A stretch of DNA of 64,000 nucleotides from Diatrype stigma. Taxonomy: Eukaryota; Ascomycota; Sordariomycetes; Xylariales; Diatrypaceae. The stretch lies in assembly GCA_022225965.2 (NCBI GenBank), contig JAKJXP020000043.1, positions 248,001-312,000 on the forward strand, written 5' to 3'. How positions within the stretch are numbered: position 1 is the first letter of the stretch; each line of letters opens with the position of its first letter. A program made the position numbers and the translations under genes. Below the pieces are notes generated by a model. It had not been told where the DNA came from and made no database searches. It was given only the letters and a program-made list of their open reading frames with translations. Shown here one piece after another: positions 1-64,000 of this stretch.

Positions 1-528
1 CAGCAGTGCGTACTTGGACTCACTGCTAACTACTATCGTACCTATCCAGCCGTCGCATTCCTCAGCCCGTTCCGCTTCCTCCAGAATAACAACGGCCCAA
101 AGCAAGACTCCCGCTACAAGCACCAAGCCTTCCACATGACCCCACCGACAAACGTCTTCAGCGGCGCATGGCTAGCGCTCTCCGGTCGCAATCGCCGGCC
201 CCGCGACGTGTACCTCGGCGCCGTAGCGACGGCGGGAATCTTTGCCGAGTTCTTGCCGCTGCTGCTGAGCAACGTCCCCTTCGACGCGTATAACGACGAC
301 ACAGACGCCTGCACTTGGATCTCGGTCGCGACCCTGTGCGCCATGATGTTTGTTATTGTTGCGTCTTTCGTCGTTCGGTGGCCGTACTTGCCCGTCGACC
401 CGACGACCGTCGCCGGCGCTATGTACTACGCGTCGGATCCGACTGTAGCGTCGAGGGGGACGGAGAGGAGCCCGGCGGTTGGACTGCTTTCTGGGAGGGC
501 TGATGGGGATGCGGTGGCGATTGTATGA
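1..528 (+). CDS. DUF3433-type membrane protein, 3' end (5' end outside window)
   Basis: The frame is open from base 1 to the TGA at 526-528, so this is the last ~175 residues of a gene that begins before the window; the ATG at 136 is internal. Two hydrophobic segments are visible: one starting VYLGAVATAGIFAEFLPLLL and a second around CTWISVATLCAMMFVIVASF, followed by the WPYLPVDPTTVAGAMYY stretch. This arrangement (hydrophobic segment, short loop, Cys-Thr-Trp, hydrophobic segment, then W-P-x-x-P-V-D-P-x-T-x-x-G-A-M-Y-Y) is what I know from the C-terminal part of fungal DUF3433 proteins, large integral membrane proteins of unknown function. The family call comes from pattern memory, not a search. 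The segment is clearly richer in GC than the sequence downstream. Nothing links it functionally to the other genes here. Confidence 0.75.
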   Translation, partial: QQCVLGLTANYYRTYPAVAFLSPFRFLQNNNGPKQDSRYKHQAFHMTPPTNVFSGAWLALSGRNRRPRDVYLGAVATAGIFAEFLPLLLSNVPFDAYNDDTDACTWISVATLCAMMFVIVASFVVRWPYLPVDPTTVAGAMYYASDPTVASRGTERSPAVGLLSGRADGDAVAIV

Positions 529-3500
529 GAATGAGCAGATGCAGTTATAAGAATTAGGTAGGGCTATATATGATAATATCTCACATTAATAGGGAGTTAG
601 CAGGATTGGATTCGTTAGCCATGGCCAGGACCTCATCTTGTCCACATCGAACCAGGCATTCACTACGACGCCCCCAAAACTCGCCCCTCCGGTAGGATGC
701 GCGCCTTGAACGATGATCGACGCCCCTCTTATTATCGTCCTGGTCGTCGTTTTTGCCTGCTACTGCTGCTATTGAGAATCCAAGAGGAACGCGGTGGGTT
801 TGACATAAACGTGTGTAGCAACCCTTATCGCCTACGGTCGAGCCACCTGTCATGTCAGCAACGTCGCGTTCACATCGCGCTTACCACTCTCGATGTACGC
901 GAACACTGTCTTCCTCAGAGTCTCAGACAGCGTCTATACCGCTGCGCGGCGAAGGCCGCGTGCCCGATGCACTGCCAGCACATTACCGCGCGCCTAGAAG
1001 CATCCTGATTTGCGCCTCGGCCGCGCCGCACCGCGCCGCACACCTGTGCGGCAACCTCGTCCGCGGCACCACGTTTCGCGTAGAGTAAACGCGCAGGCCT
1101 CGCCCTTCATTGAGCATATAGAAGTGGTGATAAACTTCAACGTTTTTGGAATGGCATATAGAGATATCGGTGGAAAGGGGTGCTATGACATTGGTTATGG
1201 ACGGTCCATGGGAACTATCCCTCGTAACATGAGTTCAATAACTTTGAGAAGAGAAGAGAGGAGGAATTGCGCTAGTACCAGATGTTACCCTTGCATATAC
1301 GACATTTCAGTGTAACGACCTACTGCGCAGAGCTGCCATTATTCCCACAATGTGCAAGCTCTCTCCTATTCTCCGTATACGTATTCCGTATTATGGTAAC
1401 AAGAGGACAAACCAGCTAAAGTAGTACCTGTCCATCCTTCAATTAAGATCCTTTAATTAGGATCCCTTAACTTAACAATTCCAAAGTGCTGTTTTATTTA
1501 TATACTCATGCTAGCCAGGCTATCAACGCGTTTAAGTAACAATGCGACTGACGTCTTCAGACCCTCGTACTTATAGGCTTAGGGTCTTGCAAGGGTTCCA
1601 CCGGTCCCGCCGAGCCTCTTGTGGGCCAAGCCGTTAAGAGATCACTACAACTCCTTTGGCGGGCGGTATGGTAACCGAGATATTCTAACTTTACCCAGTT
1701 ATTTGATCGATATCTGCAATCAATTATCAGGAAAAAAAAAAAAAAAAAAAGCCCTACGTATCCGTGCATACGGTATCATGTGGTTTGATTTGGTTTTGCT
1801 GTGCCCTGCTGCTGCGCCCACCGCCCCTTTCTGTTCATGCAACTATACAATGCCTCGGGAATTACAAGCCCGGGGGATAGGATGACAAATTTGGATTGCA
1901 ACGTGCATGTCCACACGTGTGGACGTGGGTATCTTTTGACACAAAGGGGATAGCCCCGGTTGCGTCGGTCTATCGCACCCAATAGATAAAATACTGTTCC
2001 ATAGTAAAATTAGGTGACATTGAAACTTGTGCATGGCTTCCATATGAACGGGCGATATTTCTTATATCTGCTGATAACGACCATGAGAAGTAAACAAACT
2101 GAGGTATCATATTGTCATGCAAGAGGTTTGCGCTGTGTGCTTGCTACCTAGTTATTACACTGTATATACGTCCAAAGACAAAGTGAAGCCTGCCGAATAT
2201 ACCATAAGGACGAGCCGTGGCTGTAAATCAACGTTACATGGGATGTGACACAGGGATATACATACACGATTGCAGCCTAATTCTGTCGACGAAGTCCCGC
2301 ACTCCTTCGTGAACCAAGTGGTGGTAGAGTTGGAGGTGGCGTTCAAAGTGCAAGTCTCCCCCTTGGCCCGCTCCAATCAAGCTTCCCAGTTGATCAGCAA
2401 CACCAGCACAGCCCCGGCAACCATATACCTAGTGTATAACAACGATCGGAAAGCAGCTAAGGGATCTTGGGTGTACTACATGCGATCTTACTGCGGGGGC
2501 TGACAGGTACACGCTGAAGATATTCAAATGGCAGAGCTACCAGACCATCAGTACTTACCCACACACCACGTAGTCCGTACTAAAAGCCACATGCGTATCT
2601 ACTAAGCACTTACATTTCCAAAGTGTGTATTCTTTGTAACGCATTCCGTTGGGGATGGCGGCGGTAAGGATGTTTCGATATGCAAAATATTCAGAGGCCG
2701 TTGAACTTGAAGACTCCAGCAACAAGATTAGCAGGTCAACCATTTAGCTGGCGTCTTATATATGACGTATAGTTTTTCAGTAAAGGTTACGTACTCAACG
2801 GCAGATTGTCCAAAGGTTCTGGACACGTTTGTAAACTACCTACGCCGTAAAGGCTTAACCGCCTGTCCCAAATACGCCTAGATTAGGTAGTTACGTGAGA
2901 TTTCAGCCCTTCCCAAGTCTAGATTTGCAGGCTGGGTTTTGTGGTACTCTGGCTACCACCATTACCACATCACATTGGCGACATAGGTACAAGGAAGGAA
3001 GGATGTGAGCAACTAAGTAACGATGAACTTTATGCTGGAGGCCGGTGTAAGCAAAGGGCCCGAACGTGATAAGAACTGGGGAGTGGTCACTCCTGTCGAT
3101 TCGTAGGTCCTCACGTTCTCCGGAATCAGGTTGACGACCATTAACAACGACCTATTTACATAGTACCTGATGTTATTGACCCGTTCGAGCCAGCCCTACC
3201 TATGACGTGTTTCTGGATGTCCCTACATAGTACGCGAGATTCTCCCTACCGTCAATCTTTTAGCGAGGAGTGTTATGTGGGCCACACCCTTTGAGATCAC
3301 GGTATAATAAGTTAATGGTGACGCTTTGCTCTACTCATGGAAGTGCCTACAAGAAGAGTACCCATTTACAGAGCATTAAGCTGTTTCGATTAGATGAAGT
3401 TTGACGAAAACGACGCTAGTGGACTTGATCATAATGCCCAATAAGCTACTCAAATAATCACATCCCATACGTGAGCTCATTTCTTACATTCTGTGCTCAA

Positions 3501-3618
3501 AGCCATAGCCTGGCTCTACCCCTCTCCGGTTCTCTGACAAGGCCCAGCCTATAATCCCCGCCCTACCTGTCAGCCTATACGTGTAACTGACAGATCAGGT
3601 TTTCACCGCATCCCAATA
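529..3618. other. Intergenic region, no supported gene
   Basis: Open frames here are short (under about 105 codons), overlap on both strands and contain no motif I recognise. The part at 700-1,090 is GC-rich (several GCGCC/CCGCG runs) and could be a decayed gene fragment, but no frame reads through it. Base composition is otherwise ordinary and there is no RIP signature. Confidence 0.6.
1732..1750. repeat. Poly-A run (19 A)
   Basis: A run of 19 A residues interrupts ordinary-composition sequence. It could be a slippage tract or the tail of an old retroposed sequence. No target duplication was obvious around it. Confidence 0.85.
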
Positions 3619-4386
3619 TCAGAACATCATGCCGATAACCTGATCACCCGGACCTTCCGAGGTAATTCCGTGGTAGTGGCCACCAAACAGCTCTGGCTGA
3701 GCTCCGGCCCATCTCCATACGTACTGGCCAATGATTTGGGGACCCGACCCTAGATTCTTGTGCCTACTTGAGTTCCAACCCTTCGACGTTTCATAGACGC
3801 GGCCTCCTGATGGTTGCGCACCCGTGATTACTGATCCGATGACTTGTACGCCCGCTCCATAATACCAGATATCGTTGAAACGAGTAGTTGTGGTAATGGG
3901 CTCGTGAAGGGGGGTAAATATAGCGCTGTTGATCGGCGCGACAACGCTCTCAGGCTCATTACATTTGCACCCGCAAAGCCTTGAGTCACCGCCACACTTG
4001 TGTTCATTGTTATTGAGGACCCATGTTTCAGTGACGTTGGCCACCTTATCGTGGAAGCCACCCTCCATCGTGGGTTGTATTCCTAGAATTTGTCGACCCT
4101 GCCCATGATGTTGATTATAGTTAAACAGAGTGGTCTCCAGGCGCCGTGCGGATGATTGAGCTTCGGTATGCAAGTCCCGGTGGGTAAAGCGGTGTGAAGG
4201 CATGTCTTGACCGTTAATCTTCGGTGATTGGGTGATTAACTCGAAATTGGGACGGATGGTGCGAACGTTGGTCTTCGGCAAAGCTTTGTGGACACCTCTG
4301 TGAGGACCTTGTTTTGTGCTGGAGGGCGATGCCGACTTGGACGGAGAGTTTGGTCTGCGATTGAAATCAGAAGAAGACGGTGACAT
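3619..4386 (-). CDS. Protein with four amyloid-like G-x-Q-h-h-G repeats, no effector domain
   Basis: 255 aa, one exon, ATG at 4386. Residues 1-85 are polar, Ser/Pro/Arg-rich and probably disordered. Four repeats of an F/W/Y...N...G-x-G-x-Q-[VI]-[IL]-G motif follow: R0 88-102 (Gln99), R1 170-184 (Gln181), R2 203-223 (Gln217), R3 234-255 (Gln249, the very C-terminus). A Cys cluster (CGGDSRLCGCKC) lies at 131-142. R1-R3 align in order and closely in spacing with the three repeats of the HeLo-like protein at 50,665-51,810; QIIGQYV and FGGHY are identical in both. The motif resembles fungal amyloid-signalling motifs (sigma, PP) and the RHIM core. There is no HeLo, lipase or NLR domain, so an adaptor, regulator or decoy role is inferred. 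The frame stays open upstream to about 4,431 with a possible splice acceptor (minus-strand CTAG at 4,416-4,413), so a missed 5' exon is possible, though I found no HeLo-like sequence upstream. It is not RIP-mutated. Confidence 0.75.
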   Translation of the reverse strand: MSPSSSDFNRRPNSPSKSASPSSTKQGPHRGVHKALPKTNVRTIRPNFELITQSPKINGQDMPSHRFTHRDLHTEAQSSARRLETTLFNYNQHHGQGRQILGIQPTMEGGFHDKVANVTETWVLNNNEHKCGGDSRLCGCKCNEPESVVAPINSAIFTPLHEPITTTTRFNDIWYYGAGVQVIGSVITGAQPSGGRVYETSKGWNSSRHKNLGSGPQIIGQYVWRWAGAQPELFGGHYHGITSEGPGDQVIGMMF

Positions 4387-6024
4387 AATGATAGCGAAGC
4401 GCGCTCGGATGGCTAGGTATAGATAATAGTACTACTAGAAAGTTTAGTGCAGGTTGGTTGACCGAGATCATATGCGGACTGGAGAATAGACATCAAGCTG
4501 TGTTCACATGGAGCAGGCTCTAGCTACCTTTATAGGCGAAAGCAGAGCGAACGGGCTGTATACTGGTCTCCGAACCCCGGCGATACCTAGGTCAAGACCG
4601 TCTCAAAGGCATCTTATTTAAGCTATGAAGTTAACTGGTATTCCTTTATCATGTCTATCATAAGTGACATCATATAGACAAGGGAAATACAGTAGTGTGC
4701 AGGCATGGATCATTACAGGATGCGTCACAGCCCTCCACGATGTTACTACGCAAGTAGGTAGTGTCAACCAATAACAGTGTGACCAGCTTCCAATATTCAC
4801 CTCAAACCCGGCGGTTCCCTCTTCTGGCCTCGCATTTCATTACCCTGCTCGAAGGCTGGCACATCCATGCATCCAAGGACGGTGTAGATGCTGGGGGTGT
4901 AGTTCCTGTCGTTAGGTCTTGCCCGTTACAGAGTGCATGCGACAAGTAGCAACCTTCCACGATGATTGGTCATACAAGTATATGTTTACTGCCTAGACCC
5001 TGTCACCACCATCTTGGAACTAAATATCGACCATTCTGAATAGCCATTTCCTTATGCCTAGACCGACACGGACTGGAAAAAGTCGTACATATGATCCCAT
5101 ATTCCGAGGCGTAACGTACTTGATCTCCCCTCCCCCGCCCCCTTTTTTCGCGTAATGTATATTAAGGAACATACAGGTACCCCGGTGAGGGGTGGACAGG
5201 AACCCTCGCTGTTATCTCAGATAATCAACATATATACGAGGCCAAGCCAAGGCTGTATATACATTGGACACCTATATCCATGAATATGTATGGATTCACC
5301 AGCTAGATATCCATCTCGTCTCCAGTATGACGCAGAAGTTGATTATCTATGGAAGTCATCAGTGAAATCTCGCAGTTTAGCCAAAGCATCCTTATCTTGT
5401 TGCCGGGGCTGTAGAAGCCGTCCAGTGACTTAGGATCCTGTCGTTGTGTATGTTCGGCCGTTCTTGTTCACTTATAGGCAGATCAGAGTACGTGACATCC
5501 AATGCATGCGGATTCAACCAAGCAATGTAGGATTCGTCGTGATATGTTATGTACGTCGGTGCTTGGCAAGGTCGGTTCACTAATTACACTACTTATACGC
5601 TGGTGTGCACTGCTAAGAAACATATACGGGCTGGAGCCTTTCGCCTTGGAATGTAGGTACCTTCTTCCGTTTCTATATATGAGCGTGTCGTATTACGTAT
5701 ACAGTGTAACTTACGGGACACATGGAGACCTCTGTGGTTACTGCGGCTGCGTCAAGTGTAAATCGGACATGATGATGCCAGTACACCAAGGTATTTCGTG
5801 GAACTGGTACAGTTGATCTATAGTATTCACAGAAACACCCCCCCCCCCACCCCTATCAGAGCCCGGCGCCAAGTAATATCGACTTAGATATTATTAGGCG
5901 CAACGTCGGAAATCAGGGGGCGGGGAGCGACATACGAGAAAAGGCTTCCGTGTAATAACGGTTTTTAGGTGAGTAAAAGAGCTAGCCTAATATGCCCAAG
6001 TATTAACGTACTCGTCAGGACTTA
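4387..6024. other. Intergenic region up to the AT-rich island
   Basis: Only short unsupported frames. Simple-sequence stretches include a C-rich tract near 5,126-5,145 and an 11-C run at 5,838-5,848. Composition is ordinary until the LTR at 6,025, where the AT-rich island begins. The promoter of the minus-strand motif gene must lie in the first part of this region, but no single element stands out. Confidence 0.6.
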
Positions 6025-6144
6025 TAGGGCGGTCACGTAGATTCGCTACTAAATAAATCTCCTTAACTATTAACTTAGCTTTACTTACTTAGCAAAATAC
6101 AACTTCGTTTCCCCCTTATTCCGGATCCCTACAGTAATCCCACA
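6025..6144. repeat. LTR, left copy (120 bp)
   Basis: Begins TAGGGCGG (TGGGGCGG in the other copy, a RIP-type G to A change) and ends CCCACA. It aligns over its full 120 bp with 17,268-17,387, including CCCCCTTATTCCGGATCCCT. It marks the exact left edge of the AT-rich island. Confidence 0.85.
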
Positions 6145-6999
6145 TTTAGTAACGAAAGTGCTACTTCGAATTTTAAAACCTTCCGAATTGCTCCATATAA
6201 AGTCCTATTTACACTTTTTACTTAAACCATCTTATAATTCGACGTGGTTTTTCCAGTTTTTATTAATTATTTATGCTTTAATTTCGGTTATTAACGAAAA
6301 TTTTAAAAAACCAATGATTCTAATTAAATTACGTTATATCGAAATTATAAGAATTATTTATTCTGTTATTATTCTTTTTTATTCCTTTTTTTAATTTTTT
6401 AATATTACGTTATAACTCGTTTAATACAACTATTTTCATTATATTTATTTTATCGCAAGAATTATTAATTTATTTATTCGAATACGTAAAAAATTCCTGG
6501 AAAGTATTCTCGATTAAAAAATAAAAGGTTCCTTTTTATTTTAATCCCTTATCGATTTTCCAAAACCTTATTCCCTATTCCAAAACTTAAAAATTAAAAA
6601 AACTTGCTTATTACGCCATTTCCTTAATACCTAATGGAATTAATAACTTATTTTTTTAAATAAATAACGTATATATAAAATTCGTTTTTTCCTAAACGAA
6701 ATATTTTAAAAACTTGTTTATTTAAATGAATAAATTAATTAATTAATAAACCTTATTATATTTAAATATTAATTAAGTATTAATTAAATGTCGAATAAGT
6801 AATAATTAAAAATAACGCCGTTAATTATCGAACCCCCCCTTATTATATTATCGAAATAAATGCATCGAATAAATTGCTTATACCTAAATATTATTTATTT
6901 CGTTAATTTATTAATCCGTTAATACGTTAATCCATCGATTCGTTAATTTTCCGATTTATTAATCCGTTAATTCGTCGATTTATTAATTCGTTAATTTAT

Positions 7000-8640
7000 T
7001 ATTAATATGGTTACCAATTTATAACTCGTTAATTATAAAGGTATTTAATTAACTTTACCGATTTTATAAATCTTAGCCATCCTAAATTATAACAGAACTA
7101 ATATTCTCGCCAAAATATTGGCTAGGTCTTAAGGATTTATTGCCCAAACTGCTAAATTCCTGGAAATTATAAACAAATTCGAACGAAATTTTAACCATTT
7201 TAATACCGCTGCATCTCGATTATCCGTTATTATTATGTTTTTTACTTTTCCGATTTTCGAAGGGTTACCGGAAAAGTCGCCTTAGGAATATTTAAACGAT
7301 ATAGCGATTTACGTTAAAAAAACCTTTCCTGCGGCCGCTAATAACCCTAATTTAATTAAAATAAAATTAATCTTTCGATTGAATTTAAAAATAAATGCCC
7401 GCAAATGGTATTTCCAAATCCTTAAAAAGCGTCGATTAAATTGGGCTTAAATAAAAAACAGCTTCATTTAAAAATTCCCAATTAAAATCCGCATTAACGA
7501 TTAAAATAACGCATTCCGAATTAATAACCTAAAACGACTATCGAAAAAAAAGTTATCTTATTATTTAAAACGCATTAACGAATTTACGAAATAAGCGATT
7601 AATAAGCAACTTATTAAATTAAAAGATCGTTTTTATAAATATATATATATTAATGGCAATAAACGTAATTACTATTATCAAAACCGCGTTTTTAATCGAT
7701 TAATTACCGAAAAGCTAATTAATAAAAACCGCAAATTCGTTAAAACCTATACCTATTATAACGTTAAAAATCTAATTATTAATATTATATACCGTCCTAA
7801 CCGAAAAAATAAATTCGTAAATAAAATCGATGCCTTAAAGGGTTTTAAAGGCCGTATATCCAATAAAAAGGCTATCCAGGAAATGGAATTATTATTCCGC
7901 CAAATACGTAAATTTAATAAATAATAAAATTTAACAAATCCAGGCCTTATTACTTTTATTTCCGAAAATAAAGGATTTTAGTTTTTGTAATAATATAATA
8001 TTCAATAATTCCAATAACAGCAGCCGTTTTAATCTTTAAATATATAAGCCTACCGCATTAAATTATATATTACTTAATAAAAAAACGTTGCTAATAAATT
8101 AACCCCAACGATAAATATTATTTATCCTTTAATAATGAATTATCTAATTAAAACTAAAGGTTATTAAAGTAATAAAATAAATAAATAAAATATTTAAAAT
8201 GCTTATAATAAGTATGGGCAAGGTTTTTAAAATCCTTTAACGGCTTTTATTCCATAAAATACCTTCCCTTAAAACGTCTTCCCTTAAAATGCCCCTATAC
8301 CGATTCAAAATGGCGTTTAAAATGGCGTTAATAGCGGTGCCCAAAATGGTAATACTTAAAATGATATACAAAATAATAATACCTAAAACGGCTTTTAAAT
8401 AAATAATTAAAAAACTAATATTCGTTTACCTAATAATATAGGCTTGAAAAACCAATATGATTAGGCTTTTAAAAATAAAAAGCGTCGCGGATTTTTCGAA
8501 AAGGAATATTATGTTTTTATATGCTTTAATTGTAATAATTAGGGTTATTTTTCGATAGATTATCCGGAACCACTTTAATCGAATACCATCAAAAATAAAA
8601 TTCGTAAATGCGTTAAACGCTTTAAGCTAATCCCGAATAA
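7000..8640 (+). pseudogene. Gypsy gag remnant with RIP-altered zinc knuckle
   Basis: At 8,522-8,563 the plus strand reads as a CX2CX4HX4C zinc knuckle in which His is Tyr (CAT to TAT), the last Cys is Tyr (TGT to TAT) and one codon is TAG (from CAG). All three are C-to-T or G-to-A changes expected from RIP at CpA. Spacing matches retroviral-type nucleocapsid knuckles exactly. Upstream sequence from ~7,000 looks like decayed coding sequence but has no continuous frame; the outer limits are approximate. Confidence 0.6.
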
Positions 8641-9599
8641 ATTAAAATACCAAAAGCGCTAAATCCAAATAAAAACAAAACAGGTTATTAAAAAAAATTC
8701 AAATAATATTATTTAATTCCTTCTTTATGAAAATATAATTAATAATAATATTTACGTTACGGCTATATCGTCAATTTCCGTTATTGCCGGTTACCGATTT
8801 TCCAAGCTAAAACCGAAAGCTTTTATTCCGGTAATAACAATTCCTAACCCTTATCGTATAAATATTAATAATAATGCAAAACCGGATTCGTTTATAGGTA
8901 ATTTAAAACCTAGGCCTTTTATTGATCCATTAGTTCCTTTTAAACGCCCGATCCTTTCTCCTTTTAAAGATCCATCGAATCGTCGGCCCATTGGATTTAA
9001 GTATAATCCTATAAATCCCATTTATAAGGTTACATTATTGGCCCCTCGAAGTCGAAATCCGTTTTTAAGATTTAAGCTTTTTTTAATTAAAAAGTTAAAG
9101 CAGCAATTAATTAATATAAAAAACCGAATAAAGAAAAAGTCGTCCCGTATTCGAAAATTTAGTAATACGGTACTTATTAAGGCTTATAAGGATTATTTAA
9201 AAAGTCGTATTAATATTAATGCAATTCTTAAATCCATTTCGTTTCCGAATATTATTTAAGGACAATTGCTAAATCGTTTCCTAACGTTAAAAGCTTAGCT
9301 GAATAAAAAAATAAGCCTTTCCGTAAAAAATCGAAAACCGAAATTATCGAAAAAATTCCGATTTATTAACTTATAATCCCATTTTGTATAAGTAAATTTT
9401 ATATAAATAATAGCTGCAATTAACCTTTTTTTTAAATTTACGGATCGAACCAAAACCGATAATAATGTTATTTACTTGGATTATATCGATAAAAAAATAA
9501 ATGGTTAGGTAATTCGTTAATGCCTAATGAATTTCGAATTTTTATTTAAATTCGTTAATCCAGCTTTAATTAAAAAATTAAGCCTTTAACAAATTAAAT

Positions 9600-9850
9600 T
9601 ATTCGAAGAATATAAATTAAAAATAACTAATAATAATATAGTTCTAATTATTTATTACGTTATTTTTTCATTTATTATAAAAGGTATTATAACGGTTATT
9701 CGAATATTCGTTATGAATATAAATAAATCCTATAACATTCTTTTAAGAAAAAAATGGCTTTAACGAAATGCTGCCTTTATCGATTTCCATATAAAAAGCC
9801 TTATTTTAACTGAAATTAATGAATAAACTTATATTTTAACCATATAAAAA
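9600..9850 (+). pseudogene. Retroviral-type protease remnant (tentative)
   Basis: With stops ignored, the plus strand gives a stretch around 9,700-9,780 resembling the C-terminal part of an LTR-element aspartic protease (a hydrophobic pair followed by a Y-x-h-L-L-x-x-x-W-L-like pattern). No D-T-G triad is readable. It lies downstream of the gag remnant, as expected. Confidence 0.35.
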
Positions 9851-9861
9851 GCCCTTAATTC

Positions 9862-10385
9862 TGGTTTTATTTATATAAAGCAAAAAAAGAATTACCAAAT
9901 ATTAAACCGTTTACCGTTAAAAATCGTTTATAACGAAAAAATCCTTTTTTTAAAAAATAAATCGAATTCGGATATTTACGATAATAACGATAAAACTACC
10001 GAATAAAAAAAAAATGGCCGAAATTACCTGGAAAAAATAATCGATATCGCTAAACTAACAGTCGTTCAAGTTCGTAACGATCCCTTTTTATCTTTAAAAA
10101 AATAAATAAAAGCCAATTTCGAAATTAAGCTTTTACTTATTTTTTTAAAGGTAAAAAGGAATCGTTACGAATTTGGACGATTACTAGCTTAGCGATATCA
10201 ATTATTTTTTCCAGGTAATCTCGGCCATTTCTTTCTTATTCGGTAACCTTATCGTTACTGTCGTAAATATCCGAATCCGATTTACTTTTCGAGAAAAGAA
10301 CTTCTTCGTCGTAAACGATTCCTAACGGTAAACGGTTCAGTATTCGGTAATTCTTCTTTTGCTTTATATGGATAAGACCAGGATA
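9862..10385. repeat. Large imperfect palindrome, arms ~250 bp
   Basis: The sequence at ~9,862-10,113 matches the reverse complement of ~10,129-10,385 at roughly 85-90% by eye; for example, the segment containing GGCCGAAATTACCTGGAAAA on the left returns as TTTTCCAGGTAATCTCGGCC on the right. The arms are separated by only ~15 bp. It sits exactly where plus-strand remnants give way to minus-strand remnants, so it probably marks an inversion or head-to-head join of two related elements. Confidence 0.85.
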
Positions 10386-10449
10386 TAGATTTCCTTAGCT
10401 ATTAGCTTAGCTTTAAGGGAGAAAATAAATATAAGGATGGGCCTGGATT

Positions 10450-11150
10450 AATTTTGATTCGCTTTTAAATACGGCCAAAGGCTGAAATAATATAAGGTAG
10501 CTTTTACCTATCCTTACGAATTAATGATTCGTATATGGGCCCAGTTAAACGGAAGAATCCATTTATAATCTTAATAATTTTCGAAGTATTTGGACGGTAA
10601 TAAATAACAAATTAATATTCTTCCAATCGTTTTAACCAAGTTAAAATGTAACCTTTAACGTTAGAATCCATTTCGAAAATCTTAAGCAGGTTTTGGTAAT
10701 TAGTATATAACATAACCGGAAATAAAAAGTTAATAATCATTCATCGATATTTAGCTAAGGCTTTTATTATACCAAATGTTTCCCGTTTTCCAGTATTATA
10801 TTTCGTTTCGGTATCTAAGAATTTAAACGACAAAAATATAAGGATCCTTATTAACGGTAAAAGCTTATTCGTTATAAATATATTAATAGGCTAATTATTA
10901 AGCTAAAACAAAATGCCCTTTATTTTAATACCAAAGGCATCGATTGTTAAATGGTATTATTTATCCGGCTAAGAATTTTTAATAGCTTTTTTTTAAATCT
11001 TATTGCATATTTTTACAAATGCATCGGCCTATAATGGATCTTATTTAAATGGCTTGGAAATTGTTTTCCGTTGGACCGACTTTTTCCTATTGGTCGTCTT
11101 TTTTACGACCAGCTTTATATATAAATCCTTAAGGATCCCGATTAAATTTA
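10450..11150 (-). pseudogene. Gypsy RNase H remnant
   Basis: On the minus strand, with stops ignored, the order of conserved patterns fits a Ty3/Gypsy RNase H: an I-D-A-x-G-like segment, then a segment ending in E-T-F-G-I-I-K-A-L-A, then FLFPVMLYTNYQNLLKIF (family pattern P-x-x-x-Y-T-D-H-x-x-L), then a W-L-x-R-L-x-E-Y pattern and a final S-R-L-like motif. D-to-N and H-to-Y changes at key positions are of RIP type. The reverse transcriptase expected upstream could not be read with confidence. Confidence 0.6.
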
Positions 11151-12984
11151 TCCGTTCTGATATATAAACCTTTAAGTATGGGATAAAATAAAGGAATTCC
11201 TTTAGCTCTTTTTAAATCTTTGGGTAATTTTCTTTTAGTGCTTACCTTATAAAGCGATTTCGGTACTTTATTAATAAACAAATCTTTTCATTAATAAGCT
11301 CGAATCTTAGGATATTAATACTATTAGCGAATAAAATTATTTTTTTAAAGGCAATACTTATGGAAATAAAATCCAATCGGGGAAAGTATTAATAATAAAG
11401 GAAATTATAAAAATTATCGAAAAATCGGGCTGATATATTATAATTATCGATAAAAATATCGAAAAAAACGTTTAAGCCGGGATAATAACCAAATAATAAC
11501 GGAATCGCCGGTTTTTGTAATGCATTATTTTCGGCTATAAGCTATTTACTAAAGCTTATATTACCTAATGTATAATAAATATATAATAATCCAGTTATAT
11601 CTTAAGGCATTCGTATATTAAATCATTATTTATTTGGAATAATAAATGCCGTTTTGGCTTAATCTTTTTGTTTCGTTTTAACGGATTAGTAATCATGTAA
11701 CGCATTTTCCTGGAAATAAATTAAATGATTTCCTTAAATTATAATATAAAACATTCCGTTTTGATTATGTATTGGCTATTAAGGTTTTAAAATAACCGAA
11801 TTAATTGATTTGTAATTCATAATTATTCGACGATTTCCATTTTTTTTAAGGGGGTATTAAAAATACGTATCCTATCGTTTAATTCCCGGAATAATAAATC
11901 CTATTCGTTCGATTTATGGGAAGATCCGTGCAGCGAATTTCCGGTTATCTGGAATATATTTAGGTTATTTAAATTTAAAAGGTTTAACGGATTCGTCGAT
12001 AATAATGGTATATTATACCAAATCAATTAAACGAATATCGCTTAATGCTTTTATAAAGCAGTTTTTTTAGGTATAACAAAGTCGGCGGACTTTTGCTTAT
12101 TTTTTTAACGTATCGGCAATATTGCTAATTATGATTCCTATATTATTAAACCATTAATTAACCAACCATTAAGGGTTTAAATTAATATCTTTTTGTTTTG
12201 GTCGATAATTAATTACGGAACGTTTCGAAAATGCCTATATTAAGGTTATATTCGTAAATGGAAAAAATCGAAAACGAGGAATTATAGCAAAAAAACGTAT
12301 TATAATAGCATATAATTATTTAATATATTTATTAATTGGGAATAAATCCGCCCGAAAAAACTTAATTATTTTTTTCTTTTTTTTTAAATAAGGACCAAAA
12401 TTATTCCTAAAACTCTTATTATAATAAATAGCATTTAAAGCCAATTTTTCGTTATTAAGGTTATCGAGAGTTAAAGTTGTTTCTTTACGATTATCGTATA
12501 TTTTTATGTATCGTAACGAAGCGCCGTAAATTCTATATATATCGTTCTTTATAATATTAATAATTTTATTTTAACATATCTGCTTATTTATCGAAAGCAA
12601 TGGCAAATCGGGCAAATCCCGGACTTAAAGATTATTATAAGCCAATCTTCTTTATTATCGGGTATTAAGGCCGTTAATAATACAGTTTTTATAATCGAAA
12701 TGAACTTTATGAAAAACGAAAGGTTATATTAACGAATTCCTTAATAGGATTATTAATACTTTTTTATTTTTTGGTCGTTTATTTAGATCCGGCAATATAA
12801 TCAATTAAGATCCAGCATTATCGAAACCAATAGGGGTCGTAAAAAGGGAAGCCCAAATAGGGATTCGGTTTTTATTAACGATAGGAAAAAAAACAAGCAA
12901 TCGATTAATAATCCACAAATTAATTTCCGAAAGATTTCGATTAATCGAGACCAATATAGCTATAAAACTAATTATATTCATTAT

Positions 12985-13150
12985 GACCTAACGGCCCAAG
13001 CAAGACATAATGGAATGAAGAATCAACGACGTTGGTGCCGTTGGAATTACCATTGGAGCTAAATCAAATGTATCAGGGCTTGGTTAACCTTAATTATTGG
13101 ACCTCCCATAACCATCTGGAACTAAAACTTCGTCCCTTTTGCTCCTAAGA
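12985..13150. other. Patch of non-RIP sequence inside the island
   Basis: About 165 bp of near-normal composition rich in CA/TG (for example GGCCCAAGCAAGACATAATG) lies between heavily RIP-altered stretches. It may be single-copy sequence caught between two elements, or a recent insertion. No coding potential was recognised. Confidence 0.5.
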
Positions 13151-13999
13151 TCTTTGGTTCATCCCGAATAAAAAAGATGAAATAAATAGAATCGAAAAAA
13201 ACACAAAACTAAAGGTAGCATTTTGCCTTGTTAATGGCTTCGAAATAATCTTTCGTAAGCTTAAACGGAGATTTATACTGGCCTTATAAATCTACCAATC
13301 GCGGCTTTGTCGTAATCGGTACTAAGATCGCTTATTAAGGATTACTCTGCCTTTTTAAGATTCGAAACAACTCGTTATTATCCAGATTCGGATATTAATG
13401 TTTCAGCCAAAAAATCGCTTTCTTAATTCGGATACGATATAGCAATAAATTCTCCGAATTATTGGAAATTTATGGCTTAAGGATTTCCATAGTTGTATCG
13501 ACGACCAGTTAAGATATAACAAAACGAAACGATATAATTATAAAATTAAGGTTTATAATTTAAGTAATAATCGGACTTTAATAATTAATAAACTTTAATA
13601 ATTAGCAATAACCAAATATACGTTTAATATCCATTACAAAAAAAAAGCCAAAATTTCGCAACTTCCATTTTTATTTTCCGAATATCCTTATATTCCTTAT
13701 TAACAAAAATATATCATACCCATTATTACCTTTTTTTCGTTCTTTTTATTTCCTAGCAACTGCACCATTTATTATATACCAATTATTAATACCGTTCCTT
13801 TATTTCTTTTTTTATTTACGAATTTATTAACCACCATTAATAAAGGGATTAATAATAATCGGTCGTAAATTAATCGCTCGATTATTTATCGGCTTATACG
13901 GAATTTCCGGAACTGAATCCGATTTTTTTAAAAGCATATCTTCCGGACTTCGGTATGTAATTGGTACTTTTTAATAAATTGATTCTCGAAAAATTATTT

Positions 14000-15000
14000 A
14001 AATAAATAATTTAAAATTAACAACGTAAACCTTTCGTAACCGTCTTTAAACCATTGGATTAATAACTTTTACCGATATATCGGAAATAATTTTATATATC
14101 CTTAATAAACCTTACTAGGCGGGCATAAACTTTAAAGCCTTATTTTTATTATTAACATTATGCTTTGGGCTAGCTTTTTTAATTTAACGGATTTTCCGAT
14201 CTTTAGGTTTAATATATTCCTAAACCTAATCGTTTTTAACGTATCCGTAAATTAAGCCAAACGATTTTCGTTTATTACGTCGTACGTAATGTTTTTTTAA
14301 GTTTTTTCTTACTTCATTTCGTTATTCATAAAGCTTCATTTTTTTAAACGGTTCGTTTATAAGCATATAAGGTTTATTATTGCCTAATATATTAATAATT
14401 AAACGCATTTATTACCCAAATATTATCATTATTAGAAACATTTTGGTATTTTTTATTATTCGTAAATTAATGGCTTTAATAATACGTAAAAACTTTCCAG
14501 GCCATTAATTAATTCCTTTATATCCTTTTAAAAAGTACCATTTCCTAAATTGGTTAATAATTAACTTTACCGATCGTTTAACCATTTCCAAAAATTATGG
14601 GGAATAAAGGGAACCTTAAAAATACTTAACTTTCCGCTTTTCGAAAAATGCTTTAATAATTAAATAAATAAAAGCAAATCCATTATTGCAATATATTTCT
14701 CGTAAATTTCCGAAAATAAAGATTAATAATTCCTAAAACTTAAGAATTTAATATCATAACGCATTCGTAACCGCCATAGCAAAAACGAATCGGAAAAAAT
14801 AATCGACGATTACCAAAATAAATTTGGATCCATTAATTCCTTAAAGGAAAAAAGGGCCAATAAAATCCATACCTACGAAATCCCAGGGTTTCATTACGAC
14901 TATTTTTTTAAAGTTAACAGTCGATAAAAACTTAGCCCCAATTTTAACGTAAACGTAATATCATTAAAAATATTATATTACATTTACGTATTTCGTAAAT
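14000..15000 (-). pseudogene. Gypsy integrase remnant
   Basis: Read on the minus strand from about 14,900 down: PWDFVGMDFIGPF, then GSKFILVIVDYFFRFVFAMA, then FGNLREIYCNNGF (the second catalytic Asp of the D,D-35-E core changed to Asn), then a C-terminal segment with a basic LKKHYVRR-like stretch near 14,250-14,350. This is the core of a Ty3/Gypsy integrase and the strongest protein match in this element. The His/Cys zinc-binding region probably lies at 15,000-15,200 but is too decayed to read. On the minus strand the integrase lies upstream of the RNase H remnant, the reverse of normal Gypsy order, which supports rearrangement. Confidence 0.75.
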
Positions 15001-15249
15001 TACCAGAAATTTCCGATAAGCTTTTTAAGAATAACCGTTATAACGTAATAGCCATATCCGTTATAAGACCATATTAAGGCCAAACTGACCTTATTAAGCA
15101 TTACGCATTCGGAAAAGGCCCCATTTTTTTCGATTCGGTATAAGTAATTATTAATAAATCGGTAACGATAAATATCGCGGATTATTAGTTTTCGTCGTGC
15201 CTAAGTCTTATTTTTAATAGCATCTGGACCAATAACCAAATATCGGATA

Positions 15250-17267
15250 ACATCTTCATATCACTTTATATTAACGTAATTTTTGGCCAACCGCTTAAAA
15301 ACTTTGTTAACAAATCCAGGAATCTCAGCTTTACTGGCTAATAAGGCCAGGAAGAAAGAAAATAAATATAAGGATGGGCCTGAATAACAAGGTTTAACGG
15401 CAATATAACGGAGGAGAGATTTGCGCCTATTATACCTACGCCAAAAGTTATATCCGCCCTGGTTTTCTAAATTATGTTCAGCAAACGATAAAAGATACAA
15501 TCGAATTATACGATCCCCGAAAAGTCCCGGCCAAAAATCATTATTATAAACGATTAATTAACGATAAGCATTCCGAATTAAAAAAATCGTTCGTATAATA
15601 AGAAACTTTGCGATGCTTTTTTTTTAAACGGATCCATAACGAAATGAAAAAATTAAATTTGCCTTATTATTATTTTCGTACGGCATTTACGATTAAATTC
15701 GGATCTTTCAAGTACTTAAAAAAAAACGGGGATAGCCATATAAAGCGCTTATTATAAAATCTCCTACTTTATCAAAATTCCTAAAAGAATGGGATACCCA
15801 GTAACGCCAACGCTTAACCTTATTTCGAAAGATTATTAAGGCATTTACTAAACCTAATAAAACCTCGACTAAGCCCAAAAGAATATTAACCAAGGCTTTT
15901 AAAGCTTCCAAAGATATAACAAAAGGTAAAGATTTTTTAGCCAATAAAACAATAAACGAAAAACAAATTAAAAAGATTAATAACCATTGCGGATTCTTAC
16001 TTATTAACCCTCCAATAAACGAGCGTTTTTTTTTAAACCATAAAAATATTAAGAATCCATTATTTAAAACCCCATTTAGCGATAACTTTAAAAATCGAAT
16101 TAATAATCGCTTAAATAACTTAATTAATCCGTTAGCCTTTTAAAATGTCGTTAATAAGGTTAATTAAATAATAACGAAAAAAAAAATGAATAATTCGTTT
16201 TTATTCCAAAAAAACCTTTTTTTTATTTTAAACCAATTAAATAATATTATAAATAAAATAACAAAACGTCTGTATAAAATGAAAATGGTCGTTAAAAATT
16301 TCCAAATTAAACATAACTAATTGGCCGATTTTTATATATTACGAATTAAGCCTATCCATTTAAAAGAATTTATTAATAAAAAGGTTCTTTTTTAACTGGC
16401 GAATATAACGACTTTTATTTCAAATCTAATTGCGACCTTAACGATTATAAACGCTTAACGAAACGAAATAATTAAATAAGTAACCAAAATAAAAACATTT
16501 ATCGATGGCCTAACCATTATTATCCAATTACGAACGGATAAAATAAAAGCATTAAAAAGCAAAAAAAATAAAAGCGAATTAATAATTCGAAAAATAATTA
16601 ACGTTATGAAATCATTACAAAGCCGTATAAATAAGTTAACGTTATCTTTTTATTTTATTTTGAAAATCCTTCGATAAATATTATTAATTAAAACGACCAT
16701 TAAGACCTTTTTCTTTAAAGCCTGTAGCACTTTAATTTCGAACGCTTAAAAATTCGTTAAAACAAGTCGTCGTTTAATAAATACTATTAAGAATTATCGT
16801 TTTATATAAGGTATTTATAAAATTACGTTTCGAATGGCTCGCAATATATCGGGTCGTATTATAACGATTTTTGCATTTATCGGCATTAGCCTTTATAAAT
16901 GGGATTATTATAAATCGATTTACCGATAATTTAAAAAGCTTGCATTAATAATAACTTAATACCTTGCTTATACTAACGATTTTTCTTTTTTCGTCGAATT
17001 ATTCCATTCATTCCTTACCTAGCCGGTTTTAGCTCCTAATTAAGATATTATTATTACTTATTAACCGACATTTAACTTATAAGTTTTGGGTATTATTTAC
17101 GTTAAATGGATCTTTATGGATTATATAAGCGATATATGGATTTACGTTTTTTCTTTTCGTAAAGTCGTCTATTAATAAATGGGATTTTAGAAGGTCGTTT
17201 TTCTTTTCTTTTCATTTATTAAGAATGCCGTTGCGGTAATCGGCTTTAGGGGCGATCTGGCCGTATA
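15250..17267. other. Decayed transposon sequence, unassigned
   Basis: AT-rich and RIP-altered. Open frames up to ~79 codons (15,261-15,500 and 15,708-15,944, both minus) show no domain I recognise. The segment GAAAATAAATATAAGGATGG with a shared GGCCTG end occurs both here (~15,358) and at ~10,420, suggesting a shared element part. Confidence 0.4.
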
Positions 17268-17387
17268 TGGGGCGGTTACGTAAATTCGCTACTAAATAAA
17301 TCTCCTTAGCTATTAGCTTAGCTTTACTCACTTAGCAGAATACAACTTCGTTTCCCCCTTATTCCGGATCCCTACAGTAATTCCACA
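17268..17387. repeat. LTR, right copy (120 bp)
   Basis: Begins TGGGGCGG and ends TTCCACA; full-length match to 6,025-6,144. It keeps more CA/TG than the left copy. Confidence 0.85.
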
Positions 17388-17600
17388 GGCTTTAATCGCC
17401 TTCTGACCCACATTTTGCCCGCTTCGCGGATGTAATCAGGGACTTTTACTTTATTACGAACCTTCATTTTGTTACATTAATTAGTACATACAATTTGTAT
17501 GCGTTCCTAGCCAAAAAGTATGTAGCGCACCGTATTGCAATGTTCCGCATAAATGCATCAAAATAAAGCCGGACCGGCCCCGACGAAGATTTTAACGATA
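17388..17600. other. Ordinary-composition patch right of the LTR
   Basis: About 210 bp with normal CA/TG content and no recognised gene, containing the near-palindrome CATACAATTTGTATG. It may be flanking host sequence that escaped RIP because it is single-copy. Confidence 0.45.
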
Positions 17601-17959
17601 CTTATAAGCAATTGCTGCCTTTCGAAATAACCTATGATATACGATAATTATAAGGCTCGGAAATGCTAATTGCAGCGGTTAAAAGTGCTAATTATAGCGA
17701 TTAAGGGTGTTAATTATAGGTATTAATAATTATACGTACTAAAGCCGTATTGCTTTATTCGATAATTTATTATAAAAGGCTTATATATAAGTGCCTTATA
17801 TTAATATATACGGTTATATTAATAAATAATGAAGTATATAAGGTTGCATTTAATTTATATAAGAAATTATATAAATAACTTTATAAAATAAAGGTTCGTA
17901 ATAAAATGAAAATACCTAATTATATTCGCAAAGCGAATAAAATGTAGGTTAAAAGGCAA

Positions 17960-18360
17960 TTAAAGCCTTAACGAGTAAGTTATAAGCTTGCTTATATCGT
18001 AATAAAACGAAGAATTATTATGTCGCTTTTTTTTTTATAAAAATTAAGTAAAGTCGGCTGTTTTAAATAAGAAAGTAACTTAATATGCGTATAACGGCCC
18101 GTGCATTTTTAAAGCGGCTAGTGCCGGTATGGGCTAGGCTTTAACGGGCTAGCCTAGCGTTTGCTTTAAGCTATAAATGGCTCGCGCTAAGTTTAATACG
18201 GCTAGCTTATGGCTTAATTTAAACCGTAAATGGCTAGCTTTTATAATAATGCCACTTAATTAAAGTTGGCCTTATTATTACTTATTTACTTATTATAATT
18301 TTAACTTATTAATTAAATGCATTTTTAATTTATATAAATTATTAACTTATAATTATTATT
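17960..18360. repeat. Dispersed repeat, ~390 bp, copy 1
   Basis: Matches 21,850-22,240 in the same orientation; both contain AAGCTTGCTTATATCGTAAT followed by AAAACGAAG, and later AAGAAAGTAACTTAATATGC. This copy keeps more GC (GGCTAGTGCCGG-type stretches) than the second. The element type is unknown. Confidence 0.8.
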
Positions 18361-18620
18361 ACTTACTTATTATTACTTATTTACTTATTATTACTTATTT
18401 ATTTATTATTACTTACTTATTTATTATTATTTATTTATTTATTATTACTTATTTACTTATTATTATTTATTTACTTATTATTATTTACTTATTTATTATT
18501 ACTTATTTACTTATTATTATTTATTTACTTATTATTATTTACTTATTTATTATTACTTATTTATTTATTATTACTTATTTACTTATTATTATTAACTTAT
18601 TTATTATTACTTATTTATAT
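18290..18620. repeat. AT-only minisatellite, RIP-converted
   Basis: A long run of TTATTATTACTTATTTA-like units. Read on the minus strand it equals the GGTAGGTAGCAGCA-type minisatellite at 19,081-19,493 after CA to TA and TG to TA changes, so I interpret it as the same array after heavy RIP. Confidence 0.6.
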
Positions 18621-19080
18621 TAATATTAATAATTATTAATACTTATAATTACATTTAATTATAATTATATTTAGTTATTTTAAATTACTTAGTTATTATA
18701 AGCTTTTTAATTTATATAAATAACCGAATTATTATTATTATTTATTTATTTATTATTACTTACTTATTTATTATAATATTAACTTATTAATTAAATGTAT
18801 TCTTAATTTATATAAGTTATTAACTTATAATTATTATTACTTATAATTACACTTATTATTGCACTTATTATTATAAGCCATTTAGCGAATAATAACTACT
18901 TAGCAAATTATATAAGCTAAGTAGCTGCTATTAGCTAGGGGCTTATAATAGCTAGGGGGCTTATAATAGCTAAGTGGCTTGCAATAATAGGTGCAATTAT
19001 AGGTGCCAGCAGCTATTAGTACTAATATAGGTAGGTAACCTACATATATAAAAAATGCACCCAATCGGAGGGCTAAGACT
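18621..19080. other. Old repeat patchwork
   Basis: AT-rich sequence made of recurring pieces (AATTAAATG...TTAATTTATATAA, TTATAATAGCTAGGGGCTTA) that recur at 29,150-30,700 and 45,467-45,640. No gene was seen. Confidence 0.5.
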
Positions 19081-19195
19081 TGCAGGTAGGTGGCAGTAGG
19101 TAGGTAAATGGCAGCAGGTAAGTAGGTGGCAGCAGGTAGGTAGGTGGTAATAGATAAGTAGATGGCAGCAGGTAGGTAAGTGGCAGCAGCAGTTC
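19081..19195. repeat. Minisatellite (GGTAGGTAGCAGCA-type), least mutated array
   Basis: Tandem units such as GGCAGCAGGTAAGTAGGT, period about 18 bp with internal 4-bp GGTA/AGTA steps. The Leu/Cys/His-rich minus-strand frame here is a by-product of the repeat. Confidence 0.8.
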
Positions 19196-19356
19196 GGCCG
19201 CTTACGTAAGCTAAGGGGCTTGCAACAGCTAGGTGGTTTGGAATAGCTAGGTGTAATTACAGCTAGGTACAATTATAGGTGCCAGCAGCTATTAGTATTA
19301 ATATAGATAGGTGACCCATATAACTAAAGGATGCACCCAATCGGAAGGCTCGAATT

Positions 19357-19493
19357 ATGGCAACAGGTAGGTAGCAGCAGGTAGGTAGGTAGCAGCAGGT
19401 AAATAAGTGGCAATAAGTAGGTAGGTAGCAGCAGGTAGGTAGGTAGCAGCAGGTAAGTAAGTGGCAGTAAATAGGTAGGTGGCAGCAGGTACC
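19357..19493. repeat. Minisatellite, second array
   Basis: Same unit as at 19,081-19,195, with the clearest 18-bp period: GCAGCAGGTAGGTAGGTA repeated. It is preceded by the same GATGCACCCAATCGGA block that precedes the first array. Confidence 0.8.
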
Positions 19494-20024
19494 TAGCCGG
19501 GGGACCCCCCCTGTAGAAAACTATAGCTGCTAGGCAATTTAATTCGAACAGAAGCACTTTAAATTAATATTTTAGCTTTATTTAAACATAACTGTTTTTA
19601 TCTTTATTTAATGCAATTAATTATAATTAAATAAATAGCAATTAAATTATATAATACTTAATTAAAACCATTAATATCTTATAATATTAATTATATTTAT
19701 TAAAAAGCAACTAATTAAAAATTAATCGATTAAATTAAATAATTTTATTATAACTAATTAATTTTATTATAACTAAGCAATTTTATTATAATTATAAAAA
19801 CTAAATACGTATTATTATATATAAGTCGGTTTCGAATAAACTTCGGGCTATATAATTAGCTATATGTATATAAATAAAAATTGCCTTATATAATGTATAC
19901 GTAATAACGTAACGTAATAATTAAGCCGTAAATTTTAATAACCATAAATCTTAAGTTTAATTTATAACTTAACTATAATATTATAATATTTATAATATAC
20001 TTAAATACTTAATAATATATTATA

Positions 20025-20423
20025 TATATATAATATTACGCGATCGACGGCCTAAAGGGCCATGCCGGTATACGTTTAATTCTAGCATAATAAGAAACCT
20101 TAAACCGAAATCGAAAAGAAAAACCTATTAATTCGTACCGAAGTCGCTTTTTTAGTTATATACAAAAGGTATTTAAAACGGTTTTTGCCCGCTCCTTATT
20201 ATAAAAAGGCCTAAAGCCATTTGTTAAATTAAAGTAAAGTTATAACGCGAAGCCGGTCCGGCCTTACGCCGCAAACGTACGGCGTACGCATTACTAAGTA
20301 TAATGCCGGTATGCTAAATAAGCGAAGGTAAGTTATGGGAGGGAAAGGGCGGTACGGGGTGGCCCGTGCGCCCGGTGCATCGCTCCGGATATAGGTAAAC
20401 CACCTGTTCCGGCCGGCGTCGAC
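20025..20423 (-). mobile_element. Tad1-like LINE, copy E (3' end only, 0.4 kb)
   Basis: Contains the shared LINE 3' terminus (GATCGACGGCCTAAAGGGCC near the low-coordinate end). It is flanked by an exact 15-bp target duplication, TAATAATATATTATA at 20,010-20,024 and 20,424-20,438. Strong 5' truncation is typical of target-primed reverse transcription. Orientation follows from the full-length copy at 22,283. Confidence 0.85.
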
Positions 20424-20438
20424 TAATAATATATTATA

Positions 20439-20761
20439 ATATATATATAATTTTAAATACTTATATATGGAATTTTCTTTATATAAATCCTTAGCCGTAT
20501 TAGTATTTTTAATTAATTAAAATGATTTAATAAGTGGGTTTAATATATTGGTTAAAATATTATAAAGTTATGTTTATATTAAATATATTAAGATGTTTTA
20601 ATTAATAAGGCTAATATGTCGGAAATTATGTTAAAGTATAAAAACCCTAATAAAGGTAATGTACTTTTAAATAAAATAATACAGCATTAAATACTTAAGG
20701 CTAACATTAGGTTTATATTTTAACATAATAGCAAACAAAGTTTCTTATAAGGGGGGTTCCT
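20439..20761. other. AT-rich spacer, nothing recognised
   Basis: RIP-altered sequence between LINE copy E and the next minisatellite array; no motif was recognised. Confidence 0.5.
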
Positions 20762-20937
20762 TAGCTAGGTAGGTAGGTAGCAGTAGGTAAGTAGGTAACA
20801 GCAGGTAAGTAAGTAGCAATAGGTAAATAAGTGGCAGTAAGTAAGTAAGTGGCAGCAGGTAAGTAAGTAGCAGCAGGTAAGTAAGTAGCAATAAGTAAGT
20901 AACAATAGGTAGGTGGCAATAAGTAGATGATATAAGG
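20762..20937. repeat. Minisatellite, third array (partly RIP-altered)
   Basis: Units such as GGTAAGTAAGTAGCAGCA with more AATAAG variants than the arrays at 19.1-19.5 kb, an intermediate stage towards the AT-only arrays. Confidence 0.75.
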
Positions 20938-21115
20938 CACCTAGCTTACGTAAGCCACCTAGGCTATAAGGGCCGTAATTGGGTGTATTATACGGAATTA
21001 CGGGTTTACCGAAATGAAAAAGCCCTTTCTTTTTTTTTAAAAAAGGGAAAAAAAGAGGCCGTTAATAACTGGCATTAAAAGCTTTTAAATATTTAATACT
21101 TAGCGCTATTAATAA
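20936..21115. repeat. Dispersed ~180-bp repeat with hairpin, copy 1
   Basis: Contains TATTATACGGAATTACGGGT followed by AAATGAAAAAGCCC and a C/T-rich then G/A-rich hairpin. The same block recurs at 21,449-21,625, 29,690-29,890 and 30,395-30,560. It is probably part of a larger old element. Confidence 0.75.
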
Positions 21116-21297
21116 ATAAGTAATAATAATAATTAAGCTGCTTATATAAATTAAAGAGCTAATAATAATTAAGTAATTTAAAATAATTAAGTATAATTAT
21201 AATTAAATATAATTATAAGTATAATTATAAGTATTAATAATTATTAATATAAGTAATTAACTTATTTAAATTAAAAATACATTTAATTAAAAAATTA

Positions 21298-21385
21298 AAA
21301 CTTATAATAAATAAATAAGTAATAATAAATAAGTAAATAATAATAAATAAATAAGTAATAATAAATAAGTAATAATAAGTAAATA
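21298..21385. repeat. AT-only minisatellite, RIP-converted
   Basis: AATAAATAAGTAATAATAAG-type units, the mutated form of the GGTAGGTAGCAGCA array. Confidence 0.55.
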
Positions 21386-21448
21386 ATATAAAGCATTTAA
21401 CTTATATAAATTACTTAAGTTATAAGGCTTATAATTAAATATATTATA

Positions 21449-21625
21449 CGGAATTACGGGTTTAAGTATGTAAGTTATAGGCTATAATTAGGTGCATCGT
21501 ATGGAATTACGGGTTTGCCCAAATGAAAAAGCCCCCTTTTCCCCTTTCGAAGAAAAGGAAAAGGAGGGGTTAAAGGAAAAGAAAGGGCCGTTAGCAATTG
21601 TTATTAAAACCTTTTAAATACCTGG
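21449..21625. repeat. Dispersed hairpin repeat, copy 2
   Basis: Contains GTATGGAATTACGGGTTTGC and a longer hairpin (CCCCTTTTCCCCTTTCGAAG against GGAAAAGGAGGGG). It is the least mutated of the four copies. Confidence 0.75.
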
Positions 21626-21849
21626 CACCTAGCAATGCGAAGCTTTTGTATACCTAGCACCTGCTACTGGAAGGTTTTTCGCACTTGCAGCTATACGTAC
21701 TAATTACTTAAAGCTGGCATTTAATACTTAGGCTCTTATGTTTCTCCGAATCGGAAAGGCCTTACGTTACTAGGTGTGATATAAAGGCCTAAATAGTTTA
21801 GCCTTAAAGTAATAATAAAGAACGAGATAATTACACTTTATTTAAGTAT

Positions 21850-22240
21850 TAACGTAAGTTTATAAGCTTGCTTATATCGTAATAAAACGAAGGGTTATTA
21901 TATCGCTTTTTTTTTATAAGAATTAAGTAAAGTCGGTTATTTTAAATAAGAAAGTAACTTAATATGCATATAACGGCTTATATACGCCTAAAGCGACTAA
22001 TGCCGATACGGGCTAGGCTTTAATAAGCTAGCTTAGCGTTTGCTTTAAGTTATAAATAACCCGTACTAGGCCTAATATAGCTAGCTTATGGCTTAACTTA
22101 AATCGTAAATAATTAATTTCTTTTATAATATTATTTAATTAAAGCTAGCCTTATTATTATTTACTTATTTATTATAATTTTAATTTATTAATTAAATGCA
22201 TTTTTTATTTATATAAATCGTTAATTTAAAATTATTAATA
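21850..22240. repeat. Dispersed repeat, ~390 bp, copy 2
   Basis: Matches 17,960-18,360 in the same orientation but is more AT-converted. LINE copy A is inserted just after it. Confidence 0.8.
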
Positions 22241-24599
22241 TTTATAATTATAATTATAATTATAATTATATTTATAATTATATATATATATAATATTACG
22301 TAATCGACGGCCCAAAAGGCCATGCCGGTATACATCTAGTTCTAGCATAATAAGAAACCTTAAACCGAAATCGAGGAAAAAAATCTATTAATTCGCATCG
22401 AAGTCGCTTTTTTGGTTACATACAAAAAATATCCAAAACGGTTTTTGTCCGTTCCTTATTATAAAAAAGCCTAAAGCTATTTATTAAATTAAAAGAAAGG
22501 TTATAACGTAAGGTCGGTCCGGCCTTATGCCGTAAACGTACGGTATGTGCATTATTAAGTATAATGCCGGTATATTAAATAAGCGAAGGTAAATTAGAGT
22601 AAAAGGAAAAGCGGTACGGGATAGCCCGTACGTCCGGTATATCGCTTCGGATATAAATGAATTATTTATTTCGGCCGGCGTCGACGTAACGATAACCTAA
22701 CCGGCAAAACAAATTATATACCGCCTTTAAGGTATAAATATCCTGTCTTTTTTCCGCCCGGAAATTTTTTCTTTTTTTTTTTTTTAATAATAACAATTAA
22801 TCCGATACGTAACTTTTTTCCGTTATCGATTCGACCTTTAAGAATAAAAGTTCGAATCGATTTCTTATTATTTTTTAATTTATTGTAATTATTTTTTTTA
22901 TTTTTTATATTATACGTAAATTCGGATCGCTTTTAAACGTTCGGAAATCCGGACGTTTAGGGTCGGTCCGAATTTGCGTAGTTTTTTATTATTTTCGATA
23001 TCGATTCGACGTTTGTTAATTTCGATAATGTATTATTTAGCCGTTTAATTTTATTTGTCCGCCCGCTTTATAACCGATTTCGCTTTGTTTTTTCCGCTTT
23101 ATCGTTTTATTACCGTTTTCGCGGCTTAGCCGTTCCGATTTCGCAACGATATCGGATCCTTTTAAAAAGTCCGCTTTCGATATTTCGACTTATTCCGACC
23201 TTTTATCGAAAAAGGTGGAATACGTACCTTATATGTACCGCGTAACGAAAAATCCTTTTTTGTTTTATTGCGACCGTTATAAGTTGCCCCGTTTTCGTAT
23301 CGTTATGCCCCGATATTTAACCGATATAACTAATAAATTTCGTCGATGCATTACGTATAAATATTATAAAAAAACCATTTCCGATTATTACGAAATAAGC
23401 TTTTCGTTTTTTTTTCGAAATCGTTTTAATTTCGCTTAATCCGCCGATGGTTTTAAGCCCGAATTCCGAAAGTTTTGATTGTTTATTACGAAATATTAAG
23501 CGGACCTTACCGAAAACGTATAAAAAATAAATTAAAATCTTTTATAAATCGGTTCGTATTAATTTCGTCCTAAAACGTCGAATATATATACGACGTTTTA
23601 TACAAAGCTCGATTCGTCGTACGTAAGCGTGCCAAAAAGCTGTCCGTTTATGCGTCGTTTTTGGGTAATCCTTTCGATAACGTCGTAATAATTACGTTTA
23701 CTTTTATTCGTATTTTAGTCCGTATTTATATTTTAATTTTTTCCGTTTGGGTTCGCGATAAGGTAAAACTAACCTTGCGTTTTAAATTTCTGGATATTAA
23801 TATTTTTCAATTATTAAAGTTTATTAAGATATGTCGTTACGATTTTAATCCGGCCTTTTTATTTAGTTTTAATTTCGTTCGTAATTGTCCGGCGGTTGCC
23901 GTTTTTTTTTTTCGGCGGTAACGAAAGCTTTTTTCGTATTCAGTAAATGCGCTTCCGGCGCGTTTTCGGCCGGTTTTCGGGCCGGTTGCCTTTCGTTGCG
24001 TTAACGATTAGATTATAATATTAATGCGGCGTATATTTCGTCGTAATTTCGGTTAGTCTTTGTGTCGTTTTTGGATTAATATTAAGCCGTTCGTTTTTTA
24101 ATTTATGCATCGTAATTAATTTTCCTGCTTTCGATAAGACGTCGTTTCATTTTTTTTTCGAAATCGGTTATAATAAATAAAATTATTTTTACGGTAATTT
24201 ATTTGTATTTAATACGTCGTTAATTCGTATACGTTAGGCTTTATTCGGTAAGGAATTAACGTTTTATTTTAATAATAACCTCGATATTAATTTATATTAT
24301 TCGAATCGATTAAAGCGTATTAATTATTTCGTTACGTAGCCGGTTAAATTTATGGTCGATAATGCTTCGTTATATCGGAAATCCTTTAATTTTGTTAGCA
24401 ATGCCGGTCGAAAATGGGTTACGTTTAAATAGTAATCCAGATAATGCGGTAGCGTTTTTTTTTATTGCTTATAAGCGCATATCGAAATAATATCGGGAAT
24501 ACATCGTTCCGTTAAAAAGCTACGTAGGCCAATTTTTTCGGTTTTAGCTTGTATTAATATCGAGCTTTGGAATTTCGTTAGCGTTTGGTATAATTAGAG

Positions 24600-26400
24600 G
24601 ATGTTTTCGTTAGGTTTGGTTTGGGCCGGTATACGCCGAATTTCCGTTTTATATCGGATCGAGTTATTCGTTTTAATTTTTTACCGAAGCTGCTAAGTAA
24701 TTAGTAATGCCGGATATAGCTTTATTTTACGGCGCTTGCGTTTTTTTTTTATCGCTTTAAGTAATAGCCGATATGCCGTTTTTCCGTTTTCGGATAAACG
24801 TCGCATTTACGTATAGGCTTTTGAATTATTTCGCTTATATTTAAAGGAAACCTTCGTTTTTTTATCCTTGGTTTTACGGGTATTATTAAATTGCCTAATT
24901 AATTTCCGTATTTTATCGGTGCGTTATCGTAAGTATTTCGTAATTCCTATGCGCTTTATTTTTTCTTTAAAAACCGCCTGCTTATGGAATAACTAAAGGT
25001 TTATAAGAGGTAAATACGATTTCGTTTTTAGTTCGATAGTATTTATAGCTTTATATATTCTTATAATCGTTCGGATATAAGCGTTTTGCGTTTTTTGCAA
25101 TATCGAATAAATGCTTTTCTTAAGGCGTTTTTTCGATAAAACGATATTATGCCATATCGTAAAATTATGTTTTATCGTTATTCGAATAACTGCTATATAT
25201 ATTAATTTGGATTTAATTAAGTTTGGCCCTTATGTGGATTTAATTATGCGTTGGATCGATAATTGCTGTATTTCAAGCCGATTTCGAAGCTGCTTATGTT
25301 ATGTTTTTTAATTTAAACGGTTATTAATTATAACCCTTAAAATCTTTAGGCTGCTAACCGGTTTTAGCGAAATCGAATTTAGGCGTATGCCTTTTTTAAA
25401 TATATTCGATCTTGGTTTTTTTTCGAAATGTATTAGTTTATATTTCGGTATGTTAAAATTTAATCCGTATAATCGGCCTTATTTTAGGCAAACGATATGC
25501 GCTTTTTGTAATTGCTTATAATAAATAGCGAAGTTTTTTATAATCGATATAAAGTAAAAGTTATTTACGTATGCCATTAAATCGATGTTTCGAATGTTCC
25601 TGAAAATCGAATATAGCGACGAAGTATATAGTAAGTATAACATAAGCGAAAAAGGAGATCCTTAAGGTATTTCCGACTTTAAGGGTATGGGATTAGATTT
25701 GCGGTTATCGAAATAAAGTGTGGTCGTTTTTTTTTCGAGGTAACTTCGTAATTAAGTAATTATTTAAAAGGGATAGCCCGCGGTACGAAGGGCGTTTAAA
25801 AGGCGCAAATGTATAACGTAATCGAAAGCTCCGGTTACGTTTAAAAAAAAACCGACGTTAATGCGTTTTTTAATTAACCTATATATATTTAATTTATTAA
25901 TAACTATAACGCCGTTTTAATGGATTTATTCGGTTTGTTGCCCATTTATTCCGGGAAAATAAAGTTAAGCCTTTCGGCGACGTTTAATAAACCTGCGGCG
26001 GCTATAAATTCGAAAACCTTTCCTATCGTATCCAAAAGCGCTATAAGCCTTTAAGATCCTATTATATTTATTTCCGGCTTATCTTTTAAGATGATTGCTA
26101 TCCGTATTCGCCGAAACCTACGGAGGAAATATCCCATATGCTAGCTAATTTCGAAAACCGATATAAGGCGATATAATAAAAATAACTTCGGATTTAGGTC
26201 GTTACGTTTAAGCGTTAAGTCGTATGCCTTTAAAAAGGCCGTAAAAATAGTATTTAGGCCGGGTGCCTTTTAAGATTCCTTCGATATTAAATGTTTATAT
26301 ATTATTATAGGGATTATTAATTAAAATATAAAAAAAAAGTTCTAAAAGAAAGTATAATTAAAATCGGGATTACGTATATTTATTAAGTCGGCCGTTGGAA
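24600..26400 (-). pseudogene. LINE reverse transcriptase remnant
   Basis: At about 25,560-25,575 the minus strand reads MAYVNNFYF, the Y-x-D-D active site with both Asp changed to Asn (GAT/GAC to AAT/AAC, RIP-type). It is followed by a K-x-x-Q-L-Q-K-A-H segment, then LNFNIPKYKLIHF and SLKILRVIINNRFKLK, which match the order of conserved blocks in fungal Tad1/jockey-type reverse transcriptases. Stops occur throughout. Limits are approximate. Confidence 0.8.
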
Positions 26401-26949
26401 TAAAATAAAATTTCGCGCTTAAGAAATCCAGCTTTTGTTCGAACGTATTTGCAATTTTTAAATTAAGTCGGTTCGGGATTTTCCGGAAAAAGGGTATTAT
26501 CGAAAGGTCCGGTGCTTTAAAGCTTTTCGTACGTACCTATTTTCCTATTTTTTATATAACCGAAAGGTTATACGTTTTCGTTGCTTCATAAAGTATACGT
26601 CGTTACGAATTTTTTTTGGCTTTCGCTTATATGCATTTCCGGGCCTTATTGCTTTGTTTTAATGCAGCGTAAATGTTATTTATCCGATATTGCTTTTAAA
26701 TTGCATAGGCTTTACGTTTTACCTATATCGCCTTTCGGACTTTAGGAGTCCATTATTCGTATCGGGAAATGCCGTTCTTATTTCGGAAAATGGTTTTTTT
26801 AGCGATATATAATAAGGCTATAATAAGTATTTCTAAATATTGGTTTATGTTTTTCGGGATTTAAAATTCGGACGGATATAATAAAAATTACGTCTCGACT
26901 TTTATTTGGCTTACATTTATTAATCTCCAGTTATATCCAATTGTATTAA

Positions 26950-27240
26950 CTATAAATCTGGAATTACGGATTTTATATATAAGCGGCTTATAGTCGTTTT
27001 TAATATGTTTAAATACTTTTACGAAGCCGGCCGGAAAATTTAACAAAGCCCAAGCGAAATTTAAGATCGTATTATTTTTTTCTTTCCGATTATAAAAAGT
27101 TCCGATATTCCAAGGGATTAATAGGTTTAGGTCCCATTTCGCGGCGAATTCGATTAATTTTCTGGCTTTCCGATATAATTCCTTAATAAATATCCATATG
27201 GGATTATATAAATTAAAATCGCTTAATACGAAAATGGGTC
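26950..27240 (-). pseudogene. LINE apurinic-type endonuclease remnant
   Basis: Minus-strand reading gives SDFNLYNPIW (family G-D-F-N-x-H-x-x-W), then RKARKLIEFAAKWDLNLL, IPWNIGTF, and finally TILNFAWA (family I-D-L-x-x-A/S, with Asp to Asn). This order is diagnostic of the endonuclease/exonuclease/phosphatase domain of fungal LINEs and is in-frame over about 70 codons. Confidence 0.85.
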
Positions 27241-29329
27241 GAATTCGGGTTTTAAAAAATAAGTCGTTTATAAAGATGTTTTATTCGGTAATTGCTTTAT
27301 TATTAAGAAATGGGTTATATATTAAGACGATATCGATTAAATCGTTTTCCGTTTTTATTATAGCCCTGCATTAAAAAATATGGGCTTCGTATTGTTTTAT
27401 AAGTATTTTCGAATTTATTACGAATATAATTCGAAATATATTTTCGTTATTGTATTGTATAGTTATATATTCCATGTTTTTCGATATCGGTACTTAAGGG
27501 ACGTTCCGGATTGTAATGGGCGGTTTCGAAATTATTAAAATGTCGTAACGTTTCGGCCCGTAAAACAATTCCTACAAAATTTGCGGTTTATTTGCAATGT
27601 TTTAAGCAAGAACGATTAATTCTTTTATTAAATGTTACGTATGGCCTAATTATTATCGACGTTTTGCGGATAGGTTATTATTAAGGACTATGAATTAATA
27701 GGAAAAAAGGCGTTTATACGAATGTTATTTTTAAACGCTTTTATATTTCCGACGTATCGACCTATTTACGGCTTTTTTCGTAGCCGTTTAATCGGATTAT
27801 TTAACGTAAGCGTTACGAGGTTAATTCCTTAAAATGCTGGGAAAAAGGGCCGCATTAACGCTTCGAATTTAATTAAACGCCGAAAATACGTAATTCGTAC
27901 GTATTTTTGTGCCTTTTTTATTTTCGGGCAATCCTTCGATTACAATGAATGTTTCATTTTATAATTCGGGCATTTCGGTAAGTAATTATCCGCTTTTAAT
28001 TGGCAATTTATTTTTTTATATGTTTTCGAATTATATTAGCCGTATATTTCGTTTAAGCAATAATGGGCCGCTTTATATCCGAACCTATAATACTTAAAGC
28101 ATTACTTAATTTAAACTTCCGACGCAAATGGGTTGCATTTATAATATTAATAATTTAACGTAACGCCTTTACGGCATAATTGGTTCGTTATTTTTTCGGT
28201 ATCGATAAGAAAATAAATCGACGTTATATTTTTGTATATAATATTTATTTTTTTTGGGTAAATTATTTCCGCAATTCGGGCGTTATTTTTTGCATTAATA
28301 TCGTTTTTAAATGCTTTTGAAATTATTTTTTTTAATAGGGCTATGAAAAATCCTATAATTATTACGATATAGCGAATCTTATAAATATAAGCGGCCGAAC
28401 CGAAAACGGCGTTAACTTAATTTTTTTTTAAAATATACTTTTTTTTAAGGTCTAAATTGCGAAAAACGATTTTCCAATTGCCGTTAAATAATTTCGTAGC
28501 CGCTTTTATGGCATTAGTTTTATATATTGCATTTAATTTTTCGACGACGGTTTGAAATGTTTTCGTATTCGTTATTTCGATAATCGGTTTAACGACCGTA
28601 ATAAAATCGTAATTAAGGGATTACCGGATTTTCGAAAGATTTGTAACCGTTATTACTAAATACGTCGGAAAAGGAAAAATTAACTTCGAAGAATTGGTTT
28701 TCGTTAATTTTTTAATAACGGCTTTAATTCGGTTAAGCCTTTGGGAAAAATCGGTCGGCGATAAGGCAAAAATGCTTAAGGCTGCATTTTAAAAAATTTG
28801 CAACAAAAATCGAATTAATCTTTTTGCGTTTTAAGTATTACCTGTTCCTATAATAAAGAAATCGGTTGCTTTTTGGATTATTTGCGCTTAAAGGAATTCC
28901 TCGTTTTCCTATCGGTTAAAGCCCGGTACGATCGGATCTCGTAATTAACTCGACGCGTACCGAAACGATGCCAAATTCGATTCGCCGCTACTAAGTTGCA
29001 TACATCGACCTGTATTCGTTCTTAACATGATATCTAAGTAACTTCGATCCGAGAAGCAATTTTCAAGTGTTAGATTTCGATTCTAAATGGTATTCGTAAA
29101 GTTACGGATAAAATCGCGATTTCGAAGTTTTTTTAACAGCCTATATTTATAATTATATTTATAATTTTACTTATAATTATTATTAATTAAGAGCTTATAA
29201 TAACTAAAAGGTTTATAATAATTAAGTGGCTTATAATAATAAATATAATTATAAGTATTAATAGTTATTAATATTAATATAAGTAAGTAATTTATATATA
29301 TAAAAAATATACCTAATCGAAGAACTAAG

Positions 29330-29445
29330 TAATAATAAATAAGTAATAATAAGTAAGTAATAATAAGTAAGTAATAATAAGTTAATAATAATAAGTAAGT
29401 AGTAATAAGTAAGTAATAATAAGTAAGTAAGTAAGTAATAGCAGC
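29330..29445. repeat. AT-only minisatellite, RIP-converted
   Basis: GTAATAATAAGTAAGTAATA-type units with one surviving GTAATAGCAGCAATTAGG end that ties it to the GCAGCAGGTAGGTA arrays. Confidence 0.6.
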
Positions 29446-29689
29446 AATTAGGCTGCTTACGTAAGTTAAAAGGGTTATAATAACTAGGTAATTTAAAATA
29501 GCTAAGTATAATTATAATTAAGCATAATTATAAATGCAATTATAAGTGCAATTATAAGTTAATAACTTATATAAATTAAAAATGCACTTAATTATAAAAT
29601 TAGGTTTTATAATTAAGTAATAATACGTAAATAAATAATAATAAATAAGTGGCTTATAATAATTAAGTAAAAGCCATTTAGCTAATATA

Positions 29690-29890
29690 AGGCACTTAGC
29701 TTATATAAGCCACCTAGGTTATAAGGGCCGTGATTGGATGTATTATACGGAATTACGGGTTTGCCGAAATGAAAAAGCCCTTTCTTTTCTTTTCGAAAAA
29801 GGGAAAAAGAAGGGGTTAAAAAAAAAGGAAGGGCCGTTAGTAACTAGCATTAAAAGCTTTTAAATATTAAGCACTTGGCGTTATAAATAA
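29690..29890. repeat. Dispersed hairpin repeat, copy 3
   Basis: Same block as 20,936-21,115, including GCTTATATAAGCCACCTAGG, TATTATACGGAATTACGGGT and the CCCTTTCTTTT hairpin. Confidence 0.75.
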
Positions 29891-30394
29891 GTAGGTAATA
29901 ATAGCAATTAAGCTGCTTATATAAGCTAAAGGGTTTATAATAACTAAGTAATTTAAAATAACTAAATAACTTATAATAATAAATATACTTATATTTATAA
30001 TTATAAATATAATTATAAGTATAATTATAAGTATAATTATAAGTATTAATAGTTATTAATATTAATATTAATAAATAATTTATATATATTAAAAATTCTT
30101 TTAATTAAAGAATTAAGATTTATAATTAAGTATAATTATAAATATAATTATAAATCGGCGATTTATATAAATTAAAAATGCATTTAATTATAAGATTAAG
30201 TTTTATAATTAAATAGTAATAAATAAATAAATAGCAATTAATAAATAAATAATAATAAATAAATGGCTTATAATAATTAAATAAAAGCCATTTAAGGGCT
30301 AATATAAGGCATTTAGCTTACGTAAGTTATTTAAATTATAAGGACTATAATTAGGTATATTATACGAAATTACCGGTTTAAATATATAAGCTAT

Positions 30395-30560
30395 GGGTTA
30401 TAATTAAATGCATTATACGGAATTACGGATTTGCCGAAATGAAAAAGCCCTCCCTTTCTTTCTCGCAAGAAAAAAGGAAGGGGGGTTAAGAAAGAAGAAA
30501 AGCCGTTAATAACTGGGACTAAAAGCTTTTAAATATTTAATACCTAGCGCTATAAGTAAA
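30395..30560. repeat. Dispersed hairpin repeat, copy 4
   Basis: Same block as the other three copies, with hairpin CCCTCCCTTTCTTTCTCGCA against AAGGAAGGGGGG. A further partial copy precedes it at about 30,300-30,390. Confidence 0.7.
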
Positions 30561-30705
30561 TAGGTAATAATAACAATTAAGCCGTTTATATAAGCTAAAA
30601 AGTTTATAATAATTAAGGGCTTATAATAAGTAAAAGACTTATAATAATTAAGTAATTTATAATAATTAAATAGCTTATAATAATAAGTATAATTATATTT
30701 ATAAT

Positions 30706-30964
30706 TATTACGTAATACAGTAATCCCTAGGATTACTCGGTACTACGTACCCTTACTTAATACTGCCAAGAACTATATAAAAGTCCTTGAAATTCCTAAT
30801 ATTCCATAGCAATTTATGCTTTTATTATTTTATAACTTTATTTTATATTAGTAATAAATAATACTAAATATTACATAACGGTATTATATTTTTATATATA
30901 ATTAACATTATCGAGGCCGCCGATATTTTTAATCAAATGCAAGAAATTCGGAACGTTTATAACA
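30706..30964 (+). repeat. Gypsy 2 left LTR (259 bp)
   Basis: Starts TATTACGTAATA and ends TTTATAACA; the original ends were probably TG...CA. It is less RIP-altered than the right copy at its start (ATACAGTAATCCCTAGG). TATGGTAACA, a possible primer-binding site, follows directly. Confidence 0.9.
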
Positions 30965-33939
30965 TATGGTAACAATTTTGGTTAAAATTCAGCATTAATT
31001 ATTTATAATCTATTAAATCTCAAAAACGAAGCGTAATCGTTAAAAACGTAAATTCCTTTAAACCTTACGATAAATAAAGAAAATTAAAAGGCCCGAATTG
31101 CTTTGAAACAAATTAATTAAATACCGGTTTAAATAAATAAAATCCTAATTATTTTAAAAGAATTATTTAAATTAAATAACGAATTTACGAATAAAAACGT
31201 AATATTGCTTACGGCTTTTTATAAAGTTTTTTAAATAACTTATTATAACGCGCCGTATAAACAAAAAAAGCGTTTTTTGTTTATACGAGAATTAACTTTA
31301 ATTGCTAATAATATAAGAATTCGAACTTATTAATTTATAACTTACGATTATAAATTTAACGAACGCTTAAGATTTTTCGAAACTTTAATTTATTCTTTTA
31401 ATACGAATTAAACAAACCATACGATAAATAAAAACGATATATAACAAAAGATTAAATATAATTTTATAATCGATATCGAAACCGGCAATTCCTATAATTT
31501 CGCAAAAAGGTATTAAAAAAAATCCGAAAGCTCCAAAATTTCCCAATATTGCTACGTTAACAAAAGAAATCGCCAGATTCTTTAACGAATAACATTATTA
31601 AGGCGAAACTTTCGCCAACCAAAAAGTTTAAACGTTCGAAAGGATTTTGTTTTTTTAAAACGCATAGCTAATACGGAAAAATTAACGGCTCTTTTAATGG
31701 AATTAACTTTTTTTAAAAAAGGCTATCCCTTAAAAATCGTTAGTTATTCCAAAATTCCCTTTATATAATACGTTCGCCATTATTGCAAAAAAAGAAATTC
31801 GCTAATACCTAAAGGCCCTTTAATAAAAGACCTAATTATTTAAAAAGGCCAAATAAATCCAAAAAACCCATTTTAACCGAACGATCCGAAACCAAAAGCT
31901 TTTACGCATATAAATCGGCATAAAACCCTTTAACGAATATTATTCGTTTAGGATTTAAAATAACCGGTATCGAAAACGATACGGAAAAGTTTTAAAAAAT
32001 TAATAATTATGCCTAATTTTATTATGTCCGGACGAAAATAATTTAGTTATGCCTTTATTATACCGATAAGTTAATTTTAATTTAATAACGAAAAAAACAA
32101 TTAAAATAAAACATTATTTTAAGGAATAATTTAAATAACTTAAAACGTTTATAAAAACCATAAAAAAAGTACCTTTACCGAATGAAATCGTCGCTACAAA
32201 AGGAATACCGATTTTTAGCATTATTAATAACCGTTCGCTATTAAAAAAACCGATTATTCCGCTAGCAAATTACGTCGTTTGGAAAAACAATCCTATATAG
32301 GACCATTTAAATTATATACGTCGGATAATATATTACGACGATATGGAAAATACTTTTATGAAAAGCCATTTAATACTTAAGTATAAACGAAACCTTTTAA
32401 TAGCTATTATATTGCTAATAATATTAAACGAAATCCTTAAACGTATATACGAAACGGAACGTTATTACGGAAATACTTATTATAACGAAACGAAATACAT
32501 TTTAATAACCAATTATCGATATATATTTAACAATTTACATTACGTCCGGAAAACTTTAAAAACGACTAATTATTTCCTTAATTTTAATAACTATGAAACG
32601 CATTAAAACAAATCACTTAAATCCTAAAACGACCGGAATACCGAAACCGCCTTACGAATACGAACGCTTCCGATAGTCCTAAATGGGCCATCCGATTATT
32701 AAAGGTCTTAATTAAACGTATAAACAGCAATACGGAAACCTGAAAATTCCGCGCTAAAGATTTTGGGTTTTTCGATTCTTAAAACTACCGAAAACGCCTA
32801 AAATTTATTTCGACTATTAATTTTAACGAATTGGTAATATAGTTCAGTTATATTTCGTAATTAAAAAAATTCGAAACTTAAGCATTTAAAAATTTCGAAA
32901 TTATTAAGAAAATTTTATTTAATTTTTATTTTTATTTTAAAAACGAAGCTGCAAATTAATAAATAACCGAATTTATTTACGAAAAGCATTAAATAATTCG
33001 CAATAAATACTTATTAAATATATTACGGGATTACTTTAAGGTCCGTTTTAATATAAAGCAATTAGCAATAATCCGGACGTTTCGAATATATAAATACGGC
33101 TAAAATTAAATTAAAAAATTTAAACCAAAGATTTAAATAACGTGAATCGAAACGTTAATCGAAATAACGGATTATATTAATTAAGAATTAAAAAATAAAG
33201 TTCGTACTTTATTATTTTCAAAGTTACGCATAACGCTATTTACATTAAATTATTTTAATAAATAATGCATTATTAAAAAAATTATTTAAGCCATAAATGC
33301 CCGTATACTTAATTGGATTAATATAAAACCCTTCCGTAAATTTTTTTTAAAACTACCGCATTACGTAATATTAATAAAATCCGTTTCGACAATACTGCAT
33401 TTTTTTTCGACGAACGCCCGATTTATTGCTAATAAAAATAACAATCGGGTTCCTTAATAACCGAAAAATCCGGAAAATAAACCAAATCGGCATTACGTAT
33501 TAATAGCCGGTTTTAAATTAATAAGGCTTTTAAAACAAAAAGTAAAAATACGAATAAAACCCAAAAACGTATTAATGTCGTAAATACGTTCGAAACTAAT
33601 AGCGGTATTAACGATAATAATAACAATAATCCTTAATTAAAATACGGCATAAAAAAAGAATTACATAATAAGGTTTAGCAAATAATAAACGATAACTTAT
33701 TTTATTACGAAAATTGCCATTTTAAGTTTATAACCGATAATAATTTAAAAATTCATATTTAATTTTAGGAAATTATCGAAAGGCGCCTTTATTGTTTTAA
33801 CTTAATCGAAAAAAATCGCCGCATTTTAATAACTTTCCCGGAATTCGTTTTAAAACCCAATAAGTCCGGATACGGCCTAAAGGATTTTACGAGCTATTTA
33901 TATATAAAAATGCATTTATGCGACAAAATTAATTAAATA

Positions 33940-34230
33940 TTATTCAATACGGCTTATATCGATACCGGCGCAAATATTTAATTCATTAAAAAAAATACCT
34001 TATATAAATACGAAAACGTAATTATCGACGAAACGCAAATATAAGGAATAACCGGAATAAAAAAACAAAAAATTCGTAATTTAGCCAAAACAACGGATAT
34101 ATTTATAATAATAAAACAATACTTAAGTCGCCGTATAAAGGTACGTTTTTAATTTAAGGCCTAAATATTTCCGAAATTTTTTATTGGATTATTATTAAAG
34201 AATGGCTTTTTATATTAATACGGAATTAAT
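33940..34230 (+). pseudogene. Gypsy 2 aspartic protease remnant
   Basis: At 33,952-33,978 the plus strand reads AYIDTGANI, the D-T-G-A active site of a retroviral-type protease. A decayed I-G-L-L-L-x-N-G-like block follows at about 34,185. A possible C-x-x-C zinc-finger-like segment lies upstream near 33,700-33,760. Confidence 0.7.
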
Positions 34231-35360
34231 ATATTCGTTTAAAATCGCTATTTACGTATTAATCGATGCAATAACGTTAAAATAAACGTTACGTTTTATT
34301 TAAAGGCAAATAGGCAAAAAATTAAAGCATACGTTAAAAAGTAATTTATTTTACGTTTAAAAAACAATATTATATGCTTAATTCGTATCGGAAAAAAAAC
34401 ATTTAGCCATAATAAAGCATTAATTTTTATTTTAATTCCGATACGTTAAAAATAATGCCTTATATTATTAATAAAAAACGGCAAATTAAAGTCGTTAATA
34501 TTAAATAAAGCTTTATAAATATATTAAAAAGCCAAAAATTAAACTACTACATGCCATTAATTAAAATAATATAATACCTTTAATATTATAATAACATTAA
34601 TTCAAAAATATTAATCGAAATACGTTAGCCATTAAAAAGTCGTAAAAAGATCCGTCGAATTATTAATATACATATAGGTTTAACAATTCATATTAAATTT
34701 AATCCGATATTTTAAATTAAAGCGAATAATAAACCCAAATCCTTAAGGCTTATAAGCAATAATGCCAGGTTTTTTAAAAGAAACGTTAGTCGTTATGGCT
34801 AAAAAACAAAGCAAATATTTAGCAATAATAAAAACTAATAAATATATTTCAAAACCGAAAAAAAGACTAGCCAATATAATTAAACAAATAGCCGAATATT
34901 ATAAGCCAAAGCTTAAAAGCATAAAAAAGCCAACTAAAAATATTAAAAAACCATTTAAAAACGATAAATAAATGTTCGAAAACATTAAAAAGCCGTTTAA
35001 AAATGTTAAGAAATTATTTAAAAGCATTTATAAATATACCAAAAACAAAAGAAAGCGAAATAATATAAAAAGCTAATCCTTAAGCCTAAAAAGCGAAATA
35101 ACGAATACGGAAAAGTAATTTAATATATACGAAAGCTATAAAAAGCCAAAAGAAATATTCCGGCAAACATAACGAATAATCCTATATAAAACAAAAAAAA
35201 TAAATACGAATATCGTATTTTTAATAACTAAAAAAGATAAAAAAGAATTTCTAAATAAATTAATCGAAAATCGAAATCTTAAACTTAAAACAAAACGTTT
35301 TAATAATTTAAAAAAAACGAAAACGTTTAAAGAAATATATATTTATATTAAGAATGAAAC

Positions 35361-36420
35361 CATCGACGAGATTTACTAGCTATATCGGTTAAATATCGGG
35401 GCATAACGATACGAAAACGGGACGACTTATAACGGTCGCAGTAAAACAAAAAAGGGTTTTTCGCTATGCGGTACGTATAAGGCACGCATTTTACCTTTTT
35501 TAATGAAAGGTCGGGGTAAGTCGAAATGTTGGGAGCGGGTTTCTTAAAGGGGCCCGATATCGTCGCGAAGTCGGAACGGCTAAGCCGCGAAAACGGAAGC
35601 AAAACGATAAGGTAAAAAAAACGAAGCAAAGTCGGTTATAAAGCGGGCGAATAAGTAAAATTAAACGGCTAAACAATACATTATCGAAATTAATAAACGT
35701 CGGATTAACGTTAGAAATAATGGAAAACTGCGCGAATTCGAATCGATTTTGGGCGCCCGGATTTCCGGACGCTTAAAGGCGATCCGAATTTGCGTATAAT
35801 ATAAAAAATAAAGGAAATAATTGCAATAAATCAAAAAATAATGGGAAATCGGTTCGAGCCTTTATTTTTAAGGGTCGGATCGATAACGGAAAAAAATTAC
35901 GTATCGGATTAGTTATTGTTATTAAAAAAAAAAAAGGAAAAATTTCCGGATAAAAGAAAAACAAGGTATTTATATTTTAAAGGCGGTTTATAATTTATTT
36001 TGTTAATTAAGTCGTCGTTGCGTCGACGCCGGCCGGAATAAATGGTTCATTTATATCCGAAACGATATACCGGACGTACGGGCCATTCCGTATCGCCTTT
36101 TTCCTTTCATAACTTATTTTCGCTTATTTAACATATCGGCATTATATTTAATAATACATACGCCGTACGTTTACGGCGCAAAGCCGGACCGGCTTCGCGT
36201 TATAATCTTTTTTTAATTTAATAAATGGCTTTAGGCCTTTTTGTAATAAAAAGCGGACAAAAACCGTTTTGGATATTTTTTGTATATAACCAAAAAAGCG
36301 ACTTCGGTACGAATTAGTAAATTTTTCTTTTCGATTTCGATTTAAGGTTTTTTATTATGTTAGAATTAAACGTATACCGGCATGGCCCTTTAGGCCGTTA
36401 ACCGCGTAATATCATATATA
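35361..36420 (+). mobile_element. Tad1-like LINE, copy B (1.06 kb, 5'-truncated)
   Basis: Reverse complement of the 3' part of copy A, inserted into Gypsy 2. Flanked by a 17-bp duplication at 35,344-35,360 and 36,421-36,437, differing only at one base (GAATGAAAC versus GAATAAAAC, a RIP-type change). The 93-codon minus-strand frame at 35,348-35,629 is antisense. Confidence 0.9.
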
Positions 36421-36849
36421 TATATTAAGAATAAAACATTTTTAGTTCGTATTTAGGATTTATTATTACGATATATGGAAATAAAAAAAAAATAAAGGTA
36501 TTATCGACCTTTTAAAAGAAAATTAAATAATTATCGAATTAATATTTAAATAATATAAATATAAAATCGTAATTAAGTTTTATTTATAAGGCATTATTAA
36601 ATAAAAACTTATTAACGAAACCTTTTAATTATTATATAATACGGATCGCATAAATTATTAATTATAAGTTTTTTTTTTGTAATAACTTATTTCGTAATTT
36701 GGATTATTAAAAATAACGTATATAAGAAACGAATAATTGTAAACCTATAACCATAAAATAAGGTAATATTAAAAAACGCATATTTATTATTTAAATAATA
36801 CGAAATAACGGCGAAATTATGCGAAAAAAGATTCATTATTATAATAAAT

Positions 36850-37320
36850 ATTAAAAAATTCTTTTATTAATCTTTAATATAAAAGGAATTCCGAAACATT
36901 TTTATTATCGTTAATTATAAAAAATTAAAACGCCTAAATATATTATCCATAAGCTTTAAAAATTTATTTCCGTTTATATAACGACAGATTAATTAAATCC
37001 TAAGACCTTATAAGCATTACTTAATAACTTATATTAACGACATTATAATATTTTTTAATAATTAAAAAAAGTATTTAAAATATTTAAATTAAGTATTTAT
37101 AATATTCGAAAATATTAAATTATTATTTTTTTTTAAAGTTCTTTATAAAATATCCGTTAATATAATTATTAAGCTTTCAAATAAACGGCTTTGGATTATA
37201 AATAACGAAGGAAAAATTAAAGGCTATTCGTTATGTTAAGTCCTTTACGAACTTTAATAATTTAAAGCATTAAATTGGGTTTATAAATTAATTAAAGCAT
37301 TTAATAAAAAATTATGCCCA
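36850..37320 (+). pseudogene. Gypsy 2 reverse transcriptase remnant
   Basis: At 37,028-37,045 the plus strand reads TYINDI, the Y-x-D-D site with Asp to Asn, followed by IIFFNN and later LLISPKKS/F-like and LSTTEEKLKAI-like blocks seen in fungal Gypsy reverse transcriptases. RNase H is expected after 37,300 but was not readable. Confidence 0.75.
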
Positions 37321-38415
37321 TTATAATAAGCCCTTTAAGCAATTTAAAACTTGATTATTAAAGCAAGGCCGGAATTAAAGCAAAATCTTTAATAAATAAT
37401 AATATAAGGCTTATATTTATAATATTAGTTTTTAATTAAAAAATAAAAAATTGGAATTTTTTAATGCATTAAAAATGCATTACTTAAAAAAATTACCTTA
37501 ACTTATTTCGATCCGATTACATAAACGTTTATTTAATTAGATACGTTTAAAAATGGCTTTAAAATAATGCTGTTTCATATAATTCCGGAATATTTTTAAA
37601 ACGGAAAAAACTAAATATTTAAAACAGTTATACGTTTTATATTATATTTAAGCAAATGCATTAATTAAGCAAAAAAAACATATTAGCTTATAAAATTAAA
37701 AATAACATGCCTAATATAAGTAATTAAAAAATTACGGATATATATTAAATTTACGGAAAAGCTTTCGGTAATAATACTTATTAATTATAATATTATTAAA
37801 AGCATTATTAAAAAGAAAAATTTAAAAACCCAAAATATTACCAAAATTAATTACCGATTATAAACGGCCTTAATATTTTTAAGAAAATATCCGTTATTAA
37901 TAATATATATACTTAAAAACCTTAATATAATGCCAAATGCGTTATTACGACTATTAGTTCGTAATAGCAATGCCCTTTTAAGAAAAATACTTTAGATACG
38001 ATATTTCTAATTAAGAACTTGCCAATAAAAAAGGCCCTTAAAAATAAAAGCCAAATAAATATAACAAGCCTTATTAAAAATTTTAAAAAGAAAATACGCA
38101 AAGAATATAAAGTCGATAATTAAAAGCAATAACGCAAAATCGTGGAAAACTTAAAAAAATTACGTGATAACAACTAGCCAATAAAAAATGCGACGTTTCG
38201 TTTTAGCGAAAATAAGCTGTTATATTTAAAATGCTCGCTATTAAGTAAGCGCCTATATATATTTCATATATATAAATAAGAAATATTAAAAAAATGCTAT
38301 AATAAACGCTTTTATTAAGGCATTATAATAACGTAAAAAAAACTTATATTATCGTATTATATTTCATAAACGTAAAGAAATATAAAAAAATATATAAAAT
38401 ATTATTTAATATATA

Positions 38416-39255
38416 TATATATATATAATATTACGCAATCGACGGCCCAAAGGGCCATGTCGGTATACGTTTAGTTTTAATATAATAAGAAACCTTAAAC
38501 CGAAATTAAAAAGAAAAACCTATTAATTCGTACCGAAGTCGCTTTTTTGGTTACATATAAAAAATATCCAAAACGGTTTTTGCCCGCTTTTTGTTATAAA
38601 AAAGCGTAAAGCCATTTATTAAATTAAAAAAAAAATTATAACGCGAAATCGATCCGGCTTTGCGCCGCAAACGTACGGCGTATATATTATTAAGTATGGT
38701 GCCGATATATTAAATAAGCGAAAGTAAGTTATAAGGAAAAAAAAAAGGGCGATACGGAATGGCTCGTACGTCCGGTATATCGCTCCGGATATAAATAAAC
38801 CACTTGCCCCGGCCGGCGTCGATGCGACGACGACTTAACCGGCAAAATAAATTATATACTGCCTTTAAAATATAAATACCCTATTTTTTTTTCGTCCGGA
38901 AATTTTTTTTTTTTTTTTTAATAATAACAATTAATTCGATACGTAATTTTTTCCCGCCATCGATCCGACCCTTAAAAATAAAGGCTCGGACCGACTTTTT
39001 ATTATTTTTTAATTCATTGCAATTATTTCTTTTATTCTTTGCGTTATACGCGAATTCGAATCGCCTTTAAGCGTCCGGAAATCCGGACGCCCAGGGTCGG
39101 TCCGAATTTGCGCAGTCCTTTATTATTTCCGACGTCGATCCGACGTTTGTTAATTTCGATAATATATTATTTAATTATTTAATTCTATTTGTTCGCCCGC
39201 TTTATGGCCGACCTTGCCTCGCTTTTTCCGCCTTATCGTCTTGTTACCGTTTCCG
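38416..39255 (-). mobile_element. Tad1-like LINE, copy C (0.84 kb, 5'-truncated)
   Basis: Shares the 3' end of copy A. Exact 15-bp target duplication ATTATTTAATATATA at 38,401-38,415 and 39,256-39,270. Inserted into Gypsy 2. Confidence 0.9.
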
Positions 39256-39899
39256 ATTATTTAATATATAACAATATTCGAATATTGCGTTATTAGCCGT
39301 GTGAAAAGTTATAATTAATTTAAGCACCTTTAGTTCCGTTTTATACGGTTACGTTAAATATTATTACGATTATGCCATTAATAAAGTTTATCCATATAAA
39401 ATGGTCGATTTCTAAATTCGATTTGTTTAATGCATTTATAATAATTACGAATAAAGCATTTAAAATAACCTTAATCGTTTTAAAACATTTATAATACTTT
39501 AATAAAAACTAAGAACTTATAATTAATTGATAATTATTAATAAGCAATTAAAGGATCTTAAAAGTAATTATTATAAATAAAAATACGAAATTCGTATAAG
39601 AAATATAATATAAAATGTAATTAATAATGGAAATATATTAATAATATATAATAACTTATTATTTATAAATAAATAATTTATTTAAACGTAAAAATTAAAC
39701 GATAAAAACGGCATTCTAATATTAAAACTGGATATATTTTAAAAAGTTATAAGTAAAAGCTATATTATAACTTATAACGATACTTAATAATAAAAAGTTA
39801 TTTAACGAATATTTTATAAATATCCGAATATACTTAAAAAACTACCATTATAGCGGCTTATTAATTAATTAATAACTGCAATGTTTCGAAAAGCGATAT

Positions 39900-40195
39900 A
39901 AATTATAAAGTCGCTAATAATTTATGTCATAACCCAGAAATATAACGCCAAGCATAAATCGGTAATATTTGAAAAAGAATTATGAATTAAAATGCGCCTA
40001 TATAAAGAATACTTATTGCCATATATTCCTAATAAGAAAATAGCCCTTCGGTTTATAGGCCCTTTTAAGGTAATACGTAAGGTAAATAATTTAATTTACG
40101 AATTAAATTTTAATAAGGCTTGGAATATATATCTAATAATATTAATAATTTACTTAAAACCGATAATTGCGCCGGAAAATAATCCGTATTAACAA
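39900..40195 (+). pseudogene. Gypsy 2 integrase C-terminus (GPF/Y module)
   Basis: An open stretch at 39,992-40,192 contains ALRFIGPFKVIRKVNNLIYE, then ELNFNKAWNIYLIILIIYLK with P-x-x-A-P-x-x-x-P-Y after it. This matches the G-P-F/Y module of Ty3/Gypsy integrases, whose typical end reads H-P-V-I-S-x-x-H-L-E-P; His to Tyr and Val/Ser to Ile/Leu are mostly RIP-type changes. The 66-codon frame survives by chance and is not a gene of its own. Confidence 0.8.
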
Positions 40196-40797
40196 ATTTC
40201 GACATTATTACGCAAAAAATTAGCTATGGAAATTAAAGAAAATAAAAAAATCTTTAAGAAACCTTATAAATACTTCGAAATAAAAAGGCTATTAAATAAA
40301 CGAATATTTCGGAAAAGATTTAAATATTTAATACGATAAATAAGTTTTAATGCCGTATACGATAAATAATACTTATAATAAAATTTAATCGATATAATTA
40401 AAAAAGAATATAAGAATGCAATAAAAAAATAAAATATATTCCAAAACTTAACGCATTTATAAATTAAGAACTTTACGAATTTCCGATGCTAATACAAAAA
40501 CCGCTACTTATTATTATCATATTAAAAAAAAGAATATAATTAAAAGCGGCTAAGGCTTTTTATTTAACCCCTTAAATTAATCGCAAAAAATTCGAATAAA
40601 GCCCAAAAAAGAAATCCAAATAAGCAAGGACATATAATAAAACAAAAGCGGTTATTTCGATTAACGAATTGCTAATAATTAAAATAAACAAAAGCTTTTA
40701 TAAGCAAAAGTAAGCGGCAATATTGCCGAAAAAATAATTATATCGTTTTTTCTTAATTATTTAAACTTTTAACCTATTATTTATACATTATTTATAT

Positions 40798-43096
40798 ATA
40801 TATATAATATTATGCGGTCGACGGCCCAAAAGGCCATGCCGGTATACGTTTAATTTTAATATAATAAAAAACCTCAAACCGAAATCGAAAAAAAAAACCT
40901 ATTAATTCGTATCGAAATCGCTTTTTTAGTTACATATAAAAGGTATCCAAAACGGTTTTTGCTTATTTTTTATTATAAAAAGGCCTAAAGCTATTTGTTA
41001 AATTAAAATAAAATTATAACGCAAAACCGATCCGGCTTTATGCCGTAAACGTACGGCGTACGTATTATTAAATATAATGCCGATATATTAAATAAACGAA
41101 AATAAATTATAGGAAAAAAAAGGGCAATATGGAATGGCCCGTATGCCCGATATATCGCTTCGGATATAAATAAACCATTTATTCCGGCCGGCGTTAACGT
41201 AACGACGACTTAATCGGCAAAATAAATTATATACCGCTTTTAAGGTATAAATATCCTACTTTTTTTCCGTTCGGAAATTTTTTCCTTTTTTTTTTTTTAA
41301 TAATAACAATTAATCCGATATATAACTTTTTCCCATTATCGATTCGACCCTTAAAAATAAAGGCTCGAATTAATCTTTTATTATTTTTTAATTTACTGTA
41401 ATTATTTTTTTTTATTTTTTATATTATGCACGAATTCGGATCGTTTTTGGACGTTCGGAAATCCGGACGCCTAAGGTCGGTTCGAATTTGCGTAATTCTT
41501 TATTATTTCCAACGTTAATCCGATATTTGTTAATTTTAATAATATATTATTTAGCCGTTTAATTTTATTTATCCGTCCGTTTTATAGCCGACTTTATTTC
41601 ATTTTTTCCGCTTTATCGTTTTATTACCGTTTTTACGGCTTAGTCGTTTCGATTTCGTAACGATATCGGGCCTTTTTAAAAAGCTCGTTCTTAATATTTC
41701 GATTTATTCCGACTTTTTATTAAAAAAAATAAAATGCATGCCTTATACGTATCGCATAACGAAAAACCCTTTTTTATTTTATTGCGATCGTTATAAGTCG
41801 TTTCGTTTTCGTATCGTTATATCCCGATATTTAATCGATATAATTAATAAATTTCGTTAATATATTACGTATAAGCATTATAAAAAAACCATTTCCGATT
41901 GTTACGAAATAAGTTTCCCGTTTTTTTTTCGAGGTCGTTTTAATTTCGCTTAATTCGCCGATAGTTTTAAGCCCGAATTCCGAAAATTCTAGTCGTTTGT
42001 TATAAAGTATTAAGCGGACCTTATCGAAAACGCGTAAAAAATAAGCTAAAATTTTTTATAAATCGGTTCGTATTAATTCCGTTTTAAAACGTTAAACGTA
42101 TATACGATATTTTATATAAGGCTCGATCCGTTATATATAAGCGCGCTAAAAAGCTGCCCGTTTATGCGTCGCCTTTGGGTAACCTTTTTAATAACGTCGT
42201 AATAATTACGTTTATTTTTATTTACATTTCGGCCCGTATTTATATTCCAACCTTTTCCGTTTGGGCCCGCAATAAGGTAAAACCGACTTTGCGTTTTGAA
42301 TTCCTAAATATTAATATTTTTCAATTATTGGAATTTATTAAAGTATATCGTTACGATTTTAATTCGGCCTTTTTATTTAGTCCTAATTCCATTCGTAATC
42401 GTCCGGCGGTCGTTGCTTTTCCTTTTTCGGCGATAGCGAAAGCTTTTTTTGTACCCAATAAATGCGCTTTCGGCGCGTTTTCGGTTGGTTTTCGGGCCGG
42501 ACGCTTTTCGTTGCGTTAATAATTAAGTTATGGTATTAATACGGCGTATATCTTGTCGTAATTTCGGTTAACCCTTGTATCGTTTTCGGATCGGCATTAA
42601 GCCGTTCGTTTTTTAATTTATGCATCGTAATTAATTTTCCTGCTTTCGATAAAACGTCGTTTTATTTTTTTTTCGGAATCGGTTTATAATAAATAAAACT
42701 ATTTTCGCAGTAATTTATCCGTATTCGATACGTCGTTGGTCCGTATACGTTAGGCCTTATTCGGTAAGAAATTAACGTTTTATTCCAATAATAGCTTCGA
42801 TATTAACTTATATTATTCGAACCGGCCGAAACGTATTAATTATTTCGTTACGTAACCGGTTAAACTTATAATTAATAATGCCTCGTCGTATCGAAAACCC
42901 TTTAATCCTACCAATAATGCCGATCAAAAATGAACTACGTTTAGGCAGTAATTCAGATAATGCGGCAGCGTTTTTTTTTATTGCTTATAAGCGTATATCG
43001 GAATAATATCGGAAATACGTCGCTTCGTTAAAAAGCTACGTAAGCCAATCTTTTCGGTTCTAGCCTATACTAACATCGAGCTTTGGAATTTCGCCA
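40798..43096 (-). mobile_element. Tad1-like LINE, copy D (2.3 kb, 5'-truncated)
   Basis: Aligns with copy A from 22,283 to about 24,575. Flanked by a 16-bp duplication, TATACATTATTTATAT at 40,782-40,797 and TATATATTATTTATAT at 43,097-43,112, differing by one C to T. Inserted in Gypsy 2 downstream of the integrase. The 114-codon plus-strand frame at 42,175-42,519 is antisense. Confidence 0.9.
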
Positions 43097-43112
43097 TATA
43101 TATTATTTATAT

Positions 43113-45202
43113 TTATACGAACTAATTAATAAATTTAATAATATAAAAATTTCTCTTAAAGTAAATAATATAAATAACAAAAACGACTTCGCTAATATAA
43201 AAAAACGTATAAAGGGATTTTAATAACTTATAATACATTCTAATAATTTTTCTTCCTTTTGTAATATTAACTTAATAATTTAATTAATTATTTCCCATTT
43301 TATTTCGGTTTTTTAATATTTATTAATATTTCTTTTTAATATAATATAACTTATTTATTATACAAAAATAACTAATAATATCAATAATTATCATTAAAAA
43401 ATTATTAATTTATTTATTAATTACTTAAAATAATAGGAATTACTTATTTATATATTTGCCTTAATATAATATATAATATATCCAATATTTAATTTCCGGT
43501 AATATTTATTGGCCCTTTTATTATATAAAATTCCCCAGTTATTATTTATTAATTACAAATATTTTAAATAAACATAATAATATATATTCCGTTGCCGTTT
43601 AAAGTAATTAGTTATTTCCTAACGGCTTTTCGAAATACCGAAATTACAGTAATAATAAAAATTCCCGAATATTTATAAAAGAAACTATTTAAAATATATT
43701 TCGAAAACATTTTAACGATCGAAAGTCGTATTTAAAAGCAATTAATAAAATAGGTAAAAGCGGGTCCTGGCCGTAATAATGTTCGGAATAATATCCGTTA
43801 TTATTTAAGCAATTATTTACATTATTTAAATAATAATTACGGACGAAATTTATAGGTAATTTTTAGCTTTTAGGCGCTTTTTAATGCATTTTTTTAACGA
43901 AACCAGTAATAACGCCCGTTCCAATTGGCTTTAATAATAAGCCCCGATTATTATGAAGAATAAAAATAATTTATAAATACCGTAATTATTAAAAATAAAA
44001 GCTTTTACGAATGCTTTATATAAAAGATTGCTTTTTAATAACTTATAAAGAAAAATGAATTAAAATAAATTATTAAGAAAAATTTTTCCGAATGGCTTAT
44101 AAAAAAAACTGCTTTTAAGCGGTTTATATAATCAGTTATTTTTTAGCGGCTTTTATGGACGCCTATTATTTAACGGTTTAGCAATATCGCTAAATATATC
44201 CGCCGGCAATATTTAGCGCCGACCAAACCTTAATTTTTCATACGAATTTAATTTAATCGGTACCGTAATATTTTTTACCGATAATTTATTTTTATTAATT
44301 TACCGTTTAGAAATTCCTTTAAATATTACGTAAATATTTTTAATAATCATTATTAATATTCGTTAATTCGACGGCATTTAAATATAATAAATTATTATTA
44401 TAAAAGCCATTATTATTTAATAATTAAATGCTACTTTAACCATATTTACGGAAATAATATTTCGATTTATTAATAAAAAAATGCCGAATATAATTTTCGT
44501 TATAAATAAAAACGAAACATTATAAATAATAACGTAAAGCAATATTAATTAGCGGCAAATACGAATTGCTAATTATGGTACCGAATATATACAAACCATA
44601 TGCGGAAATAATGCAAAAATTATGGCCTTTAACGACGTTGTTCTTTATTAAACGCGTATTTCGCAGTTCCGAAAAGAAATATCCGAAAAAGCTACTTTTA
44701 CGAATCGGCCTCTTTTTAATGCTTCGTTTATAAACCGGTTTTTACGTATTTTTAATCCTAAAACCGAATTCCGCGACCTTAAATTAAATTTTAATAATTA
44801 CGACGAATACATACGAATTATAAATTACCGAAACTTTTATCGAATATTTCGTAAAAATTAATTTAAATTATTAATATTATATATTACCGAATAAACCGAA
44901 TAAATAAATGGACGAAATATAAAATATTCGGAATTACTAATAACTTTCAAAATAAAAAATTAAATAAATAATACGACATAAATAATATTAAGATTTTCGT
45001 ATATAATAAATAAAGCGAAATATTTTAATATAAGGATTAAGTTTATATGTAATTAAGTTTTTAATTTTAATTATGCAATTAAGTTATTAAATAATCGAAT
45101 ATTGCTTTTTAATTTATAAAAACTAAAAATATTACGTATTTTTTATATATATTAAATATTATCCATTACGAAAACGTAAATGATATTTCGTAAAAGAATA
45201 TA
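43113..45202. other. 3' internal part of Gypsy 2, unidentified
   Basis: AT-rich, RIP-altered, no readable domain. It lies between the LINE D insertion and the right LTR. Its length beyond pol suggests the element once carried extra sequence or another nested insertion. Confidence 0.45.
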
Positions 45203-45461
45203 TATTACGTAATATAATAATCCCTAAAATTATTCGATATTACGTATTTTTATTTAATATTATTAAGAACTATATAAAAATGTTTAAAGTTCTTAATATT
45301 TTATAGCAATTTATGCTTTTATTATTTTATAACTTTATTTTATATTGGTAATAAATAATACTAAGCATTACATAACGGTATTATGCCCTTATATATAATC
45401 GACGTTATCGACGCCGCCGGCATTTCTAGCTAGAAATAGGGAATCCGGAATGTCCATAATA
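45203..45461 (+). repeat. Gypsy 2 right LTR (259 bp)
   Basis: Aligns over its full length with 30,706-30,964; ends CCATAATA followed by the ATAAT target duplication. The shared core includes TAGCAATTTATGCTTTTATT. Confidence 0.9.
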
Positions 45462-45466
45462 ATAAT

Positions 45467-46350
45467 TATATTTATAATTATATTTATAATTATATTTATA
45501 ATTATAATTATAAATATAAATATAATTATAAATGCTAATAGCTATTAATATTAATATAAATAAATAATACATATATATAAAGAATGTATCTAATTAAAGG
45601 GCTAAATAATAATAAGTAAATAATAATAAATTAATAAAACTTATAACGCGTCGTTTTTAATATAATACTTTTTTAAGCCATAATAAATTTTTAATATAAA
45701 AAGTTTAACGAAAAAATTAATTAATAAATAAAAATTATTAAAGCCGATTATATAACGATTTAAAAACGAATTTATATAAAAAATAAACTATTTACATTTT
45801 TAAATAAAGCTTTTCGTTTATAAATTCTTTATTAAATTCATAGCTTTATATTAAAAGGTTATTTAAAACGAACGAAAATATACGACTTTTTTTGTTATAT
45901 TTATTTCTTGCCGAAACGTTTCCGAAATGTAGCCGTTTTCGTTTAAGCTTATTATATTTATAAGCGAGTTAAGAATTTCCGTAATTTAGTTATTCGATTT
46001 TTTAATTTCTTATTAATTTCGTTTCGTCTTTACTTTAATATTTCCGTTAATTACGTAAAATATTTCTTTTTATATTCGTAACGGCATTATATATAAATAA
46101 GTTTTAATCGTAATCGATAAATTAACGAAAATGCGTTATTACGTATTCGTTTTCGATATAAAAGTTAAAACTTTTAAAAACGCTTTCGTAATTTAAATTT
46201 ATAAATTTTACGGAATTCTTAATATAATTATATTTAATAAACATATATAATTCGTTTTTACGTTTTAAAATAAACTTAATTACCGATTAAGCATTAGCTT
46301 ATATTATTCGTTAATATATTATCTTAAATCCAATAGCTAAATAGAAATTA
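45467..46350. other. Old repeat patchwork passing into Gypsy 3 remnant
   Basis: The first ~170 bp continue the ATAATTATA and TTAATATTAATATAA patchwork seen left of Gypsy 2 at 29.2-30.7 kb, as expected if Gypsy 2 split it. From about 45,650 the sequence looks like decayed coding DNA without a readable domain. Confidence 0.5.
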
Positions 46351-47200
46351 TTAATAACGTTATGAAAAAATATTTCCGTTTTTATTATTCCTTTTATTAA
46401 AACGACTAAATCGATTGGTTTTTATTAACGGAATTCGCCGAAAATAATGCCGTTTCGGAAATAGTTAATATATTATTCATTTTCGTTAATTACGGTTTTT
46501 ATTTACAAATGAATACCAAATTAAATTGCCTTATTATCATTCTTAAAACATTAATTCGTTAATAGAAATCTTATAATGTTACGATTATAACTAATAAAAT
46601 CGAAAAGGTTTTAATAATAATTAGGTTTTTTATAATAAGATCTTAAAAACGTTAAATTAAAAATGCAACCCGGTATCGAATTAATGCCGGTATATTCGAA
46701 ATAAAAAAATAACGTTAAGTTAATATTAAAAATATTAAGATAAAACGATTTATAAAAGAGCTAAATAATAATTAAATGGGCCTTTTTTATTACGAAAACA
46801 AATAAACGAATCGTAGCCGTTTAAATATCTAATTATTTTCGAAATTTTCCCGTTTTTTATATTTTATTAATCTGAAGGCAGTAATAAAGCTTTTTCGATT
46901 AAAAAGCCATTAACGAAAAATTAAACCGACGAACCGAAGGCGTTATAATATTACAAAATGAAAAAAATAAAAAATAAGAAATAATAGTTTAATAAAATTC
47001 TTAATTTTTGATATATACGAATGGGATTATAATACTGAATAAAATAGCCGGTTCCGTATCGGTTTATTTAAAATCCGGCCCGGAATTTTTAAAAATATAA
47101 CGGTAATATAGTAAATTTTTATAAAAAGAATTCCATTAAGCTAAGCCCTTTAAATTAATAAATATGGCCCGAAAAAACCGCGGTTTGAATTTATAATTAA
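46350..47200 (+). pseudogene. Gypsy 3 integrase remnant (core end to chromodomain-like tail)
   Basis: With stops ignored, the plus strand at about 46,420-46,520 reads WFLLTEFAENNAVSE, then FIFVNYGFYLQMN, the A-x-N-N-x-x-S...F-F-x-N-Y-G-x-H-P pattern late in Ty3/Gypsy integrases. A GLFYYE-like block (family G-P-F) follows near 46,770, and a segment near 47,000-47,150 could be a chromodomain-like tail. It is a different copy or family from Gypsy 2. Confidence 0.65.
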
Positions 47201-49770
47201 CGAATTATATAAAAAATAAAGTTTTTATTTATATAAGCCCAAAAGGCTTAATAAGTCGCAAAACGATTTATATTAATAAGAAAAATACAAATAACAAAAA
47301 AGCCGTAATTAAAAGGCCAAAATTAAATTACGAAAGCCAAAATAAAACCGAAATAATAATTAATTAATTATAATTAATGTTAAAACATTAATAAAACGCA
47401 GCTTAATATATTACTGCAAATAAAAACCGGCAAAAAAAAGAAATTATTGCTTAATAAGCGGCAAAATCGAACGAAAACGTCGCTATATCGTCGTTTATTT
47501 AATTACGGCCGAATTTCGTAATTAAAATTTGCTTTATTTCCTAATAAAAAGCGCGTTTAATGATTATTTAAATTTATTAGCCGGTATTGCCGAATATAAA
47601 ACGCGATTTAATAATAACCTTTTAAGTCGCTTAGGTATTATCGTTTTATTATTTTTTTATTAATTAATTAAAAACGAAACGAATACGAAACGGAATATTT
47701 ACGTTATAAATACGAAAAACGGAATTTTGTATTTGCATTAAAATACGATACGTAACGATTTAAACGGTATATATATTCGGGATTTAAGCGTTTTACGGTT
47801 AATTTAATATTAATATAATATTAAACGATTAACAAATAAAATACATTTGCTTTTTTTTAACGCCAGTTTTATTAATAGCAATACGATAAGTTTTTTTAAC
47901 CGTTTCGATAATAATGCAAACGTAAAATATAATCGTAACGATAATAATCCGGATATTATCCGAATAAATTCGAACGAATTTATTTGCGAAATTTAAAAGT
48001 AAATTATTATTATTATCGTCGTCGTTTTAAATAACGCCGAAAAAATAATCGACTTAACGCAAAAAAACGAATAAATCCGCTTAATTGATTTATATTTTAA
48101 ACGACGCCGAAATATAAAACTATTAATAAATAAACCTTACGTTATTCGTAAAACGCCATTAAAATGCCGATTAAATTTACGAATTGGCAAAGGTTTTTAC
48201 GATCGATATATAATAAATATATTACGTTTATTATATTCGTTTATTCGTATATAAATGCCGGCATTTCGTCGTTAATCGGAACGAAATGCTTTATAATATA
48301 TCGAAAGCATTTTATATATAGCGATTTCGTTAAAAAAACGAAACGAAAGCGGTATAAGAACGGAAAAGCATAATGTCGACGCGGTAATAATATCGATAAG
48401 CAAATAAATAAACGGAAAACAAACGAAACGATAAAATGGATATAAATATTAATCGATCGAAAAAAAAAACAACGGAATAATTACGATTCGGCAAGCTTTA
48501 AAAAGAATTATAAAATAAAAGGAAATATTAACGTATTTATATTTTAAATACGGGGCCTTATAATTAATAATTAATTATATAAATATATAATTATTATAAT
48601 AATACGTTATTTAAGGCAGGTATTTATTTCTAAATCCGGCTTAGCGTTTTGAATTAATAAAAGGTACGGAATTAAGTAATTTATTAAAATATACGTTATT
48701 CGGAACAAGTAGTTTTTTTTTCGGATCCGGTTTAACGTTATTAAATATATTTCGAATTAATACCAAATTATAATTAAAATACCTTTTTCCTATTGCCTAA
48801 TAATTCAAAAAATTAATTTTAGGAAGTAATTAAAAATAATTACTTAAAAAAGGAATTTATTATTACGGTATTAAATATATAACTATTGGCCCGGTTTTAC
48901 ATTATTGTATATAAAGAAACGTTTCGTTCTTTTTAACTTAAATCTTTTTTTTCTTTTCGTGTAATAATAATTATATCTTTTCGATTTTATATTTGCTTAT
49001 AGCCGTAATAACATTTGCGCTATGAATTTAGCTAAAAAGAAAAATGTTTTTTTATTTGCTTATTTATAGGAATTTATATATAAAATTAAACAAATTAACA
49101 TCTTTTATATAAACGAGAATTAAAGCCCATATGTATCGGCGTCGGCCTTTAGCCGTATAACTAAAGCCGATAAAAATAACTAAAAGCTTATAGCTATATA
49201 ATAACGCATTACTCGATCAAAATACCGCGGTTATAATATACGTAATATCGCATATATTACTACTATTACGCTTAATAAATTAATAGTCATAAAAAAGACG
49301 AAACGGTTTAAATTAAATATTAATTCGTTTATTATATTATAAGACGAGCCGTTATTCGGGCCGCCTTTAAAAAAAGAAAACCATTACATAATAAGACTTA
49401 TTAAAGATTTAATTAATAATAAGCTTATAATAATATACGAAAGCTTATAAATTATAAATATATTAAATTATATATTATAAATATTAATATAAAGGCATTT
49501 ATATTAAAGAAAATGTTATATTAATTAAATTTATTAAATATAATAAACCGATATTTATTAAAATTAACGAAATTCGAAATAGGTCTTAAGTAAATAATAA
49601 GTAATAATAAGTTATAATTCTTAAAGTAAAACATAGCTTTACTTTACTTAAAACCTTAATAAGCTGGCTTATTTTTTAATAAAGTATAAAGATAAGAATT
49701 ATAAGCTAGTAAATACTTTATTATTAAAAAACAGTAATAATATATCCGTTAACTTTTAGCCGATACCGTT
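47200..49770. other. Decayed transposon sequence to the island edge
   Basis: RIP-altered, no readable domain; the open frame at 48,164-48,373 matches nothing I know. Composition returns to normal between about 49,760 and 49,800. Confidence 0.5.
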
Positions 49771-50664
49771 ATATAATATGCTAAGCCACTAGGTGCCGAT
49801 TATCTGGTTACGTAATCCAAGCTCTCTTATTATAGCCCCTATATCGCGAGAGAACTACTTTAAACAAGATCCTCCAAGTAAGAAATTTACTGAGTAATAA
49901 TAACCTTGTATGCCACTACTAGATTCTAGTAAGAATTACCGACCCCAATGCCCTCCTCGGTACTCGCTTGGCAATATTGCGGAAGTTTTTTTAAAACACG
50001 CTCCTAGCCCCTATCCATCTATGTTAAGCAGTATCATCTTAACTATACATCCAAGTACCCCAGTCTCCTAACTTTTTAACACCACCTTCGCATGCTTTAT
50101 CTTATGAAGTATGCCGTTAGCACATTGTTTGCACGAGCTATCCACAAACTGAGCCTCATGATGTCGAACAAGCTTCGGTAATAGATAGAAACGGTCCGTG
50201 TTCACAATGCAGAATAGTAGGTAGTGTGTAAGTGTATGAGTGTATGCCGATTGCTGTGATCAGTGGTTTAAGGACTTCACATAATGGATAACGACGGTAT
50301 TATAGGCACAAGTAAGCTGTATTGTATTGTCCTTAAAAGCAGTATATGCAACGCGCAACTAACTAAACTTTTAAGCGGGCTGTTGAAGCTTTATACCGCA
50401 AAGGGGGTATAGATCTCACTGACTAGGAAAGGTTCCGGCACTGCGCATGCACACTGCTCGGTTGCAACAATTCCGTGGCCACGTCGTGAACACCGTGGAA
50501 TATGGTAACAGCCTGCTTATATACATTTTGGTATTTCAATACGTGCAATAACAAGCCAATGTGTCCCTTTTTGGTAATTATAGCTACTCTGGCTGGCTAG
50601 TTCCCGATATAGGTAATGGACCAGCCCTACCGCTATATGGACACAAGGCGTAGGTATTGCCCTA
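49771..50664. other. Intergenic region downstream of the HeLo-like gene
   Basis: Ordinary composition, no supported gene. It would hold the 3' UTR of the minus-strand gene at 50,665-51,810. Confidence 0.55.
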
Positions 50665-51810
50665 TCAAAATCTTAGTCCGATCACTTGGGTACCGTCACC
50701 GTAATTGGTATTGTGGCAGTAATGCCCTCCAAAAGGGATAGGTGAGCTTCCGCTTTTTACATACTGGCCTATGATCTGGTCTCCCCTGCCACTCATAGTA
50801 TTACCAGTAATATACCACTTGGAAGTAACGTCAAGTAGCTCATTGCTGGGAGGCAGGTTCTCTTTATTTTCGATCATAGTTCCAAGTACCTGCATCCCGG
50901 CCCCTCGACATTGGTTATTCTTGAACGTAGTGGGAGCCGTAATTGTATTTGGCAGTACTGGGCTGTTGGCTGATTGATCCTTGTGATCGATTCTCTCAAG
51001 GTCCAGTTCAGTGGGAGGCGTCATGTACGATTGGTCAGGAATAGGTCGTGGTGAGAGTATTGCACAGCAATATTTGTTGTCTACGCCATCTGACAGTGCG
51101 CGGTGGGCGTCGCTTAGTAGTGACTTATTTGCAGCAGGTACAAGTTCTCGGTCAGTACCAGCAGAGATCCGGGGCCCTTCCTGTTCAGGTGGGGGCCAAT
51201 CCATTTCGACACTAGTTCCAATATATGATAGGGGGCATATTTCGTTTGGACTGCTTGTCATATCAGACGAAGACTCGCAATTGCTTGATTGATCCTCGTA
51301 TTTCAGTTCATGGGACTGCTCCGCATCCTTTGGGGCGGAAATTCTATATTCATTTCGGGCCTCCGCCTTATCATGTGCTTGTGGTGAAGAGATTCGCTGG
51401 ATTCCTCTTCGGATGTCGTCTAGTATGGTTGAGTTCAAAATGGCAATGTGTAGTGCTAATGTGGCCTTTCTTTTCTCCAAGAAACTGAACATATCCTCAT
51501 ATTCCTTCTGTTTGAAAACAAATATCATTGAAGCGAAGAAGCGATTCTGGTTCCGGCTCTCTTTGTAGCCCGGCACCTTGATGCTTGTGATAGTGTCAGA
51601 CAGTGATTCGGTGCATTTTTCAATCTCGGGTGTTCGGAGGGAATTATTATCGATTACCGCCTGAAGTAGGAGATGTGACTCTTGGATGGCCTTCTGGTAT
51701 CTGTGTAAGGTGCTTGCTGATCCCTTAGCTTTGGTGAAAAAGTTGCATAGAAATATGCAATAATCTACCGCCTGTACTGCAGCAACGATAGTTCCTATCA
51801 CTTCGGCCAT
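50665..51810 (-). CDS. HELLP-like protein: HeLo-like domain plus three amyloid-like repeats
   Basis: 381 aa, single exon, ATG at 51,810 with G at +4. Residues 1-140 form an alpha-helical HeLo-like/SesA-type domain: the start MAEVIGTIVAAVQAVDY is typical of the N-terminal domain of fungal NLR-associated and HELLP proteins, with a hydrophobic first helix. Residues 141-290 are a polar linker. The C-terminus carries three repeats: R1 296-310 (Gln307), R2 331-351 (Gln345), R3 360-381 (Gln375), each ending G-x-Q-[VI]-[IL]-G, with QIIGQYV and FGGHY shared exactly with the protein at 3,619-4,386. In known HELLP/HET-S systems, amyloid templating of the C-terminal motif drives the HeLo-type domain to the plasma membrane and causes cell death; the same role is inferred here. 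It is divergent from the membrane-protein gene at 53,386, with 1.6 kb between. A HET-S-like prion protein is the alternative, but the motif is not the HRAM type. Confidence 0.8.
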   Translation of the reverse strand: MAEVIGTIVAAVQAVDYCIFLCNFFTKAKGSASTLHRYQKAIQESHLLLQAVIDNNSLRTPEIEKCTESLSDTITSIKVPGYKESRNQNRFFASMIFVFKQKEYEDMFSFLEKRKATLALHIAILNSTILDDIRRGIQRISSPQAHDKAEARNEYRISAPKDAEQSHELKYEDQSSNCESSSDMTSSPNEICPLSYIGTSVEMDWPPPEQEGPRISAGTDRELVPAANKSLLSDAHRALSDGVDNKYCCAILSPRPIPDQSYMTPPTELDLERIDHKDQSANSPVLPNTITAPTTFKNNQCRGAGMQVLGTMIENKENLPPSNELLDVTSKWYITGNTMSGRGDQIIGQYVKSGSSPIPFGGHYCHNTNYGDGTQVIGLRF

Positions 51811-53385
51811 TCCTATGATGTATCGATGGGCAATGATTTAGCCCCTATATTGACGGGAGTCGAAACGGGTTGGGGGTATCTTAGGAACATCGGTGAGCTT
51901 GGAGAAAAGGCAGTTTTCCTACTGCGCGCATAGTGCCGTCATAGTGGTGATGGAACGTGGGTTGGTTGATTATGACGATGTAGCAGGGTAAGTAACTGAT
52001 ATGGTTTCGGTGAATGGTAGGTTAAGCAGGAACATGTAAGCAGCAAATGACAAGGCTCGTGTGACTCATTAGTTCAAGTCCACCACATATACGAACCTAA
52101 TACTACCAACAGATATTGCCTTTCTTATATGTGGAAGGATCATTCATCGTAGTAAGCAGCAGACCAAGCAAGGGGTATTTATACCACCCCTTACTTATAT
52201 AACTACCTCATTGACACCCATCACTCCAATTCTGTCCCCTTGGCTTTGAGCCTCTCTTGGCATCCCCACTAATCGAGACGCAGCATTCGCCACACAGTAC
52301 TTACACAGCCGGGGTATCAGGTTGGCCAGGAGCATATATTACAATGCCTGGTTGGCTATGAGACGTCCTGAAGTACTCTTATGTTTACAAGTCCCTTTCT
52401 TCTCTCATTGGTCTTACTTGATGGCAAATAAATCCCTGTTCAACCAATATGCCACCGAAAACCAAAATGCACATTGACTGGAACAACACATTGCCTTTGG
52501 GCATACATCGTTGCCGGTTACAGTACCCGTCCCACACTGTGCCATTATAGACAATTTGAGGTTTATATTTCGTATCATGACGTATTCATTGGGGGCAGTA
52601 CAATGTCGGCGATTTTCTCTAGTCTCTTTTTTTGCCGAAGTGTTCCGTATCTACCTATGTACTAAGTTATCTCACCGAAATACACGGCATGTAATACATC
52701 GTGGCTGACTACTTTACAAAAGAACAGCCCATACGCCCAGTCTTAGTACCAATTATTGTGCCACTGCATATACTTATCTCCCACGTACGTCTCAGTAGAA
52801 GGTGGTTTGCAGTCGGATGTTGGTAACACAAGGACTTCTTTGTTCAACACGAAGATATTACGGACTCAGGGTAGACATACATACGTTCGGCTGGGGTGCG
52901 GCGGGCAGCTGGCGGCGCAACTCATCGGCGCGCCTTGTTGCATGGGCTGCATGGGTAGGTCTAGTACCTATCTGATGACCCACATGCATCGAAGGCCAGC
53001 ATTAAGTGCATAAAGGCAGGCATAATTGGCACCCTTGACACCATTATCTGCAGTTGGTAGGTGATGAGTGGGGGGGCAGGCTTGGCAGGGTTGCGAAAGA
53101 CGTTAGCTATGATCGAAATAGTAGTACATGGGCACCTTCAGGTGGTTTTCTTGCAACGATAATCGAGACAAAAATAGAGAAAGGGCCAAATAGTGGGAGA
53201 TCTCGAAGCAGGGCGCAGTCAGTGATGGTTTGCCCGGGCCAAGGCCCCCAGAGGATGAATGGCTCTGGAGCGGAACACTGGGTAGGACTAAATAGGGGCC
53301 ATTGGCCATATAGATAAAGCGCAATATTGCTCTTTGCAGCCTCATGAAATTCAACGATTGCGCTTCATTTTCATAGAAAGCAGTC
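51811..53385. other. Divergent intergenic region between the two motif genes
   Basis: About 1.6 kb separates the minus-strand HeLo-like gene from the plus-strand membrane-protein gene, so both promoters lie here. Frames inside (for example 52,756-53,013 and 53,054-53,317) are short and lack recognisable features. No shared operator was identified. Confidence 0.55.
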
Positions 53386-54116
53386 ATGAATCGACATACC
53401 AATAGGGACAGAGACTTCACAGCCTTCGCCAGTGCCGATTTTCACAATAACACCAATCGAGGCCATGACCAAGTTCTTGGACTTAAGACGGAAACATCAG
53501 GTGGGGCACATAACTACAACTGGTTCTACAACCATCTCAGCGGGGTTATCATCGGCGTTGTGGCTATTATTGCTTTGCTCATCATAGGTCTGGGCCTAGG
53601 CCTTGGGCTTGGGCTACGTGGCTCCAATATACAGGGCCAAGATCAATTGTAAGTTAGTACACTCTCACAGTCCATTTACTAAGATGGACGCCCTGCATAA
53701 TTGTCTTTCTAGTTACATCTTACCCTTCTAAGTTACTCTGCTAAATGCCTAACAGAATGCCCATGACCTCTGGCACATCCCCAATTCCAGGCGCTAGCCC
53801 TTCTGGATTGATCATGCAAACTACTTCGCCGGTCTCTCAGACTGCCCCGATGACAACGCTACGGACAGAAACGAGCTGTGAATATGGATGCTACAGTGAT
53901 TATCTCAAAACAGGTAGCTGTGACAGCGGATGTCCTGGTGCTTTCTGCTCAGATGATAACGGGTGTCTTGATCCTTGGCCATGCATTACCCATGTATGCT
54001 GTTACACTGGCTGTAAGCCTACTTGGAGCTGCAGCGGGGAATGCTCGAATGGCTTGAAATGTGTATCCGACTTGGATGGTACAGAAGAATCCACATGTCA
54101 GGCAACTTCACAGTAG
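53386..54116 (+). CDS. Single-pass membrane protein: amyloid-like motif, TM helix, 14-Cys domain
   Basis: Two exons, 53,386-53,648 and 53,756-54,116, give 207 aa; splicing keeps the frame (TT+A codon). Residues 1-50 are polar and contain FHNNTNRGHDQVLG at 19-32, which aligns with R1 of the HeLo-like protein (FKNNQCRGAGMQVLG) with one residue less. Residues 52-77 are a membrane helix ending in a GLGLGLGLGL run, typical of fungal signal-anchor segments. A Ser/Thr/Pro-rich stalk follows, then about 75 residues with 14 cysteines, including a CC pair, suggesting seven disulphides and an extracellular location. With N-terminus inside, the motif would face the cytosol with the Cys domain outside, a receptor-like layout. 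No domain name is known to me for the Cys pattern. Topology and sensing role are inferred. Unspliced, the first frame would stop after 88 residues, just past the membrane helix. Confidence 0.7.
53649..53755 (+). other. Predicted intron (107 bp)
   Basis: Donor GTAAGT at 53,649-53,654 is a perfect consensus. Acceptor AACAG ends at 53,755 and is the site I found that preserves the downstream frame. Branch-point candidates are TTACTAAG at 53,676-53,683 and GCTAAAT near 53,740. An alternative acceptor at 53,712 (CTTTCTAG) would meet a stop after five codons. Confidence 0.7.
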
Positions 54117-55770
54117 TGTGCCTTACCAATCGTTGATCAAGGTAATACTGAGGCCCCCCTATATTATCACATGTATGGATCTGACATGGTGGGATGGTTA
54201 TCTTTGGTTTCTTCACAGCATAGATATCTAGGATACGCAATATTATATCATAAACACTACCGAAGTAAGGAATTTCAACACTAGGAGCAATGGTACCACT
54301 ATATGACACCTAGGGGAGCTCGCATGTTGATGTTTCATCAGAATATTGAGGCTGACTTGACGCAGGTAGTAAACCAATATTTACTGCGCATTCCACCACC
54401 ATCATCATCAGTCAAAGCAGCATTCCCACGTAGCGAAGAAGAACAAGCAACACAAGATTGAGACAATAAAGGGACGAAACGAAAATCACCGAGACCAATG
54501 AGGTTTTATCTACTTCATATGACAGAACTTTGGAACGAGTAATGTCACTGCCGTTGTGATATACCCGACATCCTGCAATGAATATTTTCATCACATGCTA
54601 ATTGTTCCCGATGACTGACCAACCAAGGAACTTTTCGACTATAACATTACTTTGGAGTCTACATACATATATGGAATTCTAGGCCCACCAGATTCGTCCA
54701 CTTTCACAGGACATTGACGGTACGGCATCCACTAAATTAAACGACTCAAGGAGTACTGCCGCCATATGTGTTGTAGGCATTGGCATACGCAGCCAAGGAT
54801 CTCCAATGCGCCATCAGTGAAGGGGGAGAGTAGGTATGGTGCCAGTATCTCATGTCGTCAATGGTCATTTAAGCCAATAGCAATCTAAACATAGGTGTTT
54901 CGATCTCGCTGAGGCATGATGACTATGATGTGGTGCGATCCATAACCTTAGGTCTCTGATTAATGTATCACCTTCTATTCTTTAACTGTATGTTGACGTT
55001 TGTTGTAGGTTATGTGTCAAGGTCATATTCGATCAGTGAGAGAACAGGGAAAGTAAGTAAACATAATCATACGAAATCTATAGAATCAAACTGATCTCCC
55101 ATCATTGCAGCTGCTGTTTTACTAGTGGAATTCTTGACTTTACCTTAAGGTTCAATATCTCAGTTCACGAACATTACTTTCTAATTAGCATTGAGCAATT
55201 TCACTAAACATCTCATCTCGTTTACAGAAGCCGATTTTGCTCTTTCGAGTATGAAACCTGCAGAATATGACATACCGTCATAACGGCGTTGCCACCAGAC
55301 ATATCAACAGGTGTCATAGATGTGGGTTGCAGAGTGCCCGATTGAAGCCCAACAGCATGGATTCCAAATGTCCACCGTTCTCAAAGTGATATCACTTGAT
55401 TATTTTCTTATGGAGTCCTAAGTCAACTGGGTAAGAATGGCACTTATTTAAAAACAGGGCATATTCGAATATACTTAGGTAAGTCTTTCCACCCATCAGG
55501 CACCTAGAAGCACATCTTAATAGTTCATTCATGCCTGAATCTTACAAGCTCTAGCCTATCCTACCAATTACCATTCTAATATGTCACTGCATTCTTGCTT
55601 CATCTTCTGCTCCCTCGTTAATCGACTGCCCCTTTCTCCGCGAGTTATAGCGTCTTACTGACCTAATCGTAGGAGTCTAGAATTACTTTCATTTTCGAAA
55701 TGCTCAGCCTAATGATTGCATCTTGATAGTACTTTAATGGCCTGTCGGCAAAGATTCCAGAGAATATCGA
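54117..55770. other. Intergenic region to the second island
   Basis: Ordinary composition, many stops, no recognised gene. Short frames on the minus strand (54,019-54,309 and 54,412-54,594) lack features. AT-rich sequence starts at about 55,770. Confidence 0.55.
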
Positions 55771-56020
55771 ATAATAAAGCATACGAAGTTATAAATAATT
55801 TATAAATTTAAAAAAATCCATCTTTTAAACTTTTTCTTTTATAATAACAATAATATAATATAATAATTTCCGATTCGTTAATTGCTTTCATTTATTTATT
55901 AAATTTCTACGGAATTTATTAAATAATTCGAAACAGCTATAGCCTTTATTTGTTTCTTATTATTATTCTTTCGATTACGCGTTTTTAACGCGCTTTCGTC
56001 GCGGTTCCGTTGCGTTCCAG

Positions 56021-56320
56021 GTTACGATAGCCCTAGCCTAGCCTAGCCAAGCCAATGCGTTTTATTAACGCGTTCCATTAACGCATTTCTTTCGGAATTT
56101 CTCGCATTACGAAATTCGAGGCTACGATAATACGCAAGCCTAGCCAAACCATTACGTTCCAGTAACGCATTTCCTTTCGAAATTCCTCGTATCGCGAAAT
56201 TTCGGGCTACGATAATACGCAAGCCTAATTAAGCCGCTGCATTTCATTAACGCTTTCTTTCTTTCGGAATTTCTCGCATCGCAAAATTCGAGGCTACGAT
56301 AGCACGCAAGCTTAATCAAT
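56021..56320. repeat. Tandem repeat, 85-100-bp unit, 3+ copies
   Basis: Units begin G[TC]TACGATA[AG] at 56,021, 56,121, 56,206 and (partial) 56,293; each contains TTTCGGAATTTCTCGCAT or a close variant and ends AAATTCGAG or similar. Probably part of the Gypsy 4 LTR. Confidence 0.85.
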
Positions 56321-56499
56321 TATTAGCGACGCATTTTCGAAAGCGACGCGTTTTTAAAGCGGTTGCGTTACGGCTTAGGTTAAAACGACAATACGAAAGC
56401 CAAATTCTTCTTTCGTTCTTTTCCTTTCCGACCGACTTACCTAATCGACTTACCCGACCGACTTATTCGAATTCGAACCGTTGCAATTACATAATACAT

Positions 56500-56740
56500 T
56501 TAACGTTTTTTAAAAGTACCGTACGGATTTTCTTACTTATTAAAAGGTTTTTCTTAATGCGTATTTTAAAAGAATAACCGTTTATAACGCGGCGGCCCTT
56601 TTAAATATTCGACGTTTTTTAGAAATACCGTATTAGTTTTTTTACTTATTAAAAGGTTTTTTTTAATACGTAATAAAGGCGTTTATTAATAAATGTATGT
56701 TTTAAAAAAATAACCGCTTATAACGCGGCGGCTTTAATTA
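56500..56740. repeat. Tandem duplication, ~110-bp unit, 2 copies
   Basis: Both copies contain CTTACTTATTAAAAGGTTTT and end AATAACCG[TC]TTATAACGCGGCGG; the second carries an extra ~25 bp. Confidence 0.85.
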
Positions 56741-57599
56741 AAAGCCCGATTATTTATTTATATATCATATATTTGCCTTTATTTAAAAAAAAAGTTAATA
56801 AAGTTTAAAACGAAAATTGGGCTGCCCTTAATTAATCTTCGTCGTACGTACGTAAGCCGCTAACAATAGCGCTATCGATGCCGTTTCGTTTTCAAATACC
56901 AGGCTAGCAGCAGCGCTATCGATACCGTTCCGTTTTATTCGGTAATAATAGCTTCGCTATTGCCTTTTTGGCATATCCGAATATATCGTTATAAATGGGC
57001 AATAATAATTTTGTTATTATTAGGCCGCTATTATTTAATTAAACGAAAGCTTATGCTTTTAGTACGGAAATAATGGGTATTATAAAGATGATGATATTCT
57101 AAGAAGGTTACAGCTTATCCGCAAAACAAAAGGCTGGAGCTCCAGTCTAGCTAGCTAAATTTTATCTCTTCTTATCTTATATTTTATCCTTTATTTTATC
57201 TTTTTATCTTATAAATAAATAGGACCCTTAAGGATCCTATATTAAATTGCCGGCCTTAAAAAGAACCGTTATTGCCTTTAATAATTACTTATCCCATTTC
57301 ATAAAAGGTTTAACCTTTAGCGCGTCGTTATAACTGTTTTCGAATTTGCCGTAATTGCTTTTATTATGGCTTAAAAATAACGGGTCGTTTTTCTTTTCGT
57401 TTTCAATATTTATTAATTAATTCCTTTAAATACCGTAATTAATATTTAATAAGCCATTAATTATTCTTATATTCATAGTTCTTTCATTTTACGAAATAAT
57501 CGAAACCGTTTTTCTTTTAATTGGGCCTATAATTAAGTACGACCTTTATTTCGTACGTATCTTCTTAATTGCCGCCATTTATATCTTAATCCGCTTTAA

Positions 57600-58000
57600 T
57601 TAAACCGGGGAATAAAAAATCTTTACGAAATGGATCGTTTTCTTTTTTTTTTTGCGATTAAATGCGTTATTAAAATTATTAAATAAATGCTAAAGTTTAG
57701 TAATATATTTAATCGATACGCCAATTGCCTAACCCTTTTAAAAACCGTTTATAAATTAGCCCGCTACTGGGAATATTTCCGTAAAGGCTTTCTTAATAAA
57801 TAATATTTTATATGCAAACGTAAATACATTTTATTACCTATTACGAATTTACCCGTACGGTACTTATTATTATATAAATATTTGGCCTTATTCGTTATAA
57901 AATCCATTGCTAGCTGGATATTTTTACGTATATATTTTCTTAAGTATTTGATTTTTTTAAATTAATAATTTTCGGTACCTATTAATATATTAAATAATTT
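57600..58000 (-). pseudogene. Gypsy 4 integrase C-terminus
   Basis: Minus-strand reading gives YLRLHIKYYLLRKPLRKYSQ, then an R-V-x-Q-L-A-Y-R-L block, then a segment in the place of H-P-V-I-S-x-x-H-L, the end of fungal Ty3/Gypsy integrases. Sequence at lower coordinates (about 57.3-57.5 kb) may hold a chromodomain-like tail. Confidence 0.7.
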
Positions 58001-60239
58001 AAATAACTTAAATCCAAATAATTATTTATAAAGTATAAAATTAATTATTATTAAATGCGCCGCATTTAAATTTCATTATAGCGCTGGCAATAAATTAACT
58101 TACGTTAATTTAAAATAATTATAATAATAATAACGTATAATAATTTCGATTATTTAATTTTTCTTTTCGAAAAGGCCATCCCTTTACGGATAATAAGCCG
58201 TTATTATTAATAAACGTATTCCGAAAGCTTTTTGAAGTTCCCGCCAAAACTTCGATATAAATTTTTTATTACGATTTAATATAATTCCTTTTGAAATGCC
58301 CCAATTTGCAAGGATTAAAAATCGCGCCAATGCTGTCGCCTAATTTTATGCTATATATTTCTTATATTTAAAAATTAAAAGTATTCTTTTCGAAATCGAA
58401 CAAAATACCGTTATAAAAGCATTATATTATGCGTAATATTCTTTTTTACTTAATAATTACCAAAACGTTTTTCGGAAAGGCGTATTTGGAAGATTTATAA
58501 TGAAATTTATTGCAATAATACGCATTAACAAAGAATTTTTAAATCGAATAGGCTAATAATTACCTAATGGCTTTGCGTTGTTTTTTCGATTTAAATTACA
58601 TTTAAGGCAATAATTAATATATTTCTTAATTAAATATATTTTATTACGGATTATTAACGAATTTAATTCGTATAACATGCGGTTTTTGCCGAAATAATGC
58701 TTATCGTCGTATATTATTTCGAGAAACTTTATAATTAATCTATGCGAAATATAAAGCTGCTTGGTTCCTTTTTTCGAAATGTTATAAAATAAATTATTTC
58801 TTATTTCGAAAAAATAACCTGCTTTAAAACAATTTCTTTTAAAGGTTTCGTTATAATTTCGTCGAACATTTTTAATAATAACGAAATATTTATCGTTTTT
58901 ATTATATCCGTTAAGAAACCTTTTTTTCGTAATTTTATCGAATATTGCTTTTATCGTAAATCATATTATATCTAGTACTAGAAATTTTATTAAGCGCTTA
59001 ATTTTGAATAGTTAATAAGAATTATTTTTATCGTTAATCGTTTTTAATTTATTTAACGCATTCGGAATTAAATTAAGCTTGCTTAAAACATAATAAACCT
59101 AAAGCCCGTATTGCGATAAATAAATTAATACGTTAATAAAGCGTTTATTATTTTTATTAATTCTTAACGTATTTAATAAGGTTTAATTAATAATGGACTT
59201 AATTACGGAATAATTCGTTAAAACCATAACCGGGTAATTTAATAATTAAATCATCGTACGTATCTTTTTTTTTATCCAAACCAAACATGCCATTTCGAAT
59301 TCGATTGGTTCATATTTAATTTTTGCCGCCAATAAGCATTTATTTAAAAACATAATGGATTAAACTTTCGTAAAAGAAATAATATTTTTTGGCATCCATT
59401 TATATTCGTCCGTAAAATAAAAGATTATAATTCCGAAGCCTTTTTTTAATAAACCGTTTATTTAATAAAATAAAAATTTATTTAAGTTTTAATAATATAG
59501 GACTTGCTTGTTATATATTAAATTTTGAACCGCTTAAAATAATCTTTTTTCGATTTCCGTTAATTCGTAATATATAAACTTGCAATATGCTTATCGTTCT
59601 CGTGGTTTGCCCGTTTTTATTCGTCCTATTTTGCGTCTTTTTGTTAAAAATACGATCTTTCTTTTTTATAAAGATTCGGCATATTGCGCGTAATAAAATA
59701 AAAAATAACGCAAAAAGCCATTTAATCCAAAATACTGCTTTAAAGCTTTAAGTTATTCTGGGAAATTTTAATACGCGAAACGCATTAAGACGTTCCTTCG
59801 TAAAGGTTAATTCCAATGCATTAACCTAAAAACCCAATAATTTAACCGATGGATATCCAAAAAAGGATTTTTTAGGCGCGATAATAATGTTTTTTTTCGT
59901 AAACAATTAAAAGATTTCGTATAAATGCCGTACATAATCCTTTTTCGTATCCGAATATATAATAATATTATCGATAAAAGTTCGGTAAAAGTTACGGTAA
60001 GTTTTTAATAATTTATTTATATACCGCTAAACGTAAGCTAATAAATTACGAAAACCCATTAACGTTACGGTTAATTATTTTATATTTTTGGAACTTATTA
60101 TCGTAAATTAATCGCAATAATTGGAATATATTAAGAATTAATAAAAAAAGAATATGGCGTTTATTACCGTAATATAATGCTTTTTACGAAGCAATAATAT
60201 AACGTCGGCTTAAAGAAATAAAGAATAATTATTAAATAT

Positions 60240-60600
60240 AGCTGCTTTATTTAGTGCCTTAAAATCTACGATTACGCGTTTCTTTTTTTCTTTATGTACT
60301 TTTCGTTATACCATAAATATAAAATGCACGAAAAATATCGGCTGGTTTATTTATTTTTGGCGTTTTTATTTATATAAATAATCGAATTTTTAATTAAGAA
60401 ATTCCATATTTTTCCGTTTTAATAGATATAATCTTATTTAAAAATTATGGTTTTGCCAATTATTTACGAATAATATCTTTATTTGTTCTTTTAAAAATAC
60501 ATTTATTAGGCCCTTATTTATCCAGAATTCGGGATATTCGTATATAATCTTTTCGAAATAAGTTGCGAAACTTTAATTCTCGTTATATATATGCATTCCT
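60240..60600 (-). pseudogene. Gypsy 4 reverse transcriptase remnant
   Basis: Minus-strand reading gives IIYEYPEFWINKGLINVFLK, later EKKRVIVDFKALNKAA (family G-R-V-V-I-D-L-R-A-L-N-K), and further down a HYITVINAIFFFY block (family Y-x-T-V-M-D-A-S-S-F-F-Y, Asp to Asn). This is the N-terminal half of a Ty3/Gypsy reverse transcriptase. Confidence 0.8.
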
Positions 60601-63600
60601 TTATTTGTTATATGCTTTGGCATATTAATCGGCTTTTTAATGCCAAAAATTAAATAAATCGTAAGGATTTTGGGTTTATTTGGCTTAAGCTTTATTAAAG
60701 GGCTTTATATTTCGTTATAAGCGCCTAAAATAACGATAATATTAAATATTACATTAATAATTAATATACTAAAGTTGGGCCCGTTTTTTATATATGTAAT
60801 TTTAAATTATAAATAAAACAATTTAATAAAGTCGTTTATATTATAAAGCATAATATTTATAACAATTGCCGTTATTATTAAAATAAAATTAAATTTTACG
60901 TTTATCGGAATTATATCGTTTATAACGCTATAAATATAAGGATTTTATATTATAGCTATAAATATATTTATCGCTGCGCCTATAATTAAAACTGCTAAAA
61001 CTAAGGCTTTTATGCTTTTTATTTATAATGCTATAAAATAATTATTATCGATATTATTTTGAATCGTTTTTATTTTAGCATTTTTAAGTATTATAATAAA
61101 ATAATTAAATATATTTTATATTACGATTATTTACGGGATTTTGGCATTTATTACCGCTTTAAATGCTTAAGAATATAATATAATAAAATTAAAGCTACGA
61201 TTATTAAAAAAAGCTTTATAATTAACCGAAATATAAGCCCGTTATTTTGTTATTAAAGTAACCTTGCGATAATTAATAACTTTTCGTACGACGGCTTTAT
61301 TTCTTAATTATACGTCGACATTGATTTAGAAATTATCTAAAGCAACGAATGTTATATATTTTTCGGTAAAATTAATTAATGCGCCGTAAAAATGCATAAA
61401 ATCGTTACTTATAAGCATATTAAGGTATTTTTTTCCGTTTAAAACCCATTTTTGCTTTTTAAATTCCGTAATAACGTTTTTGCCATTTTTGCTTTTACCG
61501 GGTAAATAAAACTTAAATGTTGCTTATTCCTTTATTTATTTTTCCCGATTCTTTAAACCTTTTTAAGTCGGGCTTTTATAAAATGGTTTAAAATAAGTAA
61601 AATAAAACGCTTAATAAAAGTGCGACCCGCCTTTAAATCCATATAAACCTTAAAATCTGGACTTTTTAGTATTATTCGAATTTTTATTTTAACGTACGTA
61701 TAATTTAATAATATATTATTATCGTTAAGGTTTAAAGGTAATATTATTTTTACCGTTAAAGGTTTTAATTTAATGAAGGGATTTATTAATTAAACTTAAA
61801 ATGTTTATTTAATTTGTTTATTTTAAACTTAAAAAATTATATTCGGTTCGTAACTTTATTAAAAATGCTTAAATAATTTGTTTTTAAATGGAAAAACGTC
61901 GTAATAAATATTATATATACGTCGTATCATATTCGTTAGTAATAAATTTTGAATGTTTTCGTTTACGATTGTTTTCGGCATAACGTATTTCTTTAAATGC
62001 CGTTTTCGTTACATTATAATAAGAAATATATAAAAGTATTAATAATATATTAATGATTTTTTAAAAACCATATATAGCTTTTCGTCGTTTTTTAAGTTTT
62101 AAAATAACTTATTCGAACTATTAGCATTTTTTATTAATCCAAATTGATTTTCGGAATTTCCGCTTTGGTTTATTTAATAAATACCGTTTCGGCTTTTATA
62201 TACCTTTTTGCGATATTTTTAGCTTTCGTTACGTTGGTTTTTTTCGTTATTTCGTCGATTACGTCGTTCGTTTTGGCCGTTTCGCTTATTAACGGATCGA
62301 TTTTTTTTACGCTGGTTATTTCGTTAATCGCTACGTTTATTATCCCGATAATTCTTACGTTTATCGTTTCGTCGATTATTACGTCGGTCGTCGTTACGGC
62401 AATTTCCGTATCGTAAGCGGTAAATATTAAAATATTCTATATATTCGTTTTCTTTTTAATAATCGTATCGGAAACGGCTTTTATTACGCTAATAGTTTCG
62501 ATTTTAAGGCTTGCAAAAATACTCGTCGTAATTTCGTTTTTTCGATTGCTTTAAAAAACGTAAGCTGCTTTACGTATTGTTATAATATAAAACCTTTAAA
62601 TTTCCCGAACGCGTTTATATAAGGTATTTTTAAAATATTAACGCTAAAAGGGTCGCTTTATTTTGCTTAATTTAAAGCATATATATCTTAAATGTTTTAT
62701 ATTAAAAAAGCTATTTTAAATATTACTTTACGGCTAAATTTATATAATTCCAAATTTATATTATAATTCCGTATTAATTAATATTATTATTAATTAGGAT
62801 TTCCATTATACGAATTCATTTAAGCTTTTTTATAACGTAAATTTATAAAGCGTTTTCGTTTTTTACTAAATCGCATAAAACGAAATATAAAGAATTGAAT
62901 TATATTATTGCCATTATTACGTCGAATCGGAATCGATTAATTAAAGCTAATAATATGGCCTGGATTTTAATTACGCGGAATTATATACGATTAAATTCCT
63001 AAAATTCGTTATTTTATTATATAATAACTAAACCGATTAATAAGGTTTAAAATAATATTAATAATTGCTTTTTATAATCCGCTCGATTTGTTTTGTTTTT
63101 TAAGAAGCTATTTATGCGATTATAAAATATATACGTATCGATAAAAATAATTGGTATTTTTATAAAAATAAAGCTTATATTTTTTGGATTTGGCTCGTAT
63201 AAATTAAAAATTCCGATATTATTTTTTTAAGCTTATAACTTAATAAAGATTAATTTTAAAAAGCTAAATAATAATATATATTAAAAAAGTCGTTTCGTCG
63301 GTCGAAAAAACATAATCCTTATTAATATGAATTATAATTATTATTAATATGCATTTCCGTAATTAAAATACGGGTTTAATTATTAAATTAGCCCATTACT
63401 TTTTAAACGTTTTTTTAAATCTGTTTGCTTATATTTATTATAAAATTTACAAATTAATTGCTAAACTGAATTATTAAGTTTTAAAAATCGCCAATTTTGG
63501 CGTTAAATTTTACAATAATTCTTAAATTAAAACTTATTTGCTTATATATTGCTTGAATTAATTTTATATTTCCGTTTAATTTATTTATATTAAATTTATT

Positions 63601-64000
63601 ATAGGAATCTTATAAAATTGCATTCGTTATACGTAATTTATTACGAATATCCGTTATTATTGCTTTAATTAAGTCGTATAATATTTTTAATTAACTTGCT
63701 TCGTTTAATAACCGGCGTTTTTAATTTTAATTGCCCGCCATATTATTTATAGGCTTATGCCAAAATAAGCTATTATTTCTTAATTTTAAATACGAATAAG
63801 CCTCGGAAACAAAATCGATATTGCTTATAAATTGTTTAATAAAATTTCGTTTATATAATTTATATATTAAATTTTTAATGGTTTTTTTTATTTGGGCTAT
63901 TATTTTGGCTTATTTTTCTTTTTCGTCGTGTCTTTGGTTAATAATCGTAAATTCTTCGAATTTTTCCGGTATTAATTAAAAGTCTAAAAAAAACGGATAT

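Follow-up and report, generated by a model that had tools for sequence, protein, structure and literature searches.

A candidate amyloid-signaling locus with a membrane protein on the sensor side in Diatrype stigma

In the portions of the literature available to us, fungal amyloid signaling is described with cytosolic NLR/STAND proteins as triggers or partners, and a published rule places the motif at the N terminus of the sensor and at the C terminus of the effector (PMC9815663). The sigma motif comes from the ses locus of Nectria haematococca, which includes sesA, sesB, and het-eN (PMC3321046, PMC5485727), and is defined by submotif A (GxGxQFNxx) and/or submotif B (GGTQNINT) in three copies within about 40 residues. 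The available excerpts on sigma report similarity of motifs within clusters, note once a sigma-bearing N. haematococca protein without an adjacent STAND gene, and mention as an unpublished result that one sigma peptide is fibrillar (PMC3321046). The PUASM motif is FxGxGxQxxGxGxF, and PUASM peptides form fibers (PMC9815663, in excerpt). In Drosophila, the receptor PGRP-LC carries an intracytosolic amyloid motif (cRHIM) and recruits a motif-bearing partner, IMD (PMC9496462, in excerpt).

We analyzed a 64,000-nucleotide stretch of the Diatrype stigma genome (hereafter, the window; contig JAKJXP020000043.1, positions 248,001 to 312,000) that holds three motif-bearing genes, P255, P381, and PTM. 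Our best reading, based on motif and domain comparisons, is a sigma/PUASM-like locus in which the sensor side would fall to PTM and the effector side to P381. We propose it tentatively, giving a fungal amyloid-signaling locus with a membrane protein in the sensor position somewhat less than an even chance.

Layout of the locus and its shared motif

The three genes lie where the initial annotation had placed them. The features, in window coordinates, are as follows.

3619..4386, minus strand: P255 gene, encoding a 255-aa protein with four motif copies and without a Pfam domain
3622..3684, minus strand: P255 motif 4 (aa 235-255, extreme C terminus)
3718..3780, minus strand: P255 motif 3 (aa 203-223)
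3826..3888, minus strand: P255 motif 2 (aa 167-187)
4072..4134, minus strand: P255 motif 1 (aa 85-105)
6001..49800, no strand: AT-rich block, 27% GC with a RIP-like dinucleotide bias
50665..51810, minus strand: P381 gene, 381 aa, with a weakly HeLo-like N-terminal region, a linker, and a C-terminal three-motif cassette
50668..50730, minus strand: P381 motif 3 (aa 361-381, extreme C terminus)
50758..50820, minus strand: P381 motif 2 (aa 331-351)
50872..50931, minus strand: P381 motif 1 (aa 294-313)
51361..51810, minus strand: candidate HeLo-like domain (P381 aa 1-150), with profile support above shuffles
53386..53648, plus strand: PTM exon 1, encoding the motif-bearing, presumably cytosolic tail followed by a hydrophobic segment
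53431..53493, plus strand: PTM motif (aa 16-36)
53649..53755, plus strand: PTM intron of 107 bases with GT..AG ends, predicted from reading the sequence
53756..54116, plus strand: PTM exon 2, stalk and Cys-rich ectodomain

Both islands flanking the AT-rich block have normal GC content and hold the genes. P381 and PTM are divergent neighbors with 1.6 kb between their start codons, and P255 lies 46 kb away from them, beyond the block. The spliced PTM product aligns with its homologs on both sides of the intron.

A motif of ∼21 residues around GxGxQ[VI][IL]G, with the form GxDQVLG in PTM, is common to all three proteins. This confirms the sharing within one locus that the initial annotation had reported, and a recount returned the same copy numbers (four in P255, three in P381, and one in PTM). 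Its consensus was only partly correct: Q[VI][IL]G is present in all eight copies, but the proposed G-x-x-Q spacing fits PTM alone. The other seven read G-x-G-x-Q, from which PTM is one residue short, and the aromatic-x-x-N element (F, W, or Y) is found in four copies and missing from the rest. Nor are P255 and P381 fully unrelated, as had been supposed: their C-terminal 94 residues are homologous (39% identity; E of 3e-15 in a single comparison). Searches against Pfam (E up to 10) found no domain in P255, and PDB sequence searches with P255 and P381 found no match.

By sequence, the motif resembles both sigma and PUASM while meeting neither definition. The sigma locus is comparable in that its genes have Gly/Gln-rich repeats in common, built on GxGxQ (submotif A) or GGTQ (submotif B), and in that one of them encodes SesA, which is remotely similar to HeLo and HeLo-like domains and bears its motif C-terminally as three repeats. 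Unlike sigma as defined in the available text, the window copies have Q[VI][IL]G in place of QFN/QNIN (FN follows Q in none of the eight), and the copies of P381 start 37 and 30 aa apart rather than falling three within about 40 residues. Here we also found no NLR or lipase, and the sensor-side motif sits on a membrane protein. The window proteins have no match to Pfam Ses_B (PF17046) at E up to 10, with PTM searched as two exons. The PUASM core GxGxQxxG is present in seven of the eight copies, whereas neither F at Q-6 nor G at Q+5 occurs in any of them; the effector is not PNP_UDP, and no NLR partner was found. Two other motifs were set aside: PP (NxGxQxGxN, as given in the excerpt available) on spacing, its Gly lying at Q+2 and ours at Q+3 in all eight copies, and HRAM, there being no HET-s-type Pfam match in the window proteins. 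The initial link to HET-S/NWD2 and HELLP/PNT1 holds by analogy, with motif repeats at the C terminus of the effector and a motif at the N terminus of the partner, but that partner is here a membrane protein and the motif pattern is closer to sigma and PUASM. The N-terminal motif of PTM and the C-terminal motifs of P381 fit the sensor/effector rule as published in the part available to us.

The same repeats could instead be a functional contact or oligomerization motif that builds a membrane complex without prion-like templating, and the profile evidence presented below speaks to sequence sharing only. We nevertheless consider this explanation unlikely. The GxGxQxxG core is that of the fiber-forming PUASM peptides (PMC9815663), and GxGxQ is the sigma submotif A of the peptide mentioned as fibrillar (PMC3321046), as far as the accessible parts of both papers go. 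The composition of the motif-bearing regions is similar in kind: G, N, Q, and F/W/Y/H make up 38 to 48% of them, compared with 18 to 25% elsewhere in P255 and P381.

Profile and pattern searches

We built a profile from six tail motif copies of PTM homologs, without any window sequence, and searched 3,523 sequences with it. P381 (E of 8e-5, 20.2 bits) and P255 (E of 0.023, 12.4 bits) ranked directly behind PTM, and the best of 4,000 shuffles (2,000 of each protein) reached 10.2 bits. The background consisted of ORFs of at least 40 aa, some of them from loci that had been retrieved because they match the pattern; 13 loci covering the window genes were excluded, and matches in shorter ORFs were judged by reading. 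The next sequence after P255, L032 (GPGDQILG, contig C83; E of 0.09), was the best of the background and was set aside as a short ORF with no surrounding gene seen on reading.

The reverse test, using a profile of the P255/P381 repeats, is weaker. PTM scored 11.6 bits, compared with 23.2 for its Annulohypoxylon nitens homolog P0001, and P0003 was outside the best 14. One of 4,800 shuffles, at 14.5 bits, scored above five of the six PTM-family proteins, PTM among them. Given the low rank of PTM, the likeness of motifs within a cluster that the available excerpts report for sigma is not apparent here.

As a DNA pattern, GxGxQ[VI][IL]G has 27 matches in the genome, compared with 28 for the reversed control, and the seven P255/P381 copies account for 7 of the 27. 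The PTM form has 12 matches, compared with 6 for its control. Together, the two exact patterns yield 39 matches in the 49-Mb genome, 8 of which are these genes, and none of the other 31 was judged to have a comparable context. Random occurrence, which the initial annotation had said would refute its proposal, is thus half answered: the bare core is at chance level, but no match outside these genes was judged comparable. Because of the chance-level core we make no use of rarity and rely instead on clustering and on the profile built from foreign tails.

These results bear on another explanation, in which the PTM family is unrelated, its short G/Q motif arose by chance, and just P255 and P381, with their duplicated cassette, belong together. 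The chance-level core, the shuffle in the reverse test, and the modest E value of P255 agree with it. It is nonetheless improbable in our view, since a profile made from foreign tails finds P381 at E of 8e-5 and places both proteins above all 4,000 shuffles, and since P381 and PTM are divergent neighbors.

The candidate effector and the search for an NLR

The N-terminal region of P381 appears to resemble HeLo-like domains weakly but above shuffles. Compared by hhalign with HeLo and HeLo-like members from its own genome, P381 aa 1-150 gave probabilities of 64 and 56% and a score of about 31, and 40 shuffles of the comparison gave at most 1.1% and 16.6; in an earlier control of 30 shuffles, no match was reported at the default threshold. 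The HeLo-like comparison used 14 own-genome sequences, one of which (L078) was in the wrong reading frame and was kept in. The initial designation of P381 as HeLo-like is thus weakly supported by the hhalign comparison but not by Pfam searches, in which P381 had no significant HeLo-like, HeLo, or SesA domain. P381 is likewise absent from the genome matches of PF14479 (HeLo), PF17111 (HeLo-like), and PF17107 (SesA). The best phmmer match of its first 150 aa among the 14 sequences (E of 0.042) was below significance, and a protein-database search returned no homolog at E of 0.01, an outcome that lends nothing to the co-occurrence of the genes in relatives on which the initial proposal depends. 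A single-sequence AlphaFold model of aa 1-150 is all-helical, with low confidence (pLDDT of 44).

An ordinary NLR-controlled sigma-like system would account for such an effector differently. An undetected NLR with a diverged motif would activate P381, and PTM would be a second effector, a membrane anchor, or a regulator joining the polymer. The NLR/STAND partners described for known fungal amyloid motifs favor this arrangement, as does a genome rich in NACHT-type genes (52 PF24883 matches). However, the window has no NACHT match, in agreement with the initial annotation, and the motif was absent by regular expression and by profile from 30 NLR loci with 1.5-kb flanks, by profile from 15 further upstream NLR pieces, and from the sole PNP_UDP locus found. 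NLRs elsewhere in the genome had been suggested as possible carriers of the same motif, and none of the 45 pieces bears it in a scan whose scope stops short of NB-ARC NLRs, intron-split N termini, and flanks beyond about 1.5 kb. We consider NLR control unlikely.

The PTM family and a proposed mechanism

PTM is a spliced, 207-aa, single-pass membrane protein with, by sequence, one motif in an N-terminal tail of roughly 50 residues, a single hydrophobic helix (its windows above 1.6 cover aa 46-80), a stalk with 30% Ser/Thr, and a Cys-rich domain of 14 Cys starting at about 53877. A protein search that limited its scoring to the 7,998 candidates with the most shared words identified five homologs (P0001 to P0005), all from Xylariales, namely Annulohypoxylon nitens, Whalleya microplaca, Astrocystis sublimbata, Nemania FL0031, and Xylariaceae FL0804. 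The tail motif is kept in all six family proteins, with two copies in P0004, and when PTM is aligned with P0001 to P0004, the tail columns that do not vary, apart from Met1, are the N, G, D, Q, and G of the motif. The initial placement of a membrane protein where the receptor would be expected is likewise supported. P0002 (GPGDQYNG) and the second copy of P0004 (GPGDQNNG) are nearer to the sigma pattern than are the window copies. Ses_B (PF17046) has no match in P0001 to P0005 at E up to 1; its genome search gave one sub-threshold match elsewhere.

Every family member has a single hydrophobic stretch of 29 to 38 residues with none before it, then a stalk with 30 to 46% Ser/Thr and 14 Cys, features that conform to a type II single-pass membrane protein. 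This orientation, with the tail cytosolic and the Cys-rich domain outside, is the most likely one, given that a domain with 14 Cys fits the secretory side and that the protein has no hydrophobic stretch ahead of the helix. The relatives of PTM keep the motif in this presumed inner tail, and the trigger for a cell-death protein may thus lie with a membrane receptor and not, as is usual, with a cytosolic sensor.

Under our preferred reading, ligand binding or clustering outside the cell would bring PTM tails together, and a cross-beta fold could then nucleate on their GxGxQ/GxDQ motif. The nucleated tails would in turn serve as a template for the motif cassette at the C terminus of P381. By analogy with HET-S/HELLP biology, the HeLo-like bundle at the N terminus of P381 would then kill the cell through an attack on the membrane. 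P255, with four motifs and no recognized domain, may join the same polymer as an amplifier, an adaptor, or a decoy. More broadly, there may be an NLR-free branch of fungal amyloid signaling, in which type II receptors of Xylariales with a sigma/PUASM-like motif in the cytosolic tail template HeLo-like executioners directly, as a counterpart of PGRP-LC/IMD; we hold this wider proposal to be possible but on balance doubtful. The fly system, as described in the excerpt available, differs in its PGRP ectodomain and NF-kB output, and the comparison is of how the systems work, with no sequence relation claimed. If the proposal is true, fungi would be able to set off amyloid-controlled cell death from the cell surface, and fungal sensing of nonself from outside would become directly testable in Podospora or yeast.

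PDB sequence searches with the PTM family gave three weak matches (E of 0.52 to 4.5), and an AlphaFold model of PTM exon 2 had a pLDDT of 44. Four further proteins (P0006 to P0009; E of 7e-3 to 0.7) were excluded from the family, as their C-terminal parts differ and, on reading, their N-terminal part is without DQxxG. One of them, P0007, has a partial core, GKGIQVIS, close to its C terminus.

Motif copies in the three proteins and across the genome

The genes for P255 (a 255-aa protein), P381 (a 381-aa candidate effector), and PTM (a spliced, single-pass membrane protein) carry four, three, and one copies of the motif, respectively, as first annotated. All eight copies contain Q[VI][IL]G, and 7 of 8 have G-x-G-x-Q; the PTM copy has G-x-D-Q instead, shorter by one residue. 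The form G-x-x-Q in the initial annotation holds for the PTM copy only and not for the other seven, and its aromatic-x-x-N occurs in four of the eight. The C-terminal cassette is homologous in P255 and P381 (39% over 94 residues; E, 3e-15), and genome searches with either protein at E values up to 1 returned only the query and the other protein. The only four cysteines of P255 are grouped at aa 131 to 142 (window 3961-3996), between motifs 1 and 2.

At the DNA level, GxGxQ[VI][IL]G had 27 exact matches in the genome versus 28 for the reversed control, and 7 of the 27 were the P255 and P381 copies. Inspected in frame, none of the other 20 had, in our judgement, a comparable context; the nearest by profile was locus L032. 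The PTM form, GxDQ[VI][IL]G, had 12 matches versus 6 for its control, one of them PTM; among the other 11, the best profile E value was 0.52, and two had a stop inside the match. By these two exact patterns, which would miss diverged forms (e.g., QYNG) and intron-split copies, the motif in convincing context is therefore limited to this locus.

The initial annotation saw no NLR in the window. PF24883 had 52 matches in the genome, none in the window, and the sole one on contig C43 lies ∼140 kb from P255. The motif was absent from 30 NLR loci and their 1.5-kb flanks (regex and profile) and, by profile, from 15 upstream pieces, which represent the 14 distinct PF24883 places left over and a single place matched by PF05729 alone; the NLR search covered NACHT-type genes.

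A membrane protein family with a conserved tail motif

Used as a protein-search query, spliced PTM recovered four homologs with E values from 5e-52 to 2e-20; one more came from a profile search. All five come from Xylariales, which suggests that the fungus itself probably sits in this order or close to it.

Homologs of PTM in other species
P0001, Annulohypoxylon nitens, PTM homolog
P0002, Astrocystis sublimbata, PTM homolog
P0003, Xylariaceae sp. FL0804, PTM homolog
P0004, Nemania sp. FL0031, PTM homolog
P0005, Whalleya microplaca, PTM homolog

All six family members share one architecture: a tail at the N terminus, a single hydrophobic stretch, a stalk that is 30 to 46% Ser/Thr, and then 14 cysteines. 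All carry the tail motif, P0004 in two copies. In an alignment of PTM with P0001 to P0004, which P0004 enters by its second copy, the tail columns that do not vary, Met1 aside, are the motif residues N, G, D, Q, and G; P0005 fits by reading. The spacing is GxGDQ in P0001, P0002, and the second copy of P0004 and GxDQ in PTM, P0003, P0005, and the first copy of P0004, recalling submotifs A and B of the fungal amyloid motif sigma as outlined in passages of PMC3321046. The two P0004 motifs, GGDQIIG and GPGDQNNG, differ in spacing and possibly parallel sigma submotifs B and A. Searches with PTM and its homologs found no Pfam family for these membrane proteins.

Profile links and the candidate effector

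A profile of six tail copies from other species only was searched against the three proteins together with a background of 3,520 ORFs. PTM ranked first, also as its exon-1 ORF among the background, followed by P381 (E, 8e-5), P255 (E, 0.023), and L032 (E, 0.09), which had entered the background because it matches the pattern. P381 and P255 scored 20.2 and 12.4, with 10.2 for the best shuffle (2,000 each). The reverse test, with a profile of the P255/P381 repeats, is weaker: P0001 scored 23.2 bits, PTM 11.6, P0004 10.1, P0002 8.8, and P0005 8.3; P0003 was not in the best 14, and 1 of 4,800 shuffles reached 14.5. At 11.6 versus 23.2 bits, PTM is therefore less like its neighbors' repeats than is the A. 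nitens homolog. Passages on sigma loci report within-cluster similarity, whereas PTM and the P255/P381 repeats give no sign of the same.

P381 had no significant Pfam match and no match in a PDB sequence search. Its first 150 residues were compared with 14 rows from the same genome (10 PF17111 and 4 PF14479 matches, the L078 row being misread). Two hhalign runs gave a score of ∼31, with probabilities of 64% and 56%, versus maxima of 16.6 and 1.1% in 40 shuffles; the best phmmer row, L070, was not significant (E, 0.042). The start of P381, MAEVIG, resembles MAEILG of L070. From these comparisons, a HeLo-like N terminus is plausible.

Proposed pathway and genomic setting

The motif is N-terminal in PTM and C-terminal in P381. 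In the reading we prefer, PTM would be a membrane-anchored sensor whose putatively cytosolic tail templates P381 as a HeLo-like effector, and P255, which has motifs but no recognized domain, may serve as an adaptor, an amplifier, or a decoy. At the level of sequence, motif sharing, tail-motif conservation, and architecture are established; PTM topology, amyloid fold, seeding, and cell death are what we infer. The locus thus holds a localized set of genes that share the motif, one of them from a conserved family of membrane proteins, and the pathway itself is put forward as a hypothesis.

The nearest functional parallel known to us is PGRP-LC/IMD of the fly, as presented in parts of PMC9496462. 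The terms used found no fungal transmembrane or plasma-membrane receptor with amyloid signaling among the open-access texts and excerpts they reached; matches were, by their titles, on bacteria and metazoans (PMC8195603) and on caspase-8 (PMC5292560), and term searches of PMC7889193, PMC12881547, and PMC12261475 turned up nothing on a receptor of this type in fungi.

The window is 64 kb of contig C43 in a genome of 49 Mb and 224 contigs.

Base composition along the window
1-6000, GC-normal island, 49% GC
6001-49800, AT-rich block between the islands, 26-27% GC
49801-55700, GC-normal island, 45% GC
55701-64000, AT-rich block after the second island, 26-27% GC

The (CpA+TpG)/(ApC+GpT) ratio is 0.55 and 0.63 in the AT-rich DNA versus 1.03 and 1.24 in the islands. 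Such dinucleotide bias is a RIP-like pattern of fungi. A reading-frame end at 1-528 (+), with a subthreshold DUF3433 match (E, 0.056; 14.2 bits versus a cutoff of 27), may be the final exon of a gene for a membrane protein. Near the edge of an AT-rich block, short direct repeats lie at 56086-56342 and 56498-56672, comprising three copies of 85 nt, which match the reference at 74 to 76%, and two of 66 nt, at 83%.
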